DNA of 64,000 nt, taken from positions 496,001 to 560,000 of the forward strand of contig NZ_JAMXQS010000001.1 of the NCBI RefSeq assembly GCF_024053505.1. Direction: 5' to 3'. Under the pieces are notes generated by a model, which made no database searches, had not been told where the DNA came from, and saw nothing but the letters and a program-made list of their open reading frames with translations. Position numbers and translations under genes: made by a program. Below, in pieces: positions 1 to 64,000 of this stretch. Position 1 is the first letter of the stretch. Each line of letters starts with the position of its first letter. Source of the stretch: Mesorhizobium liriopis. Lineage in GTDB: Bacteria; Pseudomonadota; Alphaproteobacteria; Rhizobiales; Rhizobiaceae.

Positions 1-1034
1 TCGAAGGTGGTGCGGGCCACCATGGAATGGATGCCGAGCGGGGTCGCGACCTTCTTCACCTCATCGAAGGCCCAGTCGAGGAAGTAGTCGGGCGATTTGA
101 TGGTGCCGCGATCGACCACTTCGGCCGGGTGCAGGCGGGCCTGGAGCACCTGGCCTTCGGACATGAAGCCGCCCTCGACGAGGTTCGATAGAACGACCGC
201 GGCGCGGGCGCGGGCGGCCGGCAGATTCATATGCGGGGCGTATTTCGCTGGCGCCTTGAAAAGTCCCGCGAGCATGGCGCCTTCGGCAACGGTCAGATCC
301 TTGACCTGCTTGCCGAAATAGAAGTTGGCCGCAGCCGTGATGCCGAAAGTGCCGCCGCCCATATAAGCGCGGTCGAGATAAAGCTGGAGGATTTCCTTTT
401 TCGACAGGTTGGCCTCGAGCCAGAGAGCCAGGAAAGCTTCCTTGATCTTGCGCTCGAAGGTGCGCTCATTGGACAGGAACAGGTTCTTGGCGAGCTGCTG
501 GGTGAGCGTCGAGCCGCCTTGGACCACCGAATTCGCGCGGACGTTCTCGCCCATGGCGCGCGCAAGGCCGAGGAAGTCGATGCCGTAATGGTCGAAGAAG
601 CGGCGGTCTTCGGTGGCGAGCACGGCCTTGATGACGTGATCGGGCATCTCGTCGACAGGCACCGAATCGCGCTGGATGATGCCGCGCGAGCCGATCTCGT
701 TGCCGTGGCGGTCGAGAAAGGTGACGGCGAAGTCGCCCTGGTTGCGCCAGTCGGTGGTGGTTTCCTCGAAAGCGGGCATGGCGAGCATCAGAAGAAGGAT
801 GCAGCCGGCGGTGCCGAGCGTGAAGCCTTCGCTTAAGACTTCGACGACGCCACGGCGCCAGCCGGACACGCGGAAGCGGCGGAAGAAGATGGTGAGGATT
901 TCCCACGCTTCGCGGGCCTGAAAGCCGGCCTCGTAGAGAGACGAATCGATCCAGGCGTCGAATGCGAGCATTCGCCGTGCAAAGCCGCTGCGCAGCCTGC
1001 GCATATGCGATGGGCCTTCCATGGCTTTCGACAC
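1..1034 (-). CDS. Class A penicillin-binding protein, N-terminal part (truncated by window edge)
   Basis: Bifunctional peptidoglycan synthase: the glycosyltransferase (GT51) domain polymerises lipid II glycan strands and a C-terminal transpeptidase, lying outside the window, cross-links them. The visible 344 residues show a cytoplasmic N-terminus, one membrane anchor near residues 70-88, then GT51 motif 1 ATEDRRFFDHYG near 140-151 with the catalytic Glu, motif 2 QGGSTLTQQ near 172-180 and the following KEAFLALWLE segment. The GTG at 1034 is chosen because an AGGGAG ribosome-binding site lies just upstream and an in-frame stop directly precedes it; ATG at 1022 or 1004 are alternatives. It is divergent from the GTA cluster. 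The family is certain; the subgroup (1A or 1C-like) cannot be told without the C-terminus. Confidence 0.9.
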   Translation of the reverse strand, partial: MSKAMEGPSHMRRLRSGFARRMLAFDAWIDSSLYEAGFQAREAWEILTIFFRRFRVSGWRRGVVEVLSEGFTLGTAGCILLLMLAMPAFEETTTDWRNQGDFAVTFLDRHGNEIGSRGIIQRDSVPVDEMPDHVIKAVLATEDRRFFDHYGIDFLGLARAMGENVRANSVVQGGSTLTQQLAKNLFLSNERTFERKIKEAFLALWLEANLSKKEILQLYLDRAYMGGGTFGITAAANFYFGKQVKDLTVAEGAMLAGLFKAPAKYAPHMNLPAARARAAVVLSNLVEGGFMSEGQVLQARLHPAEVVDRGTIKSPDYFLDWAFDEVKKVATPLGIHSMVARTTF

Positions 1035-1201
1035 TCAGACTCCCTGTCGCACCGTTCTTGATGAGGCGCTTGCAGAGAACTGACCTAACCCTCCGCAGGT
1101 TAAGATTCTCCGCGATCTCAATGGCGCCTTCAAGGGCATCTGCGCCACACCCTTTGATGAGAAAATGGCAGCGCACAGAAAAAATAAATAGGAATATATT
1201 C

Positions 1202-1230
1202 TTGACACCGTGACGGTGGTTTGGTAGGGT
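1202..1230 (+). promoter_or_regulatory. Candidate sigma-70 promoter of the GTA cluster
   Basis: TTGACA at 1202-1207 is followed by a 17-base spacer and TAGGGT at 1225-1230. The preceding 25 bases are unusually AT-rich for this genome and could act as an UP element. The -35 is preceded by C, as in the rhizobial CTTGAC consensus. It points at the first GTA gene at 1303. The -10 matches only partly, so activity is inferred. Confidence 0.55.
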
Positions 1231-1302
1231 CTTGTTATCGTCGGAGAATTGCGAGTGCGGGGCGCGGCCCTGCTGCTCCGAGACAATCTACAAGGACATC
1301 GG

Positions 1303-1791
1303 ATGGGTGGGGACGAAGCAGAGGCGAAAACCTCGGATGCAGCGTTCGCGGCCATGCGCGCGATGCATGAGGGCGCGCCGGCGACGATCGAGCGATTGGC
1401 GGCAGCGATTGATCGCAGTGCGCGCGTGGTTCGGATGCGGGCGGATGCCGAGCGCTGGGTCGCAGCGGAAAGCGAGGAATCCGCCACGGCGCGGCTCAAG
1501 CGCGCTGTCGAGCGTGTGATGCGCGAGGTGGAAGCGATCGGGACAGAGAGTGGCGGGCAGGCGCTCGACAAGAGCCGGATCGACGCGGTGTGGTCGATGA
1601 TCCGCACGCTGGAAAAGGTGGACGCGTTCGCCCGCGAACAGGCGAAGGAGGAGCAGACGGGCCGCGATGGAGAACTCGCCGATATTCTCGACCGCATCGA
1701 CCGGCGCATCATCGAACTGGCTCGAGGCTATGCAGCTTGGCTGGTCGAGACGGGTGCTGTCACCCAACGAGGCGTGGCGCACGGAAGGTGA
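1303..1791 (+). CDS. Candidate GTA small terminase subunit (gp1-like)
   Basis: A 162-residue, Arg/Glu/Ala-rich, mostly helical protein placed directly before the large terminase, where GTA clusters carry gp1 (reported as small terminase in RcGTA). It has no recognisable catalytic motif; long amphipathic helices cover roughly residues 20-150, compatible with a DNA-binding oligomer. ATG 1303 is chosen because AAGGA lies about six bases upstream; a TTG at 1249 would extend it by 18 residues. Its end overlaps the start of the large terminase in another frame, a sign of translational coupling. The assignment rests on position and general character, not on a motif. Confidence 0.6.
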   Translation: MGGDEAEAKTSDAAFAAMRAMHEGAPATIERLAAAIDRSARVVRMRADAERWVAAESEESATARLKRAVERVMREVEAIGTESGGQALDKSRIDAVWSMIRTLEKVDAFAREQAKEEQTGRDGELADILDRIDRRIIELARGYAAWLVETGAVTQRGVAHGR

Positions 1792-3013
1792 GTGGCTGCA
1801 CCGGGCGCGGCTCAAGCAATATCCGCTGGAACGAATGCCGGACACCTGGCTGCTGACGGGCGGACGCGGCGCGGGCAAGACGCGGCTGGGAGCCGAATGG
1901 GTGAACGGCATGGTGCGCGGACTGCCGCCATTCGCCAAGCCCCACGACAAGCACATGGTGTTGGCACTCGTCGGTGAAACGCTGAGCGATGTGCGCGAGG
2001 TCATGGTGGACGGGCCTTCCGGCATCGTCAGCATCTCACGCGGCGACCGGCCGCGTTTCGAACCGAGCCGCAAGCGGCTGGTCTGGGACAGCGGGGCGGT
2101 GGCGCACATCTTCTCGTCGGAAGACCCGGAAAGCCTGCGCGGACCGCAATTCTATGCCGCGTGGTGCGACGAGCTGGCGAAGTGGAAGAACGCGGAAGCG
2201 ACCTTCGACATGCTGCAGTTCGGTTTGCGCCTCGGCGAGCGGCCGCGCCAGCTGGTGACGACGACGCCTCGGCCGACGCCGCTGTTCAAGCGCCTGTTGA
2301 ACGATCCATCGGTCCATGTGACGCGGATGAGCACGGATGAGAACCGGGACAATCTGGCGCCGGGCTTTCTGGCGGCAGTGGCGAAACGCTACGGCAACAC
2401 GAGGCTCGGGCGGCAGGAGCTGGATGGCGAGCTGATCGAGGAGCGCGAGGGCGCGCTCTGGTCGCGTGAGATGGTGGAACAGGCGTATCTCGCGGATGTG
2501 CCCGAGATGCGGCGCATCGTGGTGGCGGTCGATCCGCCGGCGACGAGCCGCAAGAGTTCGGATGCCTGCGGGATCGTGGCGGTCGGGTTGACGGACGACG
2601 GGCGGATCGTCGTGCTGGCGGATGAGACGCTCGGCGCCGCGAAACCGCAGGCCTGGGCGACGCGGGCGGTGAGCCTTTATCACAGGCTGGGCGCGGATTG
2701 CCTCGTGGCGGAGGTGAACCAGGGCGGCGAGATGGTCACGGCTGTGATCCGCACGGTCGATCCGCTCGTGCCGGTGAAGCCAGTGCGGGCGGCGCGCGCG
2801 AAATGGCTTCGGGCGGAGCCGGTGGCGGCCCTCTACGAGCAGGGCCGGGTGAAACATGCCGGGCGCTTCAAGGCGCTCGAAGACGAGATGTGCGATTTCG
2901 GGCCGGACGGTTTGACGAGCGGGCGTTCGCCCGACCGCACGGACGCGCTGGTCTGGGCCGTAACGGAGCTGATGCCCGGCTGGGCACCGCGACCGCGCAT
3001 CCGCGATATCTGA
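1667..3013 (+). CDS. GTA/phage large terminase (gp2-like)
   Basis: DNA-packaging motor: ATPase plus nuclease that cuts and pumps DNA into the prohead. From ATG 1667 (448 residues) the Walker A GGRGAGKT is at 65-72, a Walker B-like WCDEL with the acidic pair at 168-169, and the RNase H-like nuclease begins VVAVDPPATS with Asp at 289 and ends with SPDRTDALVW, whose Asp residues (423, 426) would complete the metal site. The start is uncertain: ATG 1730 gives a protein 21 residues shorter and reduces the overlap with the upstream gene from 125 to 62 bases. All motor and nuclease residues are present, so the enzyme looks functional. Confidence 0.93.
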   Translation: MENSPIFSTASTGASSNWLEAMQLGWSRRVLSPNEAWRTEGEWLHRARLKQYPLERMPDTWLLTGGRGAGKTRLGAEWVNGMVRGLPPFAKPHDKHMVLALVGETLSDVREVMVDGPSGIVSISRGDRPRFEPSRKRLVWDSGAVAHIFSSEDPESLRGPQFYAAWCDELAKWKNAEATFDMLQFGLRLGERPRQLVTTTPRPTPLFKRLLNDPSVHVTRMSTDENRDNLAPGFLAAVAKRYGNTRLGRQELDGELIEEREGALWSREMVEQAYLADVPEMRRIVVAVDPPATSRKSSDACGIVAVGLTDDGRIVVLADETLGAAKPQAWATRAVSLYHRLGADCLVAEVNQGGEMVTAVIRTVDPLVPVKPVRAARAKWLRAEPVAALYEQGRVKHAGRFKALEDEMCDFGPDGLTSGRSPDRTDALVWAVTELMPGWAPRPRIRDI

Positions 3014-3028
3014 TTTCGGAGGAAACCG

Positions 3029-4222
3029 ATGGGTTTGAACTGGTTCCGGCCACGGGCTGGAAACGAGCCCGCGCGCGTCGAGGAGCCGCGTGTGGAAAGA
3101 AAGAGCGCTGGCGGGTTCGTCGCACTCCATCAGGCCGGCGAAGCACGCTGGGCGCGGCGGGACTATGCGACGCTGGCGCGCGAAGGGTTCATGCGCAACC
3201 CGGTGGCGCATCGCGCGGTGCGGATGATCGCGGAAAGTGCCTCGGCCATTCCCTGGCTGCTCTATGACGGCGCGGCGGAGATCGAGACGCATCCGTTTCT
3301 GGCGCTGCTCGGGCGGCCCAACGCACGGCAGAGCGGGCCGAGCTTCATGGAGGCGCTTTACGGGCACCTGCTAATTTCCGGCAACGCCTATCCGGAGCTG
3401 ATCGAGACGGAAGGGGCGGCGCGCGAACTGCATCTGTTGCGGCCCGACCGGGTGAGCGTGGCGACCGACAGCCATGGTTGGCCGGTGGCGCTGGAGCATC
3501 GCGAGGGGCGGGCGAAGCGGCGTGTGGCATTCGGGATCGGAGCGGGTGGGGGCGTGGCGCAGCTGACGCTGTTTCATCCGCTCGACGACCATGCGGGCTT
3601 TCCGCCGCTCGAAGCGGCCTTGATGGCACTCGACACGCACAATGCGGCGAGCCGCTGGAACAAGGCATTGCTCGACAATTCGGCGCGGCCATCCGGTGCG
3701 CTCGTCTATGCGCCCAAGGATGGCGGCAACCTGTCGGACGACCAGTTCGACCGGCTCAAAGGCGAATTGGAAGAGGGCTATCAGGGGGCGCAACGGGCGG
3801 GGCGCCCGCTGCTGCTCGAAGGCGGACTCGACTGGAAGCCGATGGGGCTGACGCCGAAGGACATGGATTTCATGGAAGCGCGCAACGGCGCCGCGCGCGA
3901 CATTGCGCTGGCCTTCGGCGTGCCGCCGATGCTGCTCGGCATTCCGGGCGACAACACTTACGCGAATTACCAGGAGGCCAACCGGGCCTTCTTCCGGCTG
4001 ACCGTGCAGCCGCTCGCGAACCGCGTGGCGCGCGAGCTTTCGTGCTGGCTGGCGCCGGTGTTCGGCGAGCGGCTGCGGCTGGAACTGGACTTCGACCGCG
4101 TGGATGGGCTGGCGGCCGAACGTGACGCGCTTTGGGCGAGGCTCGAAGCGGCGAGCTTTCTTGATGAGGACGAGAAGAGGCAGGCCGTGGGCTATGCGCC
4201 CCGACCTCGTGAGCCTGCTTGA
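3029..4222 (+). CDS. HK97-family portal protein (gp3-like)
   Basis: Forms the dodecameric ring at one capsid vertex through which DNA enters and to which the tail attaches. The 397-residue length, the segment NPVAHRAVRMIAESASAIPW near 56-75 and DIALAFGVPPMLLGIPGDNTY near 291-311 are typical of HK97/GTA portals. The start ATG follows a GGAGG site, 15 bases after the terminase stop. The last three sense codons and the stop (Glu-Pro-Ala-stop, 4211-4222) fall inside the left arm of the inverted-repeat element described at 4211-4372, so the present C-terminus was probably set by that insertion. Confidence 0.95.
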   Translation: MGLNWFRPRAGNEPARVEEPRVERKSAGGFVALHQAGEARWARRDYATLAREGFMRNPVAHRAVRMIAESASAIPWLLYDGAAEIETHPFLALLGRPNARQSGPSFMEALYGHLLISGNAYPELIETEGAARELHLLRPDRVSVATDSHGWPVALEHREGRAKRRVAFGIGAGGGVAQLTLFHPLDDHAGFPPLEAALMALDTHNAASRWNKALLDNSARPSGALVYAPKDGGNLSDDQFDRLKGELEEGYQGAQRAGRPLLLEGGLDWKPMGLTPKDMDFMEARNGAARDIALAFGVPPMLLGIPGDNTYANYQEANRAFFRLTVQPLANRVARELSCWLAPVFGERLRLELDFDRVDGLAAERDALWARLEAASFLDEDEKRQAVGYAPRPREPA

Positions 4223-4372
4223 AAATGTCCTCGGGTCGGCCCAGCGGTTCTTTTTGCCGCCCGCCTCGTTGCCGAGCCTCGCCGATGCTTCAGGCATCGT
4301 CTGCGTTCGGCGCCTCGCGGAGCAACGAAAATCCCTCGCTGGCCCTCCGCCGATGAATTCTCAAACAGGCTC
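4211..4372. repeat. Inverted-repeat (MITE-like) element, long copy
   Basis: A 162-bp stretch bounded by inverted 16-base arms, GAGCCTGCTTGAAAAT at 4211-4226 and ATTCTCAAACAGGCTC at 4357-4372, matching at 14 of 16 positions. The right 40 bases (reverse strand) contain CGGCGGAGGGCC and neighbours that recur at 51460-51517. The interior has a further small hairpin around 4283-4297 and no ORF. It separates two GTA genes that would otherwise be adjacent. No target-site duplication is obvious. This resembles small rhizobial intergenic mosaic elements in size and setting; membership in a named family was not tested. Confidence 0.7.
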
Positions 4373-4386
4373 CAAGGAGGTGCGCC

Positions 4387-4728
4387 ATGAGCGTGGAGAA
4401 TGAAGCGGCCTGGCTGTGGGCCGCGAAATGCGCGGGCGCGGTGGCGGGCTCCGCGGTATCGCTGGCCTACATGCTGCCGAGCGGCCGTCATGAGGCTGCG
4501 GCCCGGTTCGTAACGGGCGTGACCTGTGGACTGGTGTTCGGGTCCACCGCCGGGCTGAAGATCGCCAACGAACTGCAGATCGGCGGGCTCCTGGGGCCGA
4601 CCGAGATCATGCTGATGGGATCGGCGGCGGCGAGCCTTTGCGCGTGGTGGGCGCTGGGGCTGTTGCGGCACCTGATGCGCGCCACGCCGCGTTCGCAAAA
4701 GCACGAGGAGGGTGGCGAGCTTGGGTGA
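4387..4728 (+). CDS. Small membrane protein of the GTA cluster (DUF6107-like)
   Basis: A 113-residue protein between portal and prohead protease, a slot often filled in rhizobial GTA clusters by a small protein of the DUF6107 type. Hydrophobic stretches near residues 12-30, 40-57 and 71-93 suggest two or three membrane segments; the C-terminus is charged (RSQKHEEGG). A strong AAGGAGG site lies eight bases before ATG 4387, just outside the repeat element. It overlaps the protease gene by 17 bases, implying coupled translation. Function is unknown; the family name is from memory of similar clusters. Confidence 0.7.
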   Translation: MSVENEAAWLWAAKCAGAVAGSAVSLAYMLPSGRHEAAARFVTGVTCGLVFGSTAGLKIANELQIGGLLGPTEIMLMGSAAASLCAWWALGLLRHLMRATPRSQKHEEGGELG

Positions 4729-5269
4729 GTTTCCGTGGGTCTATGAGCGCAAGCGCGCGAGCCTGTCACGCGAAAGCGTGAAGCCCGACGGCGTGTTCGA
4801 GGGCTATGCGAGCCTGTTCGGCGTGGCCGATCTCGGCCGCGACGTGGTGGAACGCGGGGCGTTCAACCGGTCGCTGGAACGGCGGGGCGTGAAGGGCGTG
4901 CGGATGCTGTTCCAGCACGACCCGAACCAGCCGATCGGTGCCTGGCTGTCGATTGCCGAGGACCGGCGCGGGCTCTTGGTGCGAGGGCGGCTCGCGACGG
5001 ATGTTTCCAAGGCGCGTGAGGTGCTGAGCCTGATGGAGGCGGGCGCCATCGACGGGCTTTCGATCGGCTTCAAGACGCTGCGGGCACGCACCGACAAGGC
5101 GTCCGGCACACGGCGGATCGTCGAGGCCGATCTTTGGGAAATCTCGGTGGTGACTTTCCCGATGCTGCCCGGCGCGCGGGTGGAAAGCCTGAAGGCCGAG
5201 CAGCGGCATGGGCGGAGCCTTGCGGGCCTGATCCGGCAGGCGAGCGAAATTTTCAACGTGAGAGGATGA
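4712..5269 (+). CDS. HK97-family prohead protease (gp4-like)
   Basis: Serine protease that trims the capsid scaffold during head maturation. In 185 residues it shows the family pattern: FEGYASLFGVADLGRDVVERGAF near 29-51, LFQHDPNQPIGAW with the catalytic His at 69, and DGLSIGF with the nucleophile Ser at 117. The GTG start at 4712 is supported by GAGGAG just upstream and by the coupling overlap with the preceding gene. The major capsid gene follows eight bases after its stop. Confidence 0.95.
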   Translation: MASLGEFPWVYERKRASLSRESVKPDGVFEGYASLFGVADLGRDVVERGAFNRSLERRGVKGVRMLFQHDPNQPIGAWLSIAEDRRGLLVRGRLATDVSKAREVLSLMEAGAIDGLSIGFKTLRARTDKASGTRRIVEADLWEISVVTFPMLPGARVESLKAEQRHGRSLAGLIRQASEIFNVRG

Positions 5270-5276
5270 GGGATAG

Positions 5277-6524
5277 ATGGAAGCAGCAGAGAACGTGGCG
5301 GCATTGGAAACGAAATCGGCGGGCGACTGGGATGTGAAGCAGGCCTTCGGCGAGTTCATGACGAGCTTCGAGGCCTTCAAGGAAAGCAATGACCGCCGCC
5401 TGCACGAACTCGAAGGCAAGAGCGGCGAGGATGTGGTGACGGTCGAGAAGGTGGACCGCATCAATCGCGTGCTGGACGAGCAGAAGAAGGCGCTGGATGC
5501 GCTGACGCTGAAGGGGCGTCGTCCGGCACTCGGCGGGGGAGCGGTGACGCCGAGCGAGCACAAGAGCGCGTTCGAGGCCTATGTGCGCGGCGGCGACGAG
5601 GCGGCGATCCGCGCGCTCGACACCAAGGCCATGTCCTATGGTTCGGGGCAGGATGGCGGCTATCTGGTGCCGCCGGAAACCGAGGCCGAGATCGGCAAGC
5701 GGCTGGCTTCACTCTCGCCGATCCGTGCGCTGGCGACGGTGCGGCAGGTTTCGACGGCTCTTCTCAAGAAACCGTTCTCGGTGAGCGGACCGGCGACGGG
5801 CTGGGTCGCGGAAACGGCAGCGCGGCCGCAGACGGCAAGCGCGACGCTGACCGAGCTGCAGTTCCCGACAGTGGAACTCTACGCCATGCCTGCGGCGACG
5901 CAGGCGCTGCTCGAGGATGCGGTCGTCGATCTCGACCAGTGGATCTCGGACGAGGTCGAGGCGGCCTTCGCCGAGCAGGAGGGCAAGGCTTTCGTGGTTG
6001 GCGACGGCTTGAACAAGCCAAAGGGTTTCCTGACCACCCCGAACGTGCATGAAGGCGACTGGACCTGGGGAAGCCTCGGATATGTGCCGACCGGCGTTGC
6101 GGGTGCGCTGCCGGCGAGCAACCCGTCGGACGTGCTGATCGACCTCGTTTATGCGCTGAAGGCGGGTTACCGGCAGAACGCGAACTGGCTGATGAACCGC
6201 AAGGTGCAGGCGGCGGTGCGCAAGCTGAAGGACGCGGACGGCAATTATCTGTGGTCGCCCCCGGCGCAGGCGGGTGGCCGCGCGAGCCTGATGGGCTTCG
6301 GGCTGGTCGAGGCCGAGGATATGCCGGATGCGGCAGCCAATGCGACCCCGATCGCCTTCGGTGATTTCGCGCGGGGCTATCTGATCGTCGACCGCGCCGG
6401 CGTGCGCGTGCTGCGCGACCCGTATTCCGCAAAGCCTTACGTGCTTTTCTACACAACCAAGCGCGTGGGTGGCGGCGTGCAGGACTTCGACGCGATCAAG
6501 CTGCTGAAATACAGCGCGGCCTAA
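5277..6524 (+). CDS. HK97-fold major capsid protein (gp5-like)
   Basis: Main shell protein of the head. It has 415 residues with an N-terminal region of about 90 residues rich in Lys/Glu (KQAFGEFMTSFEAFKESNDR, then a predicted coiled coil), the likely delta scaffold removed by the protease, then the HK97 core starting near SYGSGQDGGYLVPPE (about 119-133). VRQVSTALLKKPF and the WVAETAARPQTAS segment are typical of Phage_capsid family proteins. A strong terminator follows at 6578, so this gene ends the early head transcript unless read-through occurs. Confidence 0.96.
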   Translation: MEAAENVAALETKSAGDWDVKQAFGEFMTSFEAFKESNDRRLHELEGKSGEDVVTVEKVDRINRVLDEQKKALDALTLKGRRPALGGGAVTPSEHKSAFEAYVRGGDEAAIRALDTKAMSYGSGQDGGYLVPPETEAEIGKRLASLSPIRALATVRQVSTALLKKPFSVSGPATGWVAETAARPQTASATLTELQFPTVELYAMPAATQALLEDAVVDLDQWISDEVEAAFAEQEGKAFVVGDGLNKPKGFLTTPNVHEGDWTWGSLGYVPTGVAGALPASNPSDVLIDLVYALKAGYRQNANWLMNRKVQAAVRKLKDADGNYLWSPPAQAGGRASLMGFGLVEAEDMPDAAANATPIAFGDFARGYLIVDRAGVRVLRDPYSAKPYVLFYTTKRVGGGVQDFDAIKLLKYSAA

Positions 6525-6577
6525 CGGTCGGATAACAGGCGGAACCCCTGCCGCCTGCTGTTCGATGCCGTGCTGTG

Positions 6578-6616
6578 AGCGGCCCCGGTTTCTCCCGCCG
6601 GGGCCGCTTTTCTTTT
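6578..6616 (+). terminator. Intrinsic terminator inside the GTA cluster
   Basis: A perfect 11-bp stem, AGCGGCCCCGG (6578-6588) with CCGGGGCCGCT (6598-6608), and a nine-base loop, followed by TTTCTTTT. It lies between the capsid gene and the connector gene and would cut the transcript into a head part and a tail part. Confidence 0.85.
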
Positions 6617-6640
6617 CCCAATCGATGAGTGAGTGGCGCG

Positions 6641-7210
6641 ATGACGCTTTTCAGAACGGTCGGCCCGGCGGTGGAGCCGGTGCCGCTGGCGCAGGCCAAG
6701 GCGCATCTGCGCGTGACGCATGAGAGCGAGGATGATCTGCTCGAAGGGCTGATCCGCGCCGCGCGCGAGGCGGTGGAGGATCAGACGGGCCTCGCGCTGA
6801 TCGAGCAGAAATGGCGGCTGGTGCTGGATCGCTGGCCGCGCGGTGGCGTGGTGAAGCTGCTGCGGTATCCGGTTTCGGACGTGGATGCGCTGACGGTTTA
6901 CGGAAGCGATGGCGTGCCGGTGGTGATCGAGCCGGAGCGGTATGGCGTGGATCGCGTGTCGCGGCCGGCGCGGGTGCAGGCCGAGATGCCGGCGGTGAAT
7001 GCGCGGGCGCTGAACGGGATCGAGATCGATTTTACGGCCGGGTACGGCACCGACGGGACTGCGGTGCCGGAAGGGCTGAAGCTCGCGCTTTTGGTGCTCG
7101 TGGGGCACTGGTTCGAGATGCGTGGGAGCTTCGGGCCAGACGAGCAGCCGGTGTCTTACCCGGCGCAATTCGAGCGGCTGATCGCGCCGTTTCGGTTGAG
7201 GCGCCTCTAG
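6641..7210 (+). CDS. Head-tail connector protein (gp6-like)
   Basis: Adaptor placed between portal and tail. The protein of 189 residues starts MTLFRTVGPAVEP, then AQAKAHLRVTHESEDDLLEGLIRAAREAVED, the typical pattern of the phage gp6-like / GTA connector family, and ends in the YPAQFERLIAPFR motif. ATG 6641 is preferred over the in-frame GTG at 6629 because family members begin at this Met, although neither has a strong ribosome-binding site. Its stop overlaps the GTG start of the next gene by one base. Confidence 0.88.
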   Translation: MTLFRTVGPAVEPVPLAQAKAHLRVTHESEDDLLEGLIRAAREAVEDQTGLALIEQKWRLVLDRWPRGGVVKLLRYPVSDVDALTVYGSDGVPVVIEPERYGVDRVSRPARVQAEMPAVNARALNGIEIDFTAGYGTDGTAVPEGLKLALLVLVGHWFEMRGSFGPDEQPVSYPAQFERLIAPFRLRRL

Positions 7211-7542
7211 TGGCGGCGCGCATCTTTGCGGGGACGCTGCGGCACGAGATGGTGTTGCAGCGCATGGCGCCCGTGCCGGACGGGCAGGGCGGGCATGCCG
7301 AGGACTGGCAGGAGGTGGCGCGGGTGTTCGCGCGGATCGAGCCGGTCTCTGCGCGCAGCGTGACGGTTGCCGATCATGCGGAAGCGCGGGTGACGCATCG
7401 GGTGACGGTGCGGTTTCGCGACGATCTGAAGAACGGGATGCGGTTTCTGTTCGGGGAGCGCGTGCTGGAGATTTCAGCCGTGCACGATCCGGAAGAGCGC
7501 GGGCGATTTCTGCAATGCCTGGTGCGGGAGGCGGGGCGGTGA
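7210..7542 (+). CDS. Head-tail adaptor / stopper protein (gp7-like)
   Basis: A 110-residue protein of the phage head-tail joining family: FAGTLRHEMVLQRMAPVPDG, then WQEVARVFARIEPVSAR and the late THRVTVRFRDDLKNGMRFLFG segment are characteristic. It starts with GTG at 7210 in a TAGTG overlap with the connector gene and ends in a GTGA overlap with a tiny downstream ORF, so the whole stretch appears to be translated by re-initiation. Confidence 0.85.
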   Translation: MAARIFAGTLRHEMVLQRMAPVPDGQGGHAEDWQEVARVFARIEPVSARSVTVADHAEARVTHRVTVRFRDDLKNGMRFLFGERVLEISAVHDPEERGRFLQCLVREAGR

Positions 7543-7667
7543 AGCTTGGCGGAAAGCTCGATTTCAGCAGGCTGATCGCGGCGTTGCGGCTGCGGGCTCA
7601 TGCACTGGCGGAGCAGGTTGCGACATCTAAAGCGGAAAGGAGAGGCGATGACGCAGGCGAGCGCTGA
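7539..7667 (+). CDS. Possible 42-residue coupled ORF in the GTA cluster
   Basis: GTG 7539 overlaps the stop of the adaptor gene (GTGA). The ORF encodes a basic, helical peptide (VKLGGKLDFSRLIAALRLRA at its start) and ends at 7667, overlapping the DUF3168 gene by 20 bases. The AAAGGAG site of that next gene lies inside it. No family is recognised; it could be a tail-completion remnant or simply a spacer that keeps ribosomes loaded. Confidence 0.35.
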   Translation: MKLGGKLDFSRLIAALRLRAHALAEQVATSKAERRGDDAGER

Positions 7668-8025
7668 ACTGCAAAGGGCGATGTTCGAGCGGCTGTCACT
7701 GGCGGGCCTGCGGGTGTTCGACGGCGTGCCGGTGGGGTCTCTGCTGCCTTACGTCTCTTTCGGGCGCGCGAGCGCGGTGGACTGGAGCACATCGACCGAA
7801 AAGGGCGAGGAACATCTTTTCAGCCTGCATGTGTGGGCGCGGGGGCGCAAGGCCGCGCAGGAGATGGCGGGGTCGGTGAAGGCTGTGCTGGACGGCGCGG
7901 GGTTGGTGCTAGGCGCCTGTCGGCTGGTCGATCTGCGCTTCGTGCAGGCCGAGTTTCGCGATGCGGACGGGTTGGGGCTGCGCGAGGGCATTTTGCGGTT
8001 TCGCGCGCTGATCGAGATCGCTTGA
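7648..8025 (+). CDS. DUF3168 tail terminator protein (gp8-like)
   Basis: Likely caps the tail tube at the head-proximal end. The 125-residue protein has the DUF3168 pattern: LQRAMFERLSLAGLRVFDGV, LPYVSFG, then EEHLFSLHVWARGRKAAQEM and a final LREGILRFRALIE strand. ATG 7648 is preceded by AAAGGAGAGG, making it preferable to the upstream extension to 7600. It follows the adaptor and precedes the tail tube gene, the standard order. Confidence 0.88.
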   Translation: MTQASAELQRAMFERLSLAGLRVFDGVPVGSLLPYVSFGRASAVDWSTSTEKGEEHLFSLHVWARGRKAAQEMAGSVKAVLDGAGLVLGACRLVDLRFVQAEFRDADGLGLREGILRFRALIEIA

Positions 8026-8050
8026 AGAATTCAAACATAAGGAGGGCCTG

Positions 8051-8467
8051 ATGGCCGCACAGAAGGGCAAGGACCTTCTTTTGAAGCTCGACGCGGATGG
8101 CAACGGCAACTTCGTTTCCGTGGCCGGGCTGCGCTCGAAGCGATTGGCGTTCAACAGCCAGACGGTGGATGTGACCGACTCGGAGTCCGCCGGGCGCTGG
8201 CGCGAATTGCTGGGTGGCGCCGGCGTGCAGCGCGCTGCCTTGAGCGGGGCGGGCATCTTCAAGGATGCGCCATCGGACGCGGCGGTGCGCGAACGCTTCT
8301 TTGCGGGCGCGGTGAGCCGCTGGCAGGTGGCCATTCCGAGCTTCGGCGTGGTGGAAGGCCCGTTTCAGGTGAGTTCGCTGGAATATTCCGGCGCGCACGA
8401 TGCCGAGCTGACCTTCGAGATCGCGCTGGAATCGGCGGGCGCCCTGAGCTTCACGGTGATGCCATGA
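8051..8467 (+). CDS. Major tail (tube) protein, TP901-1 family (gp9-like)
   Basis: Monomer of the tail tube. It has 138 residues starting MAAQKGKDLLLKLDADGNG, with SQTVDVTDSESAGRWRELLGGAGV and the final SAGALSFTVMP, typical of phage major tail protein TP901-1 family members in GTAs. A GGAGGG ribosome-binding site precedes ATG 8051. The stop overlaps the start of the next gene (ATGA). Confidence 0.92.
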   Translation: MAAQKGKDLLLKLDADGNGNFVSVAGLRSKRLAFNSQTVDVTDSESAGRWRELLGGAGVQRAALSGAGIFKDAPSDAAVRERFFAGAVSRWQVAIPSFGVVEGPFQVSSLEYSGAHDAELTFEIALESAGALSFTVMP

Positions 8468-8811
8468 GCGTGAACCGGCATCGCGGCGAGGTGGCGGCGG
8501 AACTGGACGGACGGACCTATCGGCTCTGCCTGACGCTCGGCGCGCTGGCTGAACTGGAAACGGCATTCGGCGTGGATGATCTGGGAGCACTCGCCGAGCG
8601 GTTCGGGACGGGGCGGCTCTCGGCGCGGGATCTGGTGCGCATCATCGGGGCGGGGCTGCGGGGTGGCGGCAGCGATATCAGCGACGAAGCCGTGGCCGCG
8701 ATGCGGACGCCGGACGGGGTGACCGGGTTCGCGCGGATCGTCGGCGAATTGCTGGTGGCGACGTTCGGCGGCGAGGCCGCCACGCGCCCTCCGGTGCCGC
8801 AGGAAGCCTAG
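8464..8811 (+). CDS. GTA tail assembly chaperone, first part (gp10-like, GTA_TAC)
   Basis: A 115-residue protein of the gene transfer agent gp10 / tail assembly chaperone family: NRHRGEVAAELDGRTYRLCL, LGALAELETAFGV, FGTGRLSARDLVRIIGAGLRGGG. It starts by ATGA overlap with the tail tube gene. Its stop at 8809-8811 lies in a stretch where the -1 frame is open and immediately continues into the second chaperone ORF, reminiscent of the G/G-T arrangement of tailed phages. Confidence 0.9.
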   Translation: MSVNRHRGEVAAELDGRTYRLCLTLGALAELETAFGVDDLGALAERFGTGRLSARDLVRIIGAGLRGGGSDISDEAVAAMRTPDGVTGFARIVGELLVATFGGEAATRPPVPQEA

Positions 8812-8840
8812 AGGCCAAGGCCTTTCCCTGGGCTCGCGCG

Positions 8841-9014
8841 ATGGCGCTGGGCCTCGGCTTCCTGCGGCTGGCACCGCAAGAGTTCTGGACGATGACGCCG
8901 CGCGAGTTGGAGCGCGCGCTGAGCTTCTTTTTGCCTGATGTTGAAGGGTTCGGGCGCGAACAGCTCGGCGCGCTGATGCGGGCGTTTCCCGATACGGAGA
9001 GGGTGGATGGCTGA
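8841..9014 (+). CDS. Phage tail assembly chaperone, second part (rcc01693-like)
   Basis: The frame -1 to gp10 encodes LEAKAFPWARAMALGLGFLR followed by LAPQEFWTMTPRELERAL, the hallmark of the short tail assembly chaperone found after gp10 in GTAs. The first in-frame ATG is 8841, giving 57 residues, but the conserved FPW block lies upstream of it and no ATG, GTG or TTG precedes that block in this frame after the last residues of gp10. Either the protein starts late at 8841 or it is made by a -1 frameshift from gp10. It overlaps the tape measure start by eight bases. Confidence 0.7.
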   Translation: MALGLGFLRLAPQEFWTMTPRELERALSFFLPDVEGFGREQLGALMRAFPDTERVDG

Positions 9015-9543
9015 AGAAGTGACGGTGGCGGTAACGGCCGATACCGCGCCCTTCGAGGTGGCGCTGAACAATCTTCAGCGGCTTTCGAACGGGTTCGGCG
9101 CACAGCTGACGGGCGCGTTGCGGAGCGCGACTGTGGGCGGGCGGGAGCTGGACGATGTGCTGAAGCGCGTGGGGCTCAACCTCGCCGGCATGGCGCTGAG
9201 CGAGGGGCTCAAACCGTTGCAGGGCCTGGCGAGCGGGTTTCTGGGCACGCTGATGGGTGGGGTTTCGGTGATGCCGTTCGCGAAAGGCGGGGTGGTGTCT
9301 TCGCCGAGCTATTTTCCGGCTGGCAACTCGCTGGGCCTGATGGGCGAAGCGGGGCCGGAGGCCATCATGCCACTGGCGCGCGGCGCGGATGGCAGGCTCG
9401 GCGTGGCGGGTGGCGGCGGTGGGTCGGCGGTGAACGTGGTGTTCAACGTGACCGCGACGGATGCGGGGTCGTTTCGGAAATCGGAAGCGCAGGTGACGGG
9501 CATGCTGGCGCGGGCGGTTTCGAGAGGGGCGCGGACGTTTTGA
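9007..9543 (+). CDS. Short tail tape measure protein (gp11-like)
   Basis: Sets tail length and fills the tail tube before ejection. Only 178 residues: MAEEVTVAVTADTAPFEVAL is the usual GTA tape measure start, followed by a helical region and FAKGGVVSSPSYFPAGNSLG, LMGEAGPEAIMPLARGADG near 109-127 and a Gly-rich linker, which are the conserved C-terminal parts. Siphophage tape measures are usually many hundreds of residues, so the particle would have a very short tail, as expected for GTAs. It overlaps the preceding chaperone ORF. Confidence 0.88.
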   Translation: MAEEVTVAVTADTAPFEVALNNLQRLSNGFGAQLTGALRSATVGGRELDDVLKRVGLNLAGMALSEGLKPLQGLASGFLGTLMGGVSVMPFAKGGVVSSPSYFPAGNSLGLMGEAGPEAIMPLARGADGRLGVAGGGGGSAVNVVFNVTATDAGSFRKSEAQVTGMLARAVSRGARTF

Positions 9544-9618
9544 GCAGCGTTGGGCGTTGGTGGCGAGGCCACGACGGTCCAATCCCACATCTCATCATTC
9601 ACATTCAAAGGAGAACGC

Positions 9619-10263
9619 ATGGCGCTTTCGGCGTTTCATGATGTGCGGTTTCCGCTGGCTGTCGCGTTCGGCGCGACGGGTGGGCCGGAGCGGCGGACCG
9701 AGATCGTTCAGCTGCAATCGGGGCATGAGCGGCGCAATGCGCGGTTCAGCCAGTCGCGGCGGCGCTTCGATGCAGGGTCGGGTGTGCGCTCGCTGGGCGA
9801 TCTCTACGAGCTGATGGCGTTTTTCGAGGCGCGGCGTGGGTCGCTGCATGCGTTTCGCTTTCGCGATCCGTTCGACATGAAATCCTGCGCGCCGGACGGC
9901 GTCGTGCGGGCGACGGATCAGGTGATCGGAACGGGGACCGGATCAGAGGCGCGGTTTGCGCTGGTGAAGACCTATGGAACCGGGGCCGACGCTGTGCGGC
10001 GGCCGATCACGAAGCCGGTGCCGGGGACGGTCAAGGTTGCGGTCGCTGGCGTCGAGAAGAGCGGCGCGGCGTTCACGCTGGATGCGGAGGCGGGCGCGGT
10101 CGTGTTTGCGGCCGGGCATGTGCCCTTGGCAGGACAGGTGGTGACGGCGGGCTTCGAGTTCGACGTGCCGGTGCGCTTCGACACGGAGCGGCTGGAGGCC
10201 AGCCTGACGGCGTTCAAGGCCGGCCAGGTGCCTGCCGTTCCGCTGGTCGAGGTGCAGGCATGA
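9619..10263 (+). CDS. DUF2460 distal tail protein (gp12-like)
   Basis: Baseplate/distal tail component. The 214-residue protein starts MALSAFHDVRFPLAVAFGAT and continues GGPERRTEIVQLQSGHERRN, the family signature, and ends with VRFDTERLEASL and VPLVEV. AAAGGAG sits at a good distance before ATG 9619, whereas the upstream extension to 9550 lacks such a site. Its stop overlaps the next start (ATGA at 10260). Confidence 0.93.
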   Translation: MALSAFHDVRFPLAVAFGATGGPERRTEIVQLQSGHERRNARFSQSRRRFDAGSGVRSLGDLYELMAFFEARRGSLHAFRFRDPFDMKSCAPDGVVRATDQVIGTGTGSEARFALVKTYGTGADAVRRPITKPVPGTVKVAVAGVEKSGAAFTLDAEAGAVVFAAGHVPLAGQVVTAGFEFDVPVRFDTERLEASLTAFKAGQVPAVPLVEVQA

Positions 10264-11087
10264 TGCGGTTCCCGGAGACGTTCAGGGCGTCGCTGGCGGC
10301 CCCGGTAACGACGCTCTGCCATTGCTGGAGGGTCGAGCGGCGCGATGGCGTCGTGTTCGGGTTCACGGACCATGACCGTGCGCTGGAATGGGGCGGCGTG
10401 AGCTTTGCGCCGGAAAGCGGGTTTTCGGCAAGCGAGGCGAAGAGTTCGCTGGGGTTCGGGGCGAGCCGGGCCGAGGTCGAGGGCGCGCTGTCGTCTCTGG
10501 CGATCAGCGAGGCGGATATCGATGCCGGGCTTTATGACGGGGCGCGGGTCGAGACGTTTCTGGTGAACTGGCAGGAGCCCGGTGAGCATGGGCTGCTGCG
10601 GGTGGCGCATATCGGGCGGATCGTGCGCAGCGATGGAAGCTTCGTCGCGGAACTGGAAAGCCCGATGCGGGCGCTGGACCAGCCGAAAGGGCGGTTCGTG
10701 ACGCGGACTTGCGACGCCGAATTGGGGGACGTGCGCTGCAAGGTCGGACTGGATGGCGACGCCTATCGTGCCGAAAGCACGGTGCTGGCGGTGGAGCCGA
10801 TGGGGACCGTGCACCTTTCCGGGCTTGGCAGTTTCGAGGCCGGTTGGTTCGCTTACGGGACCGTGCGTTGGGGGGAGAAGAGATCGGCGCGGGTGCGGGA
10901 GCATCGGGGTGGAGACGGGTTCGCAACGCTTGTCTTGGAAAGGGGCACGTCCGGTTTGCCGGAAGCGGGCGATGCGGTCGTTGTCACGGCGGGGTGCGAC
11001 AAGAGTTTCGGCACCTGCAAGGGGAAGTTCGGCAATGGACTGAACTTTCGCGGCTTTCCGCATCTGCCGGGCAATGACCGGGCCTAA
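10260..11087 (+). CDS. DUF2163 baseplate hub protein (gp13-like)
   Basis: Hub of the GTA baseplate. The 275-residue protein has the N-terminal DUF2163 domain (VERRDGVVFGFTDHDRALEW) and the C-terminal phage BR0599-type domain. Four cysteines at 151, 160, 246 and 253 (CDAELGDVRC and CDKSFGTC) match the pattern that binds an iron-sulfur cluster in the RcGTA hub, so a cluster is inferred here too. The final GNGLNFRGFPHLPGND is the family ending. It is translationally coupled to the gene before it. Confidence 0.93.
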   Translation: MMRFPETFRASLAAPVTTLCHCWRVERRDGVVFGFTDHDRALEWGGVSFAPESGFSASEAKSSLGFGASRAEVEGALSSLAISEADIDAGLYDGARVETFLVNWQEPGEHGLLRVAHIGRIVRSDGSFVAELESPMRALDQPKGRFVTRTCDAELGDVRCKVGLDGDAYRAESTVLAVEPMGTVHLSGLGSFEAGWFAYGTVRWGEKRSARVREHRGGDGFATLVLERGTSGLPEAGDAVVVTAGCDKSFGTCKGKFGNGLNFRGFPHLPGNDRA

Positions 11088-11134
11088 GAATATGTTTCGG
11101 AAGGTGCCGTTTTCGACGGCGGGGCGCTGGTGCC

Positions 11135-11560
11135 ATGAGCGCGGATCGGGTCGTGGCCGAGGCGATGAGCTGCGTAGGCACGCCTTATCGGCATCAGGGG
11201 CGGCGCAAGGGCGTGGGCTGTGACTGTCTGGGGCTGGTGCTGGGCGTCTGGCCGGCGGTGCAAGCGCAAGAGCCGCCGGAGCCGGGGCCTTATGCCATGG
11301 ATTGGGCCGAGACCGGGGGCGCCGAGCGGATGCTCGACGCGGCACGGCTGCATCTGCGCGAGGTGCCGCCCGCGGAACGTGCGGCGGGGCATGTCGTCCT
11401 GTTCCGCTGGCGGCGGCATCTGCCGGCGCAGCATGCGGGCATTCTCCTTTCCGACGAGCGCTTCATCCATGCCTATCAGGGACATGCGGTGACGGTGTCG
11501 CCGCTTGGGCCGCACTGGTCGCGGCGCATCGCGGGCGTGTTCGCTTTCCCGTCCGATTAA
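11135..11560 (+). CDS. NlpC/P60 cell-wall peptidase of the GTA tail (gp14-like)
   Basis: Cysteine peptidase thought to open peptidoglycan during DNA delivery. In 141 residues it has CVGTPYRHQGRRKGVGCDCL with the catalytic Cys at 31, GHVVLFRWRR and QHAGILL with the catalytic His near 100, then RFIHAYQG. The order between hub and host-specificity protein is standard. All catalytic positions are present, which argues that the cluster is still selected for function. Confidence 0.93.
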   Translation: MSADRVVAEAMSCVGTPYRHQGRRKGVGCDCLGLVLGVWPAVQAQEPPEPGPYAMDWAETGGAERMLDAARLHLREVPPAERAAGHVVLFRWRRHLPAQHAGILLSDERFIHAYQGHAVTVSPLGPHWSRRIAGVFAFPSD

Positions 11561-11586
11561 ACCTTTAAAAACCGAGCGGAGAACGC

Positions 11587-14500
11587 ATGGCGACCATCAT
11601 CTTGCAGGCCGCCGGTGCCTATCTCGGTGGGGCTCTGGGCGCGACGGGTGCCGCGATCGGCACGGCGGCGGGCGCACTTGCGGGCTATGCGGTGGACCGC
11701 GCGCTGCTTTCAGGCACGAAGCGGATCGAGGGTCCGCGACTGAGTGCGCAGAAGCCCTTCACGGCCGAGGAGGGGGCCGCCCTGCCGCGCGTTTACGGTT
11801 CGGTGCGGCTGAGCGGCACGCTGATTTGGGCGACGCGCTTCGAGGAAACGCGTGAAACGCGCCGGCAGGGCGGCAAAGGCGGGGGCGCCAAGGTTTCGGA
11901 ATACTCCTATTTCGGCAATGCTGCTTTTGCCCTGTGCGAGGGGCCGATCGCGGGCGTGCGGCGGATTTGGGCGGACGGCAAGGAGATCGACCGCGAAAGC
12001 GTCGAGTTGCGCGTGCATGTGGGCAGCGAGACGCAAGCACCCGATCCGCTGATCGAAGTGAAGCAGGGCGCGGGCAATGCGCCGGCCTATCGCGGCACGG
12101 CGACGGTGGTGATCGAGCGGCTGGCGCTTGGAGCATACGGCAACCGCCTGCCGCAGATGCAGTTCGAGGTGCTGCGGCCGGTCGGGCTGCTGCACGAGCG
12201 CCTGCGCGCGGTGGCGCTGATTCCGGGTTCCACGGAGTACGGGCTCTCGCCGAAGCTCGTGACGCAGACCCTGCGGCCGGGCGAGACCGAGGCGGTGAAC
12301 CGGCATGTGATGCATGCCGACACGGACCTCGCGGCGTCGCTCGACGAGTTGCAGATGCTATGTCCGAACCTCATGCATGTCGCGCTGGTAGTATCGTGGT
12401 TCGGCGACGATCTGCGGGCCGATCAGTGCCGCATCAGGCCGGGCGTGACGGATCGGGGGGCGCGCGGGTTTTCGGCAGACTGGTCGGTGTCGGGTGTGTC
12501 GCGAAGCGCCGCGCATGAGGTGAGCCGGCATCGCGGCAGCGCGGCCTATGGCGGAACGCCTTCCGACGAGAGCGTGGTGGCGGCGATCCGCGAGATCCGC
12601 TCGCGCGGGCTGAAGGTGACGCTTTATCCGTTCGTGATGATGGATGTGCCGGAGGGCAACGGGTTGCCCGATCCATATGGCGGGGCGGAGCAGGCGGCCT
12701 ATCCTTGGCGCGGGCGGATCACGGTCAATCCGGCCCCGGGGCGCAGCGGGAGCCCGGACCGGACGGCAGCGGTGCGCGAGCTCGTTTCGGCGTTTTGCGG
12801 GGCGACGCGCGTTGCCGATTTCGATGTGTCGGATGATGCGGTTCGTTTCGGCGGCGGCAGCGAGGATTGGGGCTACCGCAGGCTGATCCTGCATTATGCG
12901 CATCTGGCCGAGGCTGCGGGCGGGGTGGATGCGTTTCTGGTCGGCTCGCAGCTGCGCGGGCTTTCGACGCTGCGCTCGGGCCCGCGTGCGTTTCCGTTCG
13001 TGGAAGAGCTTTGCAGGCTGGCGGGCGAGTGCCGCGCGGTCCTCGGGCCCGAGACGGCCATTACCTATGGCGCGGATTGGAGCGAGTATTTCGGGCATCA
13101 GCCGGCGGATGGCAGCGGGGACGTGCTGTTTCATCTCGACCCGCTCTGGTCGCATCCGGCGATCAGCGCGGTGGGCATCGACAACTATATGCCGCTCAGC
13201 GATTGGCGCGACGAGGACTATGCGGGTGGCAACCCGGATGGGGCACTCTCGCCTTCTGACGCTGGCGCGCTGCGGCGGGCGATCGCGGGCGGCGAAGGGT
13301 ATGACTGGTTCTACACGAGTGCGGCGCACCGCGCAGCGCGCTTGCGCACGCCGATCACGGATGGGGCTTACGGCAAACCGTGGGTCTATCGTCCGAAGGA
13401 TCTGTCGGGGTGGTGGAGCAATCTTCACCACGACCGGATCGGCGGTGTCGAGCATGCGGCGCCGACTGCCTGGCAACCGGGTTCGAAGCCGATCTGGCTG
13501 ACGGAACTGGGCTGCCCGGCAGCCGACAAGGGCGCGAACCAGCCCAACGTGTTTCCCGATCCGAAATCGGCTGAAAGCGCGCGGCCATTTTTTTCGAATG
13601 GCGGGCGGTCGGACCTCGTGCAGCGGCGCTTTCTGGACGCGCATCTGGGCTGGTGGGATGCGGCGGATGAGGACTTCGAGGGTGCGGCTAATCCGGTTTC
13701 ACCGATCTATGGCGGGCGGATGCTCGACGCGGAACGAATCTATGCCTGGGCATGGGATGCGCGGCCGTTTCCGGCCTTTCCGTTGAACGGCGACTATTGG
13801 GGCGACAGTGCGAACTGGCAGGCCGGGCACTGGCTGAACGGGCGCGTGGAGGCGCCGGCGCTGGGCGATCTGATCAGTGCCGTGCTGGCGGATCACGGCT
13901 TGCCGAGGGCGCGCAGTGAAGGCGTGGAAGGCAGCGTTCAGGGCTATCTGGTGGAGCCGGGCTCGGCGCGCGATGCGCTGGAGCCGCTGGTGGAGTTGTT
14001 CGATCTGTCGGTCACCGAAGGATCGGATGGCATCGAGGTCAGGGGCGGCGTACCTTCGGAGAGGCTTTCTGTCGCGGCCGGCGAGATCGTCGTCGAGGAC
14101 GATGCGGCGGTGATGGTGGCGAGCCGCGAGGCGGACGGCGATCTGCCCGCCGAGGTGCTGCTGAATTTTCAGGACCTGCTGAAGGACTATCAGGGTTCGA
14201 CGGTGCGGAGCATCCGCATGGGTGCGCCGGGGCGACGGCAGCAGGTGCTGAGCCTGCCGGTCGTGCTCGACCCCGGTGCGGCCGAGGCCATCGCCGAGGA
14301 TTGGTTGCGCGGCCAATGGAGCAAGCGCGACGAACTGCGCTTTTCGCTCGCCCCGCAGGTTCCGATCGGACCGGGGGTAGTGATCGACGGCTTGGGGGGA
14401 CCGTTGGTGGTGACGGATGTCGAGAGTGGATTGGTCCAGCGGGTAACAGCGCGGCGGCAAGCCGGTGCGATACCCGCACCCTGGCGAGGCGATGGTGTTG

Positions 14501-15480
14501 CAGGCGTGAGGGTTGCGACAATGCCTGCGGTCGGCACGCCGCATTTCCTCCTGCTCGACCTGCCATCGCTCTCGAGCGCGCAGCAGCCGGAAAGCCGTTT
14601 GCAGGTAGCACTCTACCAGAAGCCTTGGCGGAGCCAGACGGTTTCGGTTTCACCAGGCGAGAGCGGGTTCGAGGTTCGCACTCAGGTCGGACGGCAGGCC
14701 AATGTCGGGAGGCTGGTTTCCGCGCTGGCACCGGGCGTTTCGGGCCGATTTTCCCGAGGGAGCGCGCTCGAAGTCGAACTGTTTGCGGGCGAGGCAGCCA
14801 ATGTTGCGATTCCGAACCTGTTGAACGGGGCGAATGTCGCCGCGGTTCGCAGTGCGAACGGGGCTTGGGAGGTTCTGCAATTCGGCGTGGCGGAAGAGAT
14901 ATCTGCCGGCACTTTCCGTCTCTCGACGCTTCTACGTGGGCAGCTCGGAACCGAGGACGCGATGATGGCGGGGTGCCCGGAGGGCGCCGATGTCGTGCTT
15001 CTCGACGATGCCGTGGTGCCGGCTGGGCTGCGGGCGACGGAACTGGGCTTGCAGCTCAACTGGCGCGCGACGCCATCGGGTGCCGATCTTTCGGCGCAGA
15101 ATTCGGCGAGCGCGACAGGACCGGGCGGGGTTCGAGCGAGGCTGCCATTGTCTCCAGTGCATCTGCGCGCCGAGAAAGCGGCGGGTGGGATTTGCTTCTC
15201 CTGGACGAGGCGGGGAAGGCTGGATGCCGATGGCTGGGAGGGCCCGGATATCCCGCTGGGTGAGCAGCGCGAAATCTATCAGGCCGTTCTTGCGGGGCCG
15301 GCGGGCGTGATCGCGTCAGCCGAAGTGCGGGAGCAGGCATGGCTTTGCGAGAGCCAATTGCTCGAAGACGCGGACGTCGACGGGGAAACCGTCTCACTGA
15401 GCGTCCGCCAGGGCAGCGATGCTGTCGGCTGGGGCCTGCCCGCGAGCCGCAGTTTCGCGGTTCAAGAACTTATCATTTGA
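11587..15480 (+). CDS. GTA host-specificity megatron protein with TIM-barrel domain (gp15-like)
   Basis: The largest GTA protein (1297 residues), forming the tip of the tail. An N-terminal glycine-rich membrane-like segment (GGALGATGAAIGTAAGALAG, about 14-33) precedes the tail-module region; residues about 430-740 form the GTA TIM-barrel, glycosidase-like domain (LTELGCPAADKGANQPNVFP near its end), followed by a phage tail domain near 780-950 and a C-terminal beta-rich region. In RcGTA it joins the hub and contacts the cell. ATG 11587 follows a GAGCGGAG site. The reading frame is uninterrupted, so no decay is visible. Confidence 0.95.
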   Translation: MATIILQAAGAYLGGALGATGAAIGTAAGALAGYAVDRALLSGTKRIEGPRLSAQKPFTAEEGAALPRVYGSVRLSGTLIWATRFEETRETRRQGGKGGGAKVSEYSYFGNAAFALCEGPIAGVRRIWADGKEIDRESVELRVHVGSETQAPDPLIEVKQGAGNAPAYRGTATVVIERLALGAYGNRLPQMQFEVLRPVGLLHERLRAVALIPGSTEYGLSPKLVTQTLRPGETEAVNRHVMHADTDLAASLDELQMLCPNLMHVALVVSWFGDDLRADQCRIRPGVTDRGARGFSADWSVSGVSRSAAHEVSRHRGSAAYGGTPSDESVVAAIREIRSRGLKVTLYPFVMMDVPEGNGLPDPYGGAEQAAYPWRGRITVNPAPGRSGSPDRTAAVRELVSAFCGATRVADFDVSDDAVRFGGGSEDWGYRRLILHYAHLAEAAGGVDAFLVGSQLRGLSTLRSGPRAFPFVEELCRLAGECRAVLGPETAITYGADWSEYFGHQPADGSGDVLFHLDPLWSHPAISAVGIDNYMPLSDWRDEDYAGGNPDGALSPSDAGALRRAIAGGEGYDWFYTSAAHRAARLRTPITDGAYGKPWVYRPKDLSGWWSNLHHDRIGGVEHAAPTAWQPGSKPIWLTELGCPAADKGANQPNVFPDPKSAESARPFFSNGGRSDLVQRRFLDAHLGWWDAADEDFEGAANPVSPIYGGRMLDAERIYAWAWDARPFPAFPLNGDYWGDSANWQAGHWLNGRVEAPALGDLISAVLADHGLPRARSEGVEGSVQGYLVEPGSARDALEPLVELFDLSVTEGSDGIEVRGGVPSERLSVAAGEIVVEDDAAVMVASREADGDLPAEVLLNFQDLLKDYQGSTVRSIRMGAPGRRQQVLSLPVVLDPGAAEAIAEDWLRGQWSKRDELRFSLAPQVPIGPGVVIDGLGGPLVVTDVESGLVQRVTARRQAGAIPAPWRGDGVAGVRVATMPAVGTPHFLLLDLPSLSSAQQPESRLQVALYQKPWRSQTVSVSPGESGFEVRTQVGRQANVGRLVSALAPGVSGRFSRGSALEVELFAGEAANVAIPNLLNGANVAAVRSANGAWEVLQFGVAEEISAGTFRLSTLLRGQLGTEDAMMAGCPEGADVVLLDDAVVPAGLRATELGLQLNWRATPSGADLSAQNSASATGPGGVRARLPLSPVHLRAEKAAGGICFSWTRRGRLDADGWEGPDIPLGEQREIYQAVLAGPAGVIASAEVREQAWLCESQLLEDADVDGETVSLSVRQGSDAVGWGLPASRSFAVQELII

Positions 15481-15502
15481 TGACATGATGGAGTATGAGA
15501 GC

Positions 15503-15709
15503 ATGCAGGACACCAAGCCTTGGTATCTGTCGCGGACGATCTGGGCGTCCGTGGTTACGGTGATGATGGCGCTGGCAGGATATCTGAACCTGCCCGTTCA
15601 GGACGGCGACCACGCGCTGGTGACCGAAGCGCTGTTCCAGATCGTATCGGCGCTGGCCGGGCTGACTGGAATCGCGGGACGTCTTTTGGCGCGGGACCGG
15701 ATCGGCTAG
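15503..15709 (+). CDS. Small membrane protein at the end of the GTA cluster, possibly holin-like
   Basis: A 68-residue protein starting MQDTKPWYLSRTIWASVVTV with one hydrophobic segment near residues 11-30 and a second weaker one near 44-62. Similar PWYLSRT-type small proteins accompany phage lysis or tail modules, so a holin-like or membrane-anchoring role in particle release is possible, but nothing in the sequence proves it. ATG 15503 has GGAG nine bases upstream; ATG 15485 or 15488 are alternatives. It is co-directional with gp15 and 22 bases after it. Confidence 0.65.
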   Translation: MQDTKPWYLSRTIWASVVTVMMALAGYLNLPVQDGDHALVTEALFQIVSALAGLTGIAGRLLARDRIG

Positions 15710-15802
15710 AAGGCACTGGAAGTCGTCCCCATTTATGGGGGCAATGAGAGGGTTTAGGCAATGTTCATTGGACGTTCAGTTGGTCCGCTCTAGAACCGCT
15801 TC

Positions 15803-16090
15803 ATGACGATCTTCCGCCCAACAACACGCTGGCTTTCAGGCTTTGCCGCCCTCGCGGCGGGTGTGCTGGTGTGCTCGGCGCCGGCTCGGGCGGAAGATCC
15901 CTCGCGGCAGATCGCGCAGGTGGATTGCTACTCGGTCGGCCTGCAGATCGCGCAGGAGAACGGCGGGCAACTGGCGCGCGCCGCTTCCGTGTCGCGGGGC
16001 GAGGACCGGGTCTGCATCATCGTCGTTCTCGTGCCCGGCAAGGATGGCGAGCGACCGCGCCGCGCCGAGTTCGAGGTGCCCGCGAAATGA
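15803..16090 (+). CDS. feuN: Small periplasmic protein upstream of FeuPQ, FeuN-like
   Basis: A 95-residue protein with a Sec signal peptide (hydrophobic LSGFAALAAGVLVCSAPARA, cleavage after ARA near 30) and a mature part of about 65 residues with two Cys (near 42 and 71) and a hydrophobic CIIVVLVPG strand. In Sinorhizobium a small periplasmic protein, FeuN, encoded directly before feuP binds and inhibits the kinase FeuQ; position, size and export all fit. The feuP gene starts 43 bases downstream after a hairpin. The symbol is assigned by context, not by direct sequence comparison. Confidence 0.75.
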   Translation: MTIFRPTTRWLSGFAALAAGVLVCSAPARAEDPSRQIAQVDCYSVGLQIAQENGGQLARAASVSRGEDRVCIIVVLVPGKDGERPRRAEFEVPAK

Positions 16091-16093
16091 CGG

Positions 16094-16123
16094 CTGCTCT
16101 CAGCAGAACGTTCTGAGGAGCAG
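16094..16123 (+). promoter_or_regulatory. Hairpin between feuN and feuP
   Basis: CTGCTC (16094-16099) pairs with GAGCAG (16118-16123), enclosing the perfect 12-base palindrome CAGAACGTTCTG (16104-16115). The structure ends right where the AGAGGG ribosome-binding site of feuP begins. There is no T-run, so it is not a classic terminator; it could set the FeuN to FeuP ratio or be an operator. Confidence 0.5.
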
Positions 16124-16132
16124 AGGGACACG

Positions 16133-16798
16133 ATGCGCATTCTGGTTGTCGAAGACGACAAGAACCTCAACCGACAGATTTCCGACGCCCTGACCGATGC
16201 GGGCTATGTCGTAGACAAGGCCTTCGACGGTGAGGAGGGGCACTTTCTCGGCGACACGGAGCCTTACGACGCCGTGGTGCTCGACATCGGTCTGCCGCAG
16301 ATGGACGGCATCAGCGTGATCGAGCGCTGGCGTCGCGCCGGGCGCAAGATGCCGGTGCTGATGCTCACCGCGCGCGACCGCTGGAGCGACAAGGTGGCCG
16401 GCATCGATGCGGGTGCGGACGATTATGTCGCGAAGCCCTTCCACATCGAGGAGGTGCTGGCGCGCCTGCGGGCTCTGATCCGCCGTGCGGCGGGGCATGC
16501 CTCGTCTGAACTCGTCTGCGGACCGCTGCGGCTCGATACCAAGAGTTCCAAGGCCGATCTCAACGGCGCGCCCCTGAAACTGACCTCGCACGAGTTCCGG
16601 TTGCTGGCCTACCTGATGCACCACATGGACGAGGTCGTGTCGCGCACGGAGCTGGTCGAGCATCTCTACGATCAGGACTTCGACCGCGATTCCAACACGA
16701 TCGAGGTTTTTGTCGGCCGTTTGCGCAAGAAGATGGGCATCGACATCATCGAGACGGTGCGCGGCATGGGTTATCGCATGCGGGCGCCGCAGGCCTGA
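16133..16798 (+). CDS. feuP: OmpR/PhoP-type response regulator FeuP
   Basis: DNA-binding response regulator of 221 residues: receiver domain 1-115 with acidic pocket VVEDDKN, phospho-acceptor Asp at 51 (VLDIGLPQMDG) and Lys in DDYVAKPF; winged-helix domain about 125-218 with LTSHEFRLLAYLMHH and SNTIEVFVGRLRKKMG. In rhizobia FeuP with its kinase FeuQ controls envelope and osmoadaptation genes such as the cyclic glucan exporter. A strong GAGGGA site precedes ATG 16133. It lies between the FeuN-like gene and the kinase, the arrangement known from Sinorhizobium. Confidence 0.9.
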   Translation: MRILVVEDDKNLNRQISDALTDAGYVVDKAFDGEEGHFLGDTEPYDAVVLDIGLPQMDGISVIERWRRAGRKMPVLMLTARDRWSDKVAGIDAGADDYVAKPFHIEEVLARLRALIRRAAGHASSELVCGPLRLDTKSSKADLNGAPLKLTSHEFRLLAYLMHHMDEVVSRTELVEHLYDQDFDRDSNTIEVFVGRLRKKMGIDIIETVRGMGYRMRAPQA

Positions 16799-16799
16799 C

Positions 16800-18209
16800 T
16801 TGACCATCCTCGAAGCGAAGGGGACACGAGGCTGGGTGGGCAACTTGTTCCGCTCGGTGGCGGCACGCGTTGTGGCGTTCTCCACCGTCTGGGCGGTGCT
16901 GGCGCTGGTGGTGATTTCGACCGTGATCGCCTCGCTCTACCGCGATGTGAGCGAGCGCGGCTTTCAAAGCCTTCTATCGGCACATCTGTTCAATTTGATC
17001 GGCTCGGTCGGCGTTTCTGAGAACGGGGTGCTGACGGGCAGTCCCGACCTGGGTGACCTGCGCTTCGCCGAGCCGCGTTCGGGATGGTACTGGTCGGTCG
17101 AGCCGGTGGGCGGTGGCATGATCGGCGAGCGGCGTTCGCTTTCGATGACGGCTGCCATTCCCGCGCCGCCCGAGAGCGAGGTGCCGTTCGACAGCGGCTT
17201 CACGCGAACCTATCGCGCCAAGGGCTTGAACGGCGAGGATTTGCAGGTTCTCGAAAACGAGTTCGTGCTCGACAGCCAGGACCGTGTCGCGCGGTTTCGC
17301 GTGATGGGGAATCATTCGGAGCTCGAATCGGAGATCGACGATTTCGAGCGGCAGTTGCTCACCTATCTCGGCATTTTCGGCTTCGGCATGATCGCCATCA
17401 ATGCCTTTGCCATTCTCCTGGGGCTGCGACCGCTGATCAAGGTTCGCGCGGCACTGGCGACGGTGCGTGAAGGCACAGCATCGCGCCTGGATGGGCGTTT
17501 TCCGACCGAGATCGAACCTTTGGTGAGCGAAACCAATGCGCTGATCGACAGCAATCGCCGCATCGTGGAACGGGCGCGCACGCAGGTGGGCAATCTCGCG
17601 CATTCGCTGAAGACGCCGCTGGCGGTGCTGCTCAACGAAGGGCGGCAGATCGGCGGCGAGAAGGGCCAGCTGATTTCCGACCAGTCGAGCGCGATGCAGC
17701 GGCAGGTAGAATACTATCTTCAGCGCGCGCGGATGGCGGCGCAGCGGGAAACCACGGTGTTCCGTACGCCGGTGACGACCTCGATCGCGCGCATGGGACG
17801 CGTCATCGAAAAACTCTATCCCGACATCACGCTGGAAACCGTTCTACCTCCCGAGGAAGTGCTGTTCGCAGGCGAAAGGGAAGACCTGGAAGAGCTGGCA
17901 GGCAACCTGCTGGAAAATGGCGCCAAATGGGGCCGCAAGCGGTTGCGCGTTTCGGTAACGCCGATCAGGGACATCCCGGGCGAGGGGCGCTTCGAACTCG
18001 TGATCGAGGATGATGGGCCCGGCATTCCCGATGAGAAAACGCGCGAAGCGCTGATCCGCGGGCGGCGTCTGGACGAAACCAAGCCCGGCAGCGGTTTGGG
18101 GCTCGCCATCGTGACCGAACTCGTCAAGGAATATGCCGGCGAACTGTCGCTGGCGCGTTCCGATCTCGGCGGTCTGAAAGCCACAGTGCGTCTGCGAAGT
18201 GTGGATTGA
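16800..18209 (+). CDS. feuQ: Sensor histidine kinase FeuQ
   Basis: Membrane kinase partner of FeuP. Two membrane segments (about 24-47 and 182-204 of 469 residues) flank a periplasmic domain, then HAMP-like linker, HisKA box NLAHSLKTPLAVLL with the phosphorylated His, and a HATPase domain with N box (NLLENGAKWG), G1 (EDDGPGIPDE) and G2 (GSGLGLAIV). The HSLKTP box is of PhoQ type. The start is uncertain: TTG 16800 directly after the feuP stop is used here, GTG 16836 is an alternative. Its periplasmic domain is where FeuN would act. Confidence 0.88.
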   Translation: MTILEAKGTRGWVGNLFRSVAARVVAFSTVWAVLALVVISTVIASLYRDVSERGFQSLLSAHLFNLIGSVGVSENGVLTGSPDLGDLRFAEPRSGWYWSVEPVGGGMIGERRSLSMTAAIPAPPESEVPFDSGFTRTYRAKGLNGEDLQVLENEFVLDSQDRVARFRVMGNHSELESEIDDFERQLLTYLGIFGFGMIAINAFAILLGLRPLIKVRAALATVREGTASRLDGRFPTEIEPLVSETNALIDSNRRIVERARTQVGNLAHSLKTPLAVLLNEGRQIGGEKGQLISDQSSAMQRQVEYYLQRARMAAQRETTVFRTPVTTSIARMGRVIEKLYPDITLETVLPPEEVLFAGEREDLEELAGNLLENGAKWGRKRLRVSVTPIRDIPGEGRFELVIEDDGPGIPDEKTREALIRGRRLDETKPGSGLGLAIVTELVKEYAGELSLARSDLGGLKATVRLRSVD

Positions 18210-18297
18210 GCGGCATAGAAGCTTGCGGCCGTAATGAAATCGGCTCTAGAGGATTCGCTCATCCACGGCATTATGACCAGCAGCCAAAGGGCGCACC

Positions 18298-18729
18298 GTG
18301 TCGCGAGCCTTCTCGAAAATTTCAGCTTCTCTTCTGGCGATCTCGCTTCTGGCCGGATGCTCGACCTTGGGCGGCAAGGAAGCATCCGTGGCGCCGGAAG
18401 GACCACAGCCGCTGACGCGCGACGCAATCATCGCGGCGCTGAATGGCGGTCTTGTCGGCGGACGCATCGGCACTGGCCTGAGCGACGGTGAAAAGCGCAA
18501 GGCGCTCGAGGCCGAGTATCGGGCGCTTGAGAACACGCCGAGCGGCCAACGCGTGGCATGGGCCGGCGACGGCTCGGGTCGTCGCGGCGAGGTGGTGGCC
18601 GCGCAACCCTATCGCGTCGGTTCGCAGGATTGCCGGCAATACAGCCAGACCGTCTTCACGCCGGCGGGATCGCAGACCGCGCGCGGCACGGCATGCCGCG
18701 ACACCGGTGGAAGCTGGGAGCTTCTTTAG
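18298..18729 (+). CDS. Small lipoprotein, 17-kDa surface antigen-like
   Basis: A 143-residue exported lipoprotein: signal LLAISLLAGC with lipobox Cys at 21, a glycine-rich stretch GGLVGGRIGTGLSDGEKRKA near 50-69, then AEYRALENTPSGQRVAW and a C-terminal domain with YRVGSQDCRQYSQTV and GTACRDTGGSWELL. This pattern is that of outer-membrane surface antigen proteins common in Rhizobiales. GTG 18298 has AAAGGG upstream. The gene is co-directional with feuQ and 89 bases after it; its exact role is unknown. Confidence 0.75.
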   Translation: MSRAFSKISASLLAISLLAGCSTLGGKEASVAPEGPQPLTRDAIIAALNGGLVGGRIGTGLSDGEKRKALEAEYRALENTPSGQRVAWAGDGSGRRGEVVAAQPYRVGSQDCRQYSQTVFTPAGSQTARGTACRDTGGSWELL

Positions 18730-18809
18730 AGCACCCTCCTAAGGTCGTCATTCCGCCGCATGCCGAGCCCATTGGCAGCATTTGACGCTGCCTTTATGTG
18801 TTGGGCACC

Positions 18810-19928
18810 ATGGTTTTCTGGTTCATCGCAGCCCTTTTGACGCTTGGAGCGAGCCTCGCCGTCCTGCTGCCGCTGTCGTCGCGCGCGGAGGCGGATGAAA
18901 CGGACGCGGCCTATGATATCCAGGTCTATCGCGATCAGCTGGCCGAGGTTGACCGCGATCTTGCGCGTGGCACGATCAGCGCCGGCGACGCGGCAGAGGC
19001 CAAAGCTGAAATCGGCCGGCGCATCCTGCGGGTCGATCAGGAGGCAAAGGCCGAGAAAGGATTCGCCCGGTTTCGCGCATCGCGCTTGGTGGCTGCGGCG
19101 GCCGTGCTGTTCGTTCCAGTCTTCTCCTGGGGCGTCTACGCTGCCGTCGGCTCGCCCGATCTTCCTTCCGAGCCGCTCGAAGCACGGCTCACGAAACCGC
19201 CGGCGCAGAGCTCCGTGGACGAACTTGTCGCGCGCGCCGAGCGCCAGCTTCGCGCCAATCCAGAGGACGGCAAGGGCTGGGAGACGATCGCACCGGTCTA
19301 TCTGAGGCTCGATCGCTTCGAGCAGGCGGAGACAGCCTTCGAACAATCAATTCGCCTGCTGGGTCCGAACAGCAGCCGCGAGCTGGGGCTGGCGGAAGCG
19401 ATGGTAGGCGCGGCGCGCGGGCAGATTTCGGAAGAAGCCCGAGCAGCTTACCAGCGTGTGCTGGCACTCGATCCTCGGAATGCGCGGGCGCAGTTCCGGT
19501 TGGCGACCGCCTCGCTGCAGGCCGGCCGAAGCGATGAGGCGGCCGCAGGCTGGAACGCGATGCTTCAGACGCTGCCGCAGGGCTCGCCCTGGCGCGATGC
19601 CGCGCAGCAGGCGCTTGGCGCTCTTCAGCAACCGGCGCGTCCCGGTCCGACACAGCAGGATATCGCCGCGGCCGAAACCATGTCGGCGGCGGATCGCGGC
19701 CAGATGGTGGAAGGCATGGTCGCTTCGCTCGACCAGAAGCTTAGCGAGCAGCCGAACGACCTCGACGGTTGGCTGCGGCTGGTGCGGTCTTATGCGGTGC
19801 TCGGGCGCAGCAGTGATGCGGGTGCCGCTCTGCAGCGCGCCAATGTGGCGCTGAAGGGCAATGCGGACGCGGAGCGGCAATTGGCGCTTCTGGCGCAATC
19901 GCTCAATCTTCTGGTGGCCCAGCCATGA
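18810..19928 (+). CDS. ccmI: Cytochrome c biogenesis protein CcmI (CycH)
   Basis: Apocytochrome c chaperone of the Ccm system I haem lyase complex. The 372-residue protein has a membrane segment at the N-terminus (FWFIAALLTLGASLAVLLPL), a cytoplasmic loop with the conserved YRDQLAEVDRDLARG, a second membrane segment near 93-112 and a periplasmic TPR domain. ATG 18810 gives the usual start MVFWFIAALL; a GTG at 18798 is less likely. It overlaps ccmE by four bases and leads the operon ccmI-ccmE-ccmF-ccmH. Confidence 0.93.
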   Translation: MVFWFIAALLTLGASLAVLLPLSSRAEADETDAAYDIQVYRDQLAEVDRDLARGTISAGDAAEAKAEIGRRILRVDQEAKAEKGFARFRASRLVAAAAVLFVPVFSWGVYAAVGSPDLPSEPLEARLTKPPAQSSVDELVARAERQLRANPEDGKGWETIAPVYLRLDRFEQAETAFEQSIRLLGPNSSRELGLAEAMVGAARGQISEEARAAYQRVLALDPRNARAQFRLATASLQAGRSDEAAAGWNAMLQTLPQGSPWRDAAQQALGALQQPARPGPTQQDIAAAETMSAADRGQMVEGMVASLDQKLSEQPNDLDGWLRLVRSYAVLGRSSDAGAALQRANVALKGNADAERQLALLAQSLNLLVAQP

Positions 19929-20359
19929 CTCGTAAAGGCAAGCGGATCACGGTCATTGCTGGCGGGGCTATGTTTCTGACGGCGGCGGCGAGCCTCACCG
20001 TCTATGCCCTCGGCCAGCGGGCGTCCTACTTCTTCATGCCGACCGAATTGCAGGCAGCCCAGCTCGATCCGGGCCAGCGCATCCGGCTCGGTGGACTGGT
20101 GGAGACCGGCACGATCAAACATGGCGCGAGCACGGACGTGTTTTTCTCGGTGACCGACAATGAACGCTCGGTGCCCGTTTCCTTTCACGGCATCCTGCCC
20201 GACCTTTTCCGTGAGGGGCAGGGCGTCATTACCGAAGGAACGCTGGGGGCCGATGGCGTCTTCGTGGCCGACAGTGTGCTCGCCAAGCACGACGAGACCT
20301 ACATGCCCAAGGAAGTCGCCGACGGACTGAAGGCCAAGGGCGTGTGGAAGGCCGAGTGA
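19925..20359 (+). CDS. ccmE: Haem chaperone CcmE (CycJ)
   Basis: Periplasmic membrane-anchored protein that covalently carries haem to the CcmF complex. In 144 residues it shows one N-terminal membrane segment (about 8-29), the OB-fold core (IRLGGLVETGTI, VFFSVTDNERSVPV, FREGQGVITEG) and the haem-binding His at 122 in AKHDETYMP with the conserved Tyr at 126. Overlaps ccmI and is one base before ccmF, so the operon is tightly coupled. Confidence 0.96.
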   Translation: MTRKGKRITVIAGGAMFLTAAASLTVYALGQRASYFFMPTELQAAQLDPGQRIRLGGLVETGTIKHGASTDVFFSVTDNERSVPVSFHGILPDLFREGQGVITEGTLGADGVFVADSVLAKHDETYMPKEVADGLKAKGVWKAE

Positions 20360-20360
20360 G

Positions 20361-22349
20361 ATGAGCGTCGAAGCCGGCCATTTCGCGCTCGTTCTGGCGT
20401 TTGCCCTGGCGCTGATCCAATCGACGGTGCCGCTTCTCGGCACGCGCTGGAACGATCGGCGCATGATGGCGGCAAGCGGTCCGGTGGCCATCACCGGTTT
20501 CGTGCTGACGCTGATCGCTTTTGCTGCGCTGACGCTGGCCTATGCGCAGTCCGACTTCTCGCTGCAGAACGTCTATGAAAACTCGCACTCGCTGAAGCCC
20601 ATGATCTTCAAGCTGAGCGGCGTCTGGGGCAACCATGAGGGCTCGATGCTTCTCTGGGTGCTGATCCTGACACTGTTCGGTGCGGCGGTCGCGGCCTTCG
20701 GCGAGAACCTGCCGCCGAGCCTGAAGGCCAATGTGCTGGCCGTGCAGGGCATGATCGGCGCGGCCTTCTTCCTGTTCATTCTCGTCACCTCCAATCCCTT
20801 CGCGCGGCTCGACCCGGCCCCGATCGAGGGGCAGGACCTCAATCCTGTCCTTCAGGATATCGGCCTCGCCATCCACCCGCCGCTTCTGTACCTCGGCTAT
20901 GTCGGCTTCTCTGTCTGCTTCTCGTTTGCAGTCGCAGCGTTGATCGAGGGTCGGATCGATGCGGCATGGGCGCGCTGGGTGCGGCCCTGGACCCTGGCGG
21001 CGTGGGTGTTCCTGACCGGCGGCATCGCGATGGGGTCCTACTGGGCCTATTACGAGCTGGGTTGGGGCGGCTTCTGGTTCTGGGACCCGGTAGAGAACGC
21101 GTCCTTCATGCCCTGGCTCGCCGGCACGGCGCTGCTTCACTCCGCACTCGTGATGGAAAAGCGTTCGGCCCTGAAGGTCTGGACGATCCTGCTGGCCATT
21201 CTCACCTTCTCGCTTTCGCTGCTCGGCACATTCCTCGTGCGTTCGGGTGTGCTGACATCGGTCCACGCTTTCGCGACCGATCCGACGCGCGGTGTCTTCA
21301 TTCTGGGAATCCTGTCGGTCTTTGTCGGCGGCTCGCTGGCGCTCTTCGCCTTTCGCGCGTCGGCTTTGACGACGGGTGGGCTGTTTCATCCGATCTCGCG
21401 CGAGGGATCGCTGGTTCTGAACAATCTGTTCCTGACGACTGCGACCGCGACCGTTCTGATCGGCACGCTCTACCCCTTGGCGCTGGAAGCCGTGACGGGC
21501 ACCAAGATTTCGGTCGGCGCGCCGTTCTTCAATCTCACCTTCGGCCTCATCATCTTTCCGCTGCTTCTGCTCGTGCCTTTCGGCACGATGCTGGCGTGGA
21601 AACGGGGCGATGCACTGGCGGCGGCACAGCGCCTGTTGGGCGCGGCCGCGCTGGCGCTCGGTGCCATGCTGGTGACCGGGCTCGTTTCTGAGCCGCGTTC
21701 GATTTTTGCCGTGGTCGGCATCGGCATCGGCGTTTGGCTGCTGGCCGGCGTCGCGACCGATCTCGCTTTGCGGGCCGGTCTGCCGCGCGCGGGGTTCGGC
21801 ACGGCCTTGCATCGTGTTGCCGGGTTGCCGCGCTCCGCCATCGGCACGATGCTCGCCCATGCCGGATTGGGCGTCACCGTGCTAGGGCTCGTCGGCGCGC
21901 TGGCTTTCGGGCGTGAGGCGGTGGTTGCCGTGAAGCCCGGCGAACAGGTTGCGGTGGGTGCCTACACCATGCGGTTCGAGGGCCTGTCCTCCGAGCCCGG
22001 CCCGAATTTTTCCTCGCGGATCGCACGCTTCTCCCTGCTCGATGCGGCGGGAAGCCCACACGCCACGATCGCATCCGCCAAGCGCTTTTATCCCGTGCGC
22101 CGCATGCCGACGACCGAGGCTGGCATCCGCACCATGTGGCTCGGCCAGCTCTATGTCTCGATCGGCGAGGAGAGGGCGGATGGCGCGCTGGTGGTGCATG
22201 CGTGGTGGAAGCCGCTGGTGACGCTGATCTGGGGCGGGGCCCTGCTGATGATGGCCGGCGGCACGCTTTCCCTGCTCGATCGCCGGCTTCGCGTCGGCGC
22301 ACCCTCTCGCCGTGCGCGACCGGTTGCGGCACCGGTGCCGGCTGAATGA
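20361..22349 (+). CDS. ccmF: Haem lyase subunit CcmF (CycK)
   Basis: Polytopic membrane protein (662 residues, about 14 predicted segments) that attaches haem to the CXXCH of apocytochromes. The WWD haem-handling signature [18 protein letters not shown] is near 233-250, flanked by periplasmic histidines (for example [13 protein letters not shown] near 172-184). The C-terminal part has a periplasmic loop and last membrane segment [17 protein letters not shown]. The ccmH gene overlaps its end by four bases. Genes for CcmABCDG are not in the window. Confidence 0.96.
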
Positions 22350-22810
22350 GACTGCGGACGGCATTCCTGCTGACTGGCCTGTGGCTGGCCTCGGCCGTTC
22401 CGGGCCTCGCCGTGCAGCCGGACGAAATCCTGGCCGACCCCGCGATGGAAACGCGCGCCCGCCAACTGTCGGCGCAACTTCGCTGCATGGTGTGTCAGAA
22501 CCAGTCCATCGACGATTCCGATGCAGACCTCGCGCGCGACCTGCGCATTCTGGTGCGTGATCGCCTGAAGGCCGGCGACAGCGACGGGGCCGTGCTCGAC
22601 TATGTGGTCTCGCGCTATGGCGAGTTCGTGTTGCTTAAGCCGCGCTGGAACTGGCGCAACGCGGCGCTCTGGGCGACGCCGGTGGTGATCCTTGTCCTCG
22701 GCGCAAGCTTTCTGCTTGCCTCCGCGCATCAACGGAAGGCCGCGAAGTCTCAAGGGCTGAACGCCGACGAGCGGACAAGGTTGGACGAAATCCTCGGGCG
22801 CGATGCGTGA
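22346..22810 (+). CDS. ccmH: Cytochrome c biogenesis thiol protein CcmH (CycL)
   Basis: Keeps the apocytochrome cysteines reduced for haem ligation. A 154-residue protein with signal/anchor ([19 protein letters not shown]), the redox pair [11 protein letters not shown] with Cys at 47 and 50, [20 protein letters not shown] and a C-terminal membrane segment near 109-127. The order after ccmF and the length are typical. The operon ends here; 122 bases later the DegP gene starts. Confidence 0.95.
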
Positions 22811-22932
22811 CGGCTCTTTTTCGATCCTTACGAAAGTTTCATCTGCCGGCCATCCTCATGTAATGTGAAGCTTCCTATCTCTGTCGGCGAAGGGTGATTG
22901 AGAGCACCCTGTTTCGTAAGGACAGAGCCACA

Positions 22933-24456
22933 ATGAGCACGTCTCCCAACTCTTTGCGCACCCGTAGCCGTCTGATGGCTGCGGCTGCGTCCGTCGCCAT
23001 CGCGGGCGCCATCGGCGTCGGTGCGGTGACATCCGGCGCGCTGCCCGTGCAGGCCGAGCCGGTTCGCGTCCAAGGCAACCTGAATGTTCCGAGCTTCGCC
23101 GATGTGGTGGACCGCGTGTCGCCCGCAGTCGTCAGCGTCCGCGTCGAGTCGCGCGCCACGCCCGCTTCCGACGATGGCAATCAGCTCGGTCAGGGCCTCG
23201 ACCAGCTGCCCGACAACCACCCGCTGAAGCGCTTCTTCCGCGAGTTCGGTGGGCCGAACGGCCAGGATCGCCAGCAGGGCCGTCGCCCCCAGCAGCGCGC
23301 CGAGCGCACCCAGTCGCAGGGCTCGGGCTTCTTCATCTCCGAGGACGGCTACATCGTCACCAACAACCACGTCGTCGATGGCGGCACGACCTTCACCGTC
23401 GTGACCAACAAGGGCGACGAACTGACCGCCAAGCTGATCGGCACCGACCCGCGCACCGACCTCGCGCTGCTCAAGGTCGAGGCTAAGGAGAAGTTCACCT
23501 ATGTGGACTTCGCAGATGACAGCAAGGTTCGCGTCGGCGACTGGGTCATGGCCGTCGGCAACCCGTTCGGCCTCGGTGGCACCGTGACCGCCGGCATCGT
23601 TTCGGCCCGTGGCCGTGACATCGGTGCAGGGCCCTATGACGACTTCCTCCAGATCGATGCTGCCGTGAACCGCGGCAATTCGGGGGGTCCGGCCTTCAAC
23701 CTGAACGGCGAAGTGGTCGGCGTGAACACGGCGATCTTCTCGCCTTCGGGCGGCAATGTCGGCATCGCCTTCGCGATCCCCGCTTCGACGGTGAAGGAGG
23801 TGATCTCCGATCTCCGTCAGAACGGTTCGGTGCAGCGCGGCTGGCTGGGTGTTCAGATCCAGCCCGTGGACAAGGACATCGCCGACTCGCTCGGCCTCGC
23901 CGACGCCAAGGGCGCGCTGGTGAACGAACCTCAGGAAGGCAGCCCGGCGCTCAAGGCAGGCATCAAGACCGGTGACGTGATCACCAAGGTCGACGGCAAG
24001 GATGTTTCCGGCCCGCGTGACCTCGCCAAGCAGATCGCCGCGATCTCGCCCGACAAGCCGGTCGATCTGACGATCTGGCGCGACGGCAAGGAGCAGGTTG
24101 TGAAGGTGGATCTCGGCACCATGCCGAACACCGACAAGCAGGCGTCGAACAGCCGCGATAGCGGCCCGGCGCAGGCTGAACCGACCTCGCTCGCCGATCT
24201 CGGTCTCACCGTGACGCGCGCCGATGACGGCCGTGGCCTTGTGGTGACCGATGTCGATCCCGACAGCGCGGCTTCCGAGCGCGGCATCCAGCCGGGCGAC
24301 GTGATTACCGCGGTCAACTCGAACGAGGTCAACGGAACCTCCGACGTGACCCGCGCCATCGCCGATGCCGAGAAGTCCGGCCGCAAGGCCGTTCTGATGC
24401 AGGTCCAGCGCGACGATGCGAGCCGCTTCGTGGCCTTGCCGGTGGACAAGGGCTGA
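22933..24456 (+). CDS. degP: Periplasmic serine protease DegP/HtrA (Do family)
   Basis: Envelope quality-control protease and chaperone. 507 residues with a signal peptide ending near 41 (PVQAEP), trypsin-like domain with His 146 (TNNHVVDG), Asp 176 (TDLALLKV) and Ser 250 (RGNSGGPAF), and two PDZ domains at about 275-370 and 400-500. A Gln/Arg-rich loop (DRQQGRRPQQRAERTQSQG) near 112-130 is the LA-type loop. ATG 22933 follows AAGGACAG; a TTG at 22894 would extend the signal. Its place between the ccm operon and a two-component pair is shared with rhizobia such as Sinorhizobium. Confidence 0.95.
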   Translation: MSTSPNSLRTRSRLMAAAASVAIAGAIGVGAVTSGALPVQAEPVRVQGNLNVPSFADVVDRVSPAVVSVRVESRATPASDDGNQLGQGLDQLPDNHPLKRFFREFGGPNGQDRQQGRRPQQRAERTQSQGSGFFISEDGYIVTNNHVVDGGTTFTVVTNKGDELTAKLIGTDPRTDLALLKVEAKEKFTYVDFADDSKVRVGDWVMAVGNPFGLGGTVTAGIVSARGRDIGAGPYDDFLQIDAAVNRGNSGGPAFNLNGEVVGVNTAIFSPSGGNVGIAFAIPASTVKEVISDLRQNGSVQRGWLGVQIQPVDKDIADSLGLADAKGALVNEPQEGSPALKAGIKTGDVITKVDGKDVSGPRDLAKQIAAISPDKPVDLTIWRDGKEQVVKVDLGTMPNTDKQASNSRDSGPAQAEPTSLADLGLTVTRADDGRGLVVTDVDPDSAASERGIQPGDVITAVNSNEVNGTSDVTRAIADAEKSGRKAVLMQVQRDDASRFVALPVDKG

Positions 24457-24484
24457 TCCCCTCACGCCCTCACACTGGCCCAAC

Positions 24485-24531
24485 GCTTCCGGGCAAGATC
24501 ATGTCCCCTCTCTCCCATCTTGCCCGGAAGC
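24485..24531 (+). terminator. Perfect 15-bp hairpin after degP
   Basis: GCTTCCGGGCAAGAT (24485-24499) and ATCTTGCCCGGAAGC (24517-24531) are exact inverted complements around a 17-base loop. It lies 28 bases after the degP stop. There is no clear T-run, so it may act as a 3' stabilising hairpin, a Rho-assisted terminator or a bidirectional processing site. Confidence 0.6.
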
Positions 24532-24631
24532 TTCATTCCCTTCTCCCCGACAGCGGCCTTCCGCACCCCCGTCCTGCCGTCGGAGAGATCCGCAACCCGG
24601 CGCATCCGTCCAGAGTCGCACCGGGTGTCGG

Positions 24632-24665
24632 CGGCGGCAGGCTCCCATCGCCTGCCGCCGATTTT
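24632..24665 (+). terminator. GC-rich hairpin with short T-run before the two-component genes
   Basis: CGGCGGCAGGC (24632-24642) pairs with GCCTGCCGCCG (24650-24660) around a seven-base loop and is followed by ATTTTCC. This has the form of an intrinsic terminator and would isolate the response regulator gene, whose start is 46 bases further on, from upstream transcription. Confidence 0.65.
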
Positions 24666-24710
24666 CCTGCCTTGTCCGCCTCGGACGGACATGAGCATAA
24701 AGCGGGTGCG

Positions 24711-25385
24711 ATGAAGATTCTCGTGATCGAAGACGACCGCGAAGCGGCCGAATATCTGCAGAAGGCCTTTTCCGAGGCCGGGCACACCGTGCATCTGGCG
24801 GGTGACGGCGACAGCGGCTTCGCCTTTGCCGAAAGCGGCGACTACGACGTTCTGGTCGTGGACCGCATGCTGCCGCGCCGCGACGGGCTTTCCGTGATTT
24901 CCGGCCTGCGGGCAAAAAGCGTCGCGACGCCTGTGCTCATTCTATCCGCGCTTGGCGAAGTCGATGACCGCGTGACGGGTCTGCGGGCCGGTGGCGACGA
25001 CTACCTTACCAAGCCCTATGCCTTCACCGAACTTCTGGCCCGCGTGGAAGCGCTGGACCGCCGCTCTTCGCCGCGCGAGCAGGAAACGGTGCACAAGGTC
25101 GGCGATCTCGAACTCGACCGCCTGTCGCATTCCGTGCGCCGCGCCGGGCGCGACATCATCCTCCAGCCGCGCGAGTTCCGCCTGCTCGAATATCTGATGC
25201 GCCACGCGGGACAGGTGGTGACGCGCACCATGCTGCTCGAAAACGTCTGGGACTACCATTTCGACCCGCAGACCAATGTGATCGACGTCCACGTCTCGCG
25301 CCTGCGCGGCAAGATCGAGAAGGGGTTCGATGGCCCGCTGCTGCACACCGTTCGCGGCGCGGGCTACATCCTGAAAGCGTCCTGA
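24711..25385 (+). CDS. OmpR-family response regulator
   Basis: A 224-residue regulator: receiver 1-115 with IEDDREA, phospho-acceptor Asp 51 (VVDRMLPRRDG) and DDYLTKPYAF; winged-helix domain about 128-224 with LQPREFRLLEYLMRHAGQVV and NVIDVHVSRLRGKIEKGFDG. The ATG at 24711 is the natural start because receiver homology begins there; the frame stays open upstream but through terminator DNA. It is followed five bases later by its likely kinase, then by glnE. The signal is unknown; close relatives include QseB/TctD-like and CopR-like regulators. Confidence 0.9.
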   Translation: MKILVIEDDREAAEYLQKAFSEAGHTVHLAGDGDSGFAFAESGDYDVLVVDRMLPRRDGLSVISGLRAKSVATPVLILSALGEVDDRVTGLRAGGDDYLTKPYAFTELLARVEALDRRSSPREQETVHKVGDLELDRLSHSVRRAGRDIILQPREFRLLEYLMRHAGQVVTRTMLLENVWDYHFDPQTNVIDVHVSRLRGKIEKGFDGPLLHTVRGAGYILKAS

Positions 25386-25390
25386 CGCCC

Positions 25391-26824
25391 ATGGCGCTTC
25401 CCGCCATCATGCGCACCACGGCGGCGCGGCTTTCCGCGCTTTACGTGGTCCTCTTCAGCGTCTGCGCGCTGATCCTCGTGCTCTACATGACATCGATGTC
25501 CGAGCGGATGCTGACGGCGCAGACGCAGAGCACCATCAATGAGGAAATGGCGAGTCTCGGCCGCGCCTATCAGCGGGGAGGCCTGCCGACCCTGGTGCGC
25601 CTGGTCTCCATCCGCTCGCGTCAGCCGGGCGCCAACCTTTATTTGATCGCCGATCGCAACGGCGACATCCTCGCGGGCAACGTCCAGAACCTGAACCCTT
25701 CGATCCTGGGCAATGAGGGTTGGACGGAGGTGCCCTTCGCCTATCAGAGCTTCGCAGAAAACGGGGAGGCGGCGCAGCAGACGGCGGCCGATACGACTTC
25801 ACCGCGCGACGCCATCGCGCTCGTTCTGCGCCTGCCGAACAGCATGACGGTGATGGTCGGCCGCGACCTGGGCGAGCCGAAGCGCTTCCGCACGGTGGTG
25901 CAGCGGGCGCTGATGGTTTCGCTCGGCACCATGGTGCTGGCGGCATTCCTGATCTGGCTGGTGGTCGGCCGGCGGGCTCTACGCCGCATCGACGAGCTTT
26001 CGGGGGCCAGTCGGCGCATCATCGGCGGCGATCTTGCCCAGCGCCTCCCGGTAGCCGGCACGGGCGACGAGTTCGACCGGCTGTCCGAAAGCCTGAATGC
26101 GATGATCGTGCGCATCGCGCAGCTGAACGAGGGTTTGAAGCAGGTTTCCGACAACATCGCGCATGATCTCAAGACGCCGCTGACGCGCCTGCGCAACCGT
26201 GCTGAGGCAGCACTCGCCGACGACGCTTCGCCGGAAGCACGGCGCGAGGCCTTGGAAAGCACGATCCAGGGCTCCGAGCAGTTGATCCGCACCTTCAATT
26301 CGATCCTGATGATCTCACGGCTGGAGGCGGGCCAGACCACGGTCGAGCCCTTCGTGCCGGTCGATCTGGCGGCGTCGGTTCTGGACGTGATCGACCTTTA
26401 CGAGCCGGCGGCCGAGGAGGCCGGTGTCACGCTTTCGTCGGCGGTTGAGGCGGCCGTCTCCGTCAGCGGAAACCGCGAACTGATCGGCCAGGCTCTTGCG
26501 AACCTCATCGATAATGCCATCAAATATTCTCGCGCGGGCGAGGATCGGAAGGCCGAGGTTTCGGTTTCCGTTCGCAAGCAAGGGGAGGATGTGGTGATCG
26601 AAGTGGCCGACAACGGACCCGGCATTCCCGATGCGATCGACCGCGAACGCGCGAAAGAGCGCTTCGTGCGTCTGGACAAGAGTCGCTCACTGCCCGGTTC
26701 CGGCCTTGGTCTCTCGATCGCGCGGGCGGTGATGCTGTTTCACGGCGGGCGTCTGGACTTGCAGGCGAACAATCCCGGCCTGCGCGCCGCGATGGTGTTT
26801 CCGCATCCGAAGGAGGCCGCGTGA
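25391..26824 (+). CDS. Sensor histidine kinase paired with the upstream regulator
   Basis: A 477-residue membrane kinase. Two membrane segments (about 15-34 and 173-192) flank a periplasmic domain; HAMP linker near 193-245; HisKA box NIAHDLKTPLTRLRNR with His 258; HATPase with N box NLIDNAIKYSRAG, G1 EVADNGPGIPD and G2 GSGLGLSIARAV. The stop overlaps the GTG start of glnE (GTGA), so kinase and glnE are likely translated together. Neither sequence nor context identifies the stimulus. Confidence 0.9.
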   Translation: MALPAIMRTTAARLSALYVVLFSVCALILVLYMTSMSERMLTAQTQSTINEEMASLGRAYQRGGLPTLVRLVSIRSRQPGANLYLIADRNGDILAGNVQNLNPSILGNEGWTEVPFAYQSFAENGEAAQQTAADTTSPRDAIALVLRLPNSMTVMVGRDLGEPKRFRTVVQRALMVSLGTMVLAAFLIWLVVGRRALRRIDELSGASRRIIGGDLAQRLPVAGTGDEFDRLSESLNAMIVRIAQLNEGLKQVSDNIAHDLKTPLTRLRNRAEAALADDASPEARREALESTIQGSEQLIRTFNSILMISRLEAGQTTVEPFVPVDLAASVLDVIDLYEPAAEEAGVTLSSAVEAAVSVSGNRELIGQALANLIDNAIKYSRAGEDRKAEVSVSVRKQGEDVVIEVADNGPGIPDAIDRERAKERFVRLDKSRSLPGSGLGLSIARAVMLFHGGRLDLQANNPGLRAAMVFPHPKEAA

Positions 26825-29748
26825 GCGGAGACGGAGGCGAGGCTCGGCCACGGGTGGAGTTGAAGCCGCTCGATCGATCTAATGCCGACCGCCTTCTGCG
26901 CGAGCTGGTCGAGGCGGCGGAGGCGAAGGAGGCGGTGGTCGCAGCCATGCTCGGGAAGCGGCCCGATCTTGCCCGCTGGCTCGCCGCCGTTTTCGACCTG
27001 TCGCCGCATCTTTTCAACACCGCGCGCAAACAACCCGCCGTGCTCCGCGCTTGGCTCGACGGAACGGCCGACGCGCGGTTGGATCAGCTCGAGAACCTGG
27101 CGCTGCAAGTCGCATTTCAGCCCGATGCCAGCGAGGCGTCTGTGATGCGCGAGCTGCGGCAGCTCAAGGCCGAAAGCCAGTTTCTCGTCGCGCTTCGCGA
27201 CCTGTCCGGCGAGGCGGATGCGGAAGAAACCGTTCGCCGCCTGAGCCTCTTCGCGGAAGCCGCCGTGAGCGGTGCCGTCGATTTCCTGCTGCGCGACGCG
27301 CACCGGCAGAACAAGCTCAAGCTGCCTGACCCGGACAAGCCCTCCGAAGGATCGGGCCTGATCGTACTCGGCATGGGCAAGCTCGGCGGGCACGAGCTGA
27401 ATTTTTCTTCCGACATCGACCTTATCGTCTTTTTCGAGCCGCACGCGCCGGCCGTACCCGACCCTTACGAAGCGGCGGATGTCTTCGCGCGCATCACGCG
27501 CCGGCTGGTGCGTATTCTTCAGGATCGCACCGAGCACGGTTATGTCTTTCGCACCGATTTGCGGCTGCGCCCCGATCCCGGCTCGACGCCGCTTGCGATC
27601 CCGGTCGAGGCGGCGCTGATCTATTACGAGGGCAGGGGGCAGAACTGGGAGCGTGCGGCGATGATCAAGGCGCGTCCCGTCGCGGGCGACCGCGCCGCCG
27701 GCCAGCGCTTCCTCAACGAACTTCGCCCTTATGTCTGGCGCAAGCATCTCGATTACGCGGCCATCGCCGACGTGCACTCGATCAAGCGCCAGATCCATGC
27801 GCATCGCGGCTTGGGCGCCATTGCCGTCGAAGGCCATAATGTGAAGCTCGGACGTGGTGGCATTCGCGAGATCGAGTTCTTCGTGCAGACCCAGCAGCTG
27901 ATCGCCGGCGGACGCTTTCCCGAACTGCGCGGCAAGCAGACCGTGCCGATGCTCCATGAACTCGCCGCGCGCGGCTGGATCACGCCCGGTGCCGCCGAGG
28001 CGCTGGCCCACGACTACTGGTTCCTCCGCCGTGTCGAGCACGCGATCCAGATGGTGGCGGATGAGCAGAGCCACAGCCTTCCCGAAGACGACGCGGGCGT
28101 CGAGCGCATCGCTCACATGCTGGGCTTCGGAAGCCGTGATACGTTCGCCGAGCGCTTTCAGCGCACTCTAGGCGAGGTCGAGCATCACTATGCCGAACTT
28201 TTCGAAACCGCGCCGGAGCTTTCCTCCGGCATCGGGAACCTCGTCTTCACGGGGGAAGGCGACGACCCGGACACGTTGCAAACGCTGTCGTCGCTCGGCT
28301 TCAAACGCCCGGGCGATATCGCGCGCATCGTGCGCACCTGGCATTTCGGTCGCTACAAGGCGGTGCAATCCGCCGAAGCGCGCGAGCGGTTGACCGAACT
28401 GACGCCCGCCCTTCTGCGCGCCTTCGGTGCCACGGGGCGCGCCGATGAGACGGCGGTCGCATTCGACGCCTTTCTCGCTGGACTGCCGGCCGGCATCCAG
28501 CTTTTCTCGCTGCTGCAATCCAACCAGTCGCTGCTTCAGCTTCTCGTCACCACACTGAGCGCCGCGCCACGTCTTGCCGGCATCATCACGCGCCGCCCTC
28601 ACGTGTTCGACGCGATGCTCGACCCCGCGCTGCTGAATGAACTGCCCGACCGCGCCTATCTGGCGGAGCGCCTCGACGCGTTCATGAGCGGCGTGCGCAG
28701 CCATGAAGAGAAGCTCGACCGCCTGCGCATCTTCACCGCCGAGCAGAAGTTCCTCATCGGCATGCGCCTGCTCGCAGGCGTGATCGATGCAAGGCGGGCA
28801 GGCGAACATTTTTCGGACCTTGCCGATCTCGTGATCGCCTTTGCGCTCGATGCCGTGACTGACGAGTTCGCGCTTCGCCATGGGTGTGTGGCGAGGGGCA
28901 GGGTGGCCCTTCTCGGCATGGGCAAGCTCGGCAGCCGCGAACTGACGGCCGGCTCCGATATCGACCTCATCCTGCTCTACGATCACGACCACGAGGCGCT
29001 GGAATCGGATGGGGCAAAGGGACTTGCGCCCGCCCATTACTACGCGCGTCTCACCCAACGCCTGATAGCCGCCCTTTCCGCGCCGACTGCCGAAGGCGTT
29101 CTTTACGAGATCGATCTGCGCCTGCGCCCGTCAGGCAACAAGGGACCCGTCGCCGTGCCGATCGATGCCTTCTCGCGCTATCAGCGCAGCGAGGCCTGGA
29201 CGTGGGAGCACATGGCGCTGACGCGCGCGCGGCCGGTTGCGGGCGACGCATCGCTCTGCGCGCAATTGGATGCGGAGGTTGTCGCCATCGTCGCATCGCC
29301 GCGCGATACGAAGAAGGTTCGCAAGGACGCTGCCGAGATGCGCCGCATCCTGCTCGAAGAAAAGCCGCCGCGCGACCTTTGGGATATCAAGCTTGCTGCC
29401 GGCGGCCTCGTCGATCTGGAATTCATCGCACAGGTCGGGAAGCTTGTGGGGGAAGCGACAGGGGAAGGGCGGGTCAGTTCGACAGGCTTGGCGCTGTCCC
29501 GCCTTTCGCCCGAATTCGCCCCGGTCGACGTCCGGGAACAACTGGCGGAGGCTTTCGCGTTCTACAACACGCTGAGCCAGCTCACCCGCCTCTGTCTGAC
29601 CGAGCCGCTGGACCCGAAGGATGTGCCGGTCGGCCTGATGGAGCGCCTGCTTGGCGCCACGCACAGCCCTGACAGAAACCACCTCGAAGCACGGTTGAAA
29701 GAAACGCAGCAGGCGGTCGCCCGGCACTTCCGGGCCCTGATCGGCTGA
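26821..29748 (+). CDS. glnE: Bifunctional glutamine synthetase adenylyltransferase/deadenylylase GlnE
   Basis: Modifies glutamine synthetase according to nitrogen status, responding to PII and glutamine. In 975 residues there are two nucleotidyltransferase domains: the N-terminal deadenylylating domain with GMGKLGGHELNFSSDIDLIV near 182-201, and the C-terminal adenylylating domain with GMGKLGSRELTAGSDIDLIL near 698-717; each keeps the paired Asp of DID. Regions DPALLNELPDRAYLAERL and the C-terminal helical part are typical. GTG 26821 overlaps the kinase stop. It is convergent with the PleC-like gene, only seven bases away. Confidence 0.96.
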   Translation: MSGDGGEARPRVELKPLDRSNADRLLRELVEAAEAKEAVVAAMLGKRPDLARWLAAVFDLSPHLFNTARKQPAVLRAWLDGTADARLDQLENLALQVAFQPDASEASVMRELRQLKAESQFLVALRDLSGEADAEETVRRLSLFAEAAVSGAVDFLLRDAHRQNKLKLPDPDKPSEGSGLIVLGMGKLGGHELNFSSDIDLIVFFEPHAPAVPDPYEAADVFARITRRLVRILQDRTEHGYVFRTDLRLRPDPGSTPLAIPVEAALIYYEGRGQNWERAAMIKARPVAGDRAAGQRFLNELRPYVWRKHLDYAAIADVHSIKRQIHAHRGLGAIAVEGHNVKLGRGGIREIEFFVQTQQLIAGGRFPELRGKQTVPMLHELAARGWITPGAAEALAHDYWFLRRVEHAIQMVADEQSHSLPEDDAGVERIAHMLGFGSRDTFAERFQRTLGEVEHHYAELFETAPELSSGIGNLVFTGEGDDPDTLQTLSSLGFKRPGDIARIVRTWHFGRYKAVQSAEARERLTELTPALLRAFGATGRADETAVAFDAFLAGLPAGIQLFSLLQSNQSLLQLLVTTLSAAPRLAGIITRRPHVFDAMLDPALLNELPDRAYLAERLDAFMSGVRSHEEKLDRLRIFTAEQKFLIGMRLLAGVIDARRAGEHFSDLADLVIAFALDAVTDEFALRHGCVARGRVALLGMGKLGSRELTAGSDIDLILLYDHDHEALESDGAKGLAPAHYYARLTQRLIAALSAPTAEGVLYEIDLRLRPSGNKGPVAVPIDAFSRYQRSEAWTWEHMALTRARPVAGDASLCAQLDAEVVAIVASPRDTKKVRKDAAEMRRILLEEKPPRDLWDIKLAAGGLVDLEFIAQVGKLVGEATGEGRVSSTGLALSRLSPEFAPVDVREQLAEAFAFYNTLSQLTRLCLTEPLDPKDVPVGLMERLLGATHSPDRNHLEARLKETQQAVARHFRALIG

Positions 29749-29755
29749 GCGGCGC

Positions 29756-32092
29756 TTACGCCGCCTCTTTCATCACACGCTCCGCGCGGCGGAACGCGGG
29801 GAGGCGGACGGACACGATGGTGCCCACGCCTTCCGTCGAGCGGATCTTGAGCGCGCCACCGTGGAGCTCGGCGAGCGAGCGCGAGATGGCGAGGCCGAGA
29901 CCCGAGCCGGTATGGCTCTTGCTGAACTGGTTCTGCACCTGCTCGAAGGGCCGTCCGAGCTTGTTGAGCGCGCTTTTCGGAATGCCGCAGCCGGTATCCT
30001 CGATGGAGAGCATCATGGAGCGCGCGACTTTCCGCGCCCGCACCGTGATGTGCCCGCCCTGGTCGGTGAACTTCACCGCGTTGGAAAGCAGGTTGATGAC
30101 GATCTGCTTGATCGCGCGGCGATCGGCGAAGACCTGCATCTCGTCGGAAATGTTGGTTTCCACCGTGATCCGCTTTTCGGCCGCTTGAAGCGCGACCACA
30201 CGCACCGTCTCGTTGATCAGCGGGCAGAGATCGACCTCTTCCTGCTCCATCACGAACTGGCCCGCCTCGATCTTCGACATATCGAGAATGTCGTTGATGA
30301 CGCCCAGCAGATATTCGCCGCTCGACTGGATGTCGCGCACATATTCGTCGTAGCGCGGGCTTCCGACGGGACCGAAAAGCTGCGAGCTCATCACTTCCGA
30401 AAAGCCGATTATGGCGTTGAGCGGCGTCCTTAGCTCATGGCTCATATTGGCGAGGAATTCGGACTTGGCGCGGTTGGCGGCCTCGGCGCGCTCGGTTTCC
30501 GCCAGATATTTCGTGTTCATCACGCCAAGTTCGCGGGCGCGCTCTTCTTCGGCGCGGCGGGCGAGGCTGAGATCGTGGATGGTCGCCATCAGACGGCGTT
30601 CGCTGTCCACCAGCTTTTCCTGATGCTGCTTGATCTGCGTGATGTCGGTGCCCACCGCCACGATGCCGCCGTCGCGCGTCTTGAGTTCGTTGACCTGCAG
30701 CCAGCGGCCGTCCGCATGCTGGCGTTCGAAGGTCGCGCCGCCGCGCGGACCATTGGCGTTGGCAAGGCGGCGCTCGGAAACGAAGGCGCGCATGTTCTGT
30801 TCGAGCACCGCGCGCGGCGTGCCGGGCATCACGTCGCGGTCGGAAAGGCCGCTATCCTGCTGGAACTTCGAGTTGCACATCACCAGCCGGTCCTGCGCAT
30901 CCCACAGCACGAAGGATTCGGTGATGTTCTCGATGGCCGTGCGCAGGCGCATGTCCGAGGCTTCGGAGCGAAGCGCGAGGTTCTGCTGTTCGCTCACATC
31001 CACCGCGATGCCGATCAGGTGGATTTCATGTGCGTTCGGGTCGACGATCTGCGCGCGGGCGCGCATCCAGACCCATTGGCCGTCCGCACGGCGCATGCGG
31101 AAGATCTGGTCGATGTGATCGACTTCGCGCGCCACGATCTGGTTGGCAAGCGCGAAGAGGTCGCCATCCTCCGGGTGAATGATTTCGGCCACTTCGCCGA
31201 ATGACAGCATCTGCTCGCTCGCCTCGTAGCCGAGCAGATCGTACATGGAGGGCGACCAGTACATCTTGCCGCGCACCATGTCCCAGTCCCAAAGGCCGCA
31301 GCGGCCGCGCAGGAGTGCCAGTTCGATGCGCTGATGGGCTTCGAGATAGATGCGGTCCGCCGTCTGCGCCCGCGAGGCCTGGCAGAAATAGGCGTAAAGG
31401 ATGACGGCGAGCACCGAGGCGGTGAGTGCGAACAGCACGATGTTGAGCGACACCGCGCGGCGCCACTCGGCGAAGATGGCATCCTGCGGCACGAGTGCTG
31501 CCGCAGCCAAACCGCGGTCGGCGGTGAAATCGAGTGCGGCGAGCCACGTCTCGCCGCCGATCTGCACGTCGAGCACCCCGGCGCCCTTGCCGAAGAGGAA
31601 AAGCGGCTGCCCGTCAGCCACGAACTGATCGACGGGTTTCACCTGCCAGCCAGCGGCGTCGTGGCTTGCGGCCAGCACATTCAGCTTGTCATCGGTGAGG
31701 AGCAACACGTGATCCTTGCCGAGCAGGCCGAGCGAGCTTGTGGTGCTCAGGAGCTCACTGGCCTTGGCGGGCCGCAGGCCATCGCTGTCCACCACATCGT
31801 CGAGAGACGCCACGAGGCTCTGTACGGCCAAGCCGAGCGTGGTGCGGGCGGTCTGGTCGGCCTCGTCATGGGCGCTGACCAGGGTCATCGTGCGGGTAGC
31901 CGCGACGATCAGCAGGAAGATCAGGACAAGGGCAGGGATGGAGCGGCGGAAGATCGGTTCGGCTGCCAGAAGGCGCTTGTATGCCGGCTGCGCGATGATA
32001 CGCGCATTGCCTGCCAAACCTCTGCGGGAAGCCCATTTGCCTTTGGCAAAAGCTCTCCCGCCGGGCGCGATCCACGCGTCCGCCTTGGCCAT
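29756..32092 (-). CDS. pleC: PAS-containing hybrid-less sensor histidine kinase, PleC/PdhS-like
   Basis: A 778-residue membrane kinase: membrane segments near 50-70 and 217-236 bracket an extracytoplasmic sensor; PAS domains near 265-370 and 385-495; HisKA NMSHELRTPLNAIIGF with His near 552; HATPase ending GSGLGLAISRSLAELHGG. The stretch after the His (EVMSSQLFGP, then DILDMSKIEAGQF) is characteristic of the PleC/DivJ/PdhS group that acts on the cell-fate regulator DivK. A PleC-type kinase next to glnE is also the Sinorhizobium arrangement. ATG 32092 is chosen for its GGAAGGGGG site; ATG 32137 would add 15 residues. Confidence 0.8.
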   Translation of the reverse strand: MAKADAWIAPGGRAFAKGKWASRRGLAGNARIIAQPAYKRLLAAEPIFRRSIPALVLIFLLIVAATRTMTLVSAHDEADQTARTTLGLAVQSLVASLDDVVDSDGLRPAKASELLSTTSSLGLLGKDHVLLLTDDKLNVLAASHDAAGWQVKPVDQFVADGQPLFLFGKGAGVLDVQIGGETWLAALDFTADRGLAAAALVPQDAIFAEWRRAVSLNIVLFALTASVLAVILYAYFCQASRAQTADRIYLEAHQRIELALLRGRCGLWDWDMVRGKMYWSPSMYDLLGYEASEQMLSFGEVAEIIHPEDGDLFALANQIVAREVDHIDQIFRMRRADGQWVWMRARAQIVDPNAHEIHLIGIAVDVSEQQNLALRSEASDMRLRTAIENITESFVLWDAQDRLVMCNSKFQQDSGLSDRDVMPGTPRAVLEQNMRAFVSERRLANANGPRGGATFERQHADGRWLQVNELKTRDGGIVAVGTDITQIKQHQEKLVDSERRLMATIHDLSLARRAEEERARELGVMNTKYLAETERAEAANRAKSEFLANMSHELRTPLNAIIGFSEVMSSQLFGPVGSPRYDEYVRDIQSSGEYLLGVINDILDMSKIEAGQFVMEQEEVDLCPLINETVRVVALQAAEKRITVETNISDEMQVFADRRAIKQIVINLLSNAVKFTDQGGHITVRARKVARSMMLSIEDTGCGIPKSALNKLGRPFEQVQNQFSKSHTGSGLGLAISRSLAELHGGALKIRSTEGVGTIVSVRLPAFRRAERVMKEAA

Positions 32093-32327
32093 ACGAGGGC
32101 CCCCTTCCCCGAATGAAGAATGAAAGTGATTCGACACCGCACATCCGAATCAAGGTTAAGAAACCAGACCCGATTCCGCTTGTCCAGCATCCACAGAAAA
32201 ACTTGGGGCGCGTGTTGCTGTTTTATCAAATGGGGTAGGGCGGCGGTTTGATACTGCAAGACGGGTAGTCAGGAATTTATCTGATTTTCCGCAGGCTTAT
32301 CGCAGCGAATCGATTCAGCACATGACG

Positions 32328-34973
32328 CTACGCGAGGGTGCGCTCCACGATATCGCGCACATCCGTCGAAAGGTTCTCCACAGCGGCAATGTGCAGAAGT
32401 GCTTCACGCGCTTTCGCTTGACGCTGGGGTTCGACCGATCGCCACGAGCGCAGCGCCGTCGCGAGCCGAGCAGCGAGTTGCGGGTTCTTTTGCTGCAGAT
32501 CGATCACCACATCCGCGAGCAATCGATAGCCGGCGCCATCGGGCCGGTGAAAGCCGGTCTGGTTCCCGCTCGCGAAACTCCCGACAAGCGCGCGCACGCG
32601 GTTCGGGTTGTTGCCGGAATAGGCGGGGTGAGCCGTCAACGCGCGAACCCTGTCGACGGTCGAGGCACCCGGGACCATGGCCTGGATCGTGAACCATTTG
32701 TCCATGGCGAGCGGGTTGTCGCCAAAGCGCGCCTCGAATGCTTCGAGCGCTTGCTCGGCTTGTTCCGTGCCTGAGTGGCGATGAGCGAGTACGCTCAGGC
32801 CGGCGGCGCGATCCGTCATATTGGATGCACTGGTGAAATGCGCTGCCGCCCGCTCCTTACCGCCGGGCAGCGTTGCAAGATAGTCCAGGAGCGTATTGCG
32901 CAAGGCCCGGCGCCCAGCACTCGCCGCGTCGGGCGAAAACGGGCCCATGTCGGCAAGAGAGTCGTACACTGGCGCGAGCCGTTCGCCATTGGCCTGGGCT
33001 ATGGCGAAGACCAGCCCGTTGCGGGCCGCGTGAACCGTGTCCGGGTCGATGTTCGATCCGATCTCGCGCGCGATATCGGCTTCCGACGGCAGGGACAGCG
33101 TCAGAGCGCGGAATGCCGCTTCGAGTTTCCCGTCTGTCGCGATGTCGCCTGCGAGCTGCAGAAGATCCGCGGGCCATTCTAAGGGCTTCTGCCCGCGCGA
33201 GCGACGGGAACCGTCGATCAGGGCGTCGGAAACGAGTTTGGTGAAAGCCTGCCAGCGCGAGAACGGGTCGCTGTCGTTGCGGGCAAGAAAGAGCTGGTCC
33301 TCGCGCTTCTGCTCGAGTGTCAGCGTGACGGGCGCCGAGAAGCCACGGTTGAGCGAAAGTGCCGGGCGCTCGTTCAAGCCTGAGAACCGGATCACATGCC
33401 GCCGCTTGCGCAAATGGATCACGCCGTTCTCGACAGTCGCGCCCTCGGCGGAGCGGTAGGTCACGTCCCGGCCATCCGTGCCCACGAGCCCGAAGGCGAG
33501 GGGGATATGCATCAGCCGCTTGCGGGTTTCGCCGGGTGTGGGCGGCACCGACTGCTCGATCTCGACAACCAGCTCACCGCGCTTGGGATCGTGGTTCGAG
33601 GTAACCGCAATGCTGGGCGTGCCCGCCTGATGATACCAGAGCGCGAACTGCGACAAGTCGCGGCCCGACACCTCTTCGAAGACTGTGATGAAATCCTCGA
33701 TCGTCGCCGCGTCGCCGTCGTGACGCGCGAAATAAAGGTCCATGCCGAGCCGGAAATCGTCGGGGCCGAGAATGGTGCGGATCATGCGCACCACTTCCGA
33801 TCCCTTTTCGTAGACGGTGGCCGTGTAGAAGTTGTTGATCTCGCGATAGCGGCGCGGGCGCACCGGATGGGCGAGCGGCCCTTGATCCTCGGGAAACTGG
33901 TGCGCGCGGAGCGTTCGCACATCGGCGATGCGCTCGACCGCGCGCGAGCGCTGGTCGGCCGAGAACTCATGATCGCGATAAACCGTCAGCCCTTCCTTCA
34001 GGCAGAGCTGGAACCAGTCGCGGCAAGTGATTCTATTGCCGGTCCAATTGTGGAAATATTCGTGGGCGATGATCGCCTCGATATTGGCGAAATCCGTGTC
34101 GGTCGCCGTTTCCTCGTCGGCCAGCACATATTTGTCATTGAAGATGTTGAGGCCCTTGTTCTCCATCGCCCCCATGTTGAAGTCGGATACGGCGACGATG
34201 TTGAACACGTCCAGATCGTATTCGCGACCGAACACCTCTTCGTCCCAGCGCATGGAACGGCGCAGCGCATCCATGGCATAGCCTGCCCGGTTCTCCTTGC
34301 CGTGCTCGACATAGATGCCGAGTTCGACCGGGCGGCCCGACATTGTGGTGAACCTGTCTCGCACCACGCCGAGATCGCCTGCCACGAGCGCGAAGAGGTA
34401 CGACGGTTTTGGAAACGGGTCGTGCCAGACGGCATAGTGCCGTCCGCCGCCGAGATCACCGTTTTCGACAGGATTTCCATTCGACAGAAGCAGCGGCGCT
34501 TCGCTCTTCTTCGCCTCAATCCGAACCGTGTAGACCGAGAGCACATCCGGCCGGTCGAGATAGTACGTGATCCGGCGGAAGCCTTCCGCCTCGCATTGCG
34601 TGCAGTAATTGCCGCCTGAACGATAAAGCCCCATCAGCGTCGTGTTGCGCGAGGGCACGATGCGGGTGACGAGTTCCAGCGTAAAGCGGCCGCTCGCGGG
34701 CGGGGCCTTCAGTTCGAAGCGGTCGGGTGCGGCAGTGAAAGCGTCTGCCCCAAGCAATGCGCCATCCAGCCTCGCTTCGATCAGCTCGAGTTCATCGCCA
34801 TCCAGCACCAGAGGCGCGTCGGCCCGCGTGTCGTCAGCCCGCTCGAAGAGCAGCTTGGCACGAACAACTGTCGCATCTGGCTCAAGTTCGAAGGTCAGAT
34901 GCGATTCCGGTATACGGAACGGGCTCGGCCGGTAGTCTTCCAACCGGAAAACGCGGTTCTTCTCCTGGCGCAT
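32328..34973 (-). CDS. pepN: Aminopeptidase N (M1 metallopeptidase)
   Basis: Cytoplasmic zinc exopeptidase that removes N-terminal residues from peptides. 881 residues; substrate-binding GAMEN at 268-272, zinc motif HEYFHNWTGN with His 304, His 308 and Glu about 327 (CLKEGLTVYRD), and the DUF3458 Ig-like and C-terminal helical domains. ATG 34973 gives the usual start MRQEKNRVFRLEDY with GGAG upstream; GTG 34994 would add seven residues. No signal peptide is visible, as expected. Confidence 0.95.
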   Translation of the reverse strand: MRQEKNRVFRLEDYRPSPFRIPESHLTFELEPDATVVRAKLLFERADDTRADAPLVLDGDELELIEARLDGALLGADAFTAAPDRFELKAPPASGRFTLELVTRIVPSRNTTLMGLYRSGGNYCTQCEAEGFRRITYYLDRPDVLSVYTVRIEAKKSEAPLLLSNGNPVENGDLGGGRHYAVWHDPFPKPSYLFALVAGDLGVVRDRFTTMSGRPVELGIYVEHGKENRAGYAMDALRRSMRWDEEVFGREYDLDVFNIVAVSDFNMGAMENKGLNIFNDKYVLADEETATDTDFANIEAIIAHEYFHNWTGNRITCRDWFQLCLKEGLTVYRDHEFSADQRSRAVERIADVRTLRAHQFPEDQGPLAHPVRPRRYREINNFYTATVYEKGSEVVRMIRTILGPDDFRLGMDLYFARHDGDAATIEDFITVFEEVSGRDLSQFALWYHQAGTPSIAVTSNHDPKRGELVVEIEQSVPPTPGETRKRLMHIPLAFGLVGTDGRDVTYRSAEGATVENGVIHLRKRRHVIRFSGLNERPALSLNRGFSAPVTLTLEQKREDQLFLARNDSDPFSRWQAFTKLVSDALIDGSRRSRGQKPLEWPADLLQLAGDIATDGKLEAAFRALTLSLPSEADIAREIGSNIDPDTVHAARNGLVFAIAQANGERLAPVYDSLADMGPFSPDAASAGRRALRNTLLDYLATLPGGKERAAAHFTSASNMTDRAAGLSVLAHRHSGTEQAEQALEAFEARFGDNPLAMDKWFTIQAMVPGASTVDRVRALTAHPAYSGNNPNRVRALVGSFASGNQTGFHRPDGAGYRLLADVVIDLQQKNPQLAARLATALRSWRSVEPQRQAKAREALLHIAAVENLSTDVRDIVERTLA

Positions 34974-35169
34974 CAAGCTGCAATTCTCCGGCACGCAAGT
35001 GGCGCCGACACTGTTCCGGCGCAGGTTCGAAGGCGTCTAGCGCGTTTCACCCCTCGACAAAACCGCGCGTCGGCGTAATTGAGCACCGTCTCCCATCCCT
35101 GCCGAGCGTTGCGCGAAAGACCCGCGCTGCCAAGCGCTCTCCTTGCCGGGTCCGAAGAGGAAAAGGCTT

Positions 35170-36108
35170 TTGCCCAGACCAGCATCCCGTAGCGGTCCGC
35201 TATGGGGCATTACGCTCAAGATCGTTTCCGTTCTCGCTTTCGTGGGCATGCAATCCTGCCTCAAATATGCCGGCCCTCTGCCGCCGGGGCAGCTGGTCTT
35301 CTTCCGCTCCTTCTTCGCCGTCTTCCCGATCGTCGCAGTGCTGGCATGGCAGGGTAAGCTGTCGGGCGCCCTGAAAACCGACCATCCGATTTCTCACATC
35401 ATGCGTGGCGGTGTCGGCGTCGTTTCCATGTGGCTGGGCTTCTACTCGCTCACGCTCCTTCCGCTGCCCGAATGGATCGCGCTCGGCTACGCGCAGCCGC
35501 TGATCATCGTGGTCGTGGGCGCGCTCTTCCTGGGCGAAACCGTTCGCATCTACCGCTGGAGCGCGGTGGCGGTCGGCTTCATCGGTGTTCTGGTGATCTC
35601 ATGGCCGAAGCTCACGCTGCTTTCGGGCGGCACCGGTCTGGAGTCGAGCGAGACCATCGGTGTCATCGTGAGCCTGAGCGCCGCGGCGATCTCGGCCTGC
35701 GCGATCACGCTCGTGCGAAGGCTCGTGCAGACCGAGCGCACCGCGACCATCGTGCTCTGGTTCTCACTCAGCGCCTCCGCCGCCTCGCTGCTGACACTGC
35801 CTTTCGGCTGGCAGGCGCTCCAGCCTTGGCAGGCGGCAGTCCTCGTTCTCGGCGGCTTCTTCGGCGGGGCAGGGCAGATGCTGATGACGGAGGCCTATCG
35901 TCACGCCGATCTCTCCACAGTGGCGCCTTTCGAATACACCTCGATCCTGATCGGCATCGCGGTGGCCTTCGTCCTGTTCGGCGAGGTGCCCACCCTCTAT
36001 GTCATCATCGGCAGCGCCATCGTGATCCTGTCGGGCCTCGTCATCATCTGGCGCGAGCGCAAATTGAACGTGCCGCAGCTGAAGGCGCGGGAAATCTCGC
36101 CGAAGTGA
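35170..36108 (+). CDS. DMT-superfamily (EamA) transporter
   Basis: A 312-residue integral membrane protein with ten predicted segments in two EamA repeats (first about 15-145, second about 165-295), for example LAFVGMQSCLKYAG and, in the second half, AEYRHAD-like motif EAYRHADLSTVAPFEYTSI typical of RhaT/YdcZ-type exporters. The C-terminal tail is basic. There is no ATG at the proper place; TTG 35170 has GAGG nine bases upstream and is chosen, TTG 35143 is the alternative. Substrate unknown. Confidence 0.85.
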   Translation: MPRPASRSGPLWGITLKIVSVLAFVGMQSCLKYAGPLPPGQLVFFRSFFAVFPIVAVLAWQGKLSGALKTDHPISHIMRGGVGVVSMWLGFYSLTLLPLPEWIALGYAQPLIIVVVGALFLGETVRIYRWSAVAVGFIGVLVISWPKLTLLSGGTGLESSETIGVIVSLSAAAISACAITLVRRLVQTERTATIVLWFSLSASAASLLTLPFGWQALQPWQAAVLVLGGFFGGAGQMLMTEAYRHADLSTVAPFEYTSILIGIAVAFVLFGEVPTLYVIIGSAIVILSGLVIIWRERKLNVPQLKAREISPK

Positions 36109-36110
36109 GG

Positions 36111-36956
36111 CTACTCGCCGCGTAGCTTGGCGCTGACTTCGAGAAAGTCGCGCCAGGCAAGCCGCTTATGCGCCGGCGTGCGCAGCAGATAGGCCGGATG
36201 CAGCGTCGGCATCAGCGGGATCTCGACGCCGCCCGGCGTCGTATAGGTTTTCCAGTTCCCGCGCAGCCGGAGGATGCCTTCCGCGGCACCGAGCAGCACC
36301 TTGGCGGAAGACCCACCGAGGGCCACCAGAACCTTGGGCGCGGCCAGCTCGATCTGGCGCTCGATGAAGGGCCGGCAGATTTCGGTTTCCTGCGGCGTTG
36401 GCGTGCGATTGCCCGGCGGGCGCCAAGGCAGGACGTTGGCGACATAAGCGGATGTGCGGTCGATGCCGATGGCCGCCAGCATGCGGTCGAGCAATTGCCC
36501 CGAGCGTCCGACGAAAGGCAGGCCCTCGATGTCCTCGTCGCGTCCCGGCGCTTCGCCGATCAGCATGAGATCGGCGGCCGGATTGCCGTCGGAAAAGACG
36601 ATGTTCTTGGCCGTGAATTTGAGGTTGCAGCCATTGAATTCTTCCATCGCCGCCTTCAGCGCGTCGAGCGTCTGGGCGTTGGCCGCCTGCTCCCGCGCGA
36701 GCGCCGCCTGGCCCTCGTCGGGAACGCTGGGGCGTGAAACGGGCCGCGAGGGTGCCGGCTGCGATGGCGCCTTCAGCGGCGCGCGGGCCTGTTTCTCGAA
36801 GAGCGACGTCTGCGGGGGCTCCGGCTCGGCACGCACCGGCTCGGGCTCGTTGAAGCGGTCCAGCGGTACGTCCGCAAGCGCGTCCGTCACCCCCGCATCC
36901 TTGTAGAAGGACAGCAGGCTCAACAGATCGTCCCGGCTCATCTCCGCGGCTGACAT
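36111..36956 (-). CDS. Type-4-like uracil-DNA glycosylase
   Basis: Removes uracil from DNA to start base-excision repair. The 281-residue protein has a Pro-rich, disordered N-terminal extension (about 36-100), motif 1 GEAPGRDED at 134-142, FVGRSGQLLDRML, WRPPGNRTPTP and motif 2 MPTLHPAYLLR near 249-259. Type 4 enzymes bind a 4Fe-4S cluster with four Cys, but here only Cys 110 and Cys 194 match; Trp 178 and Phe 107 stand at the other two positions. It is convergent with the transporter, two bases apart. Confidence 0.88.
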   Translation of the reverse strand: MSAAEMSRDDLLSLLSFYKDAGVTDALADVPLDRFNEPEPVRAEPEPPQTSLFEKQARAPLKAPSQPAPSRPVSRPSVPDEGQAALAREQAANAQTLDALKAAMEEFNGCNLKFTAKNIVFSDGNPAADLMLIGEAPGRDEDIEGLPFVGRSGQLLDRMLAAIGIDRTSAYVANVLPWRPPGNRTPTPQETEICRPFIERQIELAAPKVLVALGGSSAKVLLGAAEGILRLRGNWKTYTTPGGVEIPLMPTLHPAYLLRTPAHKRLAWRDFLEVSAKLRGE

Positions 36957-36993
36957 CGTGCCTATGTCCGTCTCTCCGCGGTCGATTGCAAGA

Positions 36994-37623
36994 TCAGGAG
37001 AACGGAATACGCGGGTCCTGAGCGAGATAGAAGGTCGCGCGCGGCGTGAAATACGTGATCAGGAAGTCGAAGCCGGCTGCCCTGGCCGGATCGACCTTGC
37101 CTTCGCTGAAGAGCAGGCGATCATAGGGCTCGAAGTCGCGGCTGTGGTGGCGAAACGCGCTCGAAGCCACGCTGGCGCTTTCCGTGCGGCGCTGATCGAA
37201 GGAGAGGCCGTCGCCGAACGTGCTCGGCACGCCGAAACGCTCCTGCAATTCGAACTCGAATTCCAGCCAGGCCTGCCCGCTGCCGTTTCGCGTTTCGAGG
37301 TGAAGCGATATGAAGCCGTTGGCACTGAGCCCCGGGCGGCCGAACGGCTGGAGGGGGCCGACCGCTCGGATCACGATCGTCACCGGGCTTGCGGAATGAA
37401 GCGTCTGCCGGATGACGACAGGGTCTGCCCGCGTGCCGATGCCGCTCACGCTCCAGATGGTGAACCCGCCGAGCTCGTCGGAAAACGAATAAGCGCCGGC
37501 GGTCCATTCATGCCGCGCCGAACGCACCTCGTCGCTTCGCGCGATCGGCACGATGCCGAGGGTGGCCGCGAGCACCGGCAAAACCGACCGCATTGAAGGC
37601 AGAGCGATTGGGCCGCACCGCAT
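36994..37623 (-). CDS. Exported protein of unknown function
   Basis: A 209-residue protein with a signal peptide (SVLPVLAATLGIVPIARS, then DEV). The mature part is beta-rich: HEWTAGAYSFSDELGGFTIW, a VVIRQTLHSASPVTIVIRAV stretch, LHLETRNGSGQAWLEFEFEL and FDFLITYFTPRATFYLAQDP. Two starts fit, ATG 37623 and ATG 37593; neither has a good ribosome-binding site. The protein resembles no family I recognise. It is divergent from the ETF-quinone oxidoreductase gene and follows the uracil glycosylase by 37 bases. Confidence 0.65.
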   Translation of the reverse strand: MRCGPIALPSMRSVLPVLAATLGIVPIARSDEVRSARHEWTAGAYSFSDELGGFTIWSVSGIGTRADPVVIRQTLHSASPVTIVIRAVGPLQPFGRPGLSANGFISLHLETRNGSGQAWLEFEFELQERFGVPSTFGDGLSFDQRRTESASVASSAFRHHSRDFEPYDRLLFSEGKVDPARAAGFDFLITYFTPRATFYLAQDPRIPFS

Positions 37624-37778
37624 GGCACGGTCACTATGCCGCAGCGAAGGCGCTGGCGTCTCGTGAAATTGCGGGCTTGCATATTGACCTTCATGTGATC
37701 GCCGAGACATCGGCGCCCGTCGATGACGGCAGGCTGCTGTGAGATGTCGCTTAGGCGTATAACAAAGGAACTGCTTTC

Positions 37779-37797
37779 GCTTATTCCATCGATAAGC
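37779..37797. promoter_or_regulatory. Weak palindrome in the divergent intergenic region
   Basis: GCTTAT (37779-37784) and ATAAGC (37792-37797) form a six-base inverted repeat, with CTGCTT/AAGCAG partly extending it, 60 bases before the ETF-quinone oxidoreductase start. It could be a regulator site; no known motif is matched. Confidence 0.25.
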
Positions 37798-37855
37798 AGG
37801 CAAACGGAATTCAAGTGGAAGGGCGCGAGGCCGAAATGGCACTTGCGTATCGTGG

Positions 37856-39571
37856 ATGACCGACATTGAACGCGAGAGCATGGAATTCGACGTTGTGATC
37901 GTGGGAGCTGGGCCTGCGGGTTTGGCGGCTGCGATCCGGCTCAAGCAGCTTGATCCCGACCTGTCGGTTGTGGTCTTGGAAAAGGGCGGCGAGGTTGGCG
38001 CGCATATCGTGTCGGGTGCGGTGGTCGATCCGATTGCGGTGGATCGTTTGCTGCCCGGCTGGCGTGAGGAAGAGGATCATCCCTTCAAGACGCCGGTGAC
38101 GGACGACCAGTTCCTGTTTCTGGGTCATTCCGGCGCGCTCCGCCTGCCCAATTTCCTGATGCCGCCCTTGATGAGCAATCACGGCAACTTCGTCGTGAGC
38201 CTGGGCAATGTGTGCCGCTGGCTGGCGGGACACGCCGAGGCGCTGGGGGTGGAGATCTATCCGGGCTTTGCAGGCGCTGAGCTCGTCTACAACGAGGAGG
38301 GTGCCGTCACCGGCGTGATCACCGGCGACATGGGCGTGGAGCGCTCGGGCGAAGAGGGGCCGTCATTCACGCCGGGCATGGCGTTGATGGGCAAATATGT
38401 GCTGGTGGGTGAGGGCGCGCGTGGCTCGCTCGCCAAGAAGCTGATCGCGCGCTACGGGCTCGACAAGAACTGCGAGCCGGCGAAGTTCGGCATCGGCCTC
38501 AAGGAAGTGTGGCAGATCGATCCGACGAAGCACAAGGCCGGTCTCGTCCAGCATTCGTTCGGCTGGCCGCTCGATGGCCGCACGGGCGGCGGCTCGTTTC
38601 TCTACCACCTCGAAGGGGGCTTGGTGTCGGTGGGCTTTGTTGTCCACCTCAACTACAAGAACCCCTATCTCTCGCCCTTCGAAGAGTTCCAGCGCTTCAA
38701 GGACCACCCGGCCGTGCGCGCGGTCTTCGAAGGCGGCAAGCGCATCTCTTATGGCGCGCGTGCGATCACCGAAGGCGGCTACCAGTCGGTGCCCAGGCTC
38801 GTCTTCCCCGGGGGTGCCTTGATCGGCTGTTCGGCGGGCTTCGTGAACGTGCCGCGCATCAAGGGCTCGCACAATGCGATGCTGTCGGGCATGCAGGCGG
38901 CCGAGACCGTGGTGGCAGCCTTGGCGCAAGGCCGCACCAATGACGAGCTCACCGCTTATGAAGAAGGCTGGCGCCAAAGCGACATCGGCCGCGACCTCGA
39001 GCGCGTGCGCAACGTCAAGCCGCTCTGGTCCAGGTTCGGCACGCTTCTGGGCATCGGCTTGGGCGGTCTCGACATGTGGACCAACCAGCTCTTCGGCTTC
39101 TCGTTCTTCGGCACGCTCGGCCACGGCAAGCCCGACTATGCGGCTCTCGAGCCTGCGGAGAAGCACAAGCGCATCCATTACCCCAAGCCCGACGGCAAGG
39201 TGACCTTCGACCGTTTGTCGTCCGTCTTCTTGTCCTCGACCAACCACGAGGAGAACCAGCCGGTTCACCTTCAGGTCAGGGACATGGAATTGCAGAAGCG
39301 GTCCGAATACGAAGTCTTTGCCGGGCCTTCCACGCGCTACTGCCCGGCAGGCGTTTATGAATGGGTGGACAAGGACGGCAACGGGCTCACCGGCGGCCCG
39401 CTCTCGCCCGAGAAGGGCGCGGATGTCTCCCATCATGCCGCAGATGCGCGCTTCGTGATCAACGCGCAGAACTGCGTGCACTGCAAAACCTGCGACATCA
39501 AGGACCCCAACCAGAACATCAACTGGGTCCCACCCCAGGGCGGCGAAGGGCCGGTCTACGCGAATATGTAA
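37856..39571 (+). CDS. Electron transfer flavoprotein-ubiquinone oxidoreductase
   Basis: Inner-membrane flavoprotein that passes electrons from reduced ETF (fatty and amino acid oxidation) to ubiquinone. 571 residues: FAD-binding GAGPAGLAA at 17-25, GGEVGAHIVSGAVVDPIA near 44-61, quinone-binding region with GCSAGFVNVPRIKGSHNAMLSG near 322-343 and a C-terminal 4Fe-4S site from CPAGVYEW plus NCVHCKTCDIKDPNQNINW. The length and all cofactor motifs are intact. The FixC relatives are shorter and lack this ending. Confidence 0.97.
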   Translation: MTDIERESMEFDVVIVGAGPAGLAAAIRLKQLDPDLSVVVLEKGGEVGAHIVSGAVVDPIAVDRLLPGWREEEDHPFKTPVTDDQFLFLGHSGALRLPNFLMPPLMSNHGNFVVSLGNVCRWLAGHAEALGVEIYPGFAGAELVYNEEGAVTGVITGDMGVERSGEEGPSFTPGMALMGKYVLVGEGARGSLAKKLIARYGLDKNCEPAKFGIGLKEVWQIDPTKHKAGLVQHSFGWPLDGRTGGGSFLYHLEGGLVSVGFVVHLNYKNPYLSPFEEFQRFKDHPAVRAVFEGGKRISYGARAITEGGYQSVPRLVFPGGALIGCSAGFVNVPRIKGSHNAMLSGMQAAETVVAALAQGRTNDELTAYEEGWRQSDIGRDLERVRNVKPLWSRFGTLLGIGLGGLDMWTNQLFGFSFFGTLGHGKPDYAALEPAEKHKRIHYPKPDGKVTFDRLSSVFLSSTNHEENQPVHLQVRDMELQKRSEYEVFAGPSTRYCPAGVYEWVDKDGNGLTGGPLSPEKGADVSHHAADARFVINAQNCVHCKTCDIKDPNQNINWVPPQGGEGPVYANM

Positions 39572-39667
39572 AAAGTTACCGCCAAGTGGCCGCTCGGTAG
39601 TTGTCACATGCTTGCCAGCAAAGCACCTCTATGATCCTCTTGCTTCAAAAGAACCAAGGGGACTTCA

Positions 39668-40261
39668 ATGAACAAAGTTGCGCTGGCAGTGGCGCTGGGG
39701 GCGGGTGTTGTTCTGGCCGCTCCCGCTCAGGCCGACACCAAAGTCGAAACCAAGACGAAGACCTATAGTATCTCCGGCAAGACCGGTGAGGCTCTGGTCG
39801 CGGCGATGGATCGCAAGGGACCACGCCAAGGTTTCACCACCCGCGCCATCGCACAGACCAAGTATACCGTCGGCTGGAAGTTCGAGTGGGAGACCCGGAA
39901 CGGATCATGCCGCCTGGCGAAGGCCGATGGCCTTCTCAACATGACCTATACCTACCCGAAGATCGCCAACGATGTTTCGCCCGACCTGCAGCGTCGCTGG
40001 TCGAAGTTCTTTTCCGGCGTGAAGACGCATGAGGAGCATCATGGCGCGCTTGCGCAGCAGATGATGCGCACAGCCGAGAAATCCCTGATCGGTCTGTCGA
40101 GCCGGGACGACCCGAAATGCAAGAAGACCCTCGCTGCCGCCCAGCGCAAGATCAGCGCCGTCTATGCAAAATATGAGGCGCAGCAGGTCCGCTTCGACAA
40201 GGTCGAACATCGGGAAGGCGGCAATGTGCACCACCTGATCGGCGGACTGGTCCGCGACTAG
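39668..40261 (+). CDS. Secreted DUF922 protein, putative zinc peptidase
   Basis: A 197-residue exported protein: signal peptide KVALAVALGAGVVLAAPAQA (cleavage after AQA near 22) and a DUF922 domain with YSISGKTGEALVAAMDRKGP, YTVGWKFEW and the metal-binding-like KTHEEHHGALAQQ near 119-131 (HExxH). The two Cys near 78 and 158 may form a disulfide. A clear AAGGGG site precedes ATG 39668. Peptidase activity is predicted from the HExxH pattern only. Convergent with the AMP nucleosidase gene. Confidence 0.82.
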   Translation: MNKVALAVALGAGVVLAAPAQADTKVETKTKTYSISGKTGEALVAAMDRKGPRQGFTTRAIAQTKYTVGWKFEWETRNGSCRLAKADGLLNMTYTYPKIANDVSPDLQRRWSKFFSGVKTHEEHHGALAQQMMRTAEKSLIGLSSRDDPKCKKTLAAAQRKISAVYAKYEAQQVRFDKVEHREGGNVHHLIGGLVRD

Positions 40262-40282
40262 CGCGGGCCTTCCGTTACCCGT

Positions 40283-41785
40283 TTATTGGAAAGCGGTTTC
40301 TGAGAAGGAGCGCAGCTTGCGCGAGTGCAACCGCTCCGGCGGCATCTCGGCCAGTTTCTCGACGGCGCGGATGCCGATCGCGAGATGCTGGTTGACCTGC
40401 CGCTTGTAGAAGTCGGTCGCCATGCCCGGCAGCTTCAGTTCCCCATGCAACGGCTTGTCGGACACGCAGAGAAGCGTCCCGTAGGGCACCCGGAAGCGGA
40501 AGCCGTTGGCCGCGATCGTGGCCGACTCCATGTCGAGCGCGATGGCGCGTGACTGCGAAAGCCGCTGCACCGGTCCGCGCTGCTCGCGCAGCTCCCAGTT
40601 CCGGTTGTCGATGGTCGCCACCGTACCCGTGCGCATGATGCGCTTGAGATCGTAGCCCGACAGCCCGGTGATTTCCGCCACCGCCTCCTGAAGCGCCACC
40701 TGAACCTCGGCCAGAGGCGGGATCGGCACCCACACGGGCAGGTCGTCATCCAGCACGTGGTCTTCACGCACATAGGCATGCGCCAGCACATAGTCGCCGA
40801 GCGCCTGCGTGTTCCGCAAACCGGCGCAGTGACCAAGCATCAGCCACGCATGCGGACGCAGCACCGCGATATGGTCGGTGATGGTCTTCGCGTTGGAGGG
40901 GCCGACGCCGATATTGACCATGGTGATGCCGCCCGAATCCGGCTTCACGAGGTGATAGGCCGGCATCTGAGGCATGCGCCCCGGCGTGGCCCCCTGTTCG
41001 GGACGCGTGCTGCCGGCCTGTGTGATCATGTTGCCGGGCTCGATGAAGGCCGAGTAGCCCTTGCCGCCCTCTGCCATCAGGTCGCGTGCGTAAAGGCAGA
41101 ACTCGTCGATATAGAAGCCGTAATTGGTGAACAGCACGAAGTTCTGGAAATGCTTCGGGCTGGTCGCGGTGTAGTGGCTGAGGCGATGCAGGGAATAATC
41201 GATGCGCTGCGCGGTGAATGGCGCCAGGGGCATCGGCTCGCCCGCCATCGCTTCGAACGTGCCGTTGGCGATATGGTCGTCGGTGCCCTTGAGATCCGGC
41301 ACATCGAAGATGTCACGCAGTGGCCGGTCGAGCCGCTCCGCGATCGCGCCATCGACCGATGCGCCTTCCAGGAAGGCGAAATGCAGCGGAATCGGCGTTT
41401 CCGATTCGCTGACGGTGATCGAGACGCCATGGTTGCGCATGATCAGCCGAAGCTGGTCGAGCAGGTAATTCTCGAAGAGGTCCGGCCGCGTGACCGTCGT
41501 CGCATAGATACCGGGCGCCGGCATGTGGCCATAGGCAAGACGCGAATCGACATTGGTATAGGAAACGCTTGCGACGCTGACTTCGGGGTAGAACGCGCGA
41601 AACCGCCGATGCGGCTGCGCCCCGTCCCGCAACGACTCGAACGCATCGCGCAAGAAGCCGGTGTTGCGATCATAGAGAGCCTTCAGCGCAGCGACGGCTT
41701 CTGCCGCATCGGTGAAGGTCTGGCGGGGGAAAGTCTCGGGTGTGACGATCGTTTCGATCGCTGTCGGATAAATACGCTTGTCCAT
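40283..41785 (-). CDS. amn: AMP nucleosidase
   Basis: Splits AMP into adenine and ribose 5-phosphate, controlling adenylate levels. 500 residues, typical for Amn: N-terminal AMN_N domain (about 20-175, with YTNVDSRLAYGHMPAPGIYA) and a C-terminal phosphorylase fold with VNIGVGPSNAKTITDHIAVL, WLMLGHCAGL and AIALDMESATIAANGFRFRV, the latter carrying the purine-binding Met-Glu. ATG 41785 is the only sensible start. Confidence 0.95.
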   Translation of the reverse strand: MDKRIYPTAIETIVTPETFPRQTFTDAAEAVAALKALYDRNTGFLRDAFESLRDGAQPHRRFRAFYPEVSVASVSYTNVDSRLAYGHMPAPGIYATTVTRPDLFENYLLDQLRLIMRNHGVSITVSESETPIPLHFAFLEGASVDGAIAERLDRPLRDIFDVPDLKGTDDHIANGTFEAMAGEPMPLAPFTAQRIDYSLHRLSHYTATSPKHFQNFVLFTNYGFYIDEFCLYARDLMAEGGKGYSAFIEPGNMITQAGSTRPEQGATPGRMPQMPAYHLVKPDSGGITMVNIGVGPSNAKTITDHIAVLRPHAWLMLGHCAGLRNTQALGDYVLAHAYVREDHVLDDDLPVWVPIPPLAEVQVALQEAVAEITGLSGYDLKRIMRTGTVATIDNRNWELREQRGPVQRLSQSRAIALDMESATIAANGFRFRVPYGTLLCVSDKPLHGELKLPGMATDFYKRQVNQHLAIGIRAVEKLAEMPPERLHSRKLRSFSETAFQ

Positions 41786-41835
41786 GAGCCTTTATAAAGA
41801 AGCTCCGTGACAGCCGCGAGAGGGTCGGAGCGTTT

Positions 41836-42006
41836 TCAGGTCAGAGGCGTGCGCTTGACGCAATCGCCCGGCAGGCGGCTTTCACATGTTACCTCGCCCA
41901 CCACCCAATGGTGCCGGCTGCGCGCATTGCGTTCGACGATCATCGACAAGGCGACACCGAAGAGCGCGGTGATCAAGCAGACGATGGTGAAGCGACGGGC
42001 GAGCAT
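41836..42006 (-). CDS. Possible small single-pass membrane protein
   Basis: A 56-residue ORF: MLARRFTIVCLITALFGVAL, i.e. a positively charged start and one membrane helix, then a short polar tail with two Cys (TCESRLPGDC). The ribosome-binding site (GGATCG) is weak. The hydrophobic profile is too regular to be chance alone, but no family is recognised. It lies between amn and the DUF2147 gene, all on the minus strand. Confidence 0.45.
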   Translation of the reverse strand: MLARRFTIVCLITALFGVALSMIVERNARSRHHWVVGEVTCESRLPGDCVKRTPLT

Positions 42007-42155
42007 GGTTCGATCCGCTGAGAACGACGCCACTTTCTCGCCACGGAACTGAACTCGCTCTGATTCCCTCGTTCATCTGGCGTTCATGTTGTGGCCGCAG
42101 GCGAGGCTCGTAGCGACTTGCCCGCCTCGCAAACCAGACCGCTGGCAAGCTCGCC

Positions 42156-42497
42156 TCAGAGCCGTGACCAGTTCTCGTTTCGGCAGATGAGCCCACCGAG
42201 CACGCAGCCGCCCAGCTTCAGGTTGTTTCCGCTCAGGCTGGCTTTGCCGGAATAGGTCTTGTCGTTGGTCGGATCGGTGATTTCGCCCGCATAGGCGTTC
42301 TCACCGCTCGTCGAGAATGTGCCGATCTTCTTGCCGGCATGCTTGCCACTCTTGAGCACGATGCAAAACGCGCCGCCGCAGCTCGCGATGGCGGCCGTCG
42401 CGCCGCTCGTGGTGCGCCAGTTTCCTTCGATCGGGTCGGCATGGGCGAATGTCGCGGAAAGCAGCAGTCCGGCGGCGAGGGTGAAGATACGGGTCAT
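42156..42497 (-). CDS. Secreted DUF2147 protein
   Basis: A 113-residue exported protein: signal peptide FTLAAGLLLSATFAHA (cleavage near 20), then IEGNWRTTSGATAAIASCGG, FCIVLKSGKHAGKKIG, YAGEITDPTNDKTYSGKA and LKLGGCVLGGLICRNENW, the DUF2147 pattern with four Cys likely in disulfides. AGGAGAACC precedes the ATG. Function of the family is unknown; members are often envelope or stress related. Confidence 0.88.
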   Translation of the reverse strand: MTRIFTLAAGLLLSATFAHADPIEGNWRTTSGATAAIASCGGAFCIVLKSGKHAGKKIGTFSTSGENAYAGEITDPTNDKTYSGKASLSGNNLKLGGCVLGGLICRNENWSRL

Positions 42498-42822
42498 GAT
42501 GGTTCTCCTCCAGATCCGGCAACAGGCTAAAGCGGATCAGGCCCGCTTGGAAGAAGTCGCCTCCGCGAAAACACGGTAAGCGCGGCGTAAACGGCGGCAC
42601 CAAGCATTCGAGGCGAATTTTACTCGAAGTCTAAGGTGAGCAAGGGGTGCGGTGCTTAACGAAAACTGAGCTTAACCTCCGCTTCATTGTTTGTTTTCAG
42701 TGAGTTAAGCACGGCGTTTAAGCCGGTGTTCAACCCGGTCGGGCATTCTCTGCCTATCGGAAACATCAGACTGCCAAGCAAAAAGGCGGCGGGTTTCCCG
42801 AGACAGGACAGGGAAAACAGCA

Positions 42823-43089
42823 ATGGCACGTTTCGAAATTCTCGGACTTGATCACGGCGCTTCCGGCTCGGTCGCGCAAGCCGATATCCTGCTCGAACTG
42901 GGCATGATGTATGCGACGGGGCGCGACTGCGCGGTCGATCTCGTCTCGGCCCACAAATGGTTCAACATCGCCGCCATCAAGGGATCGTCCCGCGCAGCGG
43001 AACTCCGGGCTGAACTGTCGGCGACCATGAACAAGGGCGACATCGCCCGCGCTCTTAAAGAAGCACGCGACTGGATGACCGTTCACTAA
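42823..43089 (+). CDS. Sel1-like repeat protein
   Basis: An 88-residue protein with one Sel1/TPR-like repeat: ADILLELGMMYATGRDCAVD, LVSAHKWFNIAAIKGSSRAA. Single-repeat Sel1 proteins of this size are common in Rhizobiales; they are thought to mediate protein contacts. AAAACAGC upstream is a weak ribosome-binding site and no signal peptide is seen, so it is probably cytoplasmic. The 325 bases before it (42498-42822) carry no gene and are AT-richer, with several TTAA half sites. Confidence 0.8.
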   Translation: MARFEILGLDHGASGSVAQADILLELGMMYATGRDCAVDLVSAHKWFNIAAIKGSSRAAELRAELSATMNKGDIARALKEARDWMTVH

Positions 43090-43220
43090 GCTCAAGACGT
43101 GGGCTCGGAACTCCGGGCCGAGCGATCAGACCCATGGAACTCGTGAGGCGCGAGCAACCATGCGGCAATGCCGGGAAGAGGCTCCAAACTCTCTGGCAGG
43201 ATAGATGAGATCGAAGCGAA

Positions 43221-43250
43221 CAAACGAAAACGGCGGGCCTAGGCCCGCCG
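43221..43250 (-). terminator. Terminator of the small secreted protein gene
   Basis: On the minus strand CGGCGGGCC and GGCCCGCCG form a nine-base stem with a tiny loop (43231-43250), followed by TTTTCGTTTG. It lies 27 bases after the stop of the gene at 43277-43561. Confidence 0.85.
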
Positions 43251-43276
43251 CATGGGAACTGTCTGCGGAGCAGAAG

Positions 43277-43561
43277 TTACATCTTGTTGTTTGCGGCGTT
43301 GAACGCGTCGCAGAAATTCGAATGTTGGGTGTTGGTGTTCTTGCATTCGTTGGAGATGGCTTCGCGGTCCTCCGACTTCAGGTTCTGCATGGCGGCCGAG
43401 AACTCGTCACCGGTCTTCATCGTCTTCATCTCAGAGTCGCTGTAGAACGAGCCCATCATCGTGGCGTCGTCCAGGCGCGGCGAACCGGTGGAGGATTGAG
43501 CGAAAGCGCTGCCGGAGATCGCAATGGCGACCGCGGCAATGGAGAGCATTTTGAGCTTCAT
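43277..43561 (-). CDS. Small secreted protein of unknown function
   Basis: A 94-residue protein: signal peptide KMLSIAAVAIAISGSAFA (cleavage after AFA near 21), mature part of about 72 residues with a helical, acidic profile (FYSDSEMKTMKTGDEFSAAM, LKSEDREAISNEC) and two Cys. A strong AGGAAGG site and a dedicated terminator suggest high expression. I recognise no family; similar small exported proteins are common in Rhizobiales. Confidence 0.8.
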   Translation of the reverse strand: MKLKMLSIAAVAIAISGSAFAQSSTGSPRLDDATMMGSFYSDSEMKTMKTGDEFSAAMQNLKSEDREAISNECKNTNTQHSNFCDAFNAANNKM

Positions 43562-43866
43562 GGCGATTCCTTCCTACATCCATTCTTGAACGATCGGCTT
43601 TGTCGCGATCGACAAACGAACGTGGGCTGAGAATCAAAGTTCCTCGACGTCGGTGTTCGTCGAACAAGTTTCCGCTTAGCGTCCGAATATTAGGATCGAC
43701 ACCTCGGCGCGCCCATTTTGGATCTCGTTGCGCCGACTGGTCAAAGCAGAAGGGATTCAGTCCTTTCGCATGCCCCTCCGTCACGCCTCGATCGAGAGCG
43801 AACGAAAACGAATCCTTGCAATGGCGGCTTGTGTCGCGCCCTCTTTGCGTTTAGCAGGGTGCCACC

Positions 43867-43956
43867 GGAGAGGTGGCCGAGTGGTCGAAGGCGCGCCCCT
43901 GCTAAGGGCGTAGAGGTGCAAGCTTCTCGAGGGTTCGAATCCCTTCCTCTCCGCCA
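43867..43956 (+). tRNA. tRNA-Ser (anticodon GCT)
   Basis: Acceptor GGAGAGG (43867-43873) pairs with CCTCTCC (43946-43952), followed by G and encoded CCA. The anticodon stem CGCCC/GGGCG encloses loop CTGCTAA with anticodon GCT at 43901-43903; the long variable arm and GGTTCGAATCC T-loop are those of a class II tRNA. Confidence 0.97.
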
Positions 43957-44418
43957 CGCAGCACAATCTCCTTCCAGTCATATCGCGATGATGCCCGAGC
44001 CGTTCGGCTGAGCGCCGGCTACGCTTAAGGATTCGTCGTGGCTCCGGCGCGATGGCTGTCTAATTGCGCAGTGCAATATCCGGGTGGCAGCACGATCGAT
44101 GCGCTTCTTGTGGGTTGTTCTGGCTCGTTCCTTGGCTCCGGAGGCTGAAGCTTGAGCCAAACTTGCTTTAAATCTTAATGCTTTCCTAAGCCCTTCGCGA
44201 AAACGTGGCTTTTGCGCAACACGGATTTTCCAACCCCCCTCTGAGGGCCCCCCGAACGGTTGATTGCGATTGAACCGGCCAACCGCGCTGGTAAGTGTGG
44301 ATCACGAAAGAGGGGCGGTGGCCCGCATCTTTTTCGAGAAGGGGATGGGGCAGGGAAAGCTGTCCTTCAGCAAGTGAAATCCCAGACCCGCTTTGAAACT
44401 TTGACTGGAGGTCAGAAA
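43957..44418 (+). promoter_or_regulatory. Long intergenic leader before the porin gene
   Basis: 462 bases without a credible gene. It contains an AT-richer block near 44155-44185 with CTTGCT-N17-CCTAAG as a weak promoter match, a run CCCCCCTCTGAGGGCCCCCC (44233-44252) able to fold, and then a purine-rich stretch up to the GGAGG site at 44407-44411. The frame of the porin stays open from 44260 but that extension is basic and lacks a signal, so it is treated as leader. Confidence 0.45.
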
Positions 44419-45570
44419 ATGAACATCAAGAGCCTGCTCCTCGGCTCAGCTGCAGCTCTGGTTGCAGTTTCGGGTGCGCGCGCTGCTGACGCAGTGGTCG
44501 TGGCCGAGCCGGAGCCCATGGAATACGTTCGCGTTTGCGACGTTTACGGCACCGGTTACTTCTACATCCCCGGCACCGAGACCTGCCTGCGCGTCGGCGG
44601 CTATGTCCGTTTCGACATCAACGGCGGTGACCTGCTCGCTGGCCAGAGCGACACCTACAACACCAACGCCCGCTTCTCGCTCCAGGTTTCGACCGCTTCG
44701 GAGACCGAGCTCGGCACGCTGCGCACCTACGTTGAGACGCGTTTCAACTACGGCAACGGCGGCAACGACTCGGCCGGCATCCGCTTCAACGCTGCTGATC
44801 CGTTCGATGCGACCGACGACACGGGCGTTTCGCTCAACTTCGCCTGGATCCAGCTCGGTGGCTTCCGCGTCGGTAAGGACGAGTCGCTCTTCACCACGTT
44901 CCCCGGCTACGCTGGCAACGTGATCAAGGACGACCAGGTCGTTCCGTTCGGCCCGTATGACACGAACCTCATCTCCTACACCGCCGATTTCGGCAACGGC
45001 TTCTCGGCTGCAGTGTCGGTTGAAGAAGGCAATGGTTCGGACGAGATCGACTCCTACGTTCCGCACGTGGTTGGTGGTCTGAAGTACACCGGCGGCTGGG
45101 GTGGCATCACCGGCGTCGCCGCTTACGACGCCAACAACGAAGAATTCGCTGGCAAGGTCCGCGTTGACTTCACCGTCAACGACGCCTTCTCGCTCTTCGT
45201 GATGGGCGGCTACAAGACCGACGACGGCGACGTGGAAGGCGATCAGTTCGACTTCAACGACGGCTCGAACTTCTACGGCAACTGGCGTGGTGGTGACGAC
45301 GATCAGGCTAACGGCGGTGACGGCTTCGCTGTCTGGGCTGGCGCTTCCTACGTCCTGACCCCGCAGGCCACGATCAACGGCCAGGTCTCGTATGACGAAG
45401 GCGAAGCCTTCCAGGCCAACCTGAACGTGTCGTACGAAGTCGTTCCGGGCTTCAAGATCACGCCTGAAGTCGTGTACGCCAACTACGGCAGCGACACCGA
45501 CCCGCGTCGTGGCAGCAGCGACGACGACAACGAGTTCGGTGGCGTTCTCCGCTTCCAGCGCTCGTTCTAA
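44419..45570 (+). CDS. Omp2-type alphaproteobacterial porin
   Basis: Outer-membrane beta-barrel channel for small solutes (16-strand, PF02530 family). 383 residues: signal peptide LLLGSAAALVAVSGARA (cleavage after ARA near 22), then the conserved start of the family, EYVRVCDVYGTGYFYIPGTE and TCLRVGGYVRFDI, with the Cys pair near 37 and 54; the C-terminus ends GGVLRFQRSF with the terminal Phe needed for insertion. The acidic loops (DDDQANGGDG) are typical. Ideal GGAGG site, highly biased codon use and a strong terminator point to high expression. Confidence 0.95.
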   Translation: MNIKSLLLGSAAALVAVSGARAADAVVVAEPEPMEYVRVCDVYGTGYFYIPGTETCLRVGGYVRFDINGGDLLAGQSDTYNTNARFSLQVSTASETELGTLRTYVETRFNYGNGGNDSAGIRFNAADPFDATDDTGVSLNFAWIQLGGFRVGKDESLFTTFPGYAGNVIKDDQVVPFGPYDTNLISYTADFGNGFSAAVSVEEGNGSDEIDSYVPHVVGGLKYTGGWGGITGVAAYDANNEEFAGKVRVDFTVNDAFSLFVMGGYKTDDGDVEGDQFDFNDGSNFYGNWRGGDDDQANGGDGFAVWAGASYVLTPQATINGQVSYDEGEAFQANLNVSYEVVPGFKITPEVVYANYGSDTDPRRGSSDDDNEFGGVLRFQRSF

Positions 45571-45591
45571 TCGAACGTTCGTTTAAAACAG

Positions 45592-45623
45592 AAAGCCCGG
45601 TGAGCAATCACCGGGCTTTTTGC
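45592..45623 (+). terminator. Strong intrinsic terminator of the porin gene
   Basis: AAAGCCCGGTGA (45592-45603) and TCACCGGGCTTT (45608-45619) form a perfect 12-bp stem closed by a GCAA tetraloop and followed by TT, then GCTTTTG. It lies 21 bases after the porin stop. Confidence 0.95.
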
Positions 45624-45986
45624 TTTTGTGAGGATGATGTGCCTGACTGAAAACTGTTCGCCGAGCCGAGTGGCGGCGTGTTGTGTTCTTTCGAGCAAGC
45701 AGTGAGGGCGAGCGGCCAGCCGGCTCTCGTCGCCCACGCTAAGGTGGCCGGTCGTGATCGGCGCTCCGGCAACCTCAACAGCGTATATATCTCTCGAGAA
45801 TCGAGCGCGCCGAGCGACCGTGATGGGTCGATGGCTTCAACTATTCTGTGGCTGAGTTGTCGGCAGTCATGCCCTCGATGACGGACGGGACTCATTCTTG
45901 GGACAGTCTCGACATCGAAAGCCCGACTATTCCCTTGATCGACAAGAAGCCGGTGGCCATTGGCAGATTCTGGCTTCCAGCCTCCG
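45624..45986. other. Gene-free region between porin terminator and slt
   Basis: 363 bases with no supported gene. A minus-strand ORF (45608-45895) runs through the porin terminator, has no ribosome-binding site or hydrophobic pattern and is not accepted. A GGGCGAGCGGCC/GGCTCTCGTCGCCC near-inverted repeat (about 45707-45736) could fold into a stable hairpin. Confidence 0.5.
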
Positions 45987-48026
45987 TTAGCCTTGTCGCC
46001 CCGAAACGAGATCTCGGCCGATATCCGCCTTGCCGGTCAGCTGCAATTTGTAGACCTGATAGTTTTCCATCACGCGCTGCACGTAAGCGCGCGTTTCTCC
46101 GTAGGGAATCCGCTCGATCCAATCCACGATCGCATCCAGATCTTGGCCGCGCGGATCGCCATACTTTCGAAGCCACCCGCGAACACGGCCGGGGCCGGCA
46201 TTGTAGCTGGCGAAGGTGAGAATATAGGAGCCGCCGAAACGATCGAGTTGCTCCTGCAGGTATGCCGCGCCCAATGTCGCGTTGTAGCTCGGATCGGTCG
46301 TCAGGCGTGCCACCGCGAAAGGCAGGCCGGCCTTCAGCGCCACCTGTTTGGCCGTACTCGGCATGAGCTGAAGCAGCCCCTGTGCGCCGGCACCCGAAAC
46401 GGCACCCGTGTTGAACTCGCTTTCCTGCCGCGCGATGGCGTAGGCCAAGGCCTTGCCCGCTGCCGTCACATCGGCGGTTTCAGGAATGGCACCGAGCGGG
46501 TGGGTGAGGGCACCGATCTCGAGGCCGCGTGCGGCACCGGCCTTGGCGATTCGCAAACCAAGGAAGTGATTACCCTCGCTTTCCGCCATGCCGGCGAGCA
46601 GCGCCAGATCGTTCGGATTCCCGATCTCGTCCGCCAGCCCGCGATAGAGCGCGTTCGCTAGCCGTGCTGAGCCGGCACTTTGAAGCCGCTCGATGGCACG
46701 GACGGGATCACGCTGTGAAAACTTTGAACGCTCTTCCGCGGATGGCGAGAGTGAGGGAAGCGCCGAGGGGCCCGTGCCAAGCTTCTCTGCTGCCAGCTGC
46801 CCGTAGAAGGTCGTGCCGAAGCCGGCGGCGCGCCGGTAGAGTTCGGTGCTGGTCGTGCTCCCGCTCGCCTCGGCTGCGCGTCCCATCCAGTAATAGGCGC
46901 GCGACAGGGAAATAGCGCCCGAGACGTTCGGCGCGATCCGCTCGAAATGGGTGGCCGCGAGTTTCGCGTCGTGAAGCCCGCGCAGCGCGTACCAGCCGGC
47001 ATGAAACTCGGCGTCCGCAATATTGGCAGGGCTCTCGGCGGCATGAACGGCAACGAGACGGTAGGCCGTTTTGAAATCGCCGAGATCGACCAGTTCGCGC
47101 GAAAGCACCCGGCGTTCGATCCACCATGCATCGGGATCGACCAGGGCCGCAACGTCGGTCGGCGCCTGAAGCATCACCTGCGCGGCCGCTTCGTCCTTTC
47201 CCTGGCGACGCAAAAGCCGCGCCTTGGCGAACATGAACCCCGCGCCGCGTTGCGCGACAGGCACCGCGTCGAGCAGGGCGGATGCGTTCCTGTCGCTGCG
47301 CAGCACCGCGCCCCACGCCTCGGCGAGTGGCTCCGCATCGGCAAGCGAGGCGACGCGCAGGGCAGAATTGACGCGCTCCGCATAAAGCATGCGCTCCAAG
47401 CGCAGTCGATGATCGATCGGCTGAAGGACCGCGCCGAATTCCTTGAGGATCTGCGCTTCCTGTGGTGCTTCGAGCTTCGCGGTGCGCCAGTATGGCGAGA
47501 GCAGTTTTCGCGCCTGATCGGCTTTGCCGAGCGTCAAATAGGCGCGAGTCAGAAGAATCGTGCCCTCGTAAGTCTCAGGCTTTGTCGCGCCCAGAGTGGC
47601 GACCACATATGCGGCGTCGGGGCGTTCGCGAAAAAGCGCACGCTCGCTGTTGCGCTTGAACGTATCGGCACCCGGCCAGTCCGGCAGGCTCCGCGCCGCG
47701 TCCGCGATCACGCTGCTCGGCGCATTGCGCCCACCATAGGCAATGGCCCAGGTCAGGATTTTGCGGTCGAGCGCGTTCTTCCCCATCGCATCGCGTGCAC
47801 TGAGCGCGTCGCCTACGCGGCCGGCGGCCAGCGCAGCGAGAGCGTCCCGCAGGGGTTCGATCGGGCCGGCCACCAAGACGGCGTCGAATGGGTTCTCGCG
47901 CGTGGGCACGCCAGAGGCAAAGCCGAGTGGCTCGACGGAGGCCACCACATAGGTGGCAGGCAGGATCAGCATGGTCGCAGCGCCCAGCGCGGCGAGCCGT
48001 CTTTTACGCAGCATTGTTCGCTTCAT
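45987..48026 (-). CDS. Soluble lytic transglycosylase
   Basis: Periplasmic enzyme that cleaves peptidoglycan with anhydromuramyl formation. 679 residues: signal segment [20 protein letters not shown], a long alpha-superhelical U/L domain (about 60-510) with TPR-like helices, and the C-terminal SLT domain with catalytic Glu in [10 protein letters not shown] near 537-546, [27 protein letters not shown] and [16 protein letters not shown]. Length and domain order match Slt70-type enzymes. It is transcribed away from dapA. Confidence 0.94.
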
Positions 48027-48244
48027 CTGAACCGTCCATACAGGAAACGGGAGGAAGGTCGCTTCAACAAACCGTAGGGAACCATGGTGAACGGAGGCTT
48101 AAGCCAAAATGCGACGGGCTCGTGACGGCGCTTGAACCGCCATCGACCCGCCATTATGGTGCCGCCGCTCCCTGCAGGCCGTCGGCAATGCGTGGGCCCC
48201 AACTTCGCGCTCGCGATGCCGCGCACCCCAAGGATTGCTTCCGC

Positions 48245-49126
48245 ATGTTTCGAGGATCGATCACCGCACTTGTCACCCCGTTCGCCGCGGATGGTTCGGT
48301 GGATGAGGACGCGTTTCGCGCTTATGTCGAATGGCAGATCGGCGAAGGCACGAACGGCTTCGTGCCGGTCGGCACCACCGGCGAGTCGCCCACGCTCAGT
48401 CATGAAGAGCACGCCCGCGTCGTGAAGGCCTGCGTCGAAACGGCGAAGGGCCGCGTTCCGGTGATCGCGGGGGCGGGCTCGAACAACACGATCGAAGCCG
48501 TCAGCCTCGCCCGTCATGCCGAAGAAGTCGGCGCGGATGCCGTTCTGGTCGTCACCCCTTACTACAACAAGCCGACCCAGCGCGGCCTCTACGAGCACTT
48601 CGCCGCTGTGGCCAAGGCCGTGAAGCTGCCGATCGTGATCTACAACATTCCCGGCCGCTCGGTGATCGACATGCTGCCCGAAACCATGGGCCGCCTTGCC
48701 AAGGATTTTTCGAATATCGTCGGCGTGAAGGATTCGACCGGCAAGGTCGAGCGCGTCTCCGAACAGCGCATCACCTGCGGCCACGACTTCATCCAGCTGT
48801 CGGGCGAGGATGCTTCCGCGCTCGGCTTCAATGCCCATGGCGGACAGGGGGCAATCTCGGTGACCTCCAACGTCGCCCCGCGTCTTTGTGCCGAGTTCCA
48901 GCAAGCCTCGCTTTCGGGCGATCACGCCAAGGCGCTCGAGTTGCAGGACCGCTTGATGCCGCTGCACAAGGCGATCTTCATCGAGGCGGGTGTGTCGGGA
49001 TCGAAATATGCGCTCGAAAAGCTTGGCAAGGTCGCGAACCGCGTGCGCTCGCCGCTGGTGACCGTCGAGAACTCCACGGCCGAGAAGATCGATGAGGCAC
49101 TCGTCCATGCCGGGCTGATGAATTGA
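48245..49126 (+). CDS. dapA: 4-hydroxy-tetrahydrodipicolinate synthase
   Basis: First committed step of lysine and meso-diaminopimelate synthesis: condenses pyruvate with aspartate semialdehyde. 293 residues, TIM barrel: [14 protein letters not shown] near 43-56, Tyr 133 (VIYNIPGRS) and Schiff-base Lys 162 (VGVKDSTG); all active-site residues present. ATG 48245 begins [13 protein letters not shown]; the open frame extends upstream but without family similarity. smpB follows after 26 bases. Confidence 0.96.
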
Positions 49127-49152
49127 ACAGGCCAGAGACCTATATCTGAGCC

Positions 49153-49626
49153 ATGGCACCCAAGAAGGATCCCAACAACAAGACCGTGGCCGAGAACCGC
49201 AAGGCGCGCTTCGCCTATGAGGTGATCGACACGCTCGAAACCGGCCTCGTGCTCACCGGCACGGAGGTGAAGTCCCTGCGCGAGGGGCAGGCCAATATCG
49301 GCGAATCCTATGCCTCGGCCGAAGACGGCGAGATCTGGCTGATCAACTCGTACCTGCCCGAATATCTGCAGGGCAACCGCTTCAACCATGAGCCGCGCCG
49401 TCGCCGGAAGCTCCTGGTCAGCAAGCGCGAGAGGGCACGCTTGGCGCAAAGCGTCGAGCGAGAGGGCATGACCATGGTGCCGTTGAAGATCTACTTCAAC
49501 GACCGTGGCCGCGCCAAGCTCCTGCTCGCCATTGCGCGAGGCAAGAAGCTGCACGACAAGCGCGAGACCGAAAAGCAGCGCGATTGGGGCCGGGAAAAGG
49601 CTCGTCTCCTAAAGGATCGCGGCTAA
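49153..49626 (+). CDS. smpB: SsrA-binding protein SmpB
   Basis: Binds tmRNA and delivers it to stalled ribosomes for trans-translation. 157 residues with the full OB-fold: [55 protein letters not shown] and the basic C-terminal tail [20 protein letters not shown] that enters the decoding centre. Downstream of dapA as in many rhizobia. It overlaps the end of the convergent glycosylase gene by four bases. Confidence 0.97.
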
Positions 49627-50285
49627 GCGGCTCCGTCGAGGAATGTCCTGATCTGCGCGAAAACGGCGCGGAACATGTCCGTGGTCAGCACGCCGGTATT
49701 GGTGTTGTAGCGCGAGCAGTGATAGCTGCCGAACAGCGTGATCCCGCCGATCTCGTGCCGCGAGCCATGCCCGAACTTTTCGCGCGAAACCTTTCCGCCG
49801 AGCGCGCGCACCGTCGATTGATGCGCGATCGAGCCGAGTGCCAGCACGGCACTGAGTTTCCCGAAGCGTGTGAATGCCGGTTCGAGGAATTGGCGGCATG
49901 TCGTGATTTCGGCGGGCGTCGGCTTGTTCTGCGGCGGCACGCAGCGAACGGCGTTGACGATAGCCGAACCCTTCAGCCGCAGACTGTCATCAGGGCGTGC
50001 CTCGAACACACCTGACGCGAAGCCGTATTCCAGCATGGTGCTGTAGAGAAGATCGCCCGCATAGTCTCCGGTGAAGGGACGGCCCGTACGGTTCGCACCG
50101 CGCAGACCCGGCGCCAAGCCGACGATCAGAAGCCGTACGCTTTGGTCGCCATCGGCTGTTGCCCAAAGCGGGACCGGCGCATTATGCCAGCTGGGCTCCT
50201 TCAGGCGCCACTCTTCGCGGAAGGCCACCAGCCTGGGGCATAGTGGGCAATCGCGCGAAGGCTCTCCCGCCTGCGCAGCGCTCAA
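49623..50285 (-). CDS. Type 5 uracil-DNA glycosylase (UdgB family)
   Basis: DNA repair glycosylase of the UDG superfamily. The 220-residue protein has [20 protein letters not shown] from 56 on, then a [11 protein letters not shown] motif near 189-199 in place of the usual HPSPxN-type motif 2. Four Cys at 13, 16, 115 and 130 (CPLC, VRCVPP, TTCRQF) match the iron-sulfur ligands of types 4 and 5. It starts within the stop of the NYN gene (ATGA), so both are coupled. Confidence 0.9.
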
Positions 50286-50869
50286 GATGTGATCTCGTCA
50301 GCATCCTGCGCGACCGGCTCGGGCTTGCGCATCGGCCGTTCGGACGGGTCTCGCCCGACTTCGGATTTCAGCGAGTTGAGGTCGATGAAGTGATCGGCTT
50401 GCCGCCGCAGCTCGTCCGAGATCATCGGCGGCTGCGAGATGATGGTGGAGACCACGCTGACCTTGCGTCCCTTGCGCTGCAAGGCATCGACCAGGATGCG
50501 GAAATCGCCGTCGCCCGAAAAGATCACGTAATGATCCACGGAATCGGAGAGCTGGAGGGCGTCGATCACCAGCTCGATATCCATGTTGCCCTTGATCTTG
50601 CGACGCCCGAGCGCGTCCACGAACTCTTTCGCCGGTTTGGTCACGACCTTGTAGCCGTTATAGTCGAGCCAATCGATCAGCGGTCGGATCGAGGAATATT
50701 CCTGATCTTCCACGAGCGCGGTGTAGTAATAGGCCCTCAAAAGATAACCGCGCTTCTGGAAACTTCCGAGCAGCTTGCGATAGTCGATGTCGAACCCCAG
50801 CGCCCGCGAAGTCGCGTAAAGATTGGCTCCGTCGATGAAGAGCGCGATCTTTTCGCGGGGATCAAACAT
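50282..50869 (-). CDS. NYN-domain (LabA/DUF88) putative RNase
   Basis: A 195-residue PIN-like protein: KIALFIDGANLYATSRALGF near 7-26 with the first acidic residue, GNMDIELVIDALQL near 103-116 and YVIFSGDGDFRILVDAL near 121-137 supply the expected Asp cluster for metal-dependent RNA cleavage. Such LabA-like proteins adjoin rpoZ in many Rhizobiales. Substrate unknown. The C-terminus is acidic and Pro-rich. It shares a divergent region of 197 bases with rpoZ. Confidence 0.9.
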   Translation of the reverse strand: MFDPREKIALFIDGANLYATSRALGFDIDYRKLLGSFQKRGYLLRAYYYTALVEDQEYSSIRPLIDWLDYNGYKVVTKPAKEFVDALGRRKIKGNMDIELVIDALQLSDSVDHYVIFSGDGDFRILVDALQRKGRKVSVVSTIISQPPMISDELRRQADHFIDLNSLKSEVGRDPSERPMRKPEPVAQDADEITS

Positions 50870-50993
50870 TCAAAAAACCTTCACGCGGCAATATGGAACA
50901 GAGAAGAGATCGAACTCTTCTTCGATATTGCGCGGCGGCTATGGGAAGCAAGAGGTTATCATACCATTGCGCGCATCAGCCACAGCTTCCACG

Positions 50994-51022
50994 CTTGTGT
51001 TAGAGAGCGTCTGACGCTATGT
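50994..51022 (+). promoter_or_regulatory. Candidate rpoZ promoter
   Basis: CTTGTG (50994-50999), a 17-base spacer and CTATGT (51017-51022) match the rhizobial housekeeping consensus CTTGAC-N17-CTATAT at nine of twelve positions; the rpoZ start lies 45 bases further on. Confidence 0.6.
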
Positions 51023-51066
51023 GAGCGGAAAATCCCAGACATTCCGATTGATGAAAGGGGCAGCCC

Positions 51067-51459
51067 ATGGCCCGCGTCACCGTCGAAGATTGCATCGACA
51101 AGGTCAATAACCGTTTCGAGCTGGTTCTGCTCGCTGGCCATCGCGCCCGCCAGATCAGCCAGGGCGCGCAGATCACCGTGCCGCGTGACAACGACAAGAA
51201 CCCAGTCGTCGCGCTGCGCGAGATTGCCGATGAATCCCTGTCGCCCGACGATCTGAAGGAAGACCTGATCCACTCGCTGCAGAAGCATGTCGAGGTGGAC
51301 GAGCCGGAAGCACCCGCTGCCGAGATCGATGCGACCGCCGAGGTTGCGACGGCCGAAGTCGAGCGCGACGACGACATCGCCTTCGACCAGATGTCGGAAG
51401 AAGACCTGCTCGCCGGCATCGAAGGCCTCGTGCCGCCGGAAAAGACGGAAGACTACTAA
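51067..51459 (+). CDS. rpoZ: RNA polymerase omega subunit
   Basis: Assembly factor of RNA polymerase and part of the ppGpp-binding site. 130 residues: [56 protein letters not shown], followed by the acidic C-terminal extension of alphaproteobacteria. AAAGGGGC precedes ATG. The partner gene for ppGpp metabolism (rsh) is next, separated by the repeat element at 51460-51517. Confidence 0.97.
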
Positions 51460-51517
51460 GAGCCCGTTTGAGACTATCCTCGGCGGAGGGCCGGCGGGGA
51501 ATTCTCAAAAGGTTCTC
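51460..51517. repeat. Inverted-repeat (MITE-like) element, short copy
   Basis: Begins GAGCCCGTTTGAGA directly after the rpoZ stop and ends TCTCAAAAGGTTCTC, an imperfect inverted repeat of its start. Its core CGGCGGAGGGCC(G/A)GCG matches the reverse strand of the long copy (4211-4372), with AGCC(C/T)GTTTGAGA outside. At 58 bp it appears to be an internally shortened version. It may work as an mRNA hairpin between rpoZ and rsh. Confidence 0.65.
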
Positions 51518-51629
51518 GATCGCGGCCTTCCGCGCTTCCCAGAAGCGTGGTTCGCGCCTATCTACCGACATGCGTCGTGCCGACCCGGCCGGCGCATGTT
51601 TTCGTTTATGAGAGGACTCCGCGCGCCCG

Positions 51630-53873
51630 ATGATGCGCCAGTACGAGCTCGTGGAACGCGTCGGCCGCTACAAGGCCGATGTCAACGAAGCGCTTCTCAA
51701 CAAGGCTTACGTTTATGCCATGCAGAAGCATGGCCATCAGAAGCGTGCTTCCGGCGACCCTTATTTCTCGCATCCGCTCGAGGTCGCCGCGATCCTGACC
51801 GACATGCATCTGGACGAGGCGACGATTGCCGTCGCACTCCTGCATGACACGATCGAGGACACGAGCGCCACGCGCGCCGAGATCGACGAGCTGTTTGGCG
51901 GCGACATGGGCAAGCTGGTCGAGGGGCTGACCAAGCTCAAGAAGCTTGATCTCGTTTCCAAGAAAGCCCAGCAGGCCGAGAACCTGCGCAAGCTGCTGCT
52001 CGCCATCTCGGACGATGTGCGCGTGCTGCTCGTCAAGCTCGCCGACCGTCTCCACAACATGCGCACCCTCGACCACGTGCCGCCCGAAAAGCGGCTTCGC
52101 ATCGCCGAGGAAACCATGGATATCTATGCGCCGCTGGCCGGGCGCATGGGCATGCAGGGCATGCGCGAGGAGCTGGAGGAACTGTCCTTCCGCCATGTGA
52201 ACCCCGACGCCTACAAGACCGTGACCTCGCGGCTGGCGGAGGTCGTCGCGCAGAACAAGGGCGTGATCGGTGACGTCGAAAAGGCACTGTGCAGCCTGTT
52301 CGAGCGCGAGGGCATCAAGGCCAAGGTCAAGGGACGTCAGAAGACGCCGTGGTCGGTCTTCCGCAAGATGGAATCCAAGGCACTCTCCTTCGAGCAGCTC
52401 TCCGACATCTTCGGGTTCCGCGTGATCGTCGACCGCGTCGAGGATTGCTACCGCGCGTTGGGTGCGGTGCATACCACGTGGTCGATGGTGCCCAACCGCT
52501 TCAAGGATTACATCTCGACGCCCAAGCAGAACGACTATCGTTCGATCCACACCACCATCGTGGGTCCCGCGCGCCAGCGTATCGAGTTGCAGATCCGCAC
52601 GCTGGAAATGAACGAGATCGCCGAATACGGCGTGGCCGCGCACTCGATCTACAAGGACAAGGGATCGTCCGGCGCGAACGGCGTCGATCATGCGCTGTCC
52701 AAGGATACCAATGCCTATGCCTGGCTGCGTCGCACCATCGAGCAGTTGGCGGAAGGCGAGAACCCGGAGGACTTCCTCGAAAACACCAAGCTCGAACTGT
52801 TTCAGGACCAGGTCTTCTGCTTCACCCCCAAGGGCATGCTGATTGCACTGCCGAAAGGGGCCACGCCCATCGATTTCGCCTATGCGGTGCACACCGATGT
52901 CGGCGACACCTGCGTGGGCGTGAAGGTCAACGGCCGCATCATGCCATTGATGACCGAGCTGGAAAACGGCGACTCCGTCGAGATCATCCGTTCCAAGGCC
53001 CAGGTTCCGCCGGCCGCCTGGGAGTCGATGGTCGTCACCGCCAAGGCCCGCGCCGCCATCCGGCGCGCGACCAAGACGGCCATCCGCAAGCAATATTCGG
53101 GGCTTGGGATGCGCATCCTCGACCGCGCCTTCGAACGCGCGGGGCGCCGCTTCTCCAAGGAAGCGCTGAAGCCTGTTCTGCATCGTCTGGCGCGCAAGGA
53201 TGTAGAGGACGTGATCGCCGCTGTCGGGCGCGGGGAATTGGCCTCCACCGATGTCGTCCGCGCCGTCTTCCCCGACTACAAGGAAGAGCGCGCCAAGCAG
53301 CAGGCGGCGCCCAAGGAGCGCGAGGAGGGGTGGTTCAACCTGCGCAACGCCGCCGGCATGCTGTTCCAGATACCAGGGCGTTCGAAAGGCAAGAAGTCCG
53401 AGAAGAATGGCGGCGGGAACGGCTCGGCCGTGCCCATCCGCGGCATTCGCGGCGATCTGCCGGTGCGCTTCGGACCGGAGGGGGCCGTGCCGGGCGACCG
53501 CATCGTCGGCATCATGGAGCCGGGCGTCGGCATCACCATCTACCCGATCCAGTCGCCGCTCCTGACGGAATTCGACGACCACACGGATCGCTGGATCGAC
53601 GTGCGCTGGGATATCGATGAGTCGAGCGGCGAGCGCTTCCCGGCGCGTGTCGCGGTGACGGCGATCAATTCGCCGGGCTCGTTGGCCGAGATCGCTCAGG
53701 TCATTGCGTCGAACGACGCCAACATTCACAAGCTGACCATGACGCGCACGGCGCCCGACTTCACCGAGATGCAGTTCGATCTCGAAGTCTGGGGATTGAA
53801 GCACTTGAACCGTGTCATCTCCCGCCTGCGCGATGCACAGAGTGTGAGTGACGCGCGGCGCGTGAACGGGTGA
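51630..53873 (+). CDS. rsh: Bifunctional (p)ppGpp synthetase/hydrolase Rsh
   Basis: Single alphaproteobacterial stringent-response enzyme. 747 residues: hydrolase HD domain (SHPLEV with His 48, HD at 72-73 in LLHDTIED), synthetase domain about 240-350 ([32 protein letters not shown]), TGS near 395-455 ([20 protein letters not shown]), helical and zinc-finger-like region, and a C-terminal ACT domain ([18 protein letters not shown]). Both catalytic motifs look intact. It is often annotated relA or spoT. GTGA overlap region precedes pyrE. Confidence 0.96.
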
Positions 53874-53881
53874 GACGAGCG

Positions 53882-54460
53882 ATGCAGAAAGACGATGTGC
53901 TGGACGTGTTCCGCGAAGCGGGCGCCATTCTCGAAGGTCACTTCATCCTGACCTCCGGCTTGCGTAGCCCGGTCTTTCTGCAGAAGGCCCGCGTCTTCAT
54001 GCATCCCGACAAGACGGAAAAGCTCTGCCGCGCGCTGGCCGAGCGCATTCGCGCTGAAGTGGGCGAGGGGATCGACTACGTCGTCGGCCCTGCCATCGGC
54101 GGCCTGATCCCCGCTTATGAGACCGCGCGCCATCTGAAGGTTCCGGCCATCTGGGTCGAGCGTGAGGCGGGCGAGTTCCGTTTGCGCCGCTTCGAGATCG
54201 CGACAGGCGCGCGCGTCGTGATCGTGGAGGATATCGTGACAACGGGCCTTTCGATCCGTGAGACCGTGGATTGCCTGCGCGCGCTTGGGGCCGAAGTCGT
54301 GGCGGCTGCCTGCATCATCGACCGTTCCGCCGGCAAGGCCGAGATCGGCGTTCCGCTCATCGCGCTTGCCGAGCATGAGGTGCCGGCCTATCCCGCCGAT
54401 GCGCTGCCACCCGAACTCGCAGCCATTCCCGCAGTCAAACCCGGCAGCCGGAACATCTGA
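53882..54460 (+). CDS. pyrE: Orotate phosphoribosyltransferase
   Basis: Pyrimidine synthesis: orotate plus PRPP to OMP. 192 residues with [14 protein letters not shown] near 22-35, [16 protein letters not shown] and the PRPP loop [13 protein letters not shown] near 115-127. ATG 53882 gives MQKDDVL, the expected start; GTG 53870, overlapping the rsh stop, would add four residues. Its end shares one base with the acpS start. Confidence 0.95.
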
Positions 54461-54858
54461 TGATCATCGGCATCGGCAGCGATTTGATCGATATCCGGCG
54501 CGTCGAGAAAACGCTGGAGCGTCATGGCGAGCGCTTCACCAGTCGCGTCTTCACCGAGATCGAGCGGCAGAAGTCCGATCGCCGCAAGGAGCGCGCCGCG
54601 TCCTACGCCAAACGCTTCGCGGCCAAGGAGGCCTGTTCCAAGGCGCTCGGTACCGGCCTGTCGCAAGGCGTGTTCTGGCGCGACATGGGCGTGGTCAACC
54701 TGCCCAGCGGGAAACCGACCATGCGGCTGACCAATGGGGCGGCGGAGCGGCTGGCCTCGATGGTGCCCGCCGGCAAGACGGCTGCGATCCATCTGACGAT
54801 CACGGACGACTTCCCGCTCGCGCAGGCTTTTGTGATCATCGAAGCGCTGGATTCATAA
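54460..54858 (+). CDS. acpS: Holo-[acyl-carrier-protein] synthase
   Basis: Transfers phosphopantetheine from CoA to acyl carrier protein. 132 residues with [20 protein letters not shown] (metal Asp at 8) and [15 protein letters not shown] near 49-63 (metal Glu), [19 protein letters not shown] at the end. TGATG-type overlap with pyrE. The order acpS-lepB-rnc-era is standard in alphaproteobacteria. Confidence 0.97.
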
Positions 54859-54903
54859 GAACAACTTCGCGCCGCAATCGCAGCGAAGGAGTGCCGTTGC
54901 CGG

Positions 54904-54937
54904 GGGCTTGGCAAGTCGCTAAGACCCGCCCAAGCCC
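54904..54937 (+). other. Hairpin between acpS and lepB
   Basis: GGGCTTGG (54904-54911) and CCAAGCCC (54930-54937) form an eight-base stem with an 18-base loop, followed by GATTTGACGG. Too little T for a clear intrinsic terminator; possible attenuator or processing hairpin. Confidence 0.35.
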
Positions 54938-54964
54938 GATTTGACGGCCTGATTTGAGGAATGC

Positions 54965-55714
54965 ATGAGCGTGGCGCAGAAAGAAGCAAAGAAAAGCGGT
55001 GGGCTGGGGGAGACCTTCAGCGTCATCATCCAGGCGCTCCTGCTCGCGCTGGTGATCCGCACCTTCCTGTTCCAGCCCTTCTCGATCCCTTCCGGTTCGA
55101 TGCGTCCGACGCTGCTCGAAGGCGACTACCTCTTCGTGACGAAGTGGGCCTATGGCTATTCGCGTCACTCCTTCCCGTTCTCGCCGCCGCTGTTCTCCGG
55201 CCGCATCTTCGGCTCGGGCCCCGAGCGGGGCGATGTCGTGGTATTCAAGTTTCCGCCGAACCCGTCCATCGACTACATCAAGCGCGTGATCGGCTTGCCC
55301 GGGGACCGCATCCAGATGCGTCAGGGCCAGCTTTTCATCAACGACCAGCCCGTGCCGCGCGAGAAGGTCGGGCAGATCGACAATCCTGATGTCACCGAGG
55401 TGAATCGCCCGGTGGACGTTTACAAGGAAACGCTGCCCAACGGCGTGTCCTACGACACGCTCGACCTGACGCCCAATGGTGTTGGCGACGACACGCGCGA
55501 ATTCATCGTGCCCGCCGGCCACTATTTCATGATGGGCGACAACCGCGACAACTCCACCGACAGCCGCTTCAATGTCGGCTATGTGCCGGAAGAGAACCTT
55601 GTCGGCCGCGCCAATATCATCTTCTTCTCGATCGCCGGCGGCGCGAGCCCGCTGGAAATCTGGAAGTGGCCGAGCCTGATGCGGCCGTCGCGCCTCTTCA
55701 ACGGTGTGCACTAA
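54965..55714 (+). CDS. lepB: Signal peptidase I
   Basis: Membrane serine peptidase that cleaves Sec and Tat signal peptides. 249 residues: one N-terminal membrane segment (about 18-35), catalytic Ser 45 in IPSGSMRPTL, catalytic Lys 106 in DYIKRVIGLPGDRI, and the conserved GDNRDNSTDSRF and GRANIIFFS boxes. GAGGAATGC upstream supplies the ribosome-binding site for ATG 54965. Confidence 0.97.
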   Translation: MSVAQKEAKKSGGLGETFSVIIQALLLALVIRTFLFQPFSIPSGSMRPTLLEGDYLFVTKWAYGYSRHSFPFSPPLFSGRIFGSGPERGDVVVFKFPPNPSIDYIKRVIGLPGDRIQMRQGQLFINDQPVPREKVGQIDNPDVTEVNRPVDVYKETLPNGVSYDTLDLTPNGVGDDTREFIVPAGHYFMMGDNRDNSTDSRFNVGYVPEENLVGRANIIFFSIAGGASPLEIWKWPSLMRPSRLFNGVH

Positions 55715-55717
55715 GCG

Positions 55718-56446
55718 ATGAATGGGCGGGGAAAGCGGCCCACGGGCGCAGTCCTCGCAGAGCGCCTTTTCGGCATCGCGGGCTATCGGGTTCGCGATGC
55801 GGCACTCATCGAGCGCGCGCTGACGCATTCCAGCGTGCGCGGCCGGGGCGAGGGCGATTACGAACGGCTGGAGTTCCTGGGCGACCGTGTGCTCGGTCTG
55901 CTCGTCGCCGACTGCCTGCTAAAGCGGTTCCCGGCGGCGACCGAGGGTGAGCTGGCGCTGCGGCTGAACGCTTTAGTGAGCCGCGAAGCCTGCGCCGAGA
56001 TCGCCGAAGAGTCTGGTCTCACCGAACTGATCCGCGCCGATATCGGCTTGAAGGCGTTGCAAGGCCGCAAGGCGCGCAATGTGCGGGCCGATGTGGTCGA
56101 GGCGATGATCGCCGCCATCTATCTTGATGGTGGCCTGGAAGGTGTCAGACCCTTCATCGAGAAATACTGGACGAAACGCATGAATGCGCGCGAGGAAGCG
56201 CCGCGCGAAGCCAAGACTGCCTTGCAGGAATGGGCGGTGACCCGCGACGGCGCGGTGCCGGCCTATACGATCGAGGAGCGCAGCGGACCGGATCATGATC
56301 CGCTCTTCACCGTGTCCGTATCGGTTCCGGGTCTGGAGCCTACGAGCGGGCAGGGCGGGTCGCGGCGCAAGGCGGAACAGGCGGCAGCCGAGGCGCTTCT
56401 GGTGCGCGAGGGCGTTTGGCCCGCACAAGTGAAAGAAACGGCATGA
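55718..56446 (+). CDS. rnc: Ribonuclease III
   Basis: Double-stranded RNA endonuclease for rRNA and mRNA processing. 242 residues: signature ERLEFLGDRVLGLLVAD near 49-65 with Glu 52 and Asp 56, second metal cluster DVVEAMIAAIYLDGG with Asp 125 and Glu 128, and a dsRNA-binding domain about 165-235 (TALQEWAVTRDGAVPAY, GSRRKAEQAAAEALL). ATGA overlap with era. Confidence 0.97.
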   Translation: MNGRGKRPTGAVLAERLFGIAGYRVRDAALIERALTHSSVRGRGEGDYERLEFLGDRVLGLLVADCLLKRFPAATEGELALRLNALVSREACAEIAEESGLTELIRADIGLKALQGRKARNVRADVVEAMIAAIYLDGGLEGVRPFIEKYWTKRMNAREEAPREAKTALQEWAVTRDGAVPAYTIEERSGPDHDPLFTVSVSVPGLEPTSGQGGSRRKAEQAAAEALLVREGVWPAQVKETA

Positions 56447-57369
56447 GCGAGATCGAACAACCGGCAGGCGATGCGACAGAGACGCGCTCCGGCTTCGTGG
56501 CGCTGATCGGCGCGCCGAATGCCGGCAAGTCCACGCTGCTCAACCAGCTCGTCGGCGCCAAGGTGTCGATCGTCACGCACAAGGTGCAGACGACGCGCGC
56601 CATCGTGCGTGGCATCGTTTCGCGCGCGCAGACGCAGATCGTGTTCGTGGATACGCCGGGCATCTTCAACCCGAAGCGTCGCCTGGACGAGGCCATGGTG
56701 ACGACCGCTTGGGGCGGGGCGAAGGACGCCGATCTCGTGCTGGTGCTGATCGATGCCGAGCGGGGCCTGAAAGGCGACGCGCAGGCGATCCTCGAAGGGC
56801 TCAGCGCCGTGCGCCAGCCCAAGTTCCTGGTGCTCAACAAGATCGACCGGGTGAAGCGCGAAACGCTGCTGGGCTTGGCAGCGGAAGCCAATGCCAAGGT
56901 GCAGTTCGAGGAAACCTTCATGGTGTCCGCACTGACGGGCTCTGGCTGCGACACGCTTCTCGACAAGCTCGCCACGCGCCTGCCTGTCGGTCCATGGTTC
57001 TATCCCGAGGATCAGATTTCCGATCTGCCGATGCGCCAGCTGGCCGCCGAGATCACGCGCGAAAAGCTGTTCCTGCGCCTGCATCAGGAACTGCCTTACT
57101 CGTCGCATGTCGAGACCGAGAAGTGGGAAGAGCGCAAGGACGGTTCGGTGCGCATCGAACAGGTCATCTATGTCGAGCGCGAAAGCCAGAAGAAGATCGT
57201 GCTCGGCGCCAAGGGCCAGACGATCCGCGCCATCGGCCAGGCGGCGCGGGGCGAGATCGCCGAGATCGCCGAGCAGCCGGTTCATCTCTTCCTGTTCGTA
57301 AAGGTTCGCGAGAACTGGAGCGAGGACCCCGAGCGCTTCCGCGCCATGGGGCTCGAGCGCCCGCGATGA
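56443..57369 (+). CDS. era: GTPase Era
   Basis: Ribosome small-subunit assembly GTPase. 308 residues: G1 GAPNAGKST near 23-31, G2 and G3 (VFVDTPGIF near 68-76), G4 NKIDRVKR near 129-136, then the KH domain with IVLGAKGQTIRAIGQAARGE, which binds the 16S 3' end. ATG 56443 overlaps the rnc stop; the longer frame start at 56416 is inside rnc and not needed. Confidence 0.97.
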   Translation: MSEIEQPAGDATETRSGFVALIGAPNAGKSTLLNQLVGAKVSIVTHKVQTTRAIVRGIVSRAQTQIVFVDTPGIFNPKRRLDEAMVTTAWGGAKDADLVLVLIDAERGLKGDAQAILEGLSAVRQPKFLVLNKIDRVKRETLLGLAAEANAKVQFEETFMVSALTGSGCDTLLDKLATRLPVGPWFYPEDQISDLPMRQLAAEITREKLFLRLHQELPYSSHVETEKWEERKDGSVRIEQVIYVERESQKKIVLGAKGQTIRAIGQAARGEIAEIAEQPVHLFLFVKVRENWSEDPERFRAMGLERPR

Positions 57370-57384
57370 GCCGCCACCGCTGAC

Positions 57385-58125
57385 ATGGAATGGCGCGACG
57401 AAGGCATTGTGCTGGGCACGCGCAAGCATGGCGAAACGGCGGCCATCGCTGAGGTGATGACCCGCGCGCATGGCCGTCATCTGGGCCTCGTCCATGGCGG
57501 TCGCTCGCGCCGTCAGCGCCCCGTTCTGCAGCCGGGCAACAAGGTCGATCTCGTTTGGCGTGCCCGCGTCGATGAGCAGTTGGGCACGTTTCAGGTCGAG
57601 CCGCTCGAACTGAACGCCGCGCAGTTCATGGAAAGTGCCGTCGCCGTCTATGCGCTCCAGACGTTGGCGGCGCATCTGCGTTTGTTGCCCGAGCGCGATC
57701 CGCATCCGGCGCTTTACGAAGCGCTTCTCGCCATCCTCGATCACCTCGGCGAACCGGCCGTTGCGGGAGAGCTCTTCGTTCGTTTCGAGCTGCTGCTGCT
57801 CGAAGAACTGGGCGTCGGCCTCGACCTGTCGCAATGCGCCGTGACCGGTTCGCGCCAGAGCCTGGCTTATGTTTCGCCGAAGTCGGGGCGAGCCGTTTCG
57901 CTTGCGGCCGGCGAGCAGTGGAAGGATCGGCTTTTGCCGTTGCCGAACTTTCTTCTGCTGCGGGCCGGCGAGGGCGCTTCGGCCTCGGCGGTCAATGACG
58001 GCTTCCGCCTGACCGACCATTTCCTTCTGCGCGACGTTTATAACCAGCGCGATCAGGCCGAGCCGGAATCACGCGCGAGCCTGCTCGGCGCACTCAACAA
58101 AACGTTGTCGTCCGCCGAGAACTAA
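57385..58125 (+). CDS. recO: DNA repair protein RecO
   Basis: Recombination mediator that loads RecA on SSB-coated single strands. 246 residues: OB-fold start MEWRDEGIVLGTRKHGETAA, HLGLVHGGRSRRQRPVLQPG, then the helical domain with CAVTGSRQSLAYVSPKSGRAVS around 152-173 and DHFLLRDVYN. It closes the rpoZ-to-recO housekeeping block, 15 bases after era. Confidence 0.95.
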   Translation: MEWRDEGIVLGTRKHGETAAIAEVMTRAHGRHLGLVHGGRSRRQRPVLQPGNKVDLVWRARVDEQLGTFQVEPLELNAAQFMESAVAVYALQTLAAHLRLLPERDPHPALYEALLAILDHLGEPAVAGELFVRFELLLLEELGVGLDLSQCAVTGSRQSLAYVSPKSGRAVSLAAGEQWKDRLLPLPNFLLLRAGEGASASAVNDGFRLTDHFLLRDVYNQRDQAEPESRASLLGALNKTLSSAEN

Positions 58126-58220
58126 GCCGTCCCCATTTTGTCGCAATCTCTGCTATGAGTTCCGCTCAGGGACAAACGTCAGCCGGCGCGAACAGCCGGG
58201 TTTCGAGAGAGGGATTGAGT

Positions 58221-58883
58221 ATGATGAAGCGCGTGGGCGCCGTTGTGGCCGCGACCATTTTCCTTGGTGCGTGCACGACCGATCCGTACACCGGTGAGCA
58301 GAAGGTCTCGAACACGGCAGGGGGCGCTGCTCTGGGTGCTGGCCTCGGTGCGCTTGCGGGCCTGGCGGTCGGCGGCTCCAAGAACGCGCAGCGCAATGCG
58401 GTTCTGATCGGTGCCGGCATCGGCGCGCTGACGGGCGGCGCCGTCGGCAACTACATGGATCGCCAGGAAGCCGAGCTTCGTGCCCAGTTGCAGGGGACCG
58501 GCGTGAGCGTGACGCGTTCGGGCGACCAGATCATCCTCAACATGCCCTCCAACATCACCTTCGCGACCGACCAGGACAGCGTGAAGGCCGGCTTCTACCC
58601 GACGCTCAATTCGGTGGCGCTGGTGATCAAGAAGTTCAACCAGACCACGGTCGATGTGTACGGCCATACCGATGCTCAAGGCAGCGACAGCTACAATTAC
58701 GACCTGTCCCAGCGCCGCGCGCTAGCGGTGGCCGATTACCTGTCCAGCCAGGGCATCGACTCGCGCCGCTTCGCTGTCACCGGCTTCGGCGAATCGCGCC
58801 CGATCGCGTCGAACAACACGGAAGACGGCCGCGCCCAGAACCGCCGCGTCGAGATCCAGCTTTCGCCTCTGACCGAGGGCTGA
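58221..58883 (+). CDS. OmpA-family peptidoglycan-binding lipoprotein
   Basis: A 220-residue outer-membrane lipoprotein: signal VVAATIFLGAC with lipobox Cys at 18, a glycine-zipper region (GGAALGAGLGALAGLAVGG) near 36-54, second Gly-rich stretch to 85, and an OmpA-like domain about 110-218 with YGHTDAQGSDSYNYDLSQRR, GFGESRPIASNNTEDGRAQN and RRVEIQL, which binds diaminopimelate. ATG 58221 has GAGAGGGA upstream; the next codon is also ATG. Similar to YiaD/Pal-like proteins with glycine zippers. Confidence 0.92.
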   Translation: MMKRVGAVVAATIFLGACTTDPYTGEQKVSNTAGGAALGAGLGALAGLAVGGSKNAQRNAVLIGAGIGALTGGAVGNYMDRQEAELRAQLQGTGVSVTRSGDQIILNMPSNITFATDQDSVKAGFYPTLNSVALVIKKFNQTTVDVYGHTDAQGSDSYNYDLSQRRALAVADYLSSQGIDSRRFAVTGFGESRPIASNNTEDGRAQNRRVEIQLSPLTEG

Positions 58884-59290
58884 TCAGCGGCCGATCTTGT
58901 CGCGAGGCGGGATCGGGATTATCTTGATGACTGGAGTGGGACCGAGCTTTCGCCCGGCCCCGTTTCCTCTACAGCATGATCTGGACCCGGAGGATGACTT
59001 GCCAGCCTCTCCGGGTCCTTTTCATAGTGAGAGTGACGCTAAGCGGCATAACCACATCGCGCACCTCCAGTTCGAGAGCGAGGCCGTCGCCACGGTCGGG
59101 GTGGCCTGTCCTCCCCGATGCGCCGGCTGGCTCGACGCAGCTGCTTCCGCTCTCGAATCCTCTGAGCCTACTGTTCGATGACTTTCCCGTCTGCTTCCAA
59201 ATTACTCCTATTCGCGCCTGCGCTCGGCGCAACAATCGGCGTCGCGGTTCGTTGATTGCCAGACTGAAGCACTCGCAGAGGAGCGGATCC
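58884..59290. other. Gene-free region after the OmpA lipoprotein
   Basis: 407 bases with the OmpA terminator at 58983-59022 and otherwise no credible gene. Open frames on both strands here have no ribosome-binding site or protein-like pattern. The GAGGAG site at 59279-59284 belongs to the next gene. Confidence 0.6.
58983..59022 (+). terminator. Terminator after the OmpA lipoprotein gene
   Basis: GGACCCGGAG (58983-58992) and CTCCGGGTCC (59009-59018) form a ten-base stem with a 16-base loop, followed by TTTT. It is 100 bases after the stop codon. Confidence 0.8.
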
Positions 59291-59605
59291 ATGTCGGGCG
59301 ATCCTGAGGGCGGAGACGACCGCAAGCGCGGTAACGAGCGTGATCATACCGGGAGTGGCGAGGGGGTGGACAAAACCCGGCGCTCCGGTGACCAGACAAG
59401 CGGACCGATCCATACCGGAAACGAGGTCGGGCGCGATGAACTGGCGCAGGCGGATTATGGCGGCACCGAGCGCGGACCTGCGCCGGATGCGGATGCGCCG
59501 CATGAGGGTGGGGTGAGCGACAGCACCGTCAAGAGTGAAGGGCGCAAGCCCACGGCGGAACGCGATCGTGACTACGACCCCGATGGCGACCGCACGGGTC
59601 GTTAA
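59291..59605 (+). CDS. Very hydrophilic, probably disordered protein
   Basis: A 104-residue protein made almost only of Gly, Asp, Glu, Arg, Thr, Ser and Pro (for example EGGDDRKRGNERDHTGSGEG), with no hydrophobic core, no Cys and a single Tyr-Asp cluster at the end. GAGGAG nine bases before ATG 59291 supports expression. Such hydrophilic proteins are often stress or desiccation linked; that role is only a suggestion, no family was identified. Confidence 0.65.
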   Translation: MSGDPEGGDDRKRGNERDHTGSGEGVDKTRRSGDQTSGPIHTGNEVGRDELAQADYGGTERGPAPDADAPHEGGVSDSTVKSEGRKPTAERDRDYDPDGDRTGR

Positions 59606-59735
59606 CCTTTCGGGTGTTGTCTCGCAGCGGCCACAGCTGCGCCGATTCCGTTTGTCTGCCGCTTTCCCGGTCTATCAATGCCGTGACCGGGCAGTATGAT
59701 TCTGTGACGCCGACCATAGCCTGGGGAAAATCTTC

Positions 59736-61616
59736 ATGATCCGCTTTACGTGCCGCCTTGCCGTCAGCGCCGCGATCCTTGCGTCTGCCATGGGTGGTGC
59801 CAGCGCCAATGCGCTCGATGCGGCGCAGCGCGAAAGCTTTATGCGCGGCGGGTCTTCCACGGTTCGTGTCGCGCCGCGCGGATATTATTATGGCAATGAT
59901 GTCGTGCAGCCGCGTCGTCGGGCGCCCACCGCCCCGGCTGCGGCTCCGGCAACGGTTCGCAGTGCAGCACCCGCGCCGAAGATCTCCTCGCCGACCTATT
60001 ACGATTATCGCGCCGACAGGCTCGTGCCGGTAAATTTCACGACCCTCGCGAGCCAGGCCACGCTCGAGCAGGGCGATGGCGGGCAGGGCGCAGTCCATTC
60101 GATCGATTTCTCCGGTCTCGCCGATTTCCAGCTGATGGCCGAAAAGCCGGTCGCGGATGCTCTGGTGGGCTATTACGGCACGACCAGTTCGCCGTTGTGG
60201 ATCGATGACGACGGCCAGCCGACCGAGCGCGCACGCGAGGCGATGCGGGTGATGGCTCAGGCCGACCAATATGGTCTCGACCCGGCCGAATATGCAGTCG
60301 CCGAACCGCTCGGCGCATCCAAGGTGGGCGCGGTGCGGTTCGAGATGGCGCTGTCGGCCAAGGTGTTGCGTTACCTGCGCGATGCGAGCGGCGGGCGCAT
60401 CGATCCGAACAAGCTGTCCGGCTATCACGACTTCGCCGCCAAGCCTTTCGACGGCAAGGCCGAGCTGGCGCGCATGGGCCGGGCCAAGAAGATCGAGGCG
60501 GCCCTGCTCGCGGCACACCCGCAGATGCCGCAATATAAGGTGCTGAGCGCCGAACTTGCCAAGCTGCGCAACGAGCAGAAGAGCACGCCGCATGTCGATC
60601 CGGCATTTTCGCTCAAGCCTGGCGAGTCGAGCCCGGAACTGCCCGCTTTCATGCGCCTCGTCGCCGAGCGGTTGCCGGCGGACGACCTCGAGAACCGCGC
60701 TTTGGCGCTCGATTTCGGCAATGGCGAGACATATGGGCGCGAACTGATTCCGGCCATCAAAGCCGTGCAGGAAGCGCACGGGCTGCGGGGTGATGGTGTG
60801 ATCGGGCCGCGCACCGTGCAGGCGCTGGCGGGCACACCGGTGGCCGACCGTGAGGAAAAGCTGAAGATCGCCATGGAGCAGCTGCGCTGGTTGCCGCGCA
60901 CGCTCGGCGAAACCTATGTGTTCATCAACCAGCCGGCCTACACCGTTTCTTACGTCGAGGATGGCGCGGAAAAGCTGAGCATGCGCACCGTGATCGGCTC
61001 GGTGAAGAACCAGACGACCTTCTTCGTCGATGAGATCGAGCGCGTCGAATACAATCCTTATTGGGGTGTGCCGCAGTCGATCATCGTCAACGAGATGCTG
61101 CCGCGCCTGCGCAGTGATCCGGGCTATCTCGACCGCGCCGGCTACGAGGTAACGGATGCGAGCGGCCAGCGCGTACCGTCCTCTTCCGTGAACTGGGGCT
61201 CCTACGGCTCCAAAATCCCCTACAGTGTGCGTCAGACGCCGAGCGAGGAGAATGCGCTGGGCGAGTTGAAGATCATGTTCCCCAACAAGCATGCGATCTA
61301 CATGCACGACACGCCGTCGAAGTCGCTGTTCAGCCGCGACATGCGTGCGGCGAGCCATGGCTGCGTGCGGCTTTCGCAGCCACGCGAGATGGCCGCTGCC
61401 GTGCTGGGTACCGATGTGGAGCATATCAAGGCGAAGCTGGCCAAGGGCCATTCCTCGGAAAAGGTAACGCGCAAGATCCCGATCTATATCGCCTATTTCA
61501 CCGCCTGGCCGGCGGCCGATGGGACGGTGAAATATTTCGGCGACGTGTATGAGCGCGACAAGCATCTGGGCGAGGCGATCGCCGACACCGAGACGGCGCG
61601 CGCTGCGAGCAGCTGA
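59736..61616 (+). CDS. L,D-transpeptidase (YcbB/LdtD-like)
   Basis: Periplasmic enzyme that makes 3-3 peptidoglycan cross-links or attaches proteins to it. 626 residues: signal peptide AVSAAILASAMGGASA, Pro/Ala-rich linker, a large N-terminal domain (about 105-310), peptidoglycan-binding domain near 345-375 (AHGLRGDGVIGPRTVQALAG) and a YkuD catalytic domain about 400-575 with HDTPSKSLFSRDMRAASHGC followed by VRL, which has the catalytic Cys. The length and order match LdtD. Envelope role fits the lipoprotein and PBP genes in this window. Confidence 0.94.
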   Translation: MIRFTCRLAVSAAILASAMGGASANALDAAQRESFMRGGSSTVRVAPRGYYYGNDVVQPRRRAPTAPAAAPATVRSAAPAPKISSPTYYDYRADRLVPVNFTTLASQATLEQGDGGQGAVHSIDFSGLADFQLMAEKPVADALVGYYGTTSSPLWIDDDGQPTERAREAMRVMAQADQYGLDPAEYAVAEPLGASKVGAVRFEMALSAKVLRYLRDASGGRIDPNKLSGYHDFAAKPFDGKAELARMGRAKKIEAALLAAHPQMPQYKVLSAELAKLRNEQKSTPHVDPAFSLKPGESSPELPAFMRLVAERLPADDLENRALALDFGNGETYGRELIPAIKAVQEAHGLRGDGVIGPRTVQALAGTPVADREEKLKIAMEQLRWLPRTLGETYVFINQPAYTVSYVEDGAEKLSMRTVIGSVKNQTTFFVDEIERVEYNPYWGVPQSIIVNEMLPRLRSDPGYLDRAGYEVTDASGQRVPSSSVNWGSYGSKIPYSVRQTPSEENALGELKIMFPNKHAIYMHDTPSKSLFSRDMRAASHGCVRLSQPREMAAAVLGTDVEHIKAKLAKGHSSEKVTRKIPIYIAYFTAWPAADGTVKYFGDVYERDKHLGEAIADTETARAASS

Positions 61617-61643
61617 TCTTCTCCCATCCTCCCTGCCACCAAG

Positions 61644-61675
61644 CCCCTTCGGAGCGATCCGGAGGGGTTTTTCTT
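61644..61675 (+). terminator. Terminator of the L,D-transpeptidase gene
   Basis: CCCCTTCGG (61644-61652) pairs with CCGGAGGGG (61659-61667), one G-U pair, six-base loop, followed by TTTTTCTT. It lies 28 bases after the stop. Confidence 0.9.
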
Positions 61676-61766
61676 ATGCCCGTTCCCCGTGCGCCTGCGC
61701 GAGAGGAAATATGGCCCCAGATTAAGTGAGGGCCCGGAGGGGGTGGATGAAATTATTTCTGGAAAA

Positions 61767-61841
61767 TGGTGGGCGCGACAGGGATTGAACCTGTGACCCT
61801 TCGCGTGTGAAGCGAATGCTCTCCCGCTGAGCTACGCGCCC
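61767..61841 (-). tRNA. tRNA-Val (anticodon CAC)
   Basis: On the minus strand GGGCGCG (61841 down to 61835) pairs with CGCGCCC; D-arm GCTCAGCGGGAGAGC, anticodon stem with loop TTCACAC and anticodon CAC, T-arm CAGGTTCAATCCCTG, then ACCA with encoded CCA. All four arms fold normally. Confidence 0.96.
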
Positions 61842-61899
61842 GGTTCGGTGCCTGAGCGCCGAAGCAGGGCCGCGATATAGTGTGCGCTTCGCCGACTCG

Positions 61900-62601
61900 T
61901 CAAGCGGGTTGGGCGACTCTTCCTCTCGACGCTGCGAGAAGCTTGTTCGAGAGCGCCAATGTAAGCTCGTCATAGGCCGAGATGACGACCGACGGATCGT
62001 ATTCGGACACGTGCCGGTCGGTGTAGCCGAAATCGACCGCGACCACCGGAACACCCGCGTTCTGCGCGGTGTGAATGTCGGTCTTGGAATCGCCGACCAT
62101 GATCGCGGCATCGGGCGAGCCGCCGGCACGGGCGATGGTTTCGAGTAGGTGACGCGCATCGGGCTTGCGGAAGGGAAAGGTGTCCGCGCCGCAGACCGCG
62201 CTGAAATAAGGAGCGAGACCGAGCGTCTCGATCAGCCGGAGGGCGAGTGCTTCGGGTTTGTTGGTGCAGATGGCGAAACCGAAGCCTGCCACCTTGTGGC
62301 GCTCGATGGCCTCGACCACGCCGGGATAGGGCTTGGACGTGCCGGGGATGTTGTCGGTGTAATGGGCGAGGAAGATGGCCGCGAGCTTTTCGAGCTCAAT
62401 GGGGCTGAGGGTCCTTGCGCGCAAAGCATAGGCGCGCTCGATCATGGCGCGGCCGCCCATGCCGACATGGAAGCCAATGCTGTCGCGCTCGGCCGGCTCG
62501 ACGCCCGCGCTGGCGAGAGAATGATTGAGGCTCGCGACGAGATCAGGCGCGGTATCAACCAGCGTTCCATCGAGATCGAAGACGAGCAGGGGCTGGGTCA
62601 C
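61900..62601 (-). CDS. gph: Phosphoglycolate phosphatase (HAD family)
   Basis: Dephosphorylates 2-phosphoglycolate arising from DNA repair or oxygenation. 233 residues: nucleophile motif FDLDGTLVDTAPDL near 7-20, motif II CTNKPEA, Lys in RKPDARHLLETI and motif III MVGDSKTDIHTAQNAGV. The helical cap domain lies in between. GTG 62601 with GGAAAGA upstream is preferred; the longer ORF to 62682 is basic and without family similarity. It is divergent from rpiA. Confidence 0.88.
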   Translation of the reverse strand: MTQPLLVFDLDGTLVDTAPDLVASLNHSLASAGVEPAERDSIGFHVGMGGRAMIERAYALRARTLSPIELEKLAAIFLAHYTDNIPGTSKPYPGVVEAIERHKVAGFGFAICTNKPEALALRLIETLGLAPYFSAVCGADTFPFRKPDARHLLETIARAGGSPDAAIMVGDSKTDIHTAQNAGVPVVAVDFGYTDRHVSEYDPSVVISAYDELTLALSNKLLAASRGRVAQPA

Positions 62602-62730
62602 GCGTGATCTTTCCGGGGTGAGGGGGCGGGCTGGACTGAGGCTGTCGCACAGGCTTGTCGCAAAGCGCTTCCGCTTTGCCAAGCCGGATGGCGGATGCTA
62701 GAGCGCGTGGCTCCAAGGGTCGGAGTGGGC

Positions 62731-63429
62731 ATGGACGCAAGAGAACTCAAAGCGGAAGCCGCGCGCATTGCGCTGGGCCATGTCGAATCCGGCATGCGGC
62801 TCGGCATCGGCACGGGTTCGACCGCCGAAGAGTTCATCCGCGTGCTCGGCGCCAAGGTGGGCGAGGGGCTGAAGATCGTCGGCGTGCCGACCTCGGAGCG
62901 CACGGCTTCGCTGTGCCGCGCGCTGGGCATTCCGCTTTCCAATCTCGACGAGACGCCGGAACTCGATCTGGTCGTGGACGGCGCGGACGAGTTCGATCCC
63001 GCGCTGAACCTCATCAAGGGCGGCGGCGGCGCGCTGTTGCGCGAGAAGATCGTGGCGACGGCTGCGAGCCGCATGATCGTGATCGCTGACGCCTCCAAGC
63101 GGGTCGAGGCGCTGGGGCGCTTCCCCTTGCCGATCGAGGTCAACATCTTCGGGCGTCGGGCGACCGAGATCGCCATTCGCCGCGCGGCAGAAGAGCTCGG
63201 TCTTTCGGGCGAACTCAAGCTGCGCGAAAAGGATGGCGAGCCGTATCTGACCGATGGCGGACACCAGATTCTCGATGCATCTTTTGGCCGCATTCCCGAT
63301 CCAAGAGCCCTTTCCTTGAGCCTCCACGCCATTCCCGGCGTGGTCGAGCACGGTCTTTTTCTCGATCTGGCCGATGCCGTCATCCTCGCCTCCGATGCAG
63401 GCGTGGAGACCATCGGCACCATCCGCTAG
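62731..63429 (+). CDS. rpiA: Ribose-5-phosphate isomerase A
   Basis: Interconverts ribose 5-phosphate and ribulose 5-phosphate in the pentose phosphate pathway. 232 residues: [16 protein letters not shown] near 26-41, [30 protein letters not shown] with the catalytic Asp/Glu/Lys cluster near 84-103, [13 protein letters not shown], and [20 protein letters not shown] near the end. ATG 62731 follows GGAGTGGGC; the frame is open to 62695 but adds nothing recognisable. Confidence 0.96.
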
Positions 63430-63445
63430 ACAGGGAGTTTCGCGC

Positions 63446-64000
63446 ATGATCCTCGCCACCCGCCTCAAGAGCCTTCGGGCCGTGGCATTTGCTTCCGCGC
63501 TTGCCTGCCTGACGGTGCCGGCGCTCGCGCAGGAGATTTCGGACACGCATCTCAAGGCCGCGCGCGAGGCCATCACGGCGTTGAACGCGACGGACGTGTT
63601 CGACGGCATCCTGCCCGGCGCCGCGGCGCAGCTGAAGCAGCAGCTGATCGGCCGCAATCCCGATCTCGAACAGCTGATCACGACGACCGTGGACGAGAAG
63701 GTGCTGGGTCTCGTGGGCCGTCGCGCCGACCTCGAGCGGGAAGCGGCACTCGCTTACGCCCGCGTCTTCACCGAGGACGAGCTGAAGCAGATGGCGACGT
63801 TCTTTTCCTCGCCGGCCGGCCAGAAGCTGATTTCGGACGGCGCCATCGCCAACCGTGAAGTCGCGAAGGCCGCGGAGATCTGGCAGCGCGGGATCGCGCG
63901 TGATCTGGCGGTTTCCGTGGCCGAGGTGATCGTCAAGGAAAAGCCGGACGCGGACACTTCGACGGCACCGGTCGCCAATCCCGACGACCAGCCGGCTGCG
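63446..64000 (+). CDS. Exported DUF2059 protein (truncated by window edge)
   Basis: The frame is open from ATG 63446 to the end of the window (185 codons, no stop). Signal peptide AVAFASALACLTVPALA (cleavage near 26), then EISDTHLKAAREAITALNAT and the DUF2059 helices AYARVFTEDELKQMATFFSS followed by PAGQKL. AGGGAG lies 10 bases before the ATG, 16 bases after rpiA, so both share a transcript. Function of the family is unknown; the tail is rich in Pro, Ala and Asp. Confidence 0.9.
   Translation, partial: MILATRLKSLRAVAFASALACLTVPALAQEISDTHLKAAREAITALNATDVFDGILPGAAAQLKQQLIGRNPDLEQLITTTVDEKVLGLVGRRADLEREAALAYARVFTEDELKQMATFFSSPAGQKLISDGAIANREVAKAAEIWQRGIARDLAVSVAEVIVKEKPDADTSTAPVANPDDQPAA

Follow-up and report, generated by a model that had tools for sequence, protein, structure and literature searches.

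Positions 1202-15709 of the 64,000-nucleotide stretch of DNA analyzed here (the window) hold, as judged from sequence, an intact head-tail cluster of a gene transfer agent (GTA) of the RcGTA type, a class that is already known. The cluster is probably the main structural part of a vertically inherited, resident GTA of a rhizobial (Mesorhizobium-like) alphaproteobacterium, under control of the RogA/GafYZ type modeled below. All cluster genes lie on the forward strand in frames without an internal stop, the order gp1-gp15 is canonical for RcGTA, and the structural cluster is complete. Protein families, gene order and matches to RcGTA structures in the PDB thus agree with the sequence-only reading, which had described an intact, ordered, single-strand cluster with unbroken frames. 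An Rfam scan of the window returned two tRNAs only.

The packaging and head genes begin with gp1 (1303..1791, ATG at 1303), which its position marks as the putative small terminase. It matches no family above cut-off and is identified from where it lies and from homologues present in 39 of the 80 related loci used (best 80 of 490). It is followed by gp2, the large terminase (1667..3013; PF03237, 1.9e-30; PF17289, 2.4e-22; Walker A at residue 65), and gp3, the HK97 portal (3029..4222; PF04860, 3.2e-82; TIGR01537 over cut-off). A small DUF6107 protein with hydrophobic stretches by hydropathy (4387..4728; PF19602, 1.3e-34) precedes gp4, the S78 prohead protease (4712..5269; PF04586, 8.9e-34), and gp5, the major capsid protein of HK97 fold (5277..6524; PF05065, 2.1e-92; PDB 6tb9, the RcGTA capsid, 2.2e-97). 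The connector and completion genes are gp6 (head-tail connector, 6629..7210; PF05135, 3.6e-12), gp7 (head completion, 7207..7542; PF05521, 2.7e-24) and gp8 (tail completion, 7600..8025; PF11367, 1e-24).

The tail genes comprise gp9 (tail tube, 8051..8467; PF06199, 1.5e-42), gp10 (8464..8811; PF11836, GTA-gp10, 4.3e-31), gp10.1 (tail assembly chaperone, 8805..9010; PF09550, TAC, 1.2e-17), gp11 (tape measure, 9007..9543), gp12 (distal tail protein, 9550..10263; DUF2460/TIGR02217, 1.2e-84), gp13 (baseplate hub, 10260..11087; PF09931, 9.7e-56; PF09356, 1.1e-22), gp14 (NlpC/P60 tail peptidase, 11135..11560; TIGR02219, 3.1e-48) and gp15 (megatron, 11587..15480; NF048004, 1609 bits against a cut-off of 800; PDB 6tba, from RcGTA, 4.9e-266). 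The tape measure, at 178 aa, scores 142 bits with NF058675, under that model's cut-off of 220; the median length over 73 loci is 187 aa, and the RcGTA model has 220 positions. Start codons are uncertain for gp2, gp8, gp10.1 and gp12, those of gp8 and gp12 being possibly internal. The RcGTA capsid and megatron are the top PDB matches for both proteins tried (gp5 and gp15). Candidates for the motor, protease, peptidase and hub cysteine residues listed in the sequence-only reading are present: the Walker A motif, a candidate protease His/Ser, the gp14 Cys/His and six cysteines in gp13. Four conserved cysteines are used in the RcGTA hub (PMC7296036).

Related loci were taken as the best 80 of 490 found, with capsid identities of 64-77%, and most of these 80 carry the same genes. 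On either side of the cluster stand mrcA and a phoP-like gene, an arrangement shared by many related loci; counting the window, 56 of 81 loci have mrcA next to the cluster in divergent orientation. The flanks are cellular, with an mrcA-type penicillin-binding protein upstream and response regulator, kinase and CcmH/CycH-like genes downstream. Neither the cluster genes nor the ten flanking ORFs tested include phage integration or replication genes. Six ORFs between gafYZ and mrcA were tested; five belong to families other than phage ones, and the sixth has no family. Distances of gp2, gp3, gp5 and gp15 follow those of mrcA (Mantel r 0.87-0.90, 51 loci), as do those of the membrane gene at 15485-15709 (r 0.78, 45 loci). 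Because the place is conserved and the divergence is in step with mrcA, a resident GTA is favored over a phage.

The cluster opens with a core promoter, TTGACA-N17-TAGGGT (1202..1230, forward strand; TTGACA from 1202, TAGGGT from 1225, spacer of 17 nt). With up to 2 mismatches allowed, the sequence TTGACNNCGTNACGGT occurs at 61 of 68 loci, counting the window, against a mean of 0.85 and a maximum of 4 in shuffles; the promoter claimed earlier is real, but it is not particular to this genome. A generic sigma-70 scan gave no site in 9 of 12 cases. Overlapping the -35 is the dyad TAGGAATATATTCTTG (1189..1204), which resembles a RogA operator; all 61 conserved GTA promoters have a dyad within 3 mismatches of TAGGAAWWWWTTCCTA, a count made without shuffle control. 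The Caulobacter RogA operator is reported as GGAA-N4-TTCC (PMC9632790), and from the same core in this dyad we infer a RogA-type operator. The promoter alignment also revealed the palindrome CACCGTGACGGTG (1206..1218) in the -35/-10 spacer and, beyond the -10 on its downstream side, the conserved block ATCGTCGGAGAATTGCG (1237..1253, forward strand). The spacer palindrome, CACCGTNACGGTG, is part of the conserved promoter module and a candidate GafZ-binding element by analogy with the position of the Caulobacter ZBE, from which its letters differ. The -35 is near consensus, unlike AATCAT in Caulobacter, and dependence of the main promoter on GafY may therefore be weaker or absent.

The gafA-like regulator suggested as a search target was found as the gafYZ activator pair: gafY (Bac_DnaA_C) and gafZ (DUF6456) are adjacent, with open frames, about 10 kb upstream of the cluster, so the genome does contain a GTA locus besides the cluster. 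Of 13 genomes in which DUF6456 and the membrane gene share a contig, 10 have DUF6456 on the same strand, 23-38 kb upstream; two further genomes carry them on separate contigs. Of 24 genomes, 20 have a TAGGAA-N4-TTCCTA dyad within 3 mismatches of TAGGAAWWWWTTCCTA ahead of gafY and 4 have none at that threshold; the corresponding numbers are 0.28 in shuffles and 0/24 in each of two control regions. The gafY site of the source genome has exactly 3 mismatches. Within 2 mismatches, the dyad occurs at three places only in this genome, one of them the GTA promoter. The search yielded no accessory GTA gene, and the dyad was rejected as a marker of a wider GTA regulon. By eye, the second place lies about 50 bp before a primase-like ORF and the third beside a recombinase-like ORF. 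Four S24 matches were found in the genome, one LexA-like; none of the four could be assigned as RogA.

A GC-rich hairpin with a T tract behind it (6577..6609, forward strand) lies after the capsid gene and, by sequence, resembles an intrinsic terminator; in the window copy the stem is 13 pairs long. Terminator-like sites occur in 38 of 79 related post-capsid gaps on the forward strand, against 1.7 in shuffles (about 20-fold) and 8 of 79 on the reverse strand, while 41 of the 79 gaps fail the strict terminator rule. The stem covaries: in the set of all 60 gaps that measure 40-160 nt, pairing is seen in 86.4% of cells, against at most 48.3% when slid, and double-change cells number 42 versus 13.3 in shuffles. 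The hairpin is accordingly described as a terminator-like element inside the cluster. Among 29 less closely related GTA loci, just 5 have a post-capsid terminator (200 nt past the capsid stop were scanned where gp6 was not placed nearby), and the idea of a general GTA feature was dropped.

The transposable-like insertion noted earlier exists as a 167-bp dispersed, MITE-like repeat with terminal inverted repeats (4211..4377), defined by genome matches, from which gp3 takes its final codons and its stop. The genome has 11 matches of at least 116 bp, itself included, and no clear target-site duplication was seen by eye in the copy alignment. The repeat is lineage-specific: it is found in 0 of 24 same-family genomes searched and in no other locus among the best 80 of 490. 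It sits at the natural end of gp3, whose C-terminus is of the usual length, so that breakage of gp3 was ruled out. A role as terminator, as for the 150-bp repeats of Caulobacter, found no support (fold z -1.09; 26 of 200 shuffles as good). The gap between gp3 and the DUF6107 gene fails the terminator rule, and a looser scan gives one 6-pair site at 4233-4250.

The small extra membrane gene of the sequence-only reading has two candidates, neither special to this genome: among the best 80 of 490 loci, the DUF6107 gene (4387-4728) is present in 77 and the gene that ends the cluster (15485..15709, forward strand) in 57. The latter encodes a two-helix protein with two hydrophobic regions, holin-like by hydropathy and PHROG, and is a candidate holin. 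The match to phrog_34682 'holin' is found in 19 of 23 members (best 2.4e-8); the window's own protein reaches E 0.055, short of 0.01, and Pfam gives weak matches only. GTA_holin_3TM, by its family name the RcGTA-type holin, has no match in the source genome; the same search matches 11 of 70 genomes. Glyco_hydro_108, taken here as the RcGTA-type endolysin, likewise has no match in the genome in a search run without positive control. CcGTA is reported to have no homologues of the R. capsulatus lysis genes (PMC9632790), and a 3-TM holin is not defining for CcGTA.

These last two negative searches, together with the repeat inserted within the cluster, would fit a silent or decaying remnant, in which frames are still open and one of the outlying genes required for particles (head spike, tail fiber or endolysin) is gone. 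Such decay is unlikely, though, as no frame is broken, gafYZ is open and nearby, promoter and hairpin are kept, and the repeat falls where gp3 normally ends. An RcGTA-related prophage packaging its own genome, such as vB_MseS-P1 (PMC11409702), would share the phage-gene homology, and megatron-like proteins occur in 62 phage-collection records at E 1e-50. Two of these records are GTA loci; GTA clusters are filed in virus collections as though phages. With cellular genes directly on both sides, five of six ORFs toward gafYZ non-phage, a locus conserved in many relatives and divergence that follows mrcA in the Mantel test, the prophage reading is highly improbable and was rejected.

The regulatory sites allow another explanation, in which the hairpin stabilizes or processes mRNA and the palindromes bind other proteins (e.g. 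IHF or a repressor of another kind). In its favor, many loci have retained the stem with few T following, and the letters of the spacer palindrome are not those of the Caulobacter ZBE. Against it stand the 13-pair stem and T tract of the window copy, the excess of terminator-like sites over shuffles and their forward-strand bias, the palindrome at the ZBE position and the GGAA-N4-TTCC within the dyad, which leave it with perhaps one chance in four.

Under the preferred reading, a resident GTA with RogA/GafYZ control, a RogA-type repressor would silence both gafYZ and the main promoter by way of the TAGGAA-N4-TTCCTA dyad that they share. On relief of repression GafY would aid transcription start, and GafZ would load onto RNA polymerase at the CACCGTNACGGTG spacer palindrome and take it through the post-capsid terminator by antitermination. 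Polymerase that meets the terminator without GafZ would make only gp1-gp5, so that capsid would be favored. The particles would carry host DNA, and cell opening would be aided by the holin-like protein. Taken as a whole, a rhizobial two-lock switch unlike that of both studied GTAs, with a RogA-type operator on gafYZ and on the main promoter, GafZ loading at the lineage-specific palindrome CACCGTNACGGTG, a post-capsid terminator that boosts capsid and leaves all later genes dependent on antitermination, and lysis by an operon-end holin, is put forward tentatively, at somewhat less than even odds.

What is understood of control and release in GTAs of the RcGTA type comes chiefly from R. capsulatus and C. 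crescentus, and rhizobial GTAs are widespread in soil and plant-associated bacteria. With the conserved sites, the repressor, the antiterminator, the terminator and lysis in rhizobial GTAs each have named DNA targets, and the sites point to the parts of GTA control that may have been rewired between lineages. What is new here is the regulatory and lysis anatomy, which makes regulation and release directly testable. The source cluster is one of the rhizobial GTA clusters covered by surveys (PMC9836097, PMC11409702) that, in their available text, deal with presence, location and phylogeny and not with promoter, terminator or membrane gene. The titles and abstracts searched, with most subscription papers outside the scope, contain no report of these rhizobial GTA elements.

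The cluster shares with RcGTA of R. capsulatus the g1-g15 order and homologues of capsid, hub, NlpC/P60 peptidase and megatron. It differs in the extra holin-like gene at the cluster end, the lack of a GTA_holin_3TM match in the genome, an activator split into gafY and gafZ near the cluster, and a tape measure some 30-40 residues shorter than the RcGTA model. In Caulobacter, GafZ is reported to bind the spacer palindrome (ZBE), and a terminator lies inside the GTA cluster (PMC11150451). Split gafYZ, a spacer palindrome, a terminator or terminator-like site inside the cluster and a GGAA-N4-TTCC-type element upstream of gafYZ are thus common to CcGTA and the cluster described here. The palindrome letters differ, however, as does the -35 (near consensus here), and the hairpin follows the capsid gene rather than gtaT. 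The RogA-type dyad is here also on the main promoter, whereas RogA is reported only at gafYZ and CCNA_02002 in the available text on Caulobacter (PMC9632790), and a holin-like gene lies within the cluster where Caulobacter is reported to use LypABC for GTA release (PMC13236601).

Head and tail genes of the RcGTA type (gene transfer agent, GTA, of Rhodobacter capsulatus) lie in canonical order at 1303-15709 on the + strand, with every frame open; the families and ORFs found there bear out the ordered, intact, one-strand cluster described in the sequence-only reading. Two proteins were compared with PDB: the top match of the megatron (gp15) was RcGTA 6tba (E 4.9e-266), and that of the capsid (gp5) RcGTA 6tb9 (E 2.2e-97). 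No family match was obtained for gp1, which was named by position. The tape measure (9007-9543; 178 aa) aligned to NF058675 from model position 40 with 142 bits, under the curated cut-off of 220; here and in related loci it is shorter than the RcGTA model (median 187 aa over 73 loci vs 220 positions), and the tail might be shorter as well. GC skew across the cluster is strongly positive; such patterns near GTA clusters are treated in parts of PMC9836097. A short ORF at 15803-16090, between the holin-like gene and a phoP-like gene, is conserved in 50 of 80 loci and gave no match in family searches.

Its setting and divergence fit a GTA resident in the chromosome rather than a phage. A capsid search over species genomes gave 490 relatives, of which the best 80 loci were retained; their titles are nearly all rhizobial and their capsid identities 64-77%. 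A PBP gene of mrcA type, with Transgly and Transpeptidase domains, is the divergent neighbour of the cluster in 56 of 81 loci (window counted). Correlation with the pairwise distances of mrcA was high for gp2, gp3, gp5 and gp15 (Mantel r 0.903, 0.874, 0.878 and 0.890; n=51), with 0 of 999 permutations matching, and was 0.783 (n=45) for the terminal membrane gene. Among the 80 loci, many of them interrupted by contig ends, 77 have the small DUF6107 gene (4387-4728), 57 the terminal membrane gene and 49 the phoP-like gene. The small extra membrane gene of the sequence-only reading is real, with DUF6107 and the terminal gene as candidates, and both are shared by related loci.

Clusters of this type also occur in other records. 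The GenBank 'bacteriophage' records MW091529.1 and MW462191.1 hold one whose capsid shows 64-68% identity. The membrane gene is there too, and after it come genes where phoP and phoQ would stand; labels of antibiotic efflux are attached to both positions in the former and to the phoQ position in the latter. Both records resemble GTA loci of rhizobial chromosomes. The membrane protein is encoded on 201 stretches in IMG/VR; 80 of the 201 were kept and viewed over the 4 kb upstream, where a megatron was found in 79 and ended shortly before the membrane gene in 78. Many of the kept contigs are ~14-15 kb long, and most kept stretches appear to be GTA clusters listed under viruses. JAHREI010000009.1 goes under the title Bacillus subtilis SK6B4; by eye its GTA cluster is similar to Pseudochrobactrum loci, and the assembly is probably mislabelled or contaminated.

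The transposable-like insertion of the sequence-only reading is a dispersed 167-bp MITE-like repeat (4211-4377) with the terminal inverted repeat GAGCCTGnTTGA...TCTCAAACAGGCTC and, itself included, eleven genome matches of at least 116 bp (71-100% identity), besides shorter fragments. It supplies the last codons and stop of gp3, which keeps its usual length. Among 40 relatives searched, it was found in 0 of 24 same-family genomes; elsewhere in the order, one genome carries two nearly complete copies (74 and 78%) plus shorter pieces, and another a match of 26 bp. A 47-bp fragment, 83% identical, lies at 51460-51506 of the window.

The membrane protein encoded by the terminal gene (15485-15709) is hydrophobic in two regions and carries the motif KPWYxSRTIW (median length 68 aa, 57 copies including the window). 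Pfam gave weak matches only; phrog_34682 'holin' matched 19 of 23 members (best E 2.4e-8), the window copy not reaching E 0.01. Within the same family 27 of 37 genomes carry the gene, compared with 2 of 24 elsewhere in the order. GTA_holin_3TM was not detected in the source genome. Of the genomes searched, 3 of 36 in the same family carry it, and one of those three has the membrane gene as well; it was also found in 1 of 11 other-order and 7 of 23 other-class genomes. These distributions are compatible with replacement, which is left unproven because many genomes have neither gene.

The gap between gp5 and gp6 contains a GC-rich 13-pair stem and T tract (6577-6609). In an unselected test, terminator-like sites occurred in 38 of 79 such gaps on the + strand and 8 of 79 on the - strand, against a mean of 1.7 (maximum 3) in ten dinucleotide shuffles; no other gap with at least 40 loci exceeded 7 of 44 on +. 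The gp5-gp6 gaps of 40-160 nt, 60 in all, were aligned with the window's ten pairs as the structure, and 86.4% of cells pair, against at most 48.3% in every slid version, a comparison biased towards the structure because it was taken from one of the aligned sequences. Double changes affect all ten pairs (42 cells vs 13.3 shuffled). An earlier alignment of 44 of the 60, hand-picked after inspection of the gaps, gave 92.3% pairing and double changes at 9 of 10 pairs (29 cells vs 6.8). More distant GTA loci have such a site in only 5 of 29. A terminator downstream of the capsid gene is also a feature of phage T7.

The start coordinate given in the sequence-only reading, 1202, is the first base of TTGACA, and the promoter it proposed is present but not particular to this version. 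Related upstream regions share the consensus TAGGAAwwwwTyCTTGACacCGTnACGGTg...TAG...ATcGTCggaaAAgTGtG, and TTGACNNCGTNACGGT occurs with at most 2 mismatches in 61 of the 68 loci whose upstream DNA was long enough, the window included, and with 3 in the other 7 (20 mononucleotide shuffles: mean 0.85, maximum 4). A longer pattern, with 3 mismatches allowed, matched one place genome-wide, the GTA promoter, with 0 wrong; its reversed control also gave one match. A conserved block at 1237-1253 (consensus ATCGTCGGAAAAGTGTG), 3' of the -10 in most aligned promoters, might act in pausing or loading.

The dyad TAGGAAWWWWTTCCTA, containing GGAA-N4-TTCC, occurs at 61 of 61 conserved GTA promoters with at most 3 mismatches and at 57 with at most 2, counts that have no shuffle control. 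Upstream of or at the gafY start it was found in 20 of 24 genomes (at most 3 mismatches; 16 with at most 2), against a mean of 0.28 and maximum of 2 in 50 shuffles and 0 of 24 in each of two control regions; in the source genome the site at gafY departs from the dyad at 3 positions. Genome-wide, at most 2 mismatches gave three places (reversed control none), two of them apparently not at GTA genes. One of these two, a RogA-like dyad at G000:C17:198255-198270, lies ~50 bp before a primase-looking ORF.

The genome search advised for gafA-like regulators revealed a gafYZ pair ~10 kb upstream of the cluster: the genome's single DUF6456 match (gafZ), immediately preceded by an ORF with a Bac_DnaA_C domain (gafY). 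DUF6456 occurs in 26 of 31 searched genomes, the source genome included, and together with the membrane gene in 15, on one contig in 13 of these. In 10 of the 13 the two genes share a strand and DUF6456 is the upstream one, at 23-38 kb; in the other 3 the distance is 60-90 kb, with DUF6456 on the opposite strand once and downstream once.

An adjacent gafYZ pair is also the arrangement in Caulobacter. There, passages of PMC9632790 describe the repressor RogA binding gafYZ promoter fragments that hold GGAA-N4-TTCC inverted repeats. Parts of PMC11150451 describe a near-perfect palindrome, GCGCCCG-CTGGCGC, required for binding of the antiterminator GafZ between -35 and -10; the window's palindrome CACCGTGACGGTG shares that position but differs in sequence, and is a candidate site. 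With a near-consensus -35, activity of the Caulobacter promoter no longer depended on GafYZ (PMC11150451, section 9); by extension, a direct operator may have been kept at the main promoter here because its -35 is near consensus. With Caulobacter GafZ, part of the polymerase passes a terminator after gtaT (PMC11150451, section 13). The cluster is of a known kind, set apart as a variant by conserved, predicted regulatory and lysis features.
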